Shown here: positions 1-64,000 of the stretch, one piece after another
Layout: each line of letters starts with the position of its first letter
Position numbering within the stretch: the first letter of the stretch is position 1
Assembly (NCBI GenBank): GCA_015227615.1
Contig: JAALGZ010000003.1
Location: forward strand, 1,364,001-1,428,000
Length of the DNA: 64,000 nt
Direction of reading: 5' to 3'
Source: Labyrinthula sp. Ha
Taxonomy: Eukaryota > Sar > Bigyra > Labyrinthulida > Labyrinthulaceae
The notes under the pieces: generated by a model
Told to the model about the DNA's origin: nothing
Databases searched by the model: none
The model's input: the letters and a program-made list of their open reading frames with translations, nothing else
Translations under genes and position numbers: made by a program

Positions 1-1975
1 TAATAATATCCGATCTATTAGGAAAGTGAGAGGTAAGAGCCCCTAAAGACATATGTAAGAATGACTTGATGAGAAGAATCCCATTAGTGTAATGGCTATA
101 ATACATTTTGTGTTAGAGCTTCGCAGGTATACTTATATCTTCTTTCTGTAGTCGATTTCTCTTGAAGAAATATATGTAAAGTTATTTATCTCGATAAAGA
201 AACTGAGATTACTTACTTCTCTGAGTTCTTCTTTCGAGCACACATCCTGGCTCAGCATCCCTTACGAGTCTCCTTGCTACTAAAAACAGTTCATAGTTGT
301 TACCGTTAGATGAACTAATCATTCTCCATTACAGTGTCCGTTGTTTTAAATTTGCCGTGTGATTTAACTTTGAGAGTTATTTACTATATTTATGTCAAGG
401 ACTTTGATGAATGCTTACAAATGGTTTCTCAATTCTAACTGTAGCACTGTGGTTTAAATCACTAATACTGCTAGAGCTTTGCCAGTTTGTTTTTGTTGCT
501 CATTTTTCTGGTAGATGGATAGGACAGATACCGTCGACAAGCAAGGTATCCAGCATAAAATTAAATGTTTGTGGGTTCACCATGCGGTAAAGCATAGCTT
601 AGAGAGTTTTAAATTATGCCAGATTTTGTTTCAGGTATTGTGGTGCTCTTTCACTGCCACAAAAACCTGTGATGAACACTGATTATCATTCTGTAAATAC
701 GGAGTAGAAATTGAAATAACATCTGTGAACTGCTTTTTCAGGTGATAAAACTAATATTGTTCAGAAGAAAAGTTAATAAACTAGATAATAGAAAACCAGT
801 GTTCTGAGCTAACTGCCAACAAGCTGACAGGCGAGAGCTTATATAACAGATGTGCAGTTATTAGGCGTCCGATTTGAGAAAAATCCTCAATGATTCTTTG
901 ATTATTGTTCTGATTCTCGTCATCAATAAGAGAATTGGGATTTTTGATTTTTTTCAACTGATTCTGATTTTATTCTGAATATCTGTTTATTATCAAAACT
1001 AAATTGGGCCACACCAACTTGGGCCAAACGGCCCAAGAGAATAATTTTTTTTCATTCACCGTTTGAAAATTCATATAAAAGGACATATGGCTTGGGAATA
1101 ATCTGGTAATGGGATGCAGTAGGTCCATATTCTCCGTATTTTGAACAATTTCATACGATGGAAAAATGAAATATTCATTTTGGTCGCTTGGCCAAAGGGC
1201 GTGTGACACAATTTATTATGGAAAATCAGTTGATCATCTCCAATCAATCAAAATGGTTGGGAAACTATTAGAATCAATCAATAGGAAAAATATTGGCAGC
1301 ATTTTATTGATAAATTATCAATAAAATAAGTTCGATCCGTAAGAGTTACAGGTGAAGTAACTGGAAACATTCAAGACTTGTATCTAAACTGGAGTCCCCC
1401 TTTCTGGTAATCTACCTGCTAAGGTTACCTTGTTTCTCACAACCTAATGAAACTTAGAATGTGCTTCTCACAAACTGTTTATCCCAATCCTAAACTTCTC
1501 TGTTTTATGAACAAACTCTAGTTTTATTCACCATTTGGTATTACTCTTAGACATGTAAACAATAAACAGGAAATTGTTTTCTTGATATTTCCTTTGTCCT
1601 ATCACAACTAGGACCGAGGATTGTGCTTGAATACCGAAGGATGATCATACATTATGCAGAGTTCTCAGAAACCTCTTTTTCCATTAATTGTCTCCATAAG
1701 TCATGTTATCAGTTCAGTAATGTCCTTTTACAGTAAAATAATGTCCACAGAAACTGATCTATAAAACTTAATAATATGATTGGAAGATTTGACGAATCAT
1801 ATCACATATATTTGAATCCTTGTCCACAGAAAACATTTAAAGTGACAGTATCAGACATAACACTGTCTATTATAGCCAACACAAAGAAAATTGGAAATTT
1901 CTTCGAGTAAAATAAAATTGACTAGATTCTCCTTTCGATTGGTACAGTTAGTATAAACAAAATATAAACAAAAAA
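1..1975. other. Gene-less stretch at the window start
   Basis: No reading frame here carries recognisable protein similarity, and the longest open frame (79 codons on the minus strand) lies inside an inverted repeat. The only structure I see is the inverted-repeat element at about 930-1260, listed separately. The rest is AT-rich sequence without tandem repeats or an RNA gene that I can recognise. Confidence 0.5.
930..1260. repeat. Imperfect inverted-repeat element, MITE-like
   Basis: Two arms face each other around a loop of roughly 100 bases. The left arm from 1001 reads AAATTGGGCCACACC and continues with TTGGGCCAAACGGCCCAAG. The complement of the right arm, ending at 1214, reads AAATTGTGTCACACG and continues with TTTGGCCAAGCGACCAAAA. 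Further out, TCAACTGATT at 954-963 is matched perfectly, inverted, at 1224-1233, and T-rich TTTTGATT words flank both sides. Long imperfect terminal inverted repeats with no coding capacity are typical of miniature inverted-repeat or foldback elements. Element ends and target duplication are not resolved, so the limits are approximate. Confidence 0.5.
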
Positions 1976-2308
1976 ATGATGAACGACGATATTATCCGAG
2001 TTAGAAAAACCGATGATCGATCTGATTATTTGACGGAGCACCATATTCCGAAGAGAAGTATTGATAAAGTAGTTTCCTGTCCTGGATTTTATTTGGACGA
2101 TGAAACAATTCGAGTAAGAAGAACTGATGCGCCATGTTTTTATGTACAGTACATGGATTCTCGAGGCGAGGGTATCAAAAGATGTAAATCTGATACTGAC
2201 TTCATGCCTAGAAGTAGAAATAAGCTGCATAGGTTTTGGAACGTTTTGAAGAAAGCTGTGGGAGGTACTAAATCTGGATCAGCCGCTGCAACGAAGTTTT
2301 CAGTATAA
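1976..2308 (+). CDS. Small basic protein with repeated IRVRKTD motif, unknown function
   Basis: This is a 110-residue open frame starting at ATGATGAAC (MMNDDIIRV). I do not recognise the family. The protein is polar and basic, with no signal peptide and no membrane segment. The peptide IRVRKTD near residue 7 recurs as IRVRRTD near residue 45, which suggests an internal duplication and supports a real coding frame. The C-terminal third is Lys/Arg-rich (RNKLHRFWNVLKKAVGG) and could form an amphipathic helix. A 103-codon frame on the opposite strand overlaps it, but lacks such internal structure and is probably a shadow. The gene faces the Myb gene with about 360 bases between the two stops. It could still be a chance frame in this AT-rich sequence. 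Confidence 0.5.
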   Translation: MMNDDIIRVRKTDDRSDYLTEHHIPKRSIDKVVSCPGFYLDDETIRVRRTDAPCFYVQYMDSRGEGIKRCKSDTDFMPRSRNKLHRFWNVLKKAVGGTKSGSAAATKFSV

Positions 2309-2669
2309 ATATATGAAATGAAGCAGTTTTGCCTGGGGTTTTTTGAATATATGAAAATGTGATAGGAATTTATTAATTGTTGTTTGATGTATGTTTATAA
2401 ATAAATTTGTTCTAAACATCTCTGTAAGCTAGTTACCATTATGTTTTTATTTCTTCTTCATTTGCTTTTTACATTCACAAAACTTGTTTTCAATATGCTT
2501 TGGTATGGTTCTTATAAGAGTTTTTAATGCAAAGGAATTGGAAATAGTTTCAAAGTAGAAAAAGAAGTCTTAATTTGGGATATGGGCTTTTGAAAGTCAT
2601 AATGAGAGAACGAAAATCGGTAAATGAAGTTTGTTTACGTTTTTTAAATAGTTTAAACATCTTTTTACG
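2309..2669. other. Convergent intergenic spacer
   Basis: This AT-rich spacer lies between the small basic protein and the Myb gene, which converge on it. It presumably holds both 3' UTRs; AATAAA-like words such as ataaataaattt near 2397 are compatible with polyadenylation. Nothing else was seen. Confidence 0.4.
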
Positions 2670-3278
2670 CTAGCTATCGTCTAACATTTTTTCTAATTCT
2701 ATGAAATCTTCCACACTGACACGGACATTTTTGTAACTAGTTTCACTGACACATTCAACTCGTTTTCGTTTTAATTTTTTGTGACGTAGTTTTATTGAAT
2801 TTTCGGTTCTGTTGTTGTTCATTAATTCTTTGATCAAAGTCCATTTGTTACCTACTAACTTTTGCAGATTCATTAACTTTTGATCTTCTTCAAAATCCCA
2901 AGCGTCTTTATTAATATTAGGGTTCAGAGAAAGTACCCAACGCTCCCTACATTGCTTACTTGTTCGCCAACTTAAAGCCTCTTCGGTAAATTTCCAAGAT
3001 TTAATTCTCGGAAAAGGTTTTTCATGAATTCTCTCACCAAGATGATCGTAGACAACCTCACGTAATAAGTTATCCTCTTCAACAGTCCAAGCACCTTTTC
3101 GAAGACCTGGTCTTAAGACCTGGCACCAGCGCTGCATGCACTGATTTCCTGTTCGATTTCTAAGAAACTGCGCTACTTCTACCCAACTTCTACTTCCGAT
3201 CTTAGCAACAACACACCTTAACGCCTCATCTTCTTCTTGCGACCAACGACCTGACTTAATAACAACGTTCATATTCAA
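2670..3278 (-). CDS. Three-repeat Myb DNA-binding protein (R1R2R3 type)
   Basis: The 202-residue protein is almost entirely three SANT/Myb repeats. Repeat 1 (about 9-56) begins GRWSQEEDEALR and ends MQRWCQVL. Repeat 2 (about 61-117) begins KGAWTVEEDNLLREVV and ends KQCRERWVLSL. Repeat 3 (about 124-168) begins KDAWDFEEDQKL. The regularly spaced tryptophans and the RTxxQCxxRW recognition-helix signature are clear in repeats 1 and 2; repeat 3 has RTENSIKLRHKKL. Repeat 2 has about ten extra residues (HEKPFPRIKS) before its second tryptophan. A basic stretch KKLKRKR follows the third repeat and could act as a nuclear localisation signal. In the family, such proteins bind DNA and regulate transcription. 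There is no separate activation domain, so this is a minimal Myb. No intron is needed. Confidence 0.88.
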   Translation of the reverse strand: MNMNVVIKSGRWSQEEDEALRCVVAKIGSRSWVEVAQFLRNRTGNQCMQRWCQVLRPGLRKGAWTVEEDNLLREVVYDHLGERIHEKPFPRIKSWKFTEEALSWRTSKQCRERWVLSLNPNINKDAWDFEEDQKLMNLQKLVGNKWTLIKELMNNNRTENSIKLRHKKLKRKRVECVSETSYKNVRVSVEDFIELEKMLDDS

Positions 3279-6200
3279 AGGATAAGCTATAACACAACAA
3301 CAATCTTTGTCTTCCTTTATATCTATTTTTTTTTTCTTCTTTTTTCTTTCACTTAAACGGTTAATTTGTTATTATTTAGATATGTGTCTAAATTATATAT
3401 TTGAAATGCCCGAAAATGACCGGCCGTGATTACCACTAAATTATCAAGTTTCCAATTCAGGTAAGTATTGAGACGGGAATCTCGGAGATATATGAGAAAA
3501 CTACGGGAATAGAGTCAGTTTGAGGGACAAATATGGGACAAACTTCATGCGGTTTTTCTCGAAGATTCGGAGATCTTGCTTCTCATTGGATAGTATATAT
3601 AATATACAATTATATTATATTATGAAGTTCTTTTATGGAAGAAGAAATAGATAAGAAGACCAATTGGTAGAAGAGTTAAATATGTCTTATAAATTATTGT
3701 AAGTAGGTCTTTACAAGAGAAAAGAATATATTGTTCATAACTACCTATTTAGAAAAAATACATATGAAAAGAAATGGTAGAAGTTAAGATCATATCAACG
3801 ACATAGGTTTAGAAGAAGGCCTACGTTTTGGTTTCTGTATTTTTCATCTGAGCAACTGCAAGGTCCAACGTTCACTATTCATACAGCATCTTCCTCTTTT
3901 ACATTTCTTCTGAACCCCAATTTGATTATTGGAAAAATAGTTAGAGTATGAACCAGGATAGGAGCTCTTAAACCTGTGTAATCATTTTTCTCAAGTAGAC
4001 GAGTTAAATAAAACACTCTTTTACAAGTCTTGAACGAGTGAAGAGCACTTTCTGCTAAATGAATAGTTTTGTAAAACAGACTGATTGAAAACTTTATCCT
4101 TCTACTGTTTATCATATCGATTCATCATGAAGTTATGTGCTTTTGCCCTGCAAGGCAGGAGGAGAACACTTTCCTTTTCTTCACAGGACTCATCAGCCCG
4201 AAACTACAGTATTAAACATGGGAGTCTAATATCATGCTGTTCAATCCCTTTAAAGAAAGTGGATTAGTCCACAGCTATTTTTTTGGATATATCGAGCTTC
4301 CTATTTAAAGTTGCTGTGTGCTCCATCTTAAAATAAAGCAATTTCTTGGAATGGAAGGACTGCCTAAGGGGAGCATATTGAAAAGAATAGTTAAAGTACA
4401 ACTTTCCAATGTTGTTGCTTTATCATGAATTCTACAATGTAATATTTTTTCATACTGATGTTTTGTGCAGAGATTTGATAGTGTGAAAGCCAAACTTCAT
4501 CCAAAACTAAGCTAAGAACTCGATACACTTCAACAGTTATTCCAAACCGTTCTTGTTGGCTTCTGCCCTGGAAGAACTTCTAGTGGTAGCATTGTCCAAT
4601 ACATTCCTTTCTCTGGTTCCCATAACAACGTCGAAGCATGTTCCTTGCGCGACAGTGGATGCTACTGCCATGTGCTCTTCCTCACTTACGACTTCTCCTG
4701 GTTTCCCAATTCTTTCTCCTTAAAGCAAATAAACAGATCTTATGACAGGCAATGACAATTGGTCAAGTAACAATAGTAGGACCCAGTTACTTGTAAAATA
4801 ACATATAGATACCAGCATTTATATTCGCCACTCTTGCAGAAGGTGCCCTTGAAGACCAGAAACTTTCTGTGTTTGAGATATGAATATTGTTCGGAAGTAT
4901 TTGGTAGAATCTCTTACAGAATCTACTCGATGAGACTTAGTCATTACTAGTACATCGTTTCTATCCATATTTTCTGCTATTTTCTGAAAGGAAAGGAGAA
5001 GTCTAGCTAAGCTAGAGAAGTTCTCGTCAAAACCAGTCTCTTAAAACACATTTTAAGCCTACTTGAGGTGGCAATACTTTAGTAAAATCCTCATCTATAT
5101 CCCAAGCAATAAGGAATGGTAGAGTTCGAGGGTTGTAGGAACTAGTGAAAGGATGTAAATCGTAAGAATGTGCTTGTTGTACGTCCAAAGATGGCAGAGA
5201 ACCCTTGAACAGAAACGTTCTTGAGAAATTAGTCTCCACTATCGTACTTTTACAATTTATTATGGCGTTGGTTGTGTACAAAATAACATTAGCTTAGAGA
5301 ATAGGAAACATTACAGGAAATACTAATCCTAACAAAGCTTATCAAAAATTTCTTAGGTTTGTAAGATAATTTCCTTTATATTTGAGTACAGTCACATTAT
5401 ACTTCAATTTCATCTAGTATGCAAACGGATGATAGGTTTCTAGAGAAGTAGCTCTACTACTAGGATCAACTTCTTATGTAAAGTTCGACATTATAATAAA
5501 TTGTAATGAAGTTAGTACAGTATACGGAAAGTTGAACTTGACCATTCCCAACTTACGCACGACATATTAGAGAAGAGTGAATGAATGATATACATAATCA
5601 AAAAATGTGGCAGCTAAAACCAGATAAAGCCATAGAACTGCAGGACACAACATAAAGCCTTGAATCTAAAACTAACAAATGTCAAGGTATAAGCAATATA
5701 AAAGTAACTATTAAAGTTTTCTCATCATTTACTGTGAAGTGTAGCTATATGTTACCAGGTTTTATCACATTTGTTACAGGTCTCGTATTTTTCTGCCGCA
5801 ACACGTATCGAAAGCTGGTCATTAGAATTTCTGAATTTGTGCTGAATAACCAGCTGTAATAGAAAATTATGCCTACCCGCTTTCCTCCAAAAAACCTGTG
5901 AAACTTTTTGAGTACTGTCAAACATTATTTAATTATTCTTACGTGCAACTCACGCATTGAAGAACTTGGTGTTATTTAGTACTCAGGTTTAATTTAGATG
6001 GGTCAGAATGGTGTTGGTATACCCTATTGGGATAATTCCTATTTTCTTCATATAGCAGAAAATGCAATAGTGTCATTTATAACTGTTAGCTAATCTTGAG
6101 GCGATTTTATTTACCTAAGGGTAACATGCCCGCTGGAGAAAAGGAAATAGAATAGGGGAAATTCTTTTCCTCTAGAAGACAACTAAACCAACCCCCCTAA

Positions 6201-8724
6201 AGCTCATAGAGCCAACAGGATATTTAAAAATTTTTAATCTAATCCCGAAATATTAGCTTCCCAGGTATATAATAGATGTTCCCATCTATCTGCACTTGAG
6301 TGTAAATGTCTTGAATTTATTTAGAGTTTATGTTAACCCCATAATCTTTAGTATGCTTTGTGCCCAGGAATAGAATCGATGAAAAATAAGGGTTTCAAGA
6401 GTTTCCTGGTTCTATCTGCCTTTAAAAAATTAGAATTCTTGGATATAAAACCATGGCACTTGAAATTCGACCAAGCTCAAAGAGACAAACTATCTTATTT
6501 ACAAATATCGGCCGGCAATCGAACCCTCGGACCCGTGATAGCATTCATGTTAGAGTTTAAGAACTAACATAATTTATTAATAGTTAATATCAGTATAAAC
6601 AAAGGATTAACACAACAGGTCTCAACTCTGATAAGTATCTCAAAATTTACACAGCTTTCTCATGAACATTTTTCCAATAAAATCCTTTTTATATCATATG
6701 GAGTAGGCTTCTTAATTTATACTTCATAATAGTTATTTTTAATGCCAGGCCCTACAATAAATAGAAACATTCTGGGTTGCAAACTAAACGGATTCTAACC
6801 ATGGTCAGGATTTATAACAATATGAAGACTAAAATCAAACGTCTATCGCCTTAGAGTCATCAATCACCATTTATTTTTCCTATCTGAAACAAACTCTAGT
6901 TCTTCTTGCTTTGTCACCAGTCGTTTAATCCGCAATCCAAGTCGTTATTGTTTATTGCTTCGATTATTGGAAGGAGTGAGACGTCAATGAGTATGCCACC
7001 CGATCCAATTGAAATCCAGTTTCTTAGTGTTTTGGATTTCAATTCCGGGATGTTGAGATGTGGTATGAAGCAAAATTTACCATCAAATTTAGTTTCCAAC
7101 CTTATTCTGGGAAGAAATTTTCTTTGGAGTCACATAGGCTTTAATTGAGAAAAGAAAATTGCGCAAGACATAAAATCAAATATGAGAGAGCAACAATTCT
7201 ATAATCCCACTAAAAATACCGAAAGTTCAAATAAAAAAAGATTTCAATTGAGAATATAAAATTAATAAATTGTGAGTATGAAGATAACCAGAATACAAGG
7301 AGATAACGATGAAACTTCAGGCAACAGAGAAAACCTATGGATAGACCCAGAAAAGCACAGTGCAAGAAGATGAAAACGAAACTTTAAAAAGAAATCCAAA
7401 TGAAAATAATCCTTGCGGATCAATTGCAACAGACAAGACTACACCAAAATCAAATAAAGATATTGTTACAAGCTCTGAGTTGTGGTTTAGTTTGATATTT
7501 TGGGAAGAGAAGTAGATTCGATATTAGGACTGTTATTTTTTTTGAAAATGCTAATAGCAGGTTTAAAATAGTTAAATTGAAGCAAAAATACTTAGAAAAC
7601 TCCTACTGACATGTACAAACAATCTACTCTTACTCAATCCTAGGCCAAGAGATTCCTAACTTGATCTTTCCTGAACATAATACTCAGAGTATTAAGAGGA
7701 AAGAGGCTTGCTTATGTGATCAATTAGGCATTTCTGTCTGTACAGATGATATTTTTTCTGGGTCTTATTTCTAATAAGACTTAGACTGATGGATATGGTC
7801 GGTTGATTTAGAACATTTCATTTCTAAATATAAGTAGTATTTTAGAAAACATGGTTACAAGTGGATATTCTCAACTCATATAGGTAATAATAAGCGAGCA
7901 ATTTTTAAGCTCATTTTTTTACATTATTAAGAAGTATGTATAGATATGCAGTCAGGTTTTTATTCGACTAAGATGTTTCGGAAAGAAAATTTTCCAGAAG
8001 AAAGGAAAAAGAGGATTGAATTATATAGTATATGGATTTGTTCAGTTATGTTCCATGATCTGGTAGATGATGTAAATCACTGCATCAGAGGATGAAGAAC
8101 ATCTTGTTTTGAAAGTGCTCACATTCTTCTCCTTCTGATTCAAGTACTACTTTTAAACTTATCCAAGAACTATGCACAATAAAAAAGAAATGAAAAATTA
8201 ATCAAAATTAAAGGTTGATGAAGCTTCATCCATAAATCGAAGTATGATTTTAATGTATTAATACTTTCTAGATATGCTCATGGGTTAAATGTTACTTGCC
8301 CAGTAAAACTACAGTAGATACAAGAACAATTTAATAGTTCATCATATGTAGTATCAAGCATACTGTTAAATTTACTTAGTTTTTTTATTCCATATTAACT
8401 TATCATTAATACTATAAAATAAGTTGCTCTATACTCAACCATACAAGATATTTGTTGAGTTACTGGTTGAGATCCACTTGTTAAGAACATTTGAATTGTG
8501 ATAAAATTATAGATCAAGAACGGGAAAAACATAGTTTAATAAATTAATTTAATTTTTTTCCATTACTTATGAAGTCTTTAGAAAATATCATTTATCATAA
8601 GGATTCTATCAATGAAAATCAAATACATATATTTGTTGTGGATTCACAGTTCGATTCTGCGCTATTTGAGAATTTGCCCAAAATGCTATAAAAATGCGTT
8701 GAAGTTTCTGGGAAAAGGATAACA
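3279..8724. other. Gene desert between Myb and XPB
   Basis: Nothing in these 5.4 kb can be assigned to a family. Several open frames of 60-85 codons occur, which is expected by chance at this base composition. A stretch on the minus strand between about 3.85 and 5.3 kb is slightly richer in G+C and has protein-like frames in several phases (for example around 4560-4740 and 4850-5040). It may be a decayed gene, but I recognise no domain. The pair of opposed frames at 6906-7148 is also unassigned. Confidence 0.4.
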
Positions 8725-11389
8725 ATGAAACGAAGTTCTCCAGGCACTTTGGAAGAGAGTGAGAATGAATGTAAATACTATTCTTAGTTCAGTTTTATAG
8801 ATGAAATGGAAGATTTTGATAATGATTTGAATAACCTAGGCCTCAAGGGTGTTGAAGGTCAAGCAGAACAGAATCAAAAGGAAGTTGTTGTAAGAGCACA
8901 GGAAGTCCGTGGACTGCTTTCAGAAGAAAAAAATTGGAAGACTTTACCTTTGAAAGCAGATCATCAAAATTATCCTCTTTGGATTTGCCCCACAGGCCAT
9001 ATTTTCTTTCAATGTGGTGCTCATACTCCAAAAGTAGAAGAACTTTCCGAAATTGAAAATTTCCTAGTGGCAATTGCTGAGCCTGTTTCTCGACCAGAGT
9101 TTATTCAACACTTTAAACTTACTCCCTATTCATTATATGCAGCAGTTTCTTTGGATTTAGATACGAATGAGATACTTGAGAAGCTTCAGATGTATAATAA
9201 GTTTGAAAATGTTCCTGAAGAAGTTCGAGATTTTGTTCAAGCGTGTGCAAATAGTTATGGAAAAGCTCGATTAGTTTTGAAAAAAAATAAATGGATAGTT
9301 GAAAGTAAAGAGAACGAAGTTATTCAAGCACTATTGAGAAATAATAAGATGAGGGATGCAAGAATATGGACAGATGAGGTAAGAGAAGAAAATAAACTAG
9401 AAGAAAAATTGTCTAAAGAAAATTTAAAGATAAAAATAAAACTACAGATGAAAGTTCATTGTTTTTCTGTTTGAGTTTAGGAAAATGAAAAACAAAAAGA
9501 AGAGTTTAAAGAAGATAAAACAGAAGCAGAATTGTTAGAGGAAGCAAAGATTAAAGTAATGAGAGACGCTTTAGCTGATAGGCTTGCTTCTGAAGTTCGT
9601 TTAGATTCAGATGGAGAAGAATCTGTTGTCTCTGATTCCGTGGAAAACGATCAGACTCAACAAAAAGGACTTTTCAAAAGAAAGAAGTATCATAAAATAG
9701 GTGAAGCAGATAAAACACATGAAGTATTTAATTTTGAAGTCAATGGTGAAATGTTAGAAATGGTAAAACAATCTGCTATACAGCAAAACCTTCCACTGAT
9801 GGAAGAATATTCCTTCTCCCAAGATAAGCGAAACTTACCTATTCCGTCATTAGTTCTTGGACCTCGTACAAAATTAAGAAGTTACCAGAATGAAGCATTA
9901 GGAAGAATGTTCGCCACAAACAGAGGTAGAAGTGGGCTTATTGTTCTTCCTTGTATTTTCCTGTACTTTTTTATCTTTTCAGGTGGAGCTGGAAAAACTT
10001 TAACAGGAATAGCTGCGAATTGTAAAATAGGTCGTTCTTGCATCGTTTTGTGTAGTTCAACAGTTGCAGTAGAACAGTGGATAAGAAGTTACTTAAGTTT
10101 TACAAATATTGACCCCCAGCATATTGTGAAGTTTACAAAAGATAGTAAACAACCTTTGAATTCAGATGGATTGAATATTCTGGTGACTACATATTTTATG
10201 ATGTCTTATTCACGTAAGAGAAGTGAAGAGTCTGGAAGGATAGTGAATCAAATTAAGGCGCAAGAGTGGGGTCTCTGTTTGTTGGATGAAGTGCATGTTG
10301 TACCTGCAAAAATGTTTCGTAGGGCTTTAATTCACGTTAAAGCACACTGTAAACTTGGATTGACTGCAACTCTTGTGCGAGAAGATGACTTAATTGACGA
10401 TTTAAATTTTTTGATAGGACCAAAGTTATATGAAGCCAATTGGAGGTCTCTTACGAACATGGGTTTTCTGGCACGAGTTATTTGTGCAGAGGTATGAGTT
10501 TTAGTTTTGATTAGCCTTAGGTTTGGTGTAAAATGACCCCTTTATTTTATAAGGAATATTTGAGAGAAAGAAACCAGAAACGAAAACAATTATTGTATGT
10601 AATGAATCCTATGAAATTCGCTTTGACAAAGTTACTCATGGAATATCATGAACAACAAAATGATAAAATATTGATATTTTCGGATAATATACCGGCTTTG
10701 AGACGATATGGACATAAATTAAAGAGATATTTTATGTATGGAGAAACACCTGAAAGAGAAAGGGAAATGCTTTTGGAAAGGTTCCGTATGCCTGCGAATT
10801 CAAAGAAAAGTATATTCTCTTGTTTCATTAACCTTCAGCTGCTAGTATGAAGAATGGATATCAGTTTAATGATAAAATGACACCAATAAATACTTTGATA
10901 ATATCTCAAGTTGGTGACGTTGCCATTGATTTACCAGAAGCAAACATAATTATTCAAATCTCAAGTCATTTTGGAAGTAGAAGACAAGAAGCTCAAAGAC
11001 TTGGACGTATTTTAAGACCAAAGTCAAACTCAAAGTTTAATGTTGGATACAATGCATTTTTTTATTCTCTTCTATCTCAAGACACAACAGAAATGTTTTA
11101 TAGTAACAAGAGACAGCAATATCTTGTGGATCAAGGTTATACTTTTCAAGTTATTAGAGATTTGCAAAAATCTTTGAGTGAGTCTGGAAAAGTTGTAGAT
11201 TTGGATTTACCAACTGAAAGAGAAGAAAGAGAACTTGTAGGGCAATTAAGTACTGCCATGTCTAGAGAAACAGAGGATTTACATCAAAATGTTGGTGATT
11301 TAGGACCAAGTTTTGCACGGCCTAAGAAATCCCAAAACGCTAAAAAACAACAAAACTCTCTGTACAGAAAAATGCGTAGAATAAAATGA
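8725..11389 (+). CDS. ERCC3: XPB/Ssl2-type TFIIH DNA helicase, six exons with tiny introns
   Basis: This is the TFIIH subunit XPB (yeast Ssl2), the ATP-driven translocase that opens DNA in transcription initiation and nucleotide excision repair. Exons as read: 8725-8770, 8801-9453, 9481-9952, 9983-10491, 10521-10809, 10839-11389. The introns are 30, 27, 30, 29 and 29 nt, all GT-AG. The exon sum is 2520 nt, giving 839 residues, close to the usual size. Seen in the protein: the N-terminal [14 protein letters not shown] and [10 protein letters not shown]; Walker A LPCGAGKT restored only after splicing; the DEVH box (LLDEVH); [11 protein letters not shown] containing the RED motif; the CAEVWC junction; and motif [15 protein letters not shown]. 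The start at 8725 adds an acidic leader before MEDFDND and was chosen because its splice keeps phase. The first two junctions are less certain because that region is poorly conserved. The gene converges on G-beta with 43 bp between stops. Confidence 0.95.
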
Positions 11390-11432
11390 TAAAATCTCAC
11401 AACCAATTTCAACTTACTCTTAACTGAACAAG

Positions 11433-12636
11433 CTAATTATCAGGCCAAAATAATTTTGTCATTAGAACTCTTTCTCTACTTTTATCTGCTAAAGCAATAC
11501 ATTTACCTTCTCGTTGTATTGCAAAAGATTCACATTCAACATTGCTTTTTTCATAAAAATCATAAGCAACTTTTCTATTAAATGTTCCTCTTGATGGTGT
11601 TTTATCTCTTCCAGAATCAAATAAATCAAAACAAACAACACGTTCTCTACCATACCTTGCAAACAACATTCTTCCAGATCTAGAAAATTCAACCTGTTCA
11701 GCACTATATCTTTCAAAACAACTTGGATTTATAAAAGTAAGTAATTTCGAAGTCATTCGAATATCATACATATGTATTTCAGAATTACTAAGTGCACAAC
11801 TAAAACTCTTTCCATCTGGAAAAAAACTGACTGAATTTACATCTCTTGAACCTGTGTCATATCTGCCTATTTGTTCATTATTTCTTACATCCCATAATCG
11901 TGCTGTAAAATCTCCTCCACCTGAAAGAAATAAATTTGTTCCATCACGACCTCCATTTGCTTTGTAGTTCGTTACAGAAAAAGCATCTGCTGTATGACCA
12001 TGTAATTGAGCACTTGCTCTAAAACCGCCATTCAAGTCAAAATAATTTAAAGGTGATTCTGCTGTAGCTACCATTAAATGACAATCATCTTGAAAATTAA
12101 CTGCATTTCCTGCTCCAGAAGTTTCCAGAGTTCGAAGAAAATCAATTTCTTTTAAACCTAGACATTATAAAAAAATAAAATGAACGTGATCCTTCTTTTG
12201 CTTTTTTAGCAAACTTATATATTTTAACTCCCTCTGTTAAATTGGAAAGAACAGTTAATTTTCCTTTGGATTGTTCTAATTTAGCATCAAGAAATAAATG
12301 CCTCATGGCGTCTTTACTTCTAATCGGTAAAAAATATTCTGGTTTGCCCTCTTTTGCATCATACACGATGACTCCTCCTTGTCCTTTAATATGAGAAGTT
12401 GCAGTAAGAAGTTGAAAATCCTTTCCCCAAGACACAAACCTTGTGTTATTAAATCGGTCCTGTTTAAAAGTCTTCCCCAGTGCAAATTTAGGTGAAGGTT
12501 CCCACCCACTGCCTGATCTTGAGTACTTTGTATTCAAAGAATCCCAAATTATATCCTTTCCCATCAATCTTTCCCTTTCATCTTCTATTGATCGGTGTAA
12601 ATTAGTTATTTGATTACGAATAGTCTCGATTTCCAT
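11433..12636 (-). CDS. Divergent heterotrimeric G-protein beta subunit (WD40 propeller)
   Basis: Exon 1 is 12636-12186 and exon 2 is 12157-11433, split by a 28 nt intron (12158-12185); together they encode 391 residues. The protein starts with a short coiled coil (ETIRNQITNLHRSIEDERERL), like the G-gamma-binding N helix of G-beta. WD40 repeats follow. Diagnostic G-beta stretches are SVSFFPDGKSFSCAL (compare INAICFFPNGNAFATG), IHMYDIRMTSKLLTF (compare CRLFDLRADQELMTY) and VEFSRSGRMLFARYG (compare VSFSKSGRLLLAGYD). The repeats are worn: only ARLWDVR keeps a clean WD, and the last blade ends in VLMTKLFWPDN. In the family, G-beta pairs with G-gamma and signals below seven-helix receptors. A more distant WD40 protein is the alternative, but the order of matches favours G-beta. 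No G-alpha gene is in the window. Confidence 0.8.
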
Positions 12637-15600
12637 TGACCTGTTTTGCTAGTGTTCTTGCTAGAGCTTCGGTGCAATTGTTTTTATGTGAACGGAACTT
12701 TCGCTGAATCAATATATTCCCGGAAATAAAGCTCACATTATGCAGTCGGCTATGGATAGTTTTACGGTGGGGACTTGAGAGGGGGTGTTGGTTAAACGAG
12801 AAATTTTGTCTTGTCTCGTATGTGTAACATTTATTTCAAGGATAGATTGCTACTGGTATAGTTATCGAGAAATGAGATTTTAATGGAAAACAATGGTTGT
12901 CTCATTAATGTACTATGTGTAAAATTGCCATTCCTAGTTCTTAGAATTTGAACAAATGTATAGATTGTTCTATTAAGAAATAGAGGAAAGCTTATTTTTA
13001 TTGCCCTTAAAAGTATTTCTTAATAATTATTGAAGATGCTTCTTAGTCTATAACTTTACCAGATAATCGACAAAAAATTCAGCTAAGGAATTTACAATTC
13101 GCTAGTTCTACATTTCCTCTCCTATAAAGAATCTTTGTAGAATTATGGTAAGGTGTTCATTTCAACCGAAGCATAGTTTGCCCGGAGATTAAGCAATCTT
13201 GCTAAACTAATGATTTATATTTCATCTAGAACTAGCCTTTTTGATAGCTTCTTTTATATCATCTTGCTCTGTTCTTGATTTGTTGGCTGTCCCTTCTATG
13301 ACCTTAGCAATGGCATGTTTTCTAGAATTGTGCTTTAATGAACTTTATAGAACCAAACAACACCTCTTAGTACATCGCAACAAACAGCACCGGATTCCTT
13401 GTCTTCACTGACGCGAAGAGCTCTTTTGGCTCAATTTCTTTCTTCCCAATATGACAAACATTCTGTTGTAACATCCTCTGTGCCACATCTCTCTTGCTAT
13501 TGATGTGCTAAGTAAAGGCATTACCTTCGTGCCGCAATGGCTCAGCCTACACTATTTTGATTTTTCATATGATTGGTTCAGATACGTTGTTTCCTTACGC
13601 ACTTTGGTGAGGTTCTTAATTTATACCAAGGCAGCTGTATATTAATCGATGAAAAAGTCCCAAATTCTTTAGTAAACCCATGAGCAAGCACAGGTCCTAA
13701 AACACCTGCGTCAAACAGTATAAAACTAAGTGGCGAAATATTCGTCTCCAATTGATGTATCTGCCAGTGTAAGCTGCTACATACTTGCGTGTTATATTTG
13801 TCTTCAATGACTCTCCGTAGTCGAGCTATCGGATCTCTTACGTTAAACGCGTAACTGCCCTGTTTCAAGTTCATCTCATTCCAAGTTTCTTTAACCAATA
13901 CCCAGAAAAACTGTTTTGGATTTTTAGGTTCATCATATCTAGCCCATCTGCTTCTGCTATTGGACTTAGCTCATTCAAATCTACTTCTTCCTTGCCTAGG
14001 TGCGGACAAGAGAAAACATTTTAACCTAGTTTCACCAGGGGAACATATATCACACATCTAAATTGTGCCATATCTTTGCTTTGAGCCAATGCACCTTCGT
14101 TTCTTTGAATTTCCTTCTCGGTAAACTAATACTATAGTATGTTCATTATTCTCTATTTTCATAACTGCTCTAAGTTATTTAAAATCTTTCTTCTTGTAAA
14201 ACTGGCAAAAATTTCTCTTTTTCTGGCCATACTTGAAATGTGTCAATATCAAGGTCCTAGTACCTTTTAATCGATTACTTATTGAGAATTAACAGAGTAT
14301 TTATGCTAAGTTACTTCATCTTTTTCCATGGAACTATCCTCACTTCTTCTGATTTTGTCCATCTACCTACTCCAAGATGCATTGTCCCCTCTCCTAAGAA
14401 CATGTTTTCTACTAGTCACTGGCAGCCTTTCTCTATCTGATTACGGTTGAATTATTTAGAAGTAACTTTTTCAATAATATATTGTTTTTCGAAGTATCCA
14501 TATGATTAAGTTAAATAAGATTTGCGTAAATCTTTGATTTCGTCTGGTGGATGTAAGCATACGCCTTCAAATATCTTATCAACATGTTGGACAACATAGA
14601 CACCTTCATAAAGTTCGGCACATCTTTGGTTGGTACTTCCGCATTAACGCAAATTTCAAATCTTTTATTACTTATGGAAAATATATTTAGATAAGATTTG
14701 ACATCCTTTTCTTCGACTGTGTTAAGTTATGCTCTCTTCATCCAGACTAAAATACCTCAAAGACGTAAATTACTTCACCGCTAAGAGTGGTGTAAATCAT
14801 CGTAATAACTCCGTATGATTCAGCCGAAGTTAGTTTCTCTATGAACATTTCGCATGACGGTTTTGCCATACTAGTTAACACCCATTCTCCATTCCTGAAG
14901 TTAGCCATTACTTATGGAATATTTTTGCTGTTATTTTAATTTTTTAGAGTTGGATCTCACTTTAAAATCCCATATATATCATCTACCGTCTTTTCTTCCA
15001 CAGCTGTAAAATTCTTCCCGCATATGACAGTATGATCTTAGAATCTTATTTCCTTGAAATCTGAAATTACAAAAAACGAAATGTCGTAAGCTCTTCCCTT
15101 TAAGAAAAGGCAGTATATAATATCCGATGAGTTTTGCCTGAGAGTCGCTTATATTATGCATTGCAAGCCAATAATAGTCAGTCATGTCCAATTCATAACA
15201 TCTGTATTTTGAGTAAAATTTCTTCCACATTTGCTTTATGTTTCTAAACTTTTTAATTCTACGGTGCTGCTCCACCACGATACATGTAAATGTTTTTTTT
15301 TTTAATATATCATGACTGAAGTTAGTTGATCCATTAATCTTTTCATAAGAAATGGTATGTATTGACTATTTAAGCAATATACTTATCTTAGAACAAATGT
15401 TCTATAAAGTTTCAAAGAAGTCACTGAGATTATCTTCTTATCTGTATCCTTCACGAGAAGTTTCTATGCGGCATTGGTGAAAATGAGAATATGGCCAGTG
15501 AGGTTTATGTTTTACTAGTCCCCCCACGAGTTATCTTGTTGTAGCCATTGTCATTGGTGTGATGCCCAGTGGCTTCTACTATAATCACGGTCTTATTTAA

Positions 15601-18600
15601 ACACGAGAAAAAAAAATCCAACCTCAACTTTTTCATGAGAATATTCACAGTGCGCTCCTCGTTGTTCTCTAAATAAAACGGTTCCTTATTTTCCACGCCT
15701 TCCTTTATTCCCGTATATCTACTCTTGAGATTACTCAGAAGGACTAATTTCCTTACTAGATTCTATGACACCCATATTTCCCCTTACTTTTCTTTAACTA
15801 CTTGAGATCCATCTGCACCTTGAACTGCACTAGTAAGATTTTTCCCCTGAAAATATATTGAATGTCTCTATACAACATGGATTCAAGAAGGATTGTCTAT
15901 TATTAATGAAAAAGTTCTCAACATCTTTCTGAAACAAATGGAGTCTCATGTTCACACCATAGAATCTTGCAACATAGTAATATGTGTATTTTTCTGTTCA
16001 GAAACGAGTACAATGAGTATAGTTATCCCTTTGCTATATGTTCCTATGCATTGTATTACGCATCAGGTGAAGATATTCTCTTTTGCAATATTCAACTGAA
16101 ATGACCGGTGGTAAGCTTTCTAATTTAAATGTTCTTGGAAAAGTTATCTGCTTTGGTAATCTATCTGCAGAAGTATAAAAAATTTTCAACAGTCAAAACC
16201 ATAACCAAGTTTTGATGGTTCATGAGAGCCCAAATATCATTTGAATGTATATCTTTACCAAAACAAAATTTCTTGTATAGAAATATAATGCTCGTTAGAT
16301 TCAAAATTTTAATATGAGAATGAGGCTAGTTCATTTGAAGTATGCGTAAATGCTTGTATGATATGTGTGTATACCATACTTTCCGTCAACAGTTTTTAAT
16401 AGAAACTTGCGTGATGATTATAGCCCAAGAATATAACATAAATTAAAAAACTATTTTGTTTTTCTTGATATCTTATCTGGTAAGGCAAACCATCTTGAAC
16501 TGGTAAGATATCTTATTTTTTCTATACCTCGCTTAGGGCATAATCTCACAGCATGGCTGTTTCCCTCTTTCACCACATTTTAGGTGTGGGTATGTGCTTA
16601 ACCCACAAAACAAACTATTGAACAGGATATTTATTGAACACTAGGATAACAAAAACCCAGATTTGGATTAATTCTGCATACTCACAAGCTAATACAGAAA
16701 TCGTGGCTCTTTTAATGTGTTTACAGTCTTTTATATTTTACTTCCACTCTTTCTCTAAGATACATACCCACAATATTATACCTTATCTATTAACATAATA
16801 CAGTTCTTTATGTTTCAGAATATGTTCAACCCCATCAAGTATTACCAAATTTTGCTTAGCACTGTGCAAAAATATTCCATATATGTATTCTACAATATGG
16901 TTTACAAGACACACTATTTAATCCCAGTTTTAGGCACGCAAGAGCAGGTAATTAGCACCAGTAACACCTTATTTCTAAAAAGTCTTGGGGTATTTAATCC
17001 TAGGATTGCTTTGTTCTACACTTGATTGCGGATGATTTTGAAAGTTTCACTAGAGAACCCTTGTTCACAGATACTCGAATAGTTTATGACTAGAACTGCT
17101 TCTCTGTTTCAATACCTTTTTGCTCTACATTTCTTTTTTTTTTGAACGGACATTCAAAAGAAAAAGTTACATACCGAATTTTTACACCATAAGGTTATCA
17201 ACAATGCTAATCTACTGATATCTGCACTCATCGAGCTCCATTTCAAACATGACTTCTATGAAAATGGAGTTTTCTCATTTTCCTTAATCTGCATCATAAT
17301 AGAATACCTCGTTTGAGAAAATTAAATACATTCCTCCCTCTTTATCAGACAAAGTAGTTAAGTTTTTTTGCCAAATCTTTTTTTTTGATTTACCAAAGAA
17401 GTGATGGTTACAATATATTTTCTGATGAATAAAAGGAAAATATTTTCGTTGGATACGATTATTACTGCTGAGTTGGCAATCTTTCTTACTTAAAGCGAAA
17501 AATAATCCATGCTCTCTAATTAATTTTTACTGAAAGATATCCATTGCTTTTCTATTAAAGACCAGTTGACTCTTGATGATCGAGACATTATATTGTTTTC
17601 TGTCGCCCTTTCAGAATCAAATTCGCCCAACATCGGTTGTTCTTGTAAAACATGATCCGATATCTCACCATGTCTGCCTATTATAGCTCCTCATATGATA
17701 GAACTGGCTCAAAGTAGCTGATTAATGAGAGCTTTTCTTACAGTCTTCATAGTCCCGTATTACCTGCCTTGATACATAAGTACAACAATGATTTTACCTG
17801 TTACCATAATAGGAAATGTCACCTTATTCTTTAAAATAATGAACTCAGTTTTCTGGATGCCGTAAAGTTTCAAAGTAAAAAGCCTAATGGAATGTCACAA
17901 TACTTAGGTAACTTAATTGTTGATCTAGTCTTTCCTTTCCCGTCAACTTCATCGAAACTTACATCTAATTGCACCAATATTAGCGTAACCTGTACACTGT
18001 TTAACTTACTCGTACTCATCCCACAAGGCTTCGAATATAGACTGGGTCAAACCGTATGTAAAAATATAAAGCACTCTGATGAAGATTTCTTGCCAATTGG
18101 TAAATTAATTTTAAATCATCCTACAATCACTGTTCTGTAGAGGCTTAATATCCTACTTGCCTAGTCTCATCTGACTTTTACCTCCATATTCGTAGCCCTG
18201 TTCAGAGTTTCTGTTATTCCTATAGAAAATTTTCCTATTCTGAAATTATTCTTTAACTGTTCCTAATCTCACATGATCAGATTTAAATATACTGTTGCAT
18301 TGGGTAGGTCAGAACTCTTTCTGGTTTAAATCTATTTGAAACTGGTATAAACTAAGTGTGCCTTTATTTGAGGTCAAACTAAATAATGACTATTTCAGCC
18401 ACAATAATAGTACGCTTTATATCTAGCTTTGAGTTTAATCTCATTAACCGTTCTTAGAAGCTGTTATAAGGTCAATATATGTTGTCTGCAAAAATTATCG
18501 GTAATAAGGAAGCCTAAAATGTTATAGCTATATTTTCAACATGCTTGAAGCTGGCTCAATATAGATATGAAAAGGTCCGAATATTTAAGATTTCGAGAAG

Positions 18601-21404
18601 AATAATAATATCACTTAGCCGTGCCAATCAACTTTCGCTTGGCCACAAACCTATACCTAACCTTATCATACTGAATCTCAACCTTCGATATCTTGAGTTT
18701 AACTTCAGTTTTATATTGTTATATCGCCAACCCGGTTTTTAAAGAGAGCAGTGTGAAATATTTCTACTAACACCAAATTATATACATAATGCACAAAATA
18801 GAAGGTTCACAGTACTTGAACCATACCTATTTTACTTATGCTATGTAGGGATGAGACATATCTCCTGATAGACAAAGAAAGTGCTGTGGATTGAAAAACT
18901 AAGCGGCCAACTAGCAATTAAGTTTGTGTTCTAGTACAAAAAATTATATCACCCCCGCCCACATTTTCGTGATTTAACATTTTCTACATTTTGATAGGTT
19001 GTACTATTTTAATATATCTAATTAAAGGGCAACATAAGAAGATATTAGTATACAAAATTATGGGATGAAAAAGTTCACTTAAATTGTTGACAATAAGAAG
19101 TTAGTTAATAAACGTTGTTTCGAGGCAACTTTTTCTACAATTTGCATAAATTTTATACAATGAGTTCACAGTAGACAAAGGTTTAGAATAATTCTTAGAT
19201 GAAACCTTTCTAGTTTTAGTATTAATATGTATCCCTTTCCATGTAGTATACTAATATGTATAGACTCTGAGCTGCATTCTATGCCCACCTAGATCTTGGA
19301 TCAATCTTAAAATTTAAATATGAGTCTGTAACAAGTAATCTAAGTAATCAAATTACTCTATCAAAATATTGTTATCTCGATAGAATCGCTCGATAGCCAA
19401 ATTTAGTATAACAGAAGGTGTTAATACGATGCAGATGTTAAGGGTTTCTCTGTGTCATAGAATTATCCACAAGAATGAAGTAAACTCACTAAATAGATAC
19501 CTGTAATATGCGTTTCACTGAGATCCAGCTCGCTAAAAAGATTATGTAAACTCCAAGATTCATTCCAGTGGCAATTTATAAATTTTAAATGCAAGGTCAA
19601 ATACTATTGATAAATATTTACCTCTTTGGGAAATAAGTAATTAAGAGCTTATATTTCTTTTTGTAGAGTTTTATTTACAAGTTAAAAAAGTAATTATAAC
19701 TACCTACTACTCAGCGTAATTCATTCCGAGGTAAACTGCTGTGTTTTGCAATAAATATACCTTTTGCAGTCTAAATTGTTGCAGAAAAAGCAAATCTCCT
19801 TGAGAAACATGTTCCTCCAACCACGGGCACCATTCTATCAAGTACGTCTTTTTTAAAATAAACATATTATTATAATGTTTAAAAATTTGAGTATGTTTAA
19901 ATGGTAAAATAAATAGAGTAACGACTGGCATCGATATTTATTGGTTACCTCATTGGAATACCTTTTTGTACGGTGACCTTAATGTATTCGTGGTTTTCTA
20001 GGTTACCCCGTAGTATTGGTTAGTACTCTGCAGGTAGCATATAATACGATAGGTAAAAATAACAAGAGTAATGCTTATATAGCTGTCTCTCTAGGTAATG
20101 ACATCAATACAACAGAAAAAAATCTCAACTGCTTCAAATATAAGTCCTCGAGTTTTCTATAAGTTAAAACTAAGCAGATTTATAAGTAAGTAAATATATA
20201 ATAGTAAACTAATATTTTTTTAAGGCTTTGGGACATTATTAATTGACTATAGTTAACAAAACCTAAGTCTAAGAGAGTGGAGGGCATTTCAACTAACAGT
20301 CTAGAAGACACATCTAAAATAAACTTAAAAGCTAATTGTGGTGCTTAGAGTAATATAAAATAAATCAATTAGATTAAAAATGTAAAGTTAACAGGCTAAT
20401 AAACTAATTGACTAGATATTCTATGGATTTATTCAGTGAATTAGATAATCTATAGATTTCGAAGTCTCAACAGGAGCTGAGAAATTGCCCTTTCAAATAG
20501 AGTGATTCCTAAGGGGGTAGCTTCCAGAATAAATCATCAAAAATATTATCTTTGATTATTAAATTTAAAATCATCATATTATTTGTATAATCATATAATT
20601 GTTTTGTTCTCTGAGTTCTTACTGGTGACAACTTAGTTGAGAGCTTGCGCTTTGAGACCTAGTTGCAAACAGTAGAAATATCACAGTGTGACATTACTGT
20701 AGTCTCTTATACAATGAAAAGATTTAAAATGCAAGCATGTTTCACCCAAACTTTGTGAATGGTCTTCCGCGTTGATCGCTTAATTAATCCTAAACCCACA
20801 CCTAGTAATCTAATTTGGTACGGGAAAAAATAATTATCATTAAAGTTTAAAGTGTATAGGCTGAACACAGTGCCAGGATACAAGGTACCACGTTTAACAC
20901 TGAGCTTCCAATCTTAACATAATGGTTACAAACAAAGGAAACAAAAACGATGAATATAACCAACCCACTTATTTTTTTTTATTTAGGAATACGAAATTTT
21001 TTTTTGGATTTTGTATTTTCAATGCCTTGCTTTCCAATTGTTTTAGAGTAAGAGGAGCTTTTTAGAGGAAGGGGCTGGAGTTGATTCTGGTCCAAGGCGA
21101 CACCTTTCTTTAATGGGTTTAGGGGAATAAAGAGATTAAGCACCTACTGTGTATTCTATGAAAAAAAGGTTATTGATCCAAAACACGTTAGAGCCTGGAA
21201 ACACTTTGTAGTTGGGTAATCAGCCGCTCCACTAAGGTTTCTACAGTACTGTTGAAAATACACCACACATAGACTTAAGAAGTTATATTTCAAAGAAAAA
21301 TTGGTACTGCATTCTCTTGAAAGTGCAACTATCGTACTTCACTTCTACCAGTATTTCGTTTTTTCTTTGCTATTTGCCGCCTATATATTAATTCATAACA
21401 AGTA
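12637..21404. other. 8.8 kb gene desert
   Basis: No intact gene is recognisable here. A decayed coding relict occupies about 13.2-15.7 kb on the minus strand and is listed separately. From 15.7 to 21.4 kb I see only short chance-length open frames (60-82 codons) and AT-rich sequence, with no RNA gene, tandem repeat or transposase motif that I can name. Confidence 0.4.
13200..15720 (-). pseudogene. Decayed protein-coding relict, family not identified
   Basis: The minus strand holds several neighbouring protein-like frames without a continuous gene. The best is around 13578-13960, where YDEPKNPKQFFWVLVKETW leads into RDPIARLRRVIEDKY. Another is at 14979-15278, with KQMWKKFYSKYRCYELDMTD and KLIGYYILPFLKGKSLRHF. 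A third is at 15505-15720, with VNILMKKLRLDFF and TVIIVEATGHH. Several such frames in the same orientation over 2.5 kb are more than expected by chance, so I read this as one old inactivated element or gene. I do not recognise a reverse transcriptase, integrase, transposase or polymerase signature. Its nature is therefore open, and it should be treated as a fossil. Confidence 0.35.
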
Positions 21405-24224
21405 TTACTTTCTTCTACCTTGACTCAAGGAGGAATAAGAGTCGTAGGAATAGCTCGAAGAGTATGAATAATACGAAGAACTTCTGCTTCTATAGCGCTT
21501 CTTATTCATTCCTCTTTCAAGACTGTTGCCTCTTCTCCTATCCCTAGACTTAGCACTCTGATATACCTCTCTCCTTTTGTCAATCTTTCTTTGAACTTGC
21601 TTTCTGCGATCAAAGCTCTCATTGTCGCGCTCTCGTCTATCCCTTCTATTGCAGTTCCTTTCATATTTCTTAAAACTATATTTTTTCTTTGCAGGATCTC
21701 TTAGGACTAACTTCGAAACTTGAATCTCCTTGTGCTCTGGTTTTCTTTGAACATTAAGCTCCCTGTTGTCTCTTGAACGCCCCTTATCAGTTTTATACGC
21801 TTTTCTGGACACCGGTTTGGCTCTTCCCCGATCCATTCTGTCGTCCAAAATCTTCCGTGTTGCTGAACAGTTTTCTCTCAAGGGCTGTTCTCGGCGGTTG
21901 CTAATTGTATTACTTGTCCTGCTCCGTTTCTTCAATGAGCCGTGCTTGTGCTGAGATTTCTTCGCAACCGTTTTAATTGGGTACTCTTTCATTGATGACT
22001 CTCCAGAAGCTGACTTTAAAATTAGCATATTCTTGCTACGAGTTCTTCTCTGGGAATTTTGATTTCCTCTCCTATCAGTTAACCGTTTTTCAGCAACTCT
22101 ACATTCGTTGGTAGATATGACTTTGGAACTACTTCGATCTGAGCTTTCATCCATCTTTTTTCTTTTAACCATAGTGTTGACTTGTAAGAGCTCCTTTCGG
22201 CGACTACTCCTTGTGTTATTTACCTTCCCATTCCTTTCGATAGTTCGTTTCTTGTGATAATCTTTCTCTACAATTGAGGAGTTGGAAGACCGTTTCCTCA
22301 ATAACACTCTTAACTGCTCCTCTTTGGCTAGGTTCTTACTTGCCATATCAGCTCCCAGAGGAGATCTATTCCTTTCTTCAGGTATAGAAAGTTTGGAAGA
22401 TCTCCTCTGTAAAAGCCGCTTTAAAGCTTCTTCTCTTTTTTTAAGATTTACACTCGCAGGACCACTTTCGTAGCACACATTATCTACTTCCTGAGATACT
22501 AGGGTTTCCGAAGATTTCTTTTTCAATAGTAATTTTAAATATTCTTCTTTTTTAAGGTTTTCCCTTGTAGGACTATCTTCATCTCTCATTTTACTCTCAT
22601 TCATATTTACAAGAACATTTGAAGAACTGTTCTTCACTAAGCTTTTCACCTGTTTTCCTTTTCTTGAATAGTCGTGGCCATGTCCGTGATAGACGTGAAA
22701 AGTATCTAGTTTCTTGACTAAAAAGTCATTATCTGTTTTCGACTTAAAAGGTTTTTCTTGTTCTTGTTCTCGGCATAAGCTCTCGTTCAAAGCACTCTCT
22801 GACGATGTTAGTATAGCTTGTTCTTGATTGACAAGCGATCTCGAAGGTTTTCTTCGGCGTAACAACTGGAAATCAGGTTCCCGCATTACATTATCTCGAG
22901 CAACAAAAGTTTTTGCCTGCCTTTTCGTCTGTTGATCTTTTATAGAAGAATTTGAAAATTTGCGTTTGAGAAGACGCTTAAGTTCCTCTTCTCTTTTCTT
23001 GTTATTACCTCTAAGATTATCTTTGGTTTCATAATCCTTAATTTCGGTTGCCTGAAGAGCTTTAAAAGATTTATTTTTCCACAAGTTCTTTAATCTGCTT
23101 TCCTCCCTTAAGTTTCGATGTGTGGCAACATCATTTGCAGTAGCTTCACCTTGGTTTCCACCCTGCAGGAGCGTTTGTGATTTCTTTTCCAATAGCTGTC
23201 TTAGATTGGCTTCAAGTCTTAGATTTTTGTCACTTACCGATCTTCTTGACAAAGACGTACTTAGATGTTTCGGAAAACTGCTTTTCAGTTGATTGTCATG
23301 TCCCATGGTCTTTTGCCCTTTCACTACCGCGACTAAGCTCCGAAGTTCCTCTCTTCGAGCTGTTCTAACGTTCTCGAAACCTTTGCTGTTATCTACTGAC
23401 CAAGTCTTGTTCACTACAGAGGTTACGCTTTGGATTTCTTGCTTATGAGCGGCACTAGTATTATCTAAGTTAGTGTTTCTATTTACTGATCTCTTCCTCT
23501 TGAGGGTGGAAGCTATTTTCTGAAGTTCCTCTCTTCGGGTTGCCCTGGTTTCCTTCGCAACCAAGGTTTTATCTTCTGCTTTGTTTTTTGCAAGCCTCGC
23601 CATAGTTTTTTGATATTTATTCCGTCGAGTTTTTCTGATATCTTTAACTCTCTTTGAAGGGAAATTCTCAACAACAGGTGAACCAAGGTGCTTGGCAATT
23701 ATAGGATACTTGTTCCTGGATTCGGTTGTCTTTTGATTAGAAAATTTTTCCTTTTCTATTTTCTCTCTTGGTTTTTTATTTGTTTCATTTTTTTTGTTAT
23801 GACATAAATTTTTATTTTCTCTCTCTTGTTTCAAATTCTCTTTTAGAGTTGCCTGCTCTAAGTTTGCTTCAGGAACGTCATTACTAGCTTTCTTATTTAT
23901 AGTTTCCATGAGGGGATCCTGAAGCTGATACCCAGAATTGTTTTTTCTATTGTGATCAACGTTACCGCTACTAAGTTTTGCATTTCCCTGAATACTTGCC
24001 TGCAACTTGACACCGTCTAGTTCTTCGCCATGGACCTTGAAAACTAACTTTCTTGCCTCTTCGAGCCCCTCCAACTTAATGAAAACTTCACTACAATCAT
24101 AAAATTCCTCCATCAAAGACCATTCCACCTCCTTGACACCTCTAAATGGTGCCAGCAACTTGTCCAAATCCTTTTGATTTACTTTGCTTGTGATGCCCTT
24201 TATCTTAACGGTTAACATATTCAC
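21405..24224 (-). CDS. Large RRM protein with tandem Leu/basic/Ser repeats and RS tail
   Basis: This is a single 939-residue frame. Residues about 4-80 look like an RNA recognition motif: VKIKGI as the RNP2 strand, SEVFIKL in the RNP1 place without its usual aromatic residues, and ELDGVKLQASI as the last strand. The middle (about 200-680) carries roughly ten to eleven copies of a degenerate unit, consensus NLxxEExLxxLLxRKSSxxSI. Clear copies are NLKKREEALKRLLQRRSS, NLAKEEQLRVLLRKRSSN, KKREEELKRLLKRKFSN and REELQKIASTLKRKRS. The last 200 residues are Arg/Lys-rich and end in a Ser/Tyr-rich RS-like tail (RYRSRSSSYYSYSSSYS). The layout suggests a nuclear RNA-processing or export factor; the repeats could each dock a partner or be phosphorylated, which is inference. 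It starts 90 bp from the divergent CBL gene. I do not know a named family with this repeat. Confidence 0.8.
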   Translation of the reverse strand: MNMLTVKIKGITSKVNQKDLDKLLAPFRGVKEVEWSLMEEFYDCSEVFIKLEGLEEARKLVFKVHGEELDGVKLQASIQGNAKLSSGNVDHNRKNNSGYQLQDPLMETINKKASNDVPEANLEQATLKENLKQERENKNLCHNKKNETNKKPREKIEKEKFSNQKTTESRNKYPIIAKHLGSPVVENFPSKRVKDIRKTRRNKYQKTMARLAKNKAEDKTLVAKETRATRREELQKIASTLKRKRSVNRNTNLDNTSAAHKQEIQSVTSVVNKTWSVDNSKGFENVRTARREELRSLVAVVKGQKTMGHDNQLKSSFPKHLSTSLSRRSVSDKNLRLEANLRQLLEKKSQTLLQGGNQGEATANDVATHRNLREESRLKNLWKNKSFKALQATEIKDYETKDNLRGNNKKREEELKRLLKRKFSNSSIKDQQTKRQAKTFVARDNVMREPDFQLLRRRKPSRSLVNQEQAILTSSESALNESLCREQEQEKPFKSKTDNDFLVKKLDTFHVYHGHGHDYSRKGKQVKSLVKNSSSNVLVNMNESKMRDEDSPTRENLKKEEYLKLLLKKKSSETLVSQEVDNVCYESGPASVNLKKREEALKRLLQRRSSKLSIPEERNRSPLGADMASKNLAKEEQLRVLLRKRSSNSSIVEKDYHKKRTIERNGKVNNTRSSRRKELLQVNTMVKRKKMDESSDRSSSKVISTNECRVAEKRLTDRRGNQNSQRRTRSKNMLILKSASGESSMKEYPIKTVAKKSQHKHGSLKKRSRTSNTISNRREQPLRENCSATRKILDDRMDRGRAKPVSRKAYKTDKGRSRDNRELNVQRKPEHKEIQVSKLVLRDPAKKKYSFKKYERNCNRRDRRERDNESFDRRKQVQRKIDKRREVYQSAKSRDRRRGNSLERGMNKKRYRSRSSSYYSYSSSYSYDSYSSLSQGRRK

Positions 24225-24314
24225 CGACCGGTGTTAATGACAGGGCAGAAAAACAAGACTGCCGTTAAGGTGGTCAAATCAGCCAGACATAGATTTTAAA
24301 CGGAAAAGATAAAA
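24225..24314. promoter_or_regulatory. 90 bp bidirectional promoter region
   Basis: Only 90 bases separate the divergent start codons of the RRM/repeat protein (minus) and CBL (plus). Both transcripts must start within or very close to this interval, so it is inferred to be a shared promoter. I see no clear TATA box. Confidence 0.5.
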
Positions 24315-25049
24315 ATGGGCCAGAGACAAACAAGTCGATTGGGTGTTGAACCAATGACAATGGCGTCATTAAACGATCTGTGTACAAGAACTCATTGTAT
24401 ATTTATTTGTTTACCTGTTTATTTCCATAGTTGACGCTGATGAAGTGCTTAGATTGTATCATTACTTCATTGAACTTTCAAATGGGAGCAAATTGATAAC
24501 CAAAGAGTATCTTTATTTTTATGTCCTGTAATATTCAGCCAGTTTAAAGCTGCACTGAGGCTTCAGAATTCTTTGTTTCTTCATAGAATATTCGTTCTGT
24601 TTGATAAGAAAGTATACCTTTGTTAAGAGGTTATAAATCTTAGGGTATTCAAGCAATGGAGTTTCCTGAATTTGTGGAAAGTTTATCAGTATTATCTGCC
24701 AGAGGAACTTTAGATGAAAAGATTCGCTTTGCGTTTAAAATGTATGACTTAGATAACGATGGTTATATATCAAAACAGGAGTTAGGGTATTTTTTAACTC
24801 TAGTGTTAACTCCATAGTGACATGCTCCAATCTGGTTTAGCTGAAAGTAGAGTTTTGGCAACTCATGAATATATTTCAATGATAGTTGAAACAAGCTTTA
24901 GAGAAGCAGATTTGAATGCGGATGGATATATTGATCAAAATGAGTATAAAGTATTGATGGAAAAGAACCCTACGATGCTAGACAACTTCACTTTAGACTT
25001 AAAGATGGTTCTCGGCTACAACTCATACCCTGAGCAATTCAAAACTTAA
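24315..25049 (+). CDS. CBL-type (calcineurin B-like) EF-hand calcium sensor, five exons
   Basis: Exons as read: 24315-24396, 24431-24506, 24539-24611, 24644-24786 and 24818-25049. The introns are 34, 32, 32 and 31 nt, all GT-AG. The sum is 606 nt, giving 201 residues, the normal CBL length. The protein starts MGQRQTSR, a likely N-myristoylation signal. [14 protein letters not shown] and TKDQFKAAL match the first helices of CBL/calcineurin B. EF-hand 2 is degenerate (DKKGIQAMEF). EF-hands 3 ([12 protein letters not shown]) and 4 ([12 protein letters not shown]) are canonical calcium loops. [11 protein letters not shown] near the end corresponds to the plant CBL segment KNPSLLKNMTL, which favours CBL over true calcineurin B. 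Such sensors recruit SnRK3/CIPK kinases to membranes. The last 11 bases overlap the 3' end of the DEAD-box gene on the other strand. Confidence 0.9.
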
Positions 25050-26487
25050 TGTGAGTACTCTTTTTCATAGTTTCAACTTCATCGTTTCCACGAAAGTGAG
25101 CTCCATATAATCCATGAGTCTTCTTCTTAACAGAGTTACCAAATTTTGCTAACTCTTCAGGGATGGCAGCTTTGGCTTCTCTTAAAATATTTTGTAAGCT
25201 TCCAGCAAGAGATTTTTCTTTTGCTGTAAAAAATGTGAAACTTCTGCCTTTTTTCCCTGCTCTACCAGTTCGGCCAATTCGATGAACATAATCCTCTATT
25301 GTCAATGGGAAAGTATAGTTTATTACAACCTCAACATCCTCAATATCTAAGCCTCTACTAGCAACATCTGTAGCTACCAACACATTATTTTTTCCTGTTA
25401 AGAAACTTCTTAAACAGTCTTCTCTTTCTTTCTGCTGCTTGTCACCATGAATCCCTATAGCTCTATACCTTTGTCTTTGAAGAGTTTCTTCGAGTCTACT
25501 TGCCTCTTTCTTATACAAAGCAAATACTATTATCTTCTTGTTGGTTTCTCTTGCTTTTAAGACACTTAAAAGCTCAAACAACTTTCTATTTTTGTCGTAT
25601 TCTTCAAGAACCAAAATATTTTGGGCAACATTTTGGTTAGCCGTTAAGGAGTCTGATCCAACGGTTAGTTTAATTGGATCGCTCATATATGCACTTGCTA
25701 TTTTACGAATCTCTTCTGGCCATGTTGCAGAAAACATAAGAGTTTGAACAGGATTTGGAATTTGTTCGATGATACTTTTAACTTCTTTTTCAAAACCTTG
25801 TTCTAGTAATCTATCGGCTTCATCAAGTATTAACCACTTGGTTCTCGATAGATTAAGTGTTCCAGAGTTCAAAAAATCCAAAAATCTCCCAATTGTGGCA
25901 ACACAGAATAAATGTTCTTTTGAAACACTAGCTTTCAAATCTCGCTCTTGCTGTCTTCTATCGCCTCCACCATAAATTACAATAGAATTAAGTTTATTTC
26001 CTGACGATTCGACTAACTCCTTAGCAACTAACTGGCTCTGTATTGCTAATTCCCTGGTTGGTGATAGAACTAAACAACTTGGACTTGCCACGGCTTTATT
26101 TTGAGGTCTATATAGATTGTTTTTTTTTTCTCTCTTGTAGATTTCCTTCAAGATTTTGCAAATAATAGGTAAAGTAAAGGCCAAAGTCTTTCCAGAACCC
26201 GTTTTACTAATTCCAATAAAATCTCTATTTGTTTTATCACTCAAACCAGGCCAACTATATGCTTGAACTGGAGTTGGCGTTTCAAACTTCTTTAATGTTG
26301 TTTTGAAAAGGATTTTAGAAGACTTGTGAAACAGTTTTCTAGCTTCTTTAAATGATTTTAATGGTATTATTTTATTTCCAAGTGGGTCTGTTATAGTAAC
26401 TTCACCTTTACTTACCTTTTGTTTCTTAGATTCAGTAGGTTTAGCACTTGTACCATTCTTTCTCTTCTTTGTTTTTGTGGAAGTCAT
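25039..26487 (-). CDS. DBP3: DEAD-box RNA helicase of the Dbp3 type
   Basis: I start this protein at MTSTKTKKRKNG (26487). An upstream in-frame ATG at 26532 would add 15 unremarkable residues. The 482-residue protein has a Lys-rich nuclear leader, then all helicase motifs: Q motif PTPVQAYSWP, I SKTGSGKT, Ia PTRELAIQ, II DEAD, III SAT, V ATDVASRGLDI and VI HRIGRTGRAG. Motif Ib reads TIGR instead of the usual TPGR. FALYKKEASRLEETL, FPLTIEDYVHRIG and the C-terminal LAKFGNSVKKKTHGLYG match yeast Dbp3 closely. In yeast, Dbp3 is a nucleolar helicase for pre-ribosomal RNA processing (internal spacer cleavage), so a role in ribosome assembly is likely. There is no intron. It overlaps CBL tail to tail by 11 bp, so the two mRNAs must be complementary at their 3' ends. 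Confidence 0.92.
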   Translation of the reverse strand: MTSTKTKKRKNGTSAKPTESKKQKVSKGEVTITDPLGNKIIPLKSFKEARKLFHKSSKILFKTTLKKFETPTPVQAYSWPGLSDKTNRDFIGISKTGSGKTLAFTLPIICKILKEIYKREKKNNLYRPQNKAVASPSCLVLSPTRELAIQSQLVAKELVESSGNKLNSIVIYGGGDRRQQERDLKASVSKEHLFCVATIGRFLDFLNSGTLNLSRTKWLILDEADRLLEQGFEKEVKSIIEQIPNPVQTLMFSATWPEEIRKIASAYMSDPIKLTVGSDSLTANQNVAQNILVLEEYDKNRKLFELLSVLKARETNKKIIVFALYKKEASRLEETLQRQRYRAIGIHGDKQQKEREDCLRSFLTGKNNVLVATDVASRGLDIEDVEVVINYTFPLTIEDYVHRIGRTGRAGKKGRSFTFFTAKEKSLAGSLQNILREAKAAIPEELAKFGNSVKKKTHGLYGAHFRGNDEVETMKKSTHIKF

Positions 26488-26532
26488 TTTACACTTGTAA
26501 ATCAAATGTTGCAATCTGCTACGAAAAAACAA

Positions 26533-29500
26533 GAAAATTGCAATCGGATAGGTTTAAGGTTTAATTAGGAATTCCCTGTCGCTAAGCCAATTGGGCCTAG
26601 TGGCCTAACGCTACGAATCTGTTATCTCCTCTCCTTAGTACTGCAGCACTCTGGGTCTCGAAATATATTTACTTTCTTTCTTCCCTGTATCTTGATACTA
26701 GTTGCTTTTTCCATTTCGTTTGATCACGTGGTCTCTTCTTATTCTCATTGCATACTGTCTTGTTTCTACTTTCTTTGTATGGCAGTCGTGTCTTGGTCCT
26801 ATTTAAGGAATGTTTGAACATTGCTCAAAAGTCTGAATAGTCACGATATTGTAATTCCAGTTCCACTTATTGCGCAGGTAGTACCTCCGCTGTTGTCCAA
26901 ATTCCTGAAATTATTAAGTCACGTGATTGCGGTGCAGGATTCAGTTTTCCCAAAACATAAACTTAAAATAGTTTAAAAAGAACAAGAATGAACTGAGATG
27001 TCAGTCGGTCGTAAGAGCGCGATGATCAGTATGCTTCTACTGGATACAGTATACGGAACCTTATCAGATGAGCACAGGAAGATGCTCCAGTACATTTTGG
27101 AGAACCAGGCTATCTTTTTTTCGCCTTGGATGTGACCCTTGAAGTTTGGACTTATTTGAAACTAAAGAACCCCCTTTTAACATCAGAGAACACGTGGCTA
27201 ACAATAGTTTCTATATGGGTGAGATTAGAATTTAGTTAGGGCGTGATTCTTTTGGAAGTATTACGGATAACGCCTAAGCTTGCTGCAATGTTTTTTCAGG
27301 TTCTCGAAATTTTTATCTCATCCTTGAGAAAGTGCTCTTATTATGCTAGTTCAATTTTGGTTTCCATTTTTTCATGTTGTGTAGCTCGCATATTAACTAT
27401 TCTTGTTGGGGGATATTAGATGTTTTTCATTTGTGAAGTTTTGTAGAAGCTAGTTTCCAGATAGTGAGACAAGTTGCAAGCTTCGCTTCTTCTTCCTGCT
27501 CCATCCTTTAGTATGTGTTCCTGATGCCAAGATATCGATCAGACAGGATTCTGTTCTGATTGTTGCATGACTATAACAACCACTGCAGTTGCATTTTCAA
27601 TTGTTCCAGGCGACGTTTTGCTGTTTATCCATTCTAGAGGTGGGTATCCTTGGCGCTATTAGTATACCTAAGCAGTGAAGTGTGTTTTTGCTCCTTAAGT
27701 TACAGTTTAGGGTACCCTGCGTGGGTTGAAGATTGTTGTTGTTTTAGGGAAGTTGGCAGCTGGGTAGCTCTCACTTTCAGTTGGATGATCCTCTACCGGG
27801 GGTGTTGGTTCTTCGTTATATTGTAGATGCTCCACTATCTTAGGATGAGTGAGTATTTCAGTCATTGGGATGGTTGTTGTGCTTGCGTCTCTATCCTGGT
27901 AGGTTATTCTGCTACGCCTTGCTTCCTGATGCTGTTCATCCTCTAGTTCGTTTTCCTTGTAACTGGCTATTGTTTCCTGGACTGGCTTCAGAACACCTTT
28001 ATCGCCTTCTACCGTTACAATCTTGTTATCTTTTCTTTTTCTCTCTATATTCCTTGAATTTTCCTGAGAGGTTATTGACTTGTTTTTCATCTCAGAGTTG
28101 ATGTCCCAGTTCTTGCTGCAACTGGAGAGGCATGTTGGGCCTCATTGAGCAAAAGTAGGCTTATTTTCTTTCTCTATTATAGAAAGTATATATTGGAGCT
28201 TTGTACCGCAGACTTTTTTAAACAAGGCAAACTGGATTAAAGCATCTAACAAAACACTGCAGAAACCAATATTTCTGGGCGTGACGCAACAAAAACAGTT
28301 AAGTATCTTTGCTTCAACAGAACTGCTTGACTCTGACCTCCACGAATGGCCTAGAGCCTGCTAGCTACCGTGAATACATTCTACTTATACTGTCACTAAA
28401 TGTAGGCAGTCTGAATTGGACGATTTTTTTTTGTGTAAGTCTAAGTTCAAATGGTAGCGGTTTCTGAACAGAAAGAAACAGCCTTCGAGAAGTGGAATAG
28501 CCTATGCTAAGTGTAACCAATGTCTGCAGGACGACCAGAAGCTGACTTCTATCTCTATCTTTACTCAGCTACATAAACATTGTCCTTGATAGAAGTAGAT
28601 TTATTAAAAAGTAAATAAAGCATGAGGCATAGCACAAGGGGAAAAGATTGGAAAAGCGAAAAGTATAAAAGGTAGCTTAAATCTTAATTGTAAGGGATAA
28701 GACAAGGTGAAAATGCAACTTGATGAAAAGAATCTCTTTTCAGCCATTGTAATTTCTGTGAAGATTTGGCTGAAAAAGAGCTATCATCAAAAGCTCTGGG
28801 CGCGCAGTATAAATACAACAGGAAACATTTGCTTTCCAGACTAAGTTACCAGAATAGCTCCTGCGGTAACCACACATGATCATTGACAATGGTAATTCAC
28901 TCACTCCACTTGGAAAATTGCCCTAAAACCTTGACAAAGCCAAAGCCGGCATCTTGCTCTGTAGATCGAGAGCAAGGCAACATACTCCAGGCACCATAAA
29001 AAAATATGTTAAGAGAACACCTTCCATAATTTCAAGCCAAATCCAAGAATATCATGTAAAGGACCCAGCATACCTGATACATCGTACCCAAGCTACTCAA
29101 AGATTCCACTCCGCTCATTGTGAGCGAAGACACAGTACATGTGATCAGCAAGTGTAGCGTGCCTGCAGGAAGTTCGTTTGAAACGTCTATCATGACCAAG
29201 AACAGTGAAAATAAATAAATAAAACAGCTAAACTCAATCCAATATGCTTCAGGCATAAGTTGACTCCTTTATTTTGCTCTTGATTTTCAATGATTCCAGT
29301 TAAAGGCAATTCTAGGCAAGATGCCCCATACCAAACACGCAAAATCAGAACTCCAATAACGCTACCAAAGGATTAACATGAGTATGTTATCACCTTAGTA
29401 ATAGAAAATCCAGGAAAGACCGGCCTCATTGAGTGCTAGACCGCTAGACCTAAATAATCGATAAGAGCACACAGTAAGGAATCAACTTTCGGCCAAACAT

Positions 29501-30670
29501 ATGCTATCAAAGAGTTAACGATGAATTACATGAAGTGTCTAGGGCCCCTCAGATCAAGAAGGGAAGAGCCTGAATCTGTATGTAAGTACTACTAAATAAA
29601 TTTAGTTATTCAATATAGTTTTTTCGTCAAGAAGTAGGAAAAAAATATTCCTTACAAATTGGTGTAATTTAAGGGCGAATATCATAACAAATGCAGCCTC
29701 TTAAAGTTGTACATACAGAATAAATAACATTTTTTAGTTTCAGAAAATTAGCTCTGGAACAAAGGCTTTGAACTCTAGTGTATTTTTCTTAAATTTTAAT
29801 ATCGCTATTATCTTTTCCTGGTAGTGACTGCTCGTACATAATCTCTTTAGCTCAAGTTTTTTTAGACAGAATGGTTATTGGCGGCTTTAAAATAACTTTG
29901 AAATCACTAATGAAAAAATTATTAAGCTCCAGATACACAAATTCCACAGAAGTTTCTAATATAAATTCATAGGTCAACTCCATTAAATTCCTGTCACTTC
30001 TTCAGCCTTTACCCTGATTCAAAATTGAGAATTATTGAGAAACCCAGCGGGAAATGAGGCAGCAGATTCATTGAGGATCCATTTAATTACCCAATCCTTT
30101 CACGCATTAATTTGCCTACTAGGCCACACGGAGTTAGTTTGAAACTGGCATCCATTGGATTTAGAAGCGTCATTTACAAATACAGTTTTAGATTTTGGAA
30201 GCAGATTTTATTCTCGTCATAACAGAAAAATGAAATCATCAATCAAATTTTTTCTTGTGACTCCCAGATCTGGTGGCCAATTTTAAATTTGGTTCTACCT
30301 TGTTTCTTAATAGATCAAATGAAATTACTCTTGGAGCATCCTCAAAAAATGTACTAAGAAAACACCAGGTTTCAATTATTTTCAAGAGTTCTCGATGCTT
30401 CAAAAATTCATTTTTCTGAAAATTAAAGTTAAAGTTTTTCCACCGTGAGTTTCTTTCAAACCATAGCCTTACTCAAATGCCTATCTTTGCGCTTTCTTGG
30501 GATGCTGAAGCAACATATGAAATTAGAGTTTGCTTTGGCAAAATCACTTTCTACACCTTCTATGGCATCTTGCTCCATATGACAAAGATTAATGTTATTC
30601 GACCAAGGAGCACTCAAATGCCTAGCTTAAGAATGCAAGAAGAGAAATTTAACCTTATTGCTAAACAACT
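26533..30670. other. Gene-poor stretch between Dbp3 and Skp1
   Basis: No gene is recognised. A 127-codon hydrophilic Lys/Glu/Thr-rich frame lies on the minus strand at 27707-28090, opposite an 78-codon frame on the plus strand. Its length is borderline for chance at this composition and it has no recognisable domain. Slightly higher G+C around 27.5-29.2 kb could mark an old insertion, but I see no terminal repeats or enzyme motifs. Confidence 0.4.
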
Positions 30671-31313
30671 TTACAAATCTTCGCACCATTTGTTCTCTTC
30701 ACGAATCTTAGCTTCTTCTTCCGGGGTGAAGTCATTCTTGATATTAAACAATGATCTAATCTCCTCTGGACTTTTCCCTTTAATCATACTTGCAACTTTA
30801 GCGCAACTCAAATCCAAAAGGGATTTTACGTCCAAATAATTTGCAGCAGTGATAAGCTTGAACAAACTCTCTTGTTCAATATTAATATATTTCCCATACC
30901 ATTCACCTGCTATTATTCCAATATTGGTATCTCTCAATGGTTTTTCTATCTCATTCATCTTATTTTTTTCGTTCTGGTCCCAAAATTCGATCACCTTTCT
31001 AAGAGTTTCGGTATCCACATTTTCCAAAGGTACTTCAGCAGGATCATCCTCAGTAGAGTCCATGATACTGTCTTCAATAAGGTTTCGGATAAGTTTGCTC
31101 TGCTTAACGAGTTTGAATTGAACAACTTCTTTCGTTCCCTCGCTTGATAATAAATGAACAAGTTCTACAAAATAAGGAAGAGACTAAGAATGCTAACAAA
31201 ACTTTTTTAAAATGAGAATTAAACTTTATATACTGTCATCATATTTGTTTTCATCAGTGATGGCACCTATAGGGTTAAAAAGGAAGGTAAATCATACCGT
31301 TTTGCGTAGACAT
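30671..31313 (-). CDS. SKP1: Skp1, SCF ubiquitin ligase adaptor
   Basis: Skp1 links F-box proteins to cullin in SCF ubiquitin ligases. The main exon (31164-30671) encodes LLSSEGTKEVVQF (compare LQSSDGEIFEV), AEVPLENV, the loop up to YINIEQESLFKLITAANYLD, then SLLDLSCAKVASMIKGKSPE and FNIKNDFTPEEE, ending NKWCEDL. These are the BTB/POZ fold and the F-box-binding C-terminal helices. The frame lacks an ATG, so a 5' part must be spliced on. The best reading is exon 1 at 31313-31298 (MSTQN), a 31 nt intron, exon 2 at 31266-31234, then a 69 nt intron, giving 180 residues. The 69 nt intron is twice the local norm, so the start is provisional. The identity is secure. The gene is divergent from ATG7. 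Confidence 0.88.
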
Positions 31314-31452
31314 TTTTTCTTATTTATTCTCTTCTTTGAGGAAAACTCTTTCTGTTTTAGGTTTTCATTGGTTGATCTGTCCAATCACATCGCTATAGTT
31401 GACAATTATGATTGCATGAACTATCCAATGAAAAAGCGAAAGACAAAGAGAG
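31314..31452. promoter_or_regulatory. 139 bp bidirectional promoter region of Skp1 and ATG7
   Basis: The provisional Skp1 start (31313, minus) and the ATG7 start (31453, plus) are 139 bases apart, so both promoters must lie in or near this interval. This is inferred from spacing; no motif was identified with confidence. It would shift if the Skp1 first exon is different. Confidence 0.35.
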
Positions 31453-33402
31453 ATGATATTTTCTCCCTTTGAAAGTTCAACTACTGCTAGTTTCTGGGAA
31501 CGATTGGGAGCAGAAAAACTAACAAAAATTAAGCTTAGTGAAGAATGTGTTAATATAAATGGAAATTTCTCTCTCCCATTTAATGCAAATCACAGCTTGC
31601 TACTTAATCTTGACGAAAATGCATTTGACAAGATTGAAAAAATATCCAGGGAAAAAGTCGATGCAGAAAGCGTAAAACAGATGTTTATGGAGTTTGTATT
31701 TGATTTTAAGATTATCTGCAGTGGTTTTTTGTTTAATAAAAATACGGTTGAAGGATTTAAACAAGAAGACAAGAAATCGCTACTACGCAAATTTGCTGTA
31801 AAATTGAACAACGTGGATTCTATAACAAATTTTGTCTTGCTGAGCTTTGCAGACTTAAAGACGCATAAATATATTTACTGGTTTGGTTTTCCAATGTCGT
31901 CTAATCCGGATCTCTCTTTTGAACTTGTAGAAACAAGCAGTCTTTCACAAGCGTATTCAGAAGAACAACTTTTCTTGCTCTTCGAAAAGTTGCTAGATTT
32001 TCAAAATAGCTCATCTGAAACTGAATTTAATTTTTCAGTTGTTGATGTTGGAGAAAAGTGCAATTTCTTTTCCTTAAGCTCAAGATCTGAAGAATTTACT
32101 CAAATAAAAGCTGAAAGTGTAACTTTCTTGTTTATCGATCCCTGTTTTGATGAAAAAAAAGAAAGTGTGCTTTTAAACAACTTTTTGTTTTATATATCAA
32201 TAAATTTTCCTTCTTTATTAAATATAAAAATACTGAAACTTCGCAAAAACCTTTCAAGTAGCAAAATTCTTACTGTTCATATAAAGAAAGAAAGTTCTTT
32301 TATACACGCAAATTCTTCAGTTGTTGGATGGGAATTGAATATGAAGGGTAGACCTGGTCCTAGAATAATGAATCTTAGTGCACATCTAGATCCTTCTTCT
32401 ATAGCTGAAAGCGCATTAGATCTAAACCTAAAATTAATGGTTTGGAGGCAGTTTCCAGATTTAGATCTAACTCGGATTAAACAAACTAGATGCTTACTCT
32501 TAGGAGCAGGAACTTTAGGTTGTGCTGTTTCCAGAGTTTTACTTGCATGGGGATTTAAGCATATAGACTTTTTAGACAACGGGTTAGTTTCTGCTTCTAA
32601 TCCAGCACGACAAAGTCTATACCTACTATCTGATGTAAATAAAAAGAAATGTTTCACTGCTGCAGAAACATTAAAAGAAATTATGCCGAGGCTGGAAAGT
32701 GAAGGGTATGATATGACCATTCCCATGCCAGGTCACTACTTTGAATACAAAGGTGATGAAGCTCTTTTTAGTTCTGACGTATATGAGCTATACAAACTCA
32801 TAAAGCATCATGAAGTTATTTTCCTTCTCACAGATACAAGAGAATCACGGTGGTTACCAACTGTGTTAGGTAGAGTGTTGAATAAGACTGTTATTAATTG
32901 TGCTTTAGGATTTGATTCCTTTTTAGTGATGAGACATGGAAACAAAGATGTCGAAGCTGGCTGCTACTTTTGTAACGATGTGGTTGCTCCACAAAATTCT
33001 ACTAGTAACAGAACTTTGGATCAACAGTGTACAGTGACTAAACCAGGCTTAGCACCAATTACAGCAGGACTGGCGGTGGAGGTCTTGGTAGCGCAACTTC
33101 ATGGAAATGAGGTCCCTGATCAAATAAGAGGTTTCTTATCAGATTTTAAACAGATTGAAATGAAGAATCATAGGTTTAAGAATTGCAGTGCTTGTTCGCA
33201 GCCTGTATTGAAATTGGCTGAATCATCCATCGACGCTTATGCTCGAATTGGTGAACACGATGGAGTACGACTTCCACTTGAGTTCGTGGAAATTTTTAAA
33301 AATGAGGCGACGTTAGAAGAAATTTCGGGTCTTGCTAAAGTCAAAGCTGAAGCAGAGCAGCAAGTAGTGGATTTTGACTTTGGTGAGGAAGATGATTTTT
33401 AG
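31453..33402 (+). CDS. ATG7: ATG7, E1-like activating enzyme of autophagy
   Basis: ATG7 adenylates ATG8 and ATG12, forms a thioester with them and passes them to the E2 enzymes ATG3 and ATG10. The uninterrupted 649-residue protein starts MIFSPFESS, aligned with the family N terminus (FAPFSS). The N-terminal domain has VLLSFADLKTHKYIYWFGFP. The conserved linker is VVGWELNMKGRPGPRIMNL, followed by DLNLKLMVWRQFPDLDL. The adenylation domain has GAGTLGC (351-357) and TDTRESRWLP. The catalytic cysteine is C526 in RTLDQQCTVTKPG. Zinc-ligand pairs CYFC (504-507) and CSAC are present. The protein ends with an acidic Phe-rich tail (VVDFDFGEEDDF), where the family has ATG8-binding residues. No intron is seen. 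It is followed 25 bp later by a same-strand gene. Confidence 0.96.
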   Translation: MIFSPFESSTTASFWERLGAEKLTKIKLSEECVNINGNFSLPFNANHSLLLNLDENAFDKIEKISREKVDAESVKQMFMEFVFDFKIICSGFLFNKNTVEGFKQEDKKSLLRKFAVKLNNVDSITNFVLLSFADLKTHKYIYWFGFPMSSNPDLSFELVETSSLSQAYSEEQLFLLFEKLLDFQNSSSETEFNFSVVDVGEKCNFFSLSSRSEEFTQIKAESVTFLFIDPCFDEKKESVLLNNFLFYISINFPSLLNIKILKLRKNLSSSKILTVHIKKESSFIHANSSVVGWELNMKGRPGPRIMNLSAHLDPSSIAESALDLNLKLMVWRQFPDLDLTRIKQTRCLLLGAGTLGCAVSRVLLAWGFKHIDFLDNGLVSASNPARQSLYLLSDVNKKKCFTAAETLKEIMPRLESEGYDMTIPMPGHYFEYKGDEALFSSDVYELYKLIKHHEVIFLLTDTRESRWLPTVLGRVLNKTVINCALGFDSFLVMRHGNKDVEAGCYFCNDVVAPQNSTSNRTLDQQCTVTKPGLAPITAGLAVEVLVAQLHGNEVPDQIRGFLSDFKQIEMKNHRFKNCSACSQPVLKLAESSIDAYARIGEHDGVRLPLEFVEIFKNEATLEEISGLAKVKAEAEQQVVDFDFGEEDDF

Positions 33403-33427
33403 TTTAGCCGTTTGCACTGGTTAAGGT

Positions 33428-34297
33428 ATGACTCTTCAAAACTCCATTGTATCGAACAGTGAAGGTTCAGGTCTCTTGGAAACACTTCTTTCGTCCAGCT
33501 ATAACCAGAGAGGTGATGAAGCTTCAGGTGGTAAGATCCTAAAATTTTGCTATGTCTTGGAAGAATATATACAAAAGTGTGAATTGGATGGTGAGTATGA
33601 GGAAGCAGAGAAGGCTTATGAACAACTTATATCCATTAAGAAGCAGGAATGCAAGCGTCAGGTAGAAGAATTACGGTTGAAACAGACAATGGAGAGGCAA
33701 AACTTGGTTGCTCAGCAAAGAATTCAGGTCGAAAAGTTTTATAATACTTGGAGACAGTATTTGACCTCCTTTAATGAGTTAGCAAAGCAATATGTAGAAC
33801 AGCTAAAGGCGAAACATAGTGAAGAAAAAAATACAATAAAACAGAAGGATGCGGCAAACATGTCTAGAAGACAGACTATGGAGTGTAGAATATTTAAACC
33901 TTCGAAGAACCTGCTTGAATGGAGGAGAAGGCAAAACTTACTAGCTAAATGTAAGAATTATGCAGAAGCTCAAAAGGTGAAGCTGATAGCAGATAAGATA
34001 GAAGAACAAGAACGCGGCAGATCAAAAAACATATGGAAAGATTCGGCTTCAAATCAAGAAAGATCACTAATCTTAAGACAGAAGAACGAGATGGAGGTTC
34101 TCAAGAAAAAGATAAATACCAGAAGAAAGGAACACCAAGCGCAAAGGGACAAAGATGCGGCTATTTTGTCTCAAAGGAATAGAAATCTTATGAGCTCACT
34201 ATCACAGAAGCATAAAATTGAGGTAAGAAACCATGAGTCAACTATTTACTCGCAATTATGCTTAGATAGAAAGCCTGGGAGAAGTCCGAAAAGATAA
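33428..34297 (+). CDS. Conserved-looking coiled-coil protein, function unknown
   Basis: This 289-residue frame is predicted almost entirely alpha-helical. After a polar N terminus come LEEYIQKCELDGEYEEAEK, then Lys/Glu/Gln-rich helices (VEELRLKQTMERQNLVAQQ). A characteristic middle segment, RIFKPSKNLLEWRRRQNLL with KCKNYAEAQKVKLIADKIE, is followed by more coiled coil (KNEMEVLKKKINTRRKEHQ). The EYEEAEKA and NYAEAQK segments are two helical motifs of the kind found in widespread uncharacterised protist coiled-coil proteins. I cannot name a function; a cytoskeletal or flagellar role is only a guess. The start lies 25 bp after the ATG7 stop, so either the pair is co-transcribed or the transcription start lies inside ATG7. 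The end faces the glycosyltransferase at 35 bp. Confidence 0.8.
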   Translation: MTLQNSIVSNSEGSGLLETLLSSSYNQRGDEASGGKILKFCYVLEEYIQKCELDGEYEEAEKAYEQLISIKKQECKRQVEELRLKQTMERQNLVAQQRIQVEKFYNTWRQYLTSFNELAKQYVEQLKAKHSEEKNTIKQKDAANMSRRQTMECRIFKPSKNLLEWRRRQNLLAKCKNYAEAQKVKLIADKIEEQERGRSKNIWKDSASNQERSLILRQKNEMEVLKKKINTRRKEHQAQRDKDAAILSQRNRNLMSSLSQKHKIEVRNHESTIYSQLCLDRKPGRSPKR

Positions 34298-34332
34298 ATT
34301 ATTCATCTTCGTGTATGACTGAAATATAATCC

Positions 34333-35934
34333 TTATCCCTTGGAGGTCTGTTTGACTTCTCTTATATTATAGTGCTTATCCTGCTCGTCTCGATACACCT
34401 CACCCCAAAGATTATCATAAACTCTTTTTCTATATACTATTTTTTCTGAAAAGGGATCTTCATAAGGGGATTGGTCCTCTATAGGACGATCTATATCTTT
34501 GTGTGTAAACAATCCCTCCGTTTGGGCAATTATAAAACACTTTTCATCCCACAGAAATGGACTTAAATTTAACCCACTTTCGATTGTCGTCGTCCAATCG
34601 TCGTATCCCACATGATCAGCAACATTTTCCTATACATTAGAACTTACCTCAAATACCTTTAGCCATGAAGTCTTGGCTAGAAAAGGGTTATTAGACCATC
34701 CAGCGTGTGTTGAGAATGTACTAGAAATAAGGGTATAAGACATTAGATTACCAGTATCCAGTTTCTCCGCAGGGCCACAAGAGGTTTTCATTAGCATACT
34801 TCTCTACCGGGTGCTTTAACCTAGGATTCACAAAAAGCTAAAACCTGTACCAATGTGTTGTTTCAAGTAATGAATGATTGGAAATATAAGGAGTCTTTCT
34901 CTCAAGAAGTTGATCTTCATTTCCCTATGATAACTCTAGAAACTATTAATACTTTCCATACGGAAGGATAGAAAGGTTCTCCCGGAGCATTTCGACTACG
35001 AAGTTTTACAACGTCGGCATCCAACCCACTAACAAGTTCAACTGCTTCACTTATACGTTCAAGAGATGTTTCTATGACTTCATTGTCAATATAAAAATCT
35101 TCTTCAACAAAGAGTACGAGATCACTAGTTGCAAATTCGACTAAGACTTCAAAAGCAGGAGCAATACCAACATTCTCTGAAGAAGCAAAGAGACTCATTT
35201 TTTCAAAGGAAATATTTGTTAATCTTTCATCTTCAATCTCTCCGGGCTCAAATCTCCTGATTTCTACATCCCTGTTCTTCCGAAATTTCACTTCTTGAAT
35301 AAATACAAAAATCTCAGAGGCCCTATCAAGTATACCAGAGTGCTTAAGGGAATTATAAGTGTTCTGAAACGATGCTTTTCCTCGGTGAACAAGTATCATC
35401 AGCGTCATTGTAACTTCACTCGTATCTCCCATGAAATCGCAATCAATACATTCTTGCTCTTTCCGCACACACTCTTTTGGATCAGAATTAGGATCAAAGT
35501 ACACTTCTGGAGGTTGAAACAATACACTCTGAAACTCAACAAAATCTTCAAGTGGGTAATCCAGCACCGGAAAATTCCCGTACTTCTCATATCTCTTAAT
35601 CTTTTCTGGTAATGTTGTGGCATTCATTTCTCTGGCTTGCTGTTCTGTCTTTGAGAACGCCGCAATCTTATGTCTTCCATAAGGTACCTTCTTCATTGTC
35701 ATCTCACTCATCGTTTCAGTACTAAAGCAACCTATGAATAAATCTTAAGTAAAATCAATAACCAAGCTCCACTGGATCAAAATACACAGAGTACAACACT
35801 AAGCATGTATAAGTGTCCACGGATATTCTCAAAGGCATCATTCTTCCTGGTTGATATGTATAGTTCTCCGGTGAATGAAAAACAAACTTTGACAACACTG
35901 TTGTCGTAACGAAAAAAATCAACAAAATCCTCAT
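34333..35934 (-). CDS. Secretory-pathway glycosyltransferase-like protein (GT-A, GT13-like), six exons
   Basis: Exons as read: 35934-35763, 35731-34953, 34924-34845, 34820-34752, 34720-34657 and 34629-34333. The introns are 31, 28, 24, 31 and 27 nt. The sum is 1461 nt, giving 486 residues. The N terminus MRILLIFFVTTTVLSKFVF is a signal peptide or anchor, so the enzyme should act in the ER or Golgi lumen. The core is a GT-A fold: TLMILVHRGKASFQNTYNSL as the nucleotide-sugar half, NVGIAPAFEVLVEFATSDLV, then VLFVEEDFYID with the metal-binding EED at about 267-269, like the EDD of N-acetylglucosaminyltransferase I. The later YCTFSTHAGWSNNPFL and AQTEGLFTHKDID resemble acceptor-side segments. The sugar and acceptor cannot be stated. 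Reading only the open frames would give two broken pieces. It lies 64 bp downstream of the EGF-7TM gene. Confidence 0.8.
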
Positions 35935-35998
35935 CTTCTTTTTAACGGTTAGATTTAAGAGTTAACACAAACGGCTAGGAAAGAATACATCAAGGTTT

Positions 35999-37145
35999 CT
36001 AGAAATATGTTGACAAACTTTGATTTGGATTAGCTGCTGAAGATTGAAGAGCTCTATCAAAGTAAAGTAAAATATCCTTGATAGCAAGAAGACCTGTAAG
36101 ATCTCTTGCCATTTGCCAAGGAATAAGAAACAGCTGAATACCCCCAGGTTTTGGAAACAACATTTTTGCAAGAAATAAAGGCCATTCATCAAATAGAAAA
36201 ATTGCTGCCATGGGAATGGATTGAATTAACAAAATAGTAACAGAAAAGGTAAGTCTAACAAAGCATTGTTTCACTAGATCTGCTTGTCGTAGAAGTTCTC
36301 GGTCATTAACGTTTGCAAGCCGATCTGTCAAAACTTTTCTACCACTATAAAGGTAGCCTGCAAGAATAACATATGTAAAAGGAACAACAAGAGCTATCGA
36401 ATATGGATTTCCTGATATGTAAATAGTTGTAAAAAGGGTTACAGGTATCAAAAACTGGAAAACTCGCACTAATTTTATTCGAAAGGCAAAGTAGGAACGC
36501 AGATCACTACTCAGGCTGCTTGCAGTCCCTAAATATAACCATGACATTGCCAACTGAAGGTTAGTTGTTACGTAAAGTATAGCCCAAGCGGCTAAAAGAT
36601 AGTTCATGGGAACCTCAAGGGCAAGATATTTACCATCCTTGTCAAAGAGCACGTCATGGGGCTTGAACAACATTGATATATAGATTGCGTTGGTTGCCAG
36701 AAGAAATGCAGCTACAAGAAAACAAAGATAAAGAGTTTGGGTTTTTAGAAGAAACATGTTTTTCTTGTAAACCTTGAAATTGAAAGAACTGATAAAAGTT
36801 TGCCCACGTGTTTGTTTACGGCTTCTTAATGGCTTTGTTGCTCTGTTGCGATTGCTGTCATTCCCAAGTGTTTCTAGAATGCTCCTTAGAGATATGAAAA
36901 TGTAAAACAGACAGAGGAAAATAACTGAAGAGCAGAGAATAAGTACAGCAATTGATCCTGGTCCTCTTTCATCGCAATTATCTCCAGTCCAACCAAAACT
37001 AAAGACTAATAAATGAAGGAGATTACTATCTGTGGCAGGTACATGCACTGTGGTTAGTGTTCTCCGCAAACCATAAGTTTTGATAACAAAATAGATTTCC
37101 TTCACAGTCAAAGTCATCTTGACATGGTTGCGAGAAGTTCAACAT
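35999..37145 (-). CDS. Seven-helix membrane protein with an N-terminal EGF-like module
   Basis: Exon 1 is 37145-37027 and exon 2 is 36998-35999, joined over a 28 nt GT-AG intron; together they encode 372 residues. The open frame running up to an ATG at 37117 is the wrong phase for the N terminus. The spliced N terminus is cysteine-rich: C8, C14, C20, C35, C37 and C48, ending CTCHRYFGWTGDNC, the classic YxGxxGxxC end of an EGF-like domain. Hydrophobic segments follow at about 55-77, 128-150, 171-193, 217-236, 239-257, 285-308 and 325-346, with a basic loop after the first (RNRATKPLRSRKQ). This fits an extracellular EGF module on a seven-helix body, possibly a receptor. I do not recognise the helix bundle as a named receptor family. 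No signal peptide is visible, so an extra upstream exon is possible. Confidence 0.72.
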
Positions 37146-40100
37146 TATTTCTAAGGCGAAAAGAAACCTTGGTGACTTCTTAGTAGTAATTATATCAACG
37201 CGCTTGGGAAACTAGAGAGATTGTTTTTTTGACCACTTTATTGAACCGGTATTATACTACTACTGGTCTTGGTCTTACCAGTTCGAGAGTTTCTGTTCTA
37301 TACTTTTGGTAATATTCTATTTTGAGGATAAGAGTGTATTCACATAACACTTAGAGAAGTTTAAGCTATTATGTTGAATTCAGTTGAGATATTGGTGCCT
37401 TAGGTGAAAGATCTACAGTGAAATATTATTCAATATATTTTTCTCTAATGATATCCTCTTTCTCAGAAAACTAGAGTGACTGTCGAGTGTTCCTTTGAGA
37501 ACTGGGTTGTTTGTGGATATGCTGTAATTCAATTTTATACCAAGTGTTATTTATTTCGAGACGGGATTTACATAATTGTTTTCATATTATTCATATCATT
37601 ATCTCGGATATATTGTATGTATTATTTCATACTTTAATTGGGTTCGAGATCTCATTTACATAGAATTTTACTCTTGGTTAAGAATATAGGTTAATTTCAG
37701 AGTAACACGTGTCATGAATTAGTTCCATATGAACTCTGAAACTATCTTTTTGAATTATAACAAAGAAGAATAATAAATAATAAGAAATTATATATTGACT
37801 GTAGAAACTAAAAGTTAAGAGAAGATATAGATGAAGATAGATACATACTTAAAAATTCACGAAACCTGATTTCTGAGATACTTTTTGTTCTAAGATAGTT
37901 ATTAAGATTAGTCAATAACCAAAATATCAGAGGTATTCATTGTAGGATTAAAGTGAAGTTACCTTGGTAACACCTCACAGTCTCTCAAAGTATTGATTTC
38001 GATCAACACAGAAGAAACTCGTGTATCAAGAGACTTTAGAACTATGTTTTGTCGCATATTCAGCTTTGAAATCGTAAACTTAACTCTATGACTGGACTCA
38101 CTGACCCAACATTAAACTTTCTTTCAAGATATTCTCTAGTGTTGTTAACACTTAAAAGTTCTATGAAAAAATTTATACCTATAACGTTTCCAAAAAAAAG
38201 CAAAAAAATGTATGCCATAGTTTTCTACAAAGCCTACCTATGACTTTCTAACCCATGGTCATGATAAGACTCCTTTCCTATTGGATTTCTTCGATTTTAA
38301 TATCGGAAACTTTATTGGTCCGAGTCTTTGATAAAACTTGGTCTCTTGCTTGCAATGGAGTAATAAGAGAGAAGCAATGTAAGGCACCTAGAAGTGCATA
38401 ATATGGTTGAAAGAAAGAAATATCTATTTTATACTAAGAATTCCACGAAGGAAAATTAAAAGTTTTGGGCTATCACAATTTGTTGATTAATTAACAATGT
38501 TTTGTCCAAGTTAGCTCAGATATTTCACAAGAACATGAATGTTCCATTTGGGTATTAAACAAAGTTCTACTGCCGTTCCTTCAGAACTTTTTGGATTCTA
38601 AAGTTTGTAGTATTATCTCTATGACATCGAAGTTTTCAATCTGAAAATTTTTAAACATTTTTTTATGGAAGAGAATAAAATGTAGGGCAGATATGTTTTT
38701 ATCTTAAGTCGCTCGTACAAATTGTACTCATCTCTAACGGTAATATGAAAACATAATTTGTAATCAAATATAAGAGAGTAACTGTGAAGGAGGTAAGGTA
38801 TCTAACTGATTAGAGAACCTTTAAAAATCAGTAATCTCATGAATTTCAATATAGACCAAGGAATGGTCAAAAGTAATTTTTTTAACAAACCCCGTCATTA
38901 TCGCAACTTAAAATTTTATTTGCTGTTGTACGGATAAGAGGCACTGACGCATCTAAAGAAGCACCATATTTGATGGAGCGAAGTCAACATACGATATCCT
39001 GAGTTCCTTATATAAAATTTACGATTCTAGCTGTCTTCAGTACCTGTTTGGCCTTAAACAAAAGCTTAAGGATTTGCCGTGGATCCTCAAGCTCAATGAA
39101 GTGTGCAAAAGTATCAAAATCTCCCATGTAACACAATGAAATGGCGTCTGATCACTCAGGATAATACATCGAGGTAAAGAAGAATTTATGCTTTCTTCGA
39201 GAAACAGATCAAATCTATATCCAACAAAGTTTGTATGAGTTCACTAAGGTATTACTGACATGCCGAGTTCTAGAAATTGCACATACTGCCTTGGTACATT
39301 AACACGTCTCATGCAGCTATGGTTCGCTTTAGGTACCAGTTCATTTCAAATTTCTGTACTTATTAATTAACCTCTCTTCAGAAGACATGAAAAAGTGCTT
39401 ATTTAGTTATTATATTTCTCAAACCTATCTCACAGTATTCTTAATTGGCTTAGGTAACGGGCAATTGTACATCAAAAATATGGGCCCACAGTAATAAAGA
39501 AATCACGCAGCGATTCTGAGCGCATTAGATTTATGGAAATGAAGAGTCACTCGCTGCGAGGATAAATTATGTAATGGTATGTCATAACGAGTTTTCACAT
39601 ACTTTTCTCATATCAAACTATAATGCAATTAAGGAGAGTGTGTAACGTATTAGTACGCACAAAATATTTAAAACCAAACTATGATATCATATTTGAGCTG
39701 TTAGTTTTATCCGTGGAACATTAATAGGTAGCTTAGTGGGTCCAATTTAGGTTATAAAATCCAGTCTAATCCAACTGCTTTTTCTGGAAAAAGAGTACAA
39801 AGAAACCAGGCAATTGCAAGAGTAACATAAGGAATATCAAATCAGAGTGCTGGGATATAGGTCAAAACCTGGTTCTATAATCAAGAACCGCTATTTGCAA
39901 AGATGTTCACACTGATCTAGTAGGGATAGAGACTGATAAGAAGCTAAAATTGTTTATTAAGTCATGTATTCATATAAATTATTGTGAATGTTTAGTTATG
40001 GGTTAAATTTTCGTCATCCCTTGCCAATTTTAGTTTTAGCATCAGTACTTAACAATAGTTTTATGTTTGTTTTGAGCCGATATGATGGGGTTCGTTATGA

Positions 40101-43100
40101 GAAGCTAACAAAGTTTGATCAGCTAGAAGGTCAATAATCCAGCAATTACTCTAAATTTTCTACATTGTAGCATAAACAGAAAAATATTTTAATATATCAT
40201 CACTAAATACAGCCGCTGCGGCGGGATGTCTCTTAGTTTCTTACACCATTGCGACATAGGTTCCGAAATATGTTTAATGTGAATGGTTTGATCTTGAGAC
40301 CTACCTTTCTATTTTGTACTTTACTACTTTAAAAATTCTGCTGAGAAATTAAATAAAGTTCCTAAAATATATATTGAGACTACTCAGAGTATTGCTGCTG
40401 CAATGAAAGAACTTTCAATTCAAAGATTGAACAGGGCAATTGGATATATTTGTTGAAACATAGATGGATATATAAGCATTACTATATCTGTGTGACAGGA
40501 AAGAATGAAACCGTGTATCTTAGCTACAACCCTATCACATACGACTTTTCTCAGAAAGAGAAAATACTTGTAGGTAGTACAGGATAAATTTCTCCAATCA
40601 CAAAATATGGTAGTTGAAATATTTTGTTCATGTATGGCAAGACAACAAATCCGGAACAAACATATTTTTACTAACTGTTACCCAATAAGTTATTATTTGT
40701 TGGAAGGTATTCAAATCCTTGGCTCTCAAAAGGTATAATCAGAAATTTGACGATATGCAAAGTAACGCTTTCAAGAATGATCTTAAGACATTTCGGGAAG
40801 AACTTCCTACAGTAGTCGTCAACATTTGAGTTGTTATGACTATTATTTATATACTATGTACAGAAAAGAAGCAAGAAAACTAGTTCCTTGATCATATGTA
40901 CAAGGAAATTCCCCGGGATATAGTTCTCGCCCACAGAACAGTGATAATATAGCAAATATAACACGTTAAAACCCTTGATATTGACCAGATTCTACAGGTG
41001 AAATGATATGTTCACAAATGGGTTTCTAATAGATTTGAAAGATATAAGCAAAATAGGAGTCATATCCTTAGTTTTTATATTCAAGTAACCACTAAACACC
41101 ATGATAGAAAGTTTTGTTCAGTTCCTTTTATAATCCATGGTTTCAGAACTGTTGTTTTTGATGTTTTCCCATTGTGCTTGGTTGTTTATTTTCCAGTATT
41201 AAATATCTAATGATAAACTAAGTGTGACAACATTTCATTTATTAATGCCTGGACATTATATATATTTAAGAGAATTAAAGTAGTAGGAGGTAAATATAGG
41301 CGCTAAGGAATTATCGTACCTGGTATATGGAATATTATCTGTAGCTCTAATAGTAGTAGTTGTGCCATAAACTCTAAATAAATCGGGTTCTTATCTCAAA
41401 TATTTTTGTGTATAAGTTTTCTTGTACAAACAAATTCCCTTATATATGAACTAATATATTTCTCCATATTTTCTTATTCTTCCTTAATTTGGCCTATTGA
41501 TGACAGAAACAAATTTAGCATTGGTGATACTTAAACTGTAGCCTTGTAAAATCCTTCACTAGATTATACCAGAACTAAGTAAGAATACCTTTTTGGGCAT
41601 TGAAATGAACTAGGAAAATACGAGTATAGAAGGCACTGGAAGAACGAAAAAAAATCAAATTTTGAAATCAATATAGCTTTGGTAGGTATTGGTACACAGA
41701 GACCAATATATAGCCTTTCATCTTAATATACATAGTACAGTTCGAAATGCACTGACAACATATTTTTTTCAGACGTAATTAAGTATATCTGTGCATATTC
41801 TTAGAAAACTTATTAAGCTGAAGAGGGTAAGTAAGAACCAAAAGCATGTATCAATGTAATTAACAAAGAGCATTAAAACATGCGTTTCATATGTTATCTA
41901 CTCCACTACAACCCAGCGATTATCCTGATGTTTCTCACAACCTAACTAAGCATGAAACACATCCCTCTCCGGATTAGCTCTATATAACTTGGTAGTAGAT
42001 GCCATATTTTAAAGAACCAGTATTAAATCGTGAAGGAAATAACCGAGTAAAGATCTGTTTGCAGATTGATTAACCCCGAATATTGGTTCACTTAGTATTG
42101 CCAATTACATATTAATAGGCTAAAAAGCAAAATCCCTAGCAGGGGCTTAAATTTCATCCGACAAAAGAGTGAAGCAGCCTCGGAAGTGCTTAATCACGAA
42201 CAGAAGAGATATTATATTGCCAAGGAGTCGGTTGAGTGTTTTCTCTACGGTTTGGAAATGCTTCCTCAGCGTTGAGCATAATAGTAAGTAAATAACATAA
42301 TATGTCTGCATTCTTAAAAAATATAAGTAATAGAGAGGCGAAACTATCTCAAGTTAGGGATTAGTATATATATATGTATCATCTTTGTAGATATAGAAGA
42401 GTCTGTATGCCTAGATTGGTTATCCAGAATCTTGTCATGAGCAGGGTTCATAGCTGATTGTAAGGTACTGAAACCAACACATTTGTGATAAACGGGCTAA
42501 TATTTCATCTCTAGACGGAGCTATCCCGTTACTTTAGTAAGCTCTGAGAATCTCTTTCTTATATGTTACTTACTTGGAACAATTTACATTATCCTTGATA
42601 TCATTGTTAACGATCTAATTTCCCATTGGTTTATGTATAGGGTTAGATAACAAAAAGAAATCGATGGTATATATCGTTTATTATCGTCAAAGCTTTTAAC
42701 TGTACCTACCGTTTAGCCACTTTAGTGCGCAAATGGTAGGTATCGCTATACTGTTAAGAATTTTTGTGCAATGTTATTTTGCAGCCTTTTGGAAAATTGG
42801 GTAAAGTCTACTTGATTTTGAAAACAAACTCAATATAAAATCAGATTAACATAAAAGTCTGAAATAACACCTTTGCAAACAGAAATTGAAATCAAGAGAT
42901 AAGAAAGATTGATTTTAACAGAAAAAAAATTAGCGTTGGCCGAAGCAACTTTCAGTCTGGTTCCCAACCCGTAGTTACAGGTCTTCTTAGTTAATGTGTG
43001 TAACTAATTCGGCTCAATTGATAGTAGGTGAGCTAAATTTGAAGTCAATTGAATAAGTAAATTAATTTGTAGGAATATATGGAGCTAAAACAGTTTCTTA

Positions 43101-45723
43101 TGCAATTAAGGTAGTTCATACCTGAAATATTTTCTTCGGTGAGTATTGAGTATTTTTCTCACATAGAAAAGAAGTAGAAATTATAAAACAAATTTATTTT
43201 ATAGTTACAAGAGAAAGAGAAAATGCACTAACACGTAATAGTATTAGGCTTATAATGAACAATTTATTTCCTGGTCAACCTTATTTTAAGCTTGAACTTC
43301 TATAGGTTTGTATTCTTTTAAAAACGTGTCGAGACAATACTTATTGGAGACAACAGCAATACAAATTTCACGAGTTTGCAGGATCAATGGAGTAAACATT
43401 ATTACCCATAGCACTAACGCTTATTAACGTAAGCCTTTTCAGCTGAGTTTTCTTAATGTTACTCAACATTTTTTTCGTTAATGAACCCGATTCGTAGATG
43501 CTCTCTCTTCGGCATTTTACTACCCGTCATAAGTAAGATACACTAAGTTTATGGAACAGGATATTGTGTTTGTCTCTGCAATAGTAGGGATTTATAGTCA
43601 TTCTTTTGCAGTTTTAGTCCCTTCGAATCTTTTCCCTAAATATTTCATTTGGCTATGTTACAGTTTCCAATTTATTATTTTAATGTTCTTGCCCTACAGA
43701 AATTTTGTAAGTAGCTGATCTTTGCTCAAATGTCTTTCTCACCAGTATAGCAAGCACTACCTTGTCAATAATAAGGGTTTTATGAATGTTGTTTCGCCAA
43801 AAACATAGTCTTGGTAGTCAAAAAATATATATATTTTGAAAAAATATCTGTTTACTGATTCTTCAGATGCAACTGTAGAAAAGTCTTTCCTTTTAATTAT
43901 AACCTAGCTACCAACCTTGGCTTTGATATCTACTTACTTGCAATTAGGTTTAACTAAGCTACAGCAGTTGGGAATCTAAAGATTTCTTAGGTTGTTCTAG
44001 CTTCTACGGGGCAAAGGTAGGGTACTATTTAATATTATCTTGATATATCAAATGAGTTTTGAGGATTTTTGATTTTAGCTCGAGTTTCTTTTTGAGCTTT
44101 TCGAGACACTTTGAATGAGTTTTGATAATATCATCAGTATCATTTGAGTTTTTGGCCATGGGGCCACTTTTTTTGATATATTGATGACTTAAGTTTTTGT
44201 ATATTTTCCAACTTTCTCACTTTCAAGCATAGCATAGCACTACTATGACGTCCTTCCCAGTTCAGGCGAATTGAACGTATGACCGATGCTCCATCTCTCG
44301 CGATGTCCCTAACTATTCTAGAAGGAGAATAACGGATGCGAAAGTTCTCAAGGAAAAGTCTTTTAGGATATTGATAGGGGCAAGGGAATACTAGCTTTTT
44401 TTGGAACCGGATTTGAAGACGAAATAAGTTAATACTTAGTATATAAACGAAATTTAGGGAGATTCTTTTCCCACAGAGTTCCTCTCCTCATAGACATAGT
44501 TTGAGTAGATTGAGTTTTAGGTTTAAGTAGTTTAAATATTTTGAGCTGAGTATCTTTGTATTCATTTATTGTGAGGTTCTGGTAGAAGTAAAAATTTTAT
44601 GAATTTCATAGTGAAAACTCAAAGTGCATCTACTCTGTCTACACAATGAGATTGAATTTGTAGCTTTGAAGCTTAGCTTTCATCAAGCTGCTTGTAAAAG
44701 TTAAGAAAATGTACAAACTAACGCTGAAGACTTAAACTTGGTCCAGTTTAAGGTTCCACATTTGCACTGTTAGGGAGTTAATCTGTAAGAACAAATAGAA
44801 TGCGACCAAAATAATAAAGATTCCGGTTAAGCAAATTTAATTCTCATCAATTGGTTTTATCCATTTTCTTTCTTTCTCCCCTCAAACACGTAAATATGGA
44901 GACTCAAAACAATGAAAACTTGAAAACTCAAACAAGATTTGGCAAACGGACATTGGGCCACATGGACTAAATCTGATTTGAGGACTTTCAACATATCAAG
45001 AGACTCAAATATCATTTGAGGAATATCAAAACGCCAAAAAAATCAAAACTCTAAAATTTTGATAACACCATTTGAGTTTTGATATTTTTCCCTTAAAAGG
45101 CACCTCTAGATGAAGGGACTTCTCTTGATCTGCTCGCCGCCTGCCAGCTTCTGTGACCTTGGTCTTCAACAGCTCACAGTATGACGATATCTTCGTTTAT
45201 TTTTGCCCTTCTCGTGTTGACCATCTTCTTTGGTTCTTTTTACTATTCGACTCACAAGAGGTTGAAACAAGCCCGGCACTTACTTATCAAGGGGTTCCCA
45301 TAGCACTGACAATTGAGACCATTCTCCTAACTGCCGAGAGCTAAATTTCTCTCTCAATACAGAAAACTATTTAAGATTATACAATTCCAGTTTTTGTTTG
45401 TTTTTTTAGCTTGGTATGGCTTCTTATATTCCTGCTCCCATAGTTATTTTGTTTACTTCCGGTTCTTTGCAGCTTGATATGGTTTCACTCACTCGGTATC
45501 AAATTTCCGGTATTGAAGAACCCTTTTAAAGCCCGGTTGTGTCCTTAGATAACGGCCCATTGAATCTGCCAAAACGGTACACCAACCTATGACCGAATCG
45601 GGCAGCTAGAAAGTCCCCGTATAAAACATACTAAACAACACTGAATTAGAAATAAGTAAAAGAAAACCCTTATAAAAACAAAACTGCACTAAACATAACC
45701 CCTCCTGAAAAGTTTAATACATA
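37146..45723. other. 8.6 kb gene desert
   Basis: No open frame above 79 codons occurs here except one of 63 codons at its right end, and none has recognisable similarity. The inverted-repeat element at about 44.03-45.10 kb is listed separately. The remainder is AT-rich sequence with no tandem array, RNA gene or coding relict that I can identify. Confidence 0.45.
44030..45095. repeat. About 1.07 kb element with imperfect subterminal inverted repeats
   Basis: Both ends are dense in GAGTTTTGA-like words in opposite orientation. The left end has TATCAAATGAGTTTTGAGG, TTTTTGATTTTAG and ATCATTTGAGTTTTTGG, then GGCCATGGGGCCAC at 44153-44166. The complement of the right end has TATCAAAATTTTAGAGTTTTG, CAAATGATATTTGAG and then GTCCATGTGGCCCAATG (from 44952). 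The arms are roughly 120-140 bases, and the interior has no coding frame. This suggests a non-autonomous DNA element of MITE or foldback type. Exact ends and a target duplication are not resolved. Confidence 0.42.
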
Positions 45724-47463
45724 ATGGGACAAATAAATTCACAAACGCATGATCCCCGGTCAAATGAAGGTTTGCTTCAAAGTGTTCAGGAAGAAGTTGA
45801 GCCACTTGAAGCATTTTACAGAAAGTACAACATGACAAACACAGTGTTAGGAAGCGGATCGTATGCTAGAGTACGTCTTTGTACTCATATAGAAAGTGGA
45901 GTATATTTTGCTGTAAAAATAGTCGATAAAGATCAGTTTGAAGGTCATTTACTTGACAGTTTTCACAAAGAAATTGGGATTATGAAGACTTTGAGTCATA
46001 GAAATATAGTTCGAATTTATGGACACTATGAAGATAAAGATTATATTTTTATAGTTATGGAATATTTTGTTGGAGGTGATTTATTTGAAATGATTGAAGG
46101 AATAGATGATTTTACAGAAGATGCAGTAAAATCCATAGCAAGAGTTCTCATTCGTGCACTTCGATATTGTATGAAAGAAGGAATAATTCATAGAGATATA
46201 AAACCAGAAAATATTCTTTTAAGGCAAAAAACTGAAAATGAAGGTCGTTCACCAATTCCACTTACGTATGATGAATTTGAAAAAAGTAGAGGATCACAAA
46301 GTTTAGGTGGAGAAAAAGAAGAAGATAAAGTAGATGTTAAACCAAGTAGACTTGCAAGGTTTTTTAAAAAGAAAACATCTTTGGATATTAAACCTATGAA
46401 TTTGGGAATGAATAAAAAAAGAGGGGTTTCTTTTGAAAATATTGGAAAAAGAAAGAAACCTAATGTTCAAAGAGATTCAGTTGGTTTATCTTTTTCTATG
46501 CCAGATATTGAAAAAAGTATTTTATTAGCAAATGAAAAATATGAAATTGTTTTGGCTGACTTTGGTCTTGCCACATCATTTAAGGAAAAAAATATAAAGA
46601 AAAAAACAGGTTCAAGTTTATTGTTTTTCACAAAGAATAAAAAACTTAAAAATAGAACAGCTGATCTTGAACTGCTTCAAACTCAATGTGGAACTCCAAG
46701 CCATTTAGCACCTGAGATTATTCGTGGGAAGAAATATAATTTTAAATGTGATATTTGGAGTCTTGGAATATTAATTTTTACATTATTATCTTGTGGACAA
46801 CATCCTTTTCCTGCTAAAGATTTACAAACGCTATATAGAATGGTTCTCAAAGGAAAATTTACATTTTATCCTCAAAGTATTTGGGATCAAGTTTCTGAAG
46901 AAGCAAAAGATTTTTTAGGTCATGTTTTAGTTGTTAATCCAAAAAATCGTTTTTCTTATGATGAAATGCTTTCTCATCCTTGGCTTTCGAAAAGAGAAAG
47001 ATTTGATCTTTCTGTTAATCCATATCGAATGTCTCAATTACCAAAATTAGATAGTAAAAGATTTAAAGAATATAATTTACGCAGAAAAGTTTTACGTATT
47101 ACAAAAGCAAAATTAGCAGTAACTAAATTTGAAAAAAGATTACAAGAAGATGAAAAATCAAGTAGACCTTCTTTGGATCTTGATATGAGTAACGTATTGA
47201 AAGATTTTATGGATGACAAAGATTTGGATAATTCAGATTCACTTGAAAAAAAATTAGAAGAAAGTAATGAATTTAGGTATAAACAAGGTGATTCAAGTGC
47301 CCTTTTACAAAGAAGACCTTTTAATGGAGAAGTTGATGCGCAGATTCGTATTGATGTTGAATCTGATGCTGAAAGAGAGTTACGAGAACTTTTGGGTTTA
47401 GATCCAGGTTTTGTTTTTCCTAAGGAAGAAGAAAAAGAGGAAACTCTTTCTGAATTAGTTTAG
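45724..47463 (+). CDS. CAMK-like Ser/Thr kinase with a 100-residue insert before DFG
   Basis: This is a 579-residue single-exon kinase. It starts MGQINSQT, a good N-myristoylation signal (G2, S6). The kinase domain spans about 36-404: glycine loop GSGSYARV with the third Gly replaced by Ala, AVKIVDK with the catalytic Lys at 65, the Glu in HKEIGIM, HRDIKPEN (157-164), ADFGLAT (278-284), GTPSHLAPE and DIWSLGILIF. All catalytic residues are present, so it should be active. About 100 residues, Lys/Glu-rich, are inserted between the catalytic loop and DFG (about 168-272), and the activation loop is also long. The C-terminal 170 residues are charged, without EF-hands or a visible NAF motif. It is paralogous to the kinase at 61320. 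Substrates cannot be inferred. Confidence 0.88.
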   Translation: MGQINSQTHDPRSNEGLLQSVQEEVEPLEAFYRKYNMTNTVLGSGSYARVRLCTHIESGVYFAVKIVDKDQFEGHLLDSFHKEIGIMKTLSHRNIVRIYGHYEDKDYIFIVMEYFVGGDLFEMIEGIDDFTEDAVKSIARVLIRALRYCMKEGIIHRDIKPENILLRQKTENEGRSPIPLTYDEFEKSRGSQSLGGEKEEDKVDVKPSRLARFFKKKTSLDIKPMNLGMNKKRGVSFENIGKRKKPNVQRDSVGLSFSMPDIEKSILLANEKYEIVLADFGLATSFKEKNIKKKTGSSLLFFTKNKKLKNRTADLELLQTQCGTPSHLAPEIIRGKKYNFKCDIWSLGILIFTLLSCGQHPFPAKDLQTLYRMVLKGKFTFYPQSIWDQVSEEAKDFLGHVLVVNPKNRFSYDEMLSHPWLSKRERFDLSVNPYRMSQLPKLDSKRFKEYNLRRKVLRITKAKLAVTKFEKRLQEDEKSSRPSLDLDMSNVLKDFMDDKDLDNSDSLEKKLEESNEFRYKQGDSSALLQRRPFNGEVDAQIRIDVESDAERELRELLGLDPGFVFPKEEEKEETLSELV

Positions 47464-48090
47464 AACTCGTTTATTATCTGTTAAAAGTTCTGTATGTTCT
47501 AGTTTTTTCTTATTTTAGGAAATTAATGTTAAGTTTTGGAAATTGGTGATATTCTTAGAGAGACTGTTGAGAGCTGAGAATAAGATTTTCGAATTTAATA
47601 TGGAATTAGGAAATTTTGTTAAAAGGGAACTTTAGATGTGTCCAAATAAATTGTTGAAAACAATTGTGGTATAAAAACCAAGTTAAGTGAAGAGAGTAGT
47701 GAATAGTATACCTTTGTATATTTAGTTTATGTTACGAACAAAAAACTGGTTTGAAATGGAAAAAGTCATTTAACCTGCGCTAAATTTCTATTTTGCGAAT
47801 GTATTAAACTCAAATATTTTTGCTACTAAATGAAGGAAAAGGCTACAAAAGAATATAATGCTCTAAACTGAATAATTAAATTAGACACGGTTATTTAGTT
47901 TCGAAGCTGTGTATGTTTGAAGAACTATTTCAATCACCGTTTTTGAACAACATATTAGTTCTTGGTCTAAATGAATTCTTCCAAAGTATTTTCCAAGACC
48001 AATTCCTTCATATAATATTGCGTCAACTTGAGTTGTTTTCCATGAAAACCATAATATTTCCTTATCATAAGCGATGTAATACTCTTCCTT
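47464..48090. other. Convergent spacer after kinase 1
   Basis: This AT-rich spacer lies between the kinase and the small membrane protein, which converge on it. Only a 66-codon chance-length frame is present. It presumably contains both 3' UTRs. Confidence 0.4.
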
Positions 48091-48549
48091 TTAAAAAAAA
48101 AATATTGTTCTAACTTTTATTGGTTGGAGCTTTCTTTTGTATATGAAAATTCCTTTCTTATTAATTATAAATATTGTACGAACAATATCTAATTTTTCAA
48201 AAGTTGAACCATAAAAACTTGAGTCTACAGCCGTAAAAAACATACCAGAAGGGCTATAAATTGTAAGAAGAAATAAAAAAGGAACTAGTATGAATAAGGA
48301 AAAGCCAACAAAACAGATTCTAGTGAAACTGCTCTCAGTCTCGCAATATTCTTGAAAACATTCTTGAAATATTGGTATTAAGAAAAAAGTTTTAGGTAAC
48401 TTGAAATATTCAGACTTAGAAGGAACTAATATGGAAAGAACTTGATCTAAAGAGAAAGCTATGTCAGTATCTTCAGCATATCTTTCTACTTCCCTTATTG
48501 CTTCCTCTCTCAGAATTTCAGCAGATGGAATTTTATGAAAAAGACTCAT
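48091..48549 (-). CDS. Small predicted membrane protein, unknown function
   Basis: This is a 152-residue frame starting MSLFHKIPSAEIL. The first 80 residues are soluble and acidic (REEAIREVERYAEDTDIAF), followed by a hydrophobic segment around FLIPIF and a strong transmembrane helix (about 98-118, CFVGFSLFILVPFLFLLTIY). The tail is Lys-rich and ends RTIFFF. I do not recognise the family. The length and the ordered amphipathic and hydrophobic pattern make it more likely real than chance, although a tiny intron could alter either end. It faces the kinase gene across about 630 bases. Confidence 0.5.
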   Translation of the reverse strand: MSLFHKIPSAEILREEAIREVERYAEDTDIAFSLDQVLSILVPSKSEYFKLPKTFFLIPIFQECFQEYCETESSFTRICFVGFSLFILVPFLFLLTIYSPSGMFFTAVDSSFYGSTFEKLDIVRTIFIINKKGIFIYKRKLQPIKVRTIFFF

Positions 48550-51500
48550 ATTTTAATCATATAATATAAGAAAAATAGTGTTTAGATGCCACGAAATAAA
48601 TTTCATTAAATGTTTTAAAATTCTTCTATTTGTTATACTTATTTTGTCAGAACTGTTTTATAATTTTCACGACTGACAAGAAACACAAACTAAGAATCGG
48701 TATTGGAAAGTTAATATCAACACGATAACAATATCGAATCTATCATATATACATGCTTCATATTCAAGTATCGATAAAAGAAGCAAAATTATTTTTATGT
48801 TGATTTGCTTGTGCTAACAAAGAATTTCAGAAGTTTACCGATAAAAGATTGATATCAGTTGATAAAAAACAGTATGGTCTATCGGTTTATGTTTTGATAT
48901 GATGATACCGAAGATAAAAGATATGCCACGGTATTGAAATAATTCAGTAGTATAGCATGTTTTTCACAATTCAGATAAATACCCAAAATATACTCATGAA
49001 GATGAACTTAGGAGTGAATTGTGAGCTAGTTCTAATTTATATATATTTGACAAAGTCTTACTATCTTAGTTTACTTAGTATAACTTATGTTGTCTCTTTG
49101 TGCTATTGAATATCCTTCTGTGGCTCTGCGTTTTCTTTATCTCGTAGATTATTCTAGCATTTGCTTGAATTACACTTGGTTTTTGTCTAAAATATAATTA
49201 ATTATTGGATAGAATCAACAGATATGGTTGGCATATCAGTTCATATTGATGTCATGTAAGATAATGGGGTGATATTTTCCCAAAATCGTACATTATCTGA
49301 ATCAGATTGAAATCAAATCAGAACAGACGACATTGCGCAAGATTGAAATAGAATAATCGAATTCACTTATTACGTTAGAGAAGATATGGAGGTCCAAGGA
49401 TTTTACCTGATGCTGATAAGTGGTTGTAGCTCAGCCCTTTCTGAAATCTTGGAGTCTTTCCTCGCATTGAAAGTATTTTTTTTGGAGATAAGATTGCTTT
49501 TGTTTGGATACTGAAGACACTGAGACATACAGGTGGTAATAGTTGGGCGAGCATTGGTTGGTTTTGAATGTTGATACGTTGCATCTTCCTCTCTTTTTGA
49601 CTTGTTTTAGGCGGCTATCGAGTTCGTTTCGCTGGCTAGTTTTGTCTTGCTTTACACGATAAAAGTTGATTACAAGTATGCTGTAGAAGGCTGGAGTTGT
49701 GAGCCCAGTACGCTCGCCAATAGTTCTTTGAATGTTTAAGAGGTGTCATAGTGTTATCAGGGTGATCATGGGTTTTATTGTTGAGTTATATTGTAGGCCG
49801 GGACTAAGTTTAATGATGTTACTTGAGGGGCTCAAGCAGTTGCATATTTCCAGGGTCTTCTCAGTCTCTTCCCTAATCCATAGAGTTCGGCATTTATGAG
49901 TAAATCTGAAGGATACAATGAAGAGGTTCTAAGTCTCTGCTCAAGCTGTCGCTCATGGATTGTTCTGCAGCGGGATGTATTCTCTTGTGCTGAGTGTGGA
50001 GGTTTTTCAGAATTGGTAGAGAAAACCTTTTTGACCTTCCTGGCAAGCTGAGATATAGTGATGAACGGAGCCCAGCTCGTGCAACATTTGGACAATTTGT
50101 TACTGCCAGTTTTCTTCTTGTCGTGGAATTTAATGGTGGCCCGTGCTGAGAAAAGTTTTGGGGTGTTGCTAAATTCCATGATGCTCAGGGTTTCTCAATA
50201 TCAAATAGTTTAGTTTCTTTAGACGGGTTGCGTTACTTTTGTTATATGACCTAAACTATTTTACTTCTTGGTCTAGAATATCTTCTGTTGCTTCCTTGTA
50301 TTATCATTTCCATTTTTTCAAGAGTTCCAGTGCAGAAAAACCATTTTTTTCTATGTTGAACATATTGGCTTGGGTGTTTTCCATTACTTTTTTGTTATTT
50401 CTCGAAAACAAGTATGGTTTAGCGACAATGTTATTCTCCAGGTTTCTGTTCTTAACGCCATATAATGATCATGCATGAACAATAACTATTATGGGTTTTA
50501 ACTATACCTTCTTATATATTGAAGCAGATGAAATAAGGTCTCTTAATTTTTCTAGTCTCTCGTGGTAAGCTTCAATTTTATATTCAAAAGCAAGGGGATC
50601 TATACAAATACTATTGAATTTAACCCCGAGATAAAGATAATTTTTTACAAGTTGGATTTCTTTTCCGTTTTCACATATTGAGTTTACTTGATACTGTATC
50701 TTCGGTTCAATTATCGTTTTTGTTTGTTTCATGGCCAGGGTCTCGCGCCAACTCTTGCTCGGGGTGCCATCGCAGAATCTGGGGCGTTAATGATATCTAA
50801 GCGATTGCCCACTACCAAAATATTTATTGCGGTTCTCATAGAAAGTCTGTTCCAGGATATCGTTTCCTTTTGTCCAGTATCTTGTTGCCAACTACGAATA
50901 TGGGATCAGTAAGAAGTATCTTTGTTTTCTCACTATTTATTTGAAGTCCAGAATTATTTTCTATCTTTTGCATTTGGGAAACGAATTTGAATATGTCCTA
51001 ACCTTCTTTACATATGACGGCTATATAATCAGCAAAGGCATGATAATTAAAATTTCTGTTGTTGACTTTTAGGTTGCAGAGTGCGTTGCGTTGAATGAAT
51101 TTTATAATAGAGTTGGGGCAGAGGATTAACATGCTTGGAGATAAAAGGTCTCCTTCAAGTACTCCGTATAAAAGCTTAACAGTCCTTAAAAGTTTATTCT
51201 TCCCACCTGCTTTGTCTGCTGCCAACTTTTATAGGTTTCTCATTATTTTTATTATCCTTTTAGTAAGGTGGTGTTAATAAAGTGAAAGTTGTAAAAAAAT
51301 CATGATCAACCCAGTCAAAAGTTTGTCTAAAGTCAATAAAGAAAAGCTTGAGTTTGATGCCTTCTTTCAAAACTTTACTGATGAGTTTCTGGATTATTTC
51401 TCTCTTGTTAACAGTTGCTCTAGTCTCTGTGAAATCATCTTAATATACTAGAACTGCCTGGATAATAGGTTTTAATTTATTGTTAGTTATTCTTGCAAAA

Positions 51501-54500
51501 AATTTAAAGATATGTGAAGTAAAACAATAGGGTGATATGAGCTATGGTCATTTACTGATCTTTTCTGATTTTAGATATGTATTATCTTACCAGAAAAGGC
51601 TTTCTTTGGAGCCATTTGGGTGTTTTAACTCTCCTAAAGAAACTTTTGATAGTTTGAGTTATAGCTTTTGAACCGGTTTAGAAAATTTCAGTACCTAATT
51701 TTTATACCAGCTTCTCCCGGATATCAAGTATTTCTTTGGGAGCTAATGACGAGCTTGACTTGTCCAAGCAAAAAAGGATGCATATTAATTCTGTCTCTAA
51801 GATTCAGCTCAAGCATTGATCAATAGCTCTGTTACATTTCATCTTCAGAAATTTTAATTGATTATATAGATGATTGTTGCTGTGCTATCATATATTCTCT
51901 CAGGATACCATGCCTTTGATATTTGTTAATGATCATCCGAGTTCAATTTTATTTTATTCGAGCAGCTTTGTTTTAGGTTTGATTTAGTAGCAGAATTATT
52001 CTAAATTTTCTTCAGTTGTTATTGTTTAGGAAATCTTGTTACATCTCTGGTGACGCGTCATCTATCCAGGTATTGAGTTCTTTCTTGCAATATTCCTGGC
52101 CTCTCTGATTCTACGATTTCTATATTCCTGTGTTGTAGGGCCTTGGCAGTTGTGCTATCAACTCAACAGTTCAGCCGTTCTGGCAAAATTTCATATCTCT
52201 TGTAGTTTTGCGACTTGTTGATAGATTCGTCTATGCTGTATCCAAGGAACAACTTTTGTTAACTCAAGGTAGTCTTGCTCGTACCTAGGCTTAGTTTCTA
52301 GGTTCTTTGAAAATTCTTCATTGAATTGCACAATAAGTTCAGAGTTAATAAAAAAGTAGCAATATTTTTAGTAAGTTCTTAAGGAATTTAAGGGTATTGT
52401 TGATTAAAGTTCCAGAAATTTCAAATTCACCAGTGATATGGTCGTATTTTCTTCTTGCAAAAAGGTTTTGTAAGATATCTAAGTTACACCTGAATCCACG
52501 CCTAGCAGGTACGCACTTTATAATACCGAATTATATTTCTGATAGATCTAACTGGGAGAAATTTTTGGAATATGTGATGTGACTTTGGGAAAATTTCCTT
52601 TCTGCCACTACTCCAGGGTTGTCAATAGATATTTTGCAGTTTCCTGGTAATTTAGCTAGCAAATTTTTATCAGTATTAGCTCTACTAGGTTATTCTGATT
52701 TGTTAATAATGTCTAACTATTTCCAGATGCTAGTACATTAAGATCACCGGGAAATGGTAAAATTCTTCTTGTTTTCCTTTTATCAATAGAATGCACAAGT
52801 GTTTAAAGAAATAAAGTATACACTTCAGTTTTTAATACTAACTGAAACGCGCAATCATTGTATATGCCAATGTTTTACTTCTGAGCTACCTGCAGAACCA
52901 GTTCTAACATTTTTTTCTAAGTCATCTAGTTTTAGCAACTTCTCTGGTTGGTTACTCTGGTATGGATATTGTTGTAACAGCATACAACATATGATTATAC
53001 CAAAGCTCATGTATCTATATCTTTATTGAGTTTTGCTTATTTTTGGAGACTTTATAATCATAATGTTTCTGATTATTAAGCAAACTGAGATTCGATTGTT
53101 GCGTTCTTAATAAGTGGTGGAGGCAAAATTAAGTTTCAATGTATCAAGAGCATAGAAATTCGCGTAAACATATCTAAATTGTTTATCCTAAGGACAGGAA
53201 CATTCTGTAAACACTTTCGAACGAATATTAATGTTAACTTTCTTAATTATCAGCACTGGTGTTTAGCGAGAAGAACAGTAGGTATGTATATGCTACAATA
53301 CTTCATAACATGTCGATATTTTTTTCAGACATTATTTATCTTAGCCAAATGTTTGAAAATTCCTTCAAGGAAAGATAGCTGTTGGGGAATGCTCAACTAA
53401 CTAACCATTTCTCCTGTAATTCATACAACAGAATTTGGAAAATATATCGTAATACATCATATTACACAACAACCAAGGCGGGGAAATTTAAATTTTGCTG
53501 AAAATGGAATTTTCATGCAAAATATTTATTTGAAGAAGAAGAGATGTGATTTTATCATAAAATTTTAACCACGATTATATCCCAGAGAATATTTACTAGT
53601 ATTTTGTAACTAAGAATTCAACTGGAAAATAAGAGAGATGTACCCAAATTGTACTATTGGTTATAACAAATAATAAAAAAAAGTTTGAAATGATTAACAG
53701 AGTGCTCTAACTTTGGTTTTCTATGCTTAGACAAACTTTTTGGTGACATCATCAAGCTTCAGATACACAAGTTAACATTTCTAGTTCTTAGCAAGAAAAA
53801 ACTGAGGAAGGCATAATCTGACTCAAATTCTTTCCCTAAGAAAAAAAATAACGACAGAAAATGAACGTGATCGACCTAATATCTATGAAATGATTATTAT
53901 TAATGCAACAACATGTACAGATAATGATAAAGTTTTCAGTAAAATAAACTTTTACTTTAATTTTGATATAGAATGGAAACAATTCCCAAAATAAATTCAG
54001 TATGAACAATTCACTATATTTTATTGACAGTGTTCCTGTTAAAAATCTTTATGTATACCAATATTCATAACAAATCTTCCCTAATGACTGCTAATATTTG
54101 AATTTAATAGGTTTGGTTAAGCGATGGCATGAAAATGTTAAATTTACGATGGCTACCATCAAAAAACAGATTTCAGGAAATGTACATATTTTCAGAAGCT
54201 GATATTCAAGAATTTTGGGGTTATGAGGAAAATCATTTAATTTGAAAGAATGTTTTCCTTTCCGACTATGGTTGAACACGAAGCTATCAAAGATGTAGGA
54301 CTTAATTATTTTTCTAGTTTTTTTTTCAATAAAAAACCGGAACTAAGCCTCTATAATGTGAATAACAACAAGGTTTATGCTCAACAGGAGAATTGCATCT
54401 AAGAGATACTGAAAAATTTTATTGATTTCTACAGATCTTTTATGTAGAAAAGTTGATTTAAATATTGATATAAAGGCTTCCTAGAGCTTTAATAGCAAGA

Positions 54501-57500
54501 AATCTCTACCTGTTAAGAATGTTGAAGGTCATGATTATAGCCTGGATAATGAGTTAGAAAAAAAATATTTAAAAGGTGAGATAAATAATAACATTCTTAC
54601 TTGAAATTTATCCTGTAAAGTCTATCTCCACTGATAGTCTAAGACACTAATTTCAAAAGTTAGTGAAGGGATTTCTCTTGGATAGGAAAATAATCACACT
54701 GCCTTAAGTGCTTACCCTGCCATATTTACCATTCTCTGTATGAAGCCACAACATATAATTTTTTGCATTGTCTATATACATCATTAGCAATACACTACCA
54801 CCCCGTTATTGAATAAAGTACATTATTAAGGAAAGCGAAAATAATTTTCCTCGCAAAAATTCATGATTAAATCAATTCTTATTGCAAAAGATCTCAAGAA
54901 TCTGATATTCAATACGATATGTATTTTACAAAACCAGGAAGAAGTCAAAATGTAGCTAATCATACAAGATGGATTAGAAGAAATATAGGAATTATGGGAT
55001 GTATGAAAGATCACATTTTTTCTATGAATATCTTAAATAAATACTCTCGAGTAGACTGTAACCATCTAAACAGAAGTAAAATAAAATTGCTCATAAAAGA
55101 TTTACCTTAACACGACTTAGAGATTTTATGCCGATATTAAGTGCAGTAGATACACAAAAAAGGTGAAAAACTCAATTAATTGCATACTTGGGTGATACAG
55201 AGCAGGAACCAGATTTAACATTGACATCCAGTCAATATATTTTCTCAAAAACACAGAGTTTTTAGTACATATATGAATAATAATTTGAAACTAAAAGCAT
55301 TAAGCATAATGTAACAATCACTGAAAGTGTCAATGTAACGAGCTTACCGTTGATTTCACATAAAAACACTTTACCGAACCAAAACATCATTACTAGGACT
55401 AAACAATATAAATTTATTCAAATAGAAAAGTATAAAAGAAAATACAGCCCCTTGAAACCAAACTTCGCTAAGAACCCATGTGGTTAAAATTTTGTTTAAC
55501 GAAGCAACAATTGTGGCGACTAAAAATTGTTATGAGATTAAGTTTGATATTTATAGTATATTAATATTAATACAAATGAATTGGGATCGATGATTTCAGC
55601 AAATATGTAATATAATTTTTTAGCAAAGGAACAATCTTTTGAAGTTAAGCATTTGGAACTAAAGAGAAATGTTAAGGGAAATAATAAGGAGAAAACCAAT
55701 GACTATCATGTAACTCATAAACTTATACTTATCTAAGAAATGAAATTTACTAAAGAAGATACAACTGAAGATATGAATATTACTTACTCCCTGGTGAAAA
55801 TATTGTTGGTATCAAGGTAAAAATGTTATTTAACAAATGTAAGAGTAGCTTACTACTTGATACGTATATTTTCTTCTTAGACTGGAATCTCCCTTTATGA
55901 GACATGATGTGGCAGCTTGTCATTGTAGTTCACAAGCAAATACTTTTTAGATTTATTACTATAAGACGTTTATATATTTTAATTGCGTGGTAAAATATCC
56001 ATCCCTATATATTATTAGATGAAAAAAATTAAAATATTTTTCATTAACACTGTGGCTATTGTATAAATGAAGGGAAAATGAGTATTAAGGTCATTAGAAT
56101 AAGATGTGGGAACATTAAACTATGGGAGATGGTGCACTGTTTTTCAGTAATACAGATAATGAATGATGGCGATTGTACAACATTAATTTTTCCTTTGATA
56201 AATTATTTTACTTATCTTCATCACTAGCACTATATTATTAAGTCAATCTCGCCATTGGTTTATAAAACCTCTTATTGAAAAGAGGGAAATGGGCTAAGAT
56301 ATAAGCATATGTGCCAATGAGGGTAACACATCAGAAATATAAGACATCGCCTCAACAAAGTGTTCGAAACTAAAAATATAGATAAAACAAAACAAAAAAT
56401 TAAAAAATTATAACTTTTTGGATAAGAAGTATTAAGAATGCCACATGGAACTATCACTCAAACTCTTATGATGGTAAGAAAATCAGCATGATTGTATAAT
56501 AATTATTATTGTTAAGTTGATTTAATAGAATATAATGATCATATGTGTGGTACTCTCTTATAGTCAAAAAGATGATTCAACAATAATTACACCCTAATTC
56601 TAATAAAATCTTATGAATCACTACATTTACAATGGAAGTTTAAACCACTAAGCCTAATAAACCTTTCCGAAGCCCCTCGACTCCTGTATGTTCTACTATA
56701 TATTGGTTTAAGTTAAAATAATAATGTATACTTTAATAATATGGCTACCTCGTATCCCATATTTGCTTTAAAAAATTATCGCCATTGAGTTCAGATCCAT
56801 CTCAATGGAAATTCAGGTATTAAATTAAGGTATGTGAAAACAATTATTAGCCTTTATTTTCTTTGAAAGGGTAAGGATTGGTAAGAAAATAGATTCTGAT
56901 GGATATAGTTAACAATCTAGGGGTTTGTAAAAGTTTAACTTACCATATATGTCTGTGCACTCTAAACGGGTTTTGTACATAGCGTATCTATATTTTCAAG
57001 CTGTTCTTAAGTATTTTGAGCGAGTAGATGAACGAAAAAAGATTCTAGGTAACATGTTAGAGTTAGAATAGAACCAAGCACATGATAAAATCTAATCTCC
57101 AGTAAAAGAAAATACCACTTAAGTTTTGAGTATATGACAGAATTGAACTAAATCATGATTGAGTGAATTTAAAAACATAAGATTTAAGAAGATACACCAA
57201 AAAGGGCATAAAAATAAAACAATAACACAGGCTAACTCTAAAGTTAGAATCCAAAACCCAAAATACTTCAAGCTGTATCATACGCCTACCAACATTTATA
57301 CCAAGTGTGTCCATCCCGTCAGTTCAAACAGGAATAATCATAACTCTCAATTATAGTTTTCTTTGGATATGCTTTGGTTTAAATAGATGCCTATATTAGT
57401 ACAATATACTTTCTACTTAAATTTTGTATTAGATGTGAAATGCAAAATTACTAAATAAGATAATAAGTCTTATGATTTTGGGTTTTTCATAAACTTGGAT

Positions 57501-60500
57501 CAGTCAAGGTATGCTACTAATCTGGTGATGGTAGCGGATAGAAAAAATAATTAAATTTTTATCTAAACTGTTTCTGTAACTTCTCTAGTTAGGATCAAAT
57601 AGCATTGGAATCTACAGTAGAAATATATAAAAAATAATGAAAACGTATTAAACAAGTTCTAGACCCCAGCCATTGCACATCGCAAACTTGTTAAAGAAAA
57701 TTTATATAATCATATCACTCCACCCATTTATAAAGAACAGCATGATTTTGGATAATAAATTGCAGATTTTCTAAGAATAAATAAATAACAAATAAATAAC
57801 ACATTGTTTGGTAAATACAAAGCAAGAAATAATTCAGAAATAGGCTGAAAAGAAATTCTTGGCAAATATGGATGTCTGCATGGGATTTATTTGATGAAGC
57901 TCTTGAGCAAAGAGCATTTGATACAACCTTGGAGGAATATCCAGGTAACGATATGTAGCTCAAAATGATAATGAAACTTATGAGCACCAGTATTGCCGGT
58001 GAGAATCCAGATAATCATAACTACCTTCTCCCTCTTTCAACAGCGTTAACATTATAATGTTATAGGGAGTCCTTGATAGTAGTTACAAAAGCAAGATAAG
58101 CATTTTTGTCAGCTAAAGTCAGATAAAGGAGTAAGAACACAAAAAGTCAAGATTATTGATATAGAGATATATCCCATTGATAGAAAAATTACATTACTAG
58201 AAACTTTTTTAGTTTTTCAAGCGGAGGTTGATAAATAAGACCAGAATTCAAAAAGTAAAAGCAGTTGCAAGGTTTCAGACAGGAAAGATTACAAAGAACA
58301 TACATATTTACAAACATTTTAGTGAAAAATTAAAGTATCAATAGAATAACACCTGCAAAAGAACAGAACGTGAATTTTATTCAGTGAGTAAGGTAAAAAA
58401 TCCCACTACTTTAAAATATAGCAAATACACTGAATAGAAGATGAAAGCTAAAGACCCTCCTATAAGACTCAAGAACTTTTCCTGAAAAGACACCAATTTA
58501 TTTCGGTTGTGAGACTAGTTCATAAGTAGGCAAAAACATATAGCACATAGATTTCGATTCCAAGACCAAGAAGTATTTAATAAACTAATAAGAAAAACCG
58601 CAAAATCATTCTAATATCCGGACAAAAATCAGACTGTGTTGCTTTAAGGTTTAAACCGTAATCAATAAGCGCAGAAGGTTATCCAAACTTTAGTGAAAGC
58701 CAACGGCCGATGGAAAAATTCCAACCAAAAACCCCGTCACATTTATGCTCAAATTCCGAGTTCCAATATATATCAAATGGACCAAATTATTACCACAGCC
58801 TCGGCTCATGCTTATTACATAAAATTACAAGGTTTGATATTTGAATATTATCTTAGATATCTCATATTTCATACTTGATCTATCTTAAGGATGCGGTTAA
58901 CTTCACAGTCACCAGATAGCACTAACCTAGCTACGGGCAAACTATGAGCTTTTTTGCTACAGTTCTTGCCCCAAATTGATAGCTAATAGGCAGACAATCT
59001 TCTTGTACAGAAACGTTACCTTGTTTAACTTTATTTTGTTTTCATTGTTTAACAAAATATAGTCTATAATTTGTAAAAGTTAAATGTCGGGCCATCAACG
59101 AGTGCAAAAGATCAGAAAACTGAATTTACCATTACAGAGCATTATAAAGCAAATGGTGTACTACTTATATTTATACTGTTGGCAGTTCGCAGTTGCGATA
59201 GGAAAGACATTAGAGTAATGCACCAGACCAGATTCCTTAATTAAGTGCCAACCAATTAGTTTAGATCAGTAAGAAAAAATGGCAGCTAGTAACTATTGAT
59301 ACATATTCTATTTACTAGCATTCACAGAGCTCATGACGTCTGTGCGAGCTCATACCAATACCTAGGGAAAACATAACATAATGCGAGAGTAAAAGTTCTC
59401 TTTCTCCGGAATACAAGCAGTTTCTGCTTGTGCAATAAAGTTTCCAACCTCTTTGTTTAGTATTATATTGGTGTTTAGCTATTTAGTAGGGTTAGCACCT
59501 TTGTGGTGAGGTACTACAGACTTGATGTAGCACTGTGGTTATAAAATTCCTTGGTTTTATAAACTGTCTTCGATTCAGCAACCCCCCCCCGAACGTGGGA
59601 ATAGGTTTTACGGGTACATATTTCATCAATTCTAATCCTCAAATGTGTTTCGTAGCTGGTATCACTTCCATTTTGTTCTATTGCGATGAAATATAATTTT
59701 TTATGAATTCTATTTCTCGTATTCTTGTTGTTACTAGGCATCTGATTGGTATTGTTCAACTTTTTCAAGAATTTGTTCTTCCCATATTTTTTATTTTTTG
59801 GTTCTGATAACTCCCTTACTACTATGGTTGATTATTGATAGTCATTTGATCATCAGAATAATATCAAAATCATTTGATATGAATCTAAATCCAAACTCTC
59901 TGCTGGTAATCATATCAGAAGAATAGTCAAATTACTATTGGTTGATTTTGCCAAGTCTGAAGCCTAGTTGTTACTGTTACTTAGAAGCTAAACACTCGAA
60001 ATATAAACTTTAAGGACCCTAATACCTATAAGGCCGGCAGAATTTTTAGCACTTACCTGTTATATTAACACCTTACTGTAGAGGTTCACATAACTATAGA
60101 GGCTATTATGCACCTAAAATCACCCAGTTTCCGCTATTAACGGGTCTTTTCATGGATTTTCTAAGGTTTCCGTACCAACAGAATTTTCTATTGTTTAATA
60201 TAGATTATAAAATTATTAAATGTGCTCACTGTAATTCTTCAGGCATAAATATATTATAGCATCCTGAAAACACAATACTTGATCGCAAAACTCCTTCAGG
60301 TGCTACTTAAAATACCTCAAAAGATACAACCCCCCAACTTGGACTTAAACAAGGTGTAGGATATGACAAAGGAAAACCAAAAAAAAGCGTCTTTAAGGGT
60401 TTAATTTCTTGGAGGTAGCTATTTTTTCTTTGCTATTTTATTTTATTAGGGAAAAATTATCTCATAATCGTCACAAAAAGCATTGGTTCAGAAATTAATT

Positions 60501-61319
60501 AAAGCCTATGCAGAGTTGCTAGAGTCCTGCTACCCGCAAGTTTAGCCCAAAATTTAAAAAAGGTAGCAACATTTAGCCCTAGTTCATATGTAAACGTTAA
60601 TATTTTCAAAACGGTTTAGGCTTTGTAGATATTGCAAAACACTTGAACTAATATTCACGATTTGGCCACATTAGGGTCGTGGATTATGATCTTTAGATAT
60701 GAGTGGAGATGCATGTACATACAATAGAGTATGACTAAAGCTACTCTGTTTTAATAGTGGCATTTTATATCAATGGGGAATAGCAGGTTTATAGATTGAA
60801 AATAATAATCCCCACTCGGTATTCGCTGTAGGAACATAGTCCCCAATGTATCACAATAATAGTTCTCAAAAATAAAAACTTTTAAAGATTAAAAACATTA
60901 CAAATAAACTATCATGTCTGAAAACTTTGGATCGATGAGTATGACCATTTAAGGCTCCGAATAGCCTTCTAGTATGACTTGTGCCACAATAAAAACCCAA
61001 TGCAAGCTAGAATCGTCTCTTGTCAAATGCCTTTGGGCGAAGTAGTCATTTTAGGTATTTTTTAGTACTAAACATAAGATATATAGGTAAACCATATCTT
61101 GTGACTTGTCGTTTTGTTCTGAGTCATGTCTACTTTAGACCGATTATTGACTTTTTTTTCTACCCACTGTCCACTGCAAACCGAGAAAATGCCCAAAATG
61201 TTTGCGTTTTTGGAAACCATCAAACAAGAAATGATATGGTTTGTGTGTAAAATGCATCCAAAGGTGAAGTGGCTCAGGGAGACAAGTGTATGATCTAAAT
61301 GTAAACTTAAACAACACAC
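48550..61319. other. 12.8 kb gene desert containing a LINE relic
   Basis: The only recognisable content is the degraded non-LTR retrotransposon at about 49.4-51.8 kb. From 52.6 to 61.3 kb the open frames do not exceed 90 codons, lie on both strands without order and show no domain. Short TATC/GATA-rich inverted words occur at 48.70-48.91 kb and 59.82-59.95 kb; they may be remnants of small inverted-repeat elements. A run of nine C at about 59582-59590 stands out against the AT-rich background. Confidence 0.45.
49380..51800 (-). mobile_element. Degraded non-LTR (LINE) retrotransposon, reverse transcriptase core
   Basis: On the minus strand the reverse transcriptase blocks follow in the right order. 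KEILDIREKL lies near 51.72 kb. SSYHPIVLLHIFKFF near 51.51-51.54 kb matches the NYRPISLL block. LFFIDFRQTFDWVDH near 51.31-51.35 kb is motif A. GVLEGDLLSPSMLILCPNS near 51.12-51.17 kb is motif B. YHAFADYIAVICK near 51.0-51.04 kb is motif C, with FADD changed to FADY. NNSGLQINSEKTKIL near 50.9 kb and VKNYLYLGVKFNS near 50.6 kb complete the thumb side. Several stops and frame changes lie between the blocks, and the second catalytic Asp is lost, so it is dead. Two further frames at 49375-50179 may be its 3' coding part. No endonuclease, tail or target duplication was identified. The limits are approximate. Confidence 0.82.
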
Positions 61320-62756
61320 ATGACTAACTGGGAAGAAGAACTTACTAAAATTAATCTAGTTGAGAACGATCGCAACAGAAAATGGACGAATGAGGACTTG
61401 ATACACGAAAGTGAACAAACAGCTGAACAGATTGAAAAATTTTACGAAAAATATGAACTTACGAGTACAACTTTAGGGGTTGGTGCTTATGGAGTAATAA
61501 AAGTATGTATTGAAAAGAAAACCAAGAAAAAATATGCTGCTAAACATCTATACGGGCTAAATGTAGCTGTCAATTTGGAACAAATACTGAAGGAGATTGG
61601 AATCTTAAAGCTACTTAGTACCTCGCTTACTGTAAAGTTTTATGAACATTTTGTCGGTAAAAATGAAGTACTTATAGTTACAGAGCTTTTGTCCAATAAT
61701 CTGTTTGAATATCTAACTCGGTTTGAATATTTTCAAGAACTTACTGTAAGAAAAGCGGCAAAGACATTAACTAAGACACTCCTTTACTGCAATAATTATG
61801 GAATTGTTCATCGAGATATTAAACCTGAAAATATACTGCTGCGAGCAGTGCATAAAAAGAAGAAAATTTCTATCAAACCAGAAGAAGATCGAGAATGGGA
61901 TAGCGATGTTTTCTTCTATAAGGGCGGACAACGATATCAACTTGTTCTTGCTGATTTTGGGGAAGCAACCTCACTTTATGATTATGAAGTAGTAAAAACC
62001 AAGGAAATTTTAGCCGGGTATGATTCAAATGACGAAGAAATGGTAATACTGAAAAAGCTTGAGAAACTTAGCGATAAATGTGGCACTCGAAGCTATTGTG
62101 CTCCAGAAGTTCTTGCTGGTAATGCATACGATTATAAGTGTGATTGTTGGAGTTTAGGTGTTGTTTTATATATACTTCTTTCAGGCGGATATCATCCATT
62201 TGCATATTACACAGACAAACAAGGTAATTTTGCTCTAGACTTGAGTGAGCTTCAATTTTATCCGCATTATCGATGGAAACTTGTTTCTGAAGATGCCAAA
62301 GACTTTATTTCAAGTCTTTTGAAAGAAGATCCTAGTGAAAGACCAAGTTATGAGGAATTGCTATGTCATCAATGGTTTCAAGATAGACCACTCGAAGCTA
62401 CACCTGAAACTATTTCAATGCTTCTGGACCCTAAAAACGATCTTAGCTCAAGGGAGTTGAAGCAGTTTAATCTAGATTATAGATTCTACAGAGAATTCTT
62501 GAGACATTATTACCTTGTGCAAAAGGAAAATACAGAGAAGTATAAAAAGAGGTTCTTGGGGTTTTTGGAGGGCTTAGTATTCTTGGGGGTTGATGAGGAA
62601 GCTGAGAGATCAGTGATGCAAGCTGATCAGGAAGACAAAGAGTTTAGCAGACCTTTGGATAACAGTTTCAGTAACAGATTTAAAGTTGCTGCTAAAGTGC
62701 AATCACTAGGTGGAGGGAACAGATCGGTCGGCGTTGCGGCAATGAGTTGGACTTAA
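61320..62756 (+). CDS. CAMK-like Ser/Thr kinase, paralogue of the kinase at 45.7 kb
   Basis: This is a 478-residue single-exon kinase. The kinase domain spans about 46-357: GVGAYGVIKV (53-62), the catalytic Lys in YAAKHLY (75), the Glu in LKEIGIL, HRDIKPEN (164-171), ADFGEAT (211-217), GTRSYCAPEV and DCWSLGVVLY. The motif set is complete, so activity is expected. About 28 residues are inserted between the catalytic loop and DFG, at the same place as the larger insert of the other kinase, and the activation loop is long. The pre-kinase segment EKFYEKYELTSTTLG matches EAFYRKYNMTNTVLG of the first kinase, and the post-kinase KQFNLDYRFYREFL corresponds to KEYNLRRKVLRITK. No myristoylation signal, EF-hands or NAF motif are visible. 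The two are diverged duplicates 14 kb apart on the same strand. Confidence 0.88.
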   Translation: MTNWEEELTKINLVENDRNRKWTNEDLIHESEQTAEQIEKFYEKYELTSTTLGVGAYGVIKVCIEKKTKKKYAAKHLYGLNVAVNLEQILKEIGILKLLSTSLTVKFYEHFVGKNEVLIVTELLSNNLFEYLTRFEYFQELTVRKAAKTLTKTLLYCNNYGIVHRDIKPENILLRAVHKKKKISIKPEEDREWDSDVFFYKGGQRYQLVLADFGEATSLYDYEVVKTKEILAGYDSNDEEMVILKKLEKLSDKCGTRSYCAPEVLAGNAYDYKCDCWSLGVVLYILLSGGYHPFAYYTDKQGNFALDLSELQFYPHYRWKLVSEDAKDFISSLLKEDPSERPSYEELLCHQWFQDRPLEATPETISMLLDPKNDLSSRELKQFNLDYRFYREFLRHYYLVQKENTEKYKKRFLGFLEGLVFLGVDEEAERSVMQADQEDKEFSRPLDNSFSNRFKVAAKVQSLGGGNRSVGVAAMSWT

Positions 62757-64000
62757 TTTAATACCACGACTTGTACTGAAAAAAATACCCAATTAGCCCT
62801 CTTACCACAGTTGTAAAAGTATTATGTTTTGAATGATGGAGAACCTACAGAAGAACCCAGAGTTCTTGAATATTAAACAGTATATGTTGTTTATATGTGT
62901 TTAAGTTGTCTACAAAAGCATTTTTTCAATCCTTCAATTATTGCAGGAATGAAGAGCTTCGTGCAAACTCAAAACATTCGCAAAACCGCTTCTACAGACT
63001 ATGATGCTTATTTTCAGGATTCTTAGTAGCGAGTTTAACAAAATAATTCGATCAAGCTCGTTTCATATTATGCATAACCATCTTTATGGTTATGTGATTT
63101 ATAATATTAAATTTATGTGCTGGTAATTGTATAATTAAAATACTATGGAGTTTGTAGGGGGAGGTTTCCTTTTAAAATGTTCTGAGGATATAAGTCTTGA
63201 CTAGTAAAATAATCACAACTAGAAATATCAAGACAGGCTTTAAGGAAATCATCAATTTGGCGGATGAAACTCATCGAGAGAACAAAGTAGATAATTAAAA
63301 TAGGATGGACTCTCAATAAAACGACAGAGACAAAAGACATTACATTGTGCCATAATTATTTACCTTAGTGCTCATACAAGTAATAGATCCGCAAAGTGGA
63401 CTCTACTAGAAAGTAAAGGCTGCTCACTAACCTATGACGTTAAAGCTTATTCTAGTCGAGAGTGAAAGAGTCAAGTAACCCTATAAAAAAAATTCAAAAA
63501 GAAAAGCAAGCGAACCTTGAATCTCATATACTGCCTATTATCAAATTGAATTATTCCATCAGAGAAGTTTATTGCTTTCATTATGGCTTATAATTCGCAT
63601 AGACTTAATCAGCTCTTCGACGGCTGATAAATTTGAAATTCATTGTCGATCGGAAGAAACATTAGAATGAAAGAGCATTGTTTTTGCTGGAAACTTCAAT
63701 GTCAAATGATGTGCTAGTGCTAATGCTTTAGGATCCATGGAAAAGTTTAATGGTTATCCGAGAAGAGCCCGGTTTCTCAGCAAGAGCTACGTAGTATATG
63801 GATTTATACTCTTACTCCTATAAGCCATGCGAAAATTAATGCTATTGTCAATTTAAAGTACATAGAAAATTCAGTCCCTGAACAAGCCCCATAACATTTG
63901 GGGTAAGTAAACAGAAAGCTATTGATCATTTCACAAATTAAATAGCAACATATCCACTGAGGACTCATCCGAAGTAGAAAACCATCATGGCTTAACACTT
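62757..64000. other. Gene-less window end
   Basis: Two frames of 64 and 65 codons on the minus strand are of chance length and have no recognisable domain. One (63804-63998) is hydrophobic near FLFTYP and FKLTIALIFAW, and could be the part of a gene running out of the window, but this cannot be supported. Confidence 0.35.

Follow-up and report, generated by a model that had tools for sequence, protein, structure and literature searches.

The window examined here, a 64-kb stretch of DNA, carries protein-coding genes interrupted by very short segments with GT and AG ends. The XPB gene, which encodes the TFIIH helicase (8725..11389, forward strand), comprises six exons and gives a spliced product of 839 aa. 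Five introns of 30, 27, 30, 29 and 29 nt had been proposed for it in an initial annotation of the window, and all five lie exactly where they were claimed. Intron 1 (30 nt, 8771..8800) is placed by the reading frame only, while intron 2 (27 nt, 9454..9480) starts with a GTTC donor and takes out an in-frame TGA. Intron 3 (30 nt, 9953..9982) is a multiple of three in length and without a stop; introns 4 and 5 are both of 29 nt (10492..10520 and 10810..10838). In a free-deletion test, in which an ortholog profile chooses the bases to be deleted and GT-AG ends are not demanded, lengths of 30 and 29 nt were selected for introns 3 and 4. Introns 1, 2 and 5 sit in unconserved stretches or next to an insert, and for these the test carries no information; at intron 5 the profile favours a bigger deletion, probably because of the adjoining lineage-specific insert. 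In addition, the annotated EukProt protein P0001 is identical to residues 260-839 of the spliced XPB model, which bears out the claimed splicing of introns 3-5; since it begins past intron 2, it lends introns 1 and 2 no support.

The other genes of the window bear introns of the same size. A G-beta-like WD40 gene on the reverse strand contains one of 28 nt (12158..12185), identified by frame reading, and its removal restores both frame and motifs as had been asserted. The same holds for the calcineurin-B-like EF-hand gene (CBL; 24315..25049, forward strand), where introns of 34, 32, 32 and 31 nt (24397..24430, 24507..24538, 24612..24643 and 24787..24817) are supported by the frame and by an alignment to a calcineurin B chain that is gap-free at all four junctions. 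Within a glycosyltransferase-like gene (reverse strand), the lengths first given for introns 1 (31 nt, 35732..35762), 2 (28 nt, 34925..34952), 4 (31 nt, 34721..34751) and 5 (27 nt, 34630..34656) are the best GT-AG choices, intron 5 outscoring an 18-nt alternative and intron 4 being outscored by a 13-nt deletion that lacks GT-AG ends. Intron 3 of this gene, given as 24 nt, is instead 30 nt long (34821..34850), with a profile score of 280.1 versus 272.5. Removal of a 28-nt intron (36999..37026, reverse strand) from a 7TM/EGF-like gene, for which no Pfam match was obtained, joins the EGF-like frames ...CTCHR and GWTGDNC... and restores the motifs. The 31-nt intron proposed for Skp1 (31267..31297, reverse strand) is unsupported: after its removal the exon soon runs into a stop, whereas an alternative removal of 41 nt continues into the Skp1 domain, which itself is clear. 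Altogether, 17 introns had been claimed, of which 15 stand at the length given, one is corrected from 24 to 30 nt and the one in Skp1 lacks support; frame and motif alone are the basis for four of the 15 (XPB introns 1 and 2, and those of the G-beta and 7TM genes).

The proposal of a consistent ultra-short class is supported, and the class extends beyond the window, though it is not exclusive. The curated sample consists of 46 introns in 18 genes, with lengths of 27-34 nt (mean 29.7 nt, SD 1.5), and includes 30 introns from nine other contigs, in 13 genes belonging to two families; every one of these introns (30/30) measures 28-32 nt. Inspection of the frames by eye changed the top calls of a greedy script, of 66 nt (L046), 124 nt (L051) and 62 nt (L054), to readings as 28, 32 and 30 nt, as 31 nt followed by a 31-codon insert, and as 29 nt, respectively; without these five introns, the 25 outside introns left are likewise all of 28-32 nt. 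Weak or ambiguous candidates were kept out of the count, namely those of 57 and 72 nt (L047), 45 nt (L049) and 25 nt (L051, a script call gaining 17.0 bits for which 25 or 31 nt is possible), together with the first intron of L038. Longer introns occur too, one of 127 nt (L036) and a probable, ambiguous one of 76 nt (L048), both outside the 46, and the splicing machine is therefore not limited to 30 nt. Some genes are devoid of introns, as indicated by proteasome-domain matches that lie in one frame in 14/14 cases. Scans of 264 kb run without gene models had little power. Motif-pair spacing histograms displayed no peak, a scan of this type having no power without gene context. A homology-free gene finder was run in three versions, none of which is counted as evidence here. 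The first returned 11 GT-AG introns of 20-40 nt compared with 3-6 for five decoy end pairs, an excess that is a hint only; the second returned 53 introns of 24-34 nt versus 49-69 in four permuted controls, hence no difference, and the third, for 24-34 nt, gave two GTA/TAG, no GTA/CAG and 0-1 decoys, too few to judge.

The claimed segments qualify as introns beyond what chance would give. When the free-deletion test was applied to 11 introns of CCT-alpha and XPB, seven gave back precisely the curated length, a single one of the tied placements having GT-AG ends in each case; a different length scored best in the other four. Moreover, CCT-alpha spliced at 30, 28, 31, 32, 29 and 28 nt matches the EukProt protein P0121 with 100% identity (552/552 residues). 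The annotation tag of this protein (QI:420/1/1/1/1/1/7/59/552) we take, from the MAKER fields, to denote seven exons with every splice site transcript-confirmed. The CCT-beta intron 6 (30 nt, stop-free) and other CCT junctions were initially placed through visual comparison with human CCT sequences. An artefact, that is, chance GT-AG strings or assembly indel errors that are never spliced, could draw on the 13 of 46 lengths divisible by three and on XPB intron 3, which is open throughout and translatable in principle. This explanation is nevertheless very improbable given the lengths recovered without a GT-AG rule, the absence of nine segments (those of CCT-alpha and XPB introns 3-5) from P0121 and P0001, whose transcript support consists of annotation tags, and the coherence of donor, acceptor and branch positions over 18 genes.

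All 46 curated introns have GT-AG ends, the curation itself having been guided by GT-AG. Donors are GTAT (20), GTAA (11) or other GTNN (15), and acceptors TAG (42), CAG (3) or AAG (1). The base at +5 is A in 17, C in three, G in seven and T in 19 introns, so that +5 G stands at background (7/46) and A is mildly enriched (17/46, one-sided p 0.0185, uncorrected for positions tested). Towards the 3′ end, an A is found at -8 or -9 in 37/46 introns against 18.3 expected by composition, and TRA with its A at -11 to -6 in 25/46 (shuffle mean 10.1, maximum 19). A candidate branch-like A thus lies 7-8 nt ahead of the last base of the intron, within a motif complementary to the GUAGUA of U2, and is a putative branch point. 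The expectation that a branch site would hardly fit is half right: this A is crowded against the 3′ end with hardly any tract after it, but a branch-like A is present. Minor (U12-type) introns or removal by a non-spliceosomal route would be suggested by shortness alone; with weak donors and GT-AG ends in all 46 curated introns, none of which by eye starts with GTATCCTT, the U12 donor consensus, and major snRNAs in the genome, such an origin is scarcely credible.

Genes for U1, U2, U4 and U6 are all found in the same genome. U1 has the canonical 5′ end AUACUUACCU, scores 66.2, below the gathering cut-off of 69.5, and retains the C partner of +5 G, while U2 carries the canonical GUAGUA (GTGTAGTATC). 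The U6 gene, the sole exact U6 core found, reads AUAGAGA where ACAGAGA is usual, a substitution at the usual partner of intron +5 G; U at this position forms Watson–Crick pairs with 17/46 donors and C with 7/46. The U6 family search scored 48 of 6155 first-look candidates. A search for a second U6 gave nine near matches (five for a control pattern), and the two of these examined by covariance model, L042 and L043, are not U6. In the predicted U4/U6 stem II, each of the four positions at which U6 departs from the Rfam consensus has its matching base in U4, and cofolding of 40 nt of U6 with nucleotides 1-70 of U4 is predicted to form 14 stem II and seven stem I pairs. Since U4 complements the divergent U6, the latter is very likely the working copy, although its C-to-U change rests on one base in one assembly and a consensus error is possible. 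Pairing of U6 with +5 accounts better for the loss of +5 G than for a new rule, because A is only weakly enriched there and T is commonest.

The introns may also be real and ultra-short with the U6 change unrelated to them (neutral or an assembly error), +5 G having been lost through general AT drift, an explanation that comes close to an even chance. It agrees with a G+C content of 35% in the 264 kb sampled, with introns that are 53% T and close to interior composition from +4 to +8, and with the C kept by U1. The nucleomorph of Bigelowiella natans has introns of 18-21 nt without donor motif and keeps ACAGAGA (PMC6461891), and a U6 change is therefore not required for short introns. Against it speak the slight enrichment of A at +5 and the ACAGA box, whose conservation is 100% over 240 species including 230 Saccharomycotina yeasts (PMC10581693); a fully neutral change is unlikely on account of this conservation.

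Of the protein factors, the genome encodes a U2AF65-like protein that comprises RRM1-2 and UHM (score 249.6, below the curated cut-off of 310.3), as well as METTL16. The forecast of highly streamlined machinery finds no support, U1, U2, U4, U6, the U2AF65-like protein and METTL16 all being present, and U1 and the U2AF65-like protein in particular speak against a reduced spliceosome. 'Unusual' machinery applies in the narrow sense that the single U6 found reads AUAGAGA. Whether U2AF65 takes part can be questioned, since the putative branch A and the AG are only about 6 nt apart, which is not enough room for a U2AF65 site. It might be bypassed, with SF3B1 held by an SPF45/RBM17-like UHM protein; in human, SPF45 takes the place of U2AF65 on short introns whose pyrimidine tracts are truncated (PMC8363638). 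Another UHM-region match lies at C77:1964066-1964296. However, the U2AF65-like protein is kept with its RRM1-2 and UHM, and the T-rich body upstream could serve as its binding site, which leaves a bypass rather unlikely.

The host groups with labyrinthulomycetes, the marine slime-net protists, in two protein trees. In the XPB tree (50 rows) it falls in a 12-row group with Mucochytrium and Hondaea (SH-aLRT 100), and in the CCT-alpha tree (32 rows) in a 10-row group with the same two genera (SH-aLRT 99), both of which are Labyrinthulomycetes; the query branches are long. Rhizaria, considered first in view of mikrocytid introns, were dropped on these trees and on polyubiquitin, in which one unit follows another at 228-nt intervals and no residue is inserted; rhizarian polyubiquitin carries such an insertion.

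Taken together, the 27-34-nt GT-AG segments are very probably U2-type introns of a labyrinthulomycete-like stramenopile that have been reduced nearly to the minimum and are removed by a major spliceosome with an AUAGAGA U6. On this model, U1, with its canonical 5′ end, would first contact (A)AG/GUA. The 5′ splice site would then be handed to U6, in which U for C would let +5 A pair and +5 G wobble, thereby relaxing the usual demand for +5 G. U2, with its canonical GUAGUA, would pick the A located about 7-8 nt from the terminal G; with the end this close, the next AG could be used almost immediately, and the uridine-rich body upstream of the branch A may replace a downstream pyrimidine tract. 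The narrow lengths would correspond to the smallest donor-to-branch span the complex can hold, ~22 nt. A more far-reaching proposal, which we advance tentatively and rate somewhat short of even, is that replacement of the invariant C of ACAGAGA was accompanied by co-adaptation of the whole spliceosome: +5 G would be unselected, U4 would have followed U6, METTL16 would act on UAUAGAGAA instead of UACAGAGAA or have lost its target, and introns would have collapsed to a quantum of 28-32 nt with donor, branch and acceptor read as a compact unit. If true, this would be, to our knowledge, the second known natural change in the ACAGA box and the first to affect the +5-reading base.

Blastocystis, also a stramenopile but from a different lineage, has short introns of similar size, ~30 nt. 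Ciliates (Paramecium and Nyctotherus, introns of ~25 bp in the account of PMC5014332) likewise have a single narrow length class in the nuclear genome of a free-standing protist. In contrast, the present host is a stramenopile with a longer mode (28-31 nt) and introns absent from some genes; its U6 box is changed. Chlorarachniophyte nucleomorphs (introns of 18-21 nt) share miniature size, a weak donor and a conserved U1 5′ end; they are, however, reduced endosymbiont nuclei whose U6 retains ACAGAGA (PMC6461891). Extremely short introns in a narrow range also characterize mikrocytids (16-17 nt; PMC10245619) and heterotrich ciliates (15-16 nt, as cited in that paper), the spliceosome of mikrocytids being strongly reduced, with 17-19 proteins plus U2, U4 and U6 identified and U1 missing from that list. 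Mikrocytid intron sequences are highly conserved, whereas those of the host are loose and accompanied by U1, U2, U4, U6 and a U2AF65-like protein. For U6 itself, the nearest case is Cyanidioschyzon merolae, with an ACUGA box, 27 introns left and METTL16/m6A lost (PMC8163875 and PMC10581693), likewise a natural change inside the ACAGA box that fits donor preference. The altered base in that species is the central A, which faces +4, as opposed to the C facing +5 in the host, where introns are more numerous (46 in the 18 genes inspected) and METTL16 persists. Ultra-short introns as such are of a known kind; their occurrence in this host and the altered U6 appear to be new.

Ultra-short introns test the minimum of RNA needed by the spliceosome, and several known cases come from unusual nuclei (nucleomorphs, ciliates) or from strongly reduced machinery (mikrocytids). 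As the 50.8-Mb genome described here keeps U1, U2, U4, U6, a U2AF65-like protein and METTL16, shortness need not entail their loss. With AUAGAGA in a U6 whose pairing with its own U4 is preserved, the host offers a natural experiment on the +5-reading base, and the question of whether U6 or U1 enforces +5 G becomes directly testable.

The 17 introns proposed by the initial annotation in six genes of the window (C77:1364001-1428000 in assembly G000, which comprises 50.84 Mb in 153 contigs) were tested by laying out reading frames gene by gene. In XPB, the five introns lie exactly at the proposed positions, their removal yields a single 839-residue frame with XPB motifs, and the alignment with the solved XPB chain 8bvw is gap-free over introns 3 and 4. 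The four junctions of CBL, whose product is a calcineurin-B-like EF-hand protein, are likewise gap-free when aligned with a calcineurin B chain, and the introns of the G-beta-like and 7TM/EGF-like genes are read from frame and motif logic. The glycosyltransferase-like gene has eight remote homologs, no match in a Pfam search and no corresponding model among the EukProt proteins searched. Profile scoring upheld the presence of its intron 3 but not the proposed length of 24 nt, placing a 30-nt intron at 34821-34850 (280.1 versus 272.5), and for intron 5 it favoured the proposed 27 nt (score 224.8) to an 18-nt alternative (218.5); for intron 4, the proposed 31 nt is the best GT-AG option, although it is outscored by a 13-nt deletion that is not GT-AG (249.0 versus 242.8). 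The intron proposed in Skp1 (31267-31297) is unsupported, as the exon joined in this way soon hits a stop; an alternative removal of 41 nt opens into the Skp1 domain.

How far such lengths depend on the choice of GT-AG ends was addressed with an ortholog profile that scored deletions of 0-90 nt placed at each position in the vicinity, GT and AG not being required, for 11 introns of CCT-alpha and XPB. The curated length was the best length in 7 of the 11, each with exactly one GT-AG placement among the tied placements; the four for which another length was best (CCT-alpha 3 and XPB 1, 2 and 5) are situated in unconserved sequence or adjoin an insert. Independent annotation is available for both genes. 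The EukProt protein P0121 is identical at 552/552 residues to the CCT-alpha splice (30, 28, 31, 32, 29 and 28 nt removed), and its tag reads as 7 exons with every splice site confirmed by transcripts. The EukProt protein P0001 is identical to XPB residues 260-839 and spans introns 3-5; it starts downstream of intron 2, with introns 1 and 2 outside its coding part.

Beyond the window, a genome search with chaperonins gave gaps of 14-34 nt for eight of the ten pairs of neighbouring exon matches, the remaining two measuring 130 nt and 233 nt, with an unmatched exon inside the larger. Detailed examination covered six of the nine chaperonin loci: 17 short introns are spread over five CCT genes, and an HSP60-type gene (G000:C132:1415501-1417500) has one 127-nt intron, which shows that much longer introns exist in the same genome. 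From 30 kinesin matches, 14 loci were taken, five for profile building and nine for examination; the nine yielded 13 short introns in eight loci, five of these introns having been re-read by eye from the frames, and one probable 76-nt intron was left out of the count. All 30 introns outside the window measure 28-32 nt. Introns are not present everywhere in the genome. All 14 proteasome-domain matches lie in a single frame free of stops, although some are matches to part of the domain and an intron lacking stops, with a length divisible by three, would go unseen in any of them. Within the window, ATG7 (ATG7_N, ThiF; 31453-33402, + strand) is a single uninterrupted frame of 649 codons, flanked by intron-bearing genes, and two protein kinase genes (45724-47463 and 61320-62756, + strand) have one open frame each and resemble each other by eye. 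Between gene-bearing stretches, the ~8.7 kb at 12700-21400 has no complete open frame of at least 110 codons listed.

The 46 curated introns, 16 of them in the window, measure 27-34 nt (mean 29.7, SD 1.5), with an interior composition of 53% T. At the donor, G precedes the intron in 27 cases, followed by A at +3 (37), T or A at +4 (21 and 14) and T at +6 (29); the acceptors are TAG (42), CAG (3) and AAG (1). Counted back from the 3′ end, A is enriched at -9 (22) and -8 (28) against an expectation of 10.4, and 25 of the 46 introns carry a TRA whose A lies between -11 and -6 (mean 10.1 and maximum 19 in 5,000 shuffles). This placement points to a putative branch A about 22 nt from the donor and about 6 nt from the AG, and some yeasts are reported to have a comparably short spacing between branch site and AG (PMC2483917).

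As for the host, its XPB protein belongs to a group of 12 rows that includes Mucochytrium quahogii and Hondaea (SH-aLRT 100; tree of 50 of the 120 rows listed), and its CCT-alpha protein to one of 10 rows in which these two genera also appear (SH-aLRT 99; tree of 32 of the 120 rows listed). Both genera are Labyrinthulomycetes; since the query branches are long in both trees, the placement, as far as it goes, is no finer than a labyrinthulomycete or close kin. Among the matches listed from the open-access literature, nothing was found for labyrinthulomycetes on ultra-short introns or on an altered U6 box. No paper in the open-access literature searched combines AUAGAGA with U6 snRNA, and the word 'intron' is absent from two labyrinthulomycete genome papers (PMC10101102, PMC6050695).

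The splicing machinery includes three copies of U2 with GUAGUA, three of U4 and three of U1 (66.2 bits, under the gathering score of 69.5), the one U1 copy read having the canonical 5′ end AUACUUACCU. U1, U4 and U2 genes are clustered, twice on C96 in inverted order (199999-200439, 204926-205119, 218093-218286 and 222774-223214) and once on C135 (72400-72840 and 77284-77477), with a U3 snoRNA adjoining one cluster copy (on the stretch labelled L039, at 2330-2485). A U2AF65-like protein scores 249.6 bits against a full-length family cut-off of 310.3, solved U2AF65 chains being the best matches of its RRM1-2 and UHM. METTL16 has the NPPF motif, and its best solved-structure match is the U6 snRNA (adenine-43-N6)-methyltransferase. 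In human cells, Smu1 and RED are reported to be needed for activation when introns are short (PMC6692369). A 939-codon open frame in the window (21405-24224, - strand), without a Pfam match, resembles an RRM by eye in its first part and is rich in RS/YS towards its end, and possibly encodes a splicing-related SR protein.

One U6 gene was found (C46:223545-223653; 48 of 6155 first-look candidates scored), and the assembly's sole exact U6 core has AUAGAGA in place of the Rfam consensus ACAGAGA. The gene looks functional because its 3′ end is a T run and because, in a predicted U4/U6 duplex with the U4 copy of L039, in which stems I and II form, all four U6 differences from the Rfam consensus in stem II are matched by U4 changes. 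When two mismatches were allowed, nine other sites appeared, the reversed control pattern giving five; two of the nine, L042 and L043, were rejected as a second U6 by the covariance model. The weak likeness of L043 (G000:C13:1173596) to the U6 core and stem-loop may be due to chance or to a decayed copy. According to published work, the ACAGA box was 100% conserved across a set of 240 species that included 230 Saccharomycotina (PMC10581693), and is altered at the central A in C. merolae (PMC10581693, PMC8163875), whereas the U6 of the B. natans nucleomorph, unlike that found here, retains ACAGAGA (PMC6461891). The METTL16 target is given as UACAGAGAA (PMC8163875), a motif that the U6 change breaks.

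The substituted U6 base, equivalent to C48 of Saccharomyces cerevisiae U6, ordinarily pairs with a G at +5, the fifth intron base. In the 46 donors this position is A in 17, C in 3, G in 7 and T in 19; G is no commoner than background, and A shows a mild excess (one-sided p 0.0185, uncorrected for positions tested). A C at the U6 position could form a Watson–Crick pair at +5 in only seven of the 46 donors; with U, such a pair is possible in 17, or 24 with G-U wobble. That the U6 change caused a relaxation at +5, or that either caused the short introns, is not proven; the pattern fits a relaxed +5 requirement.
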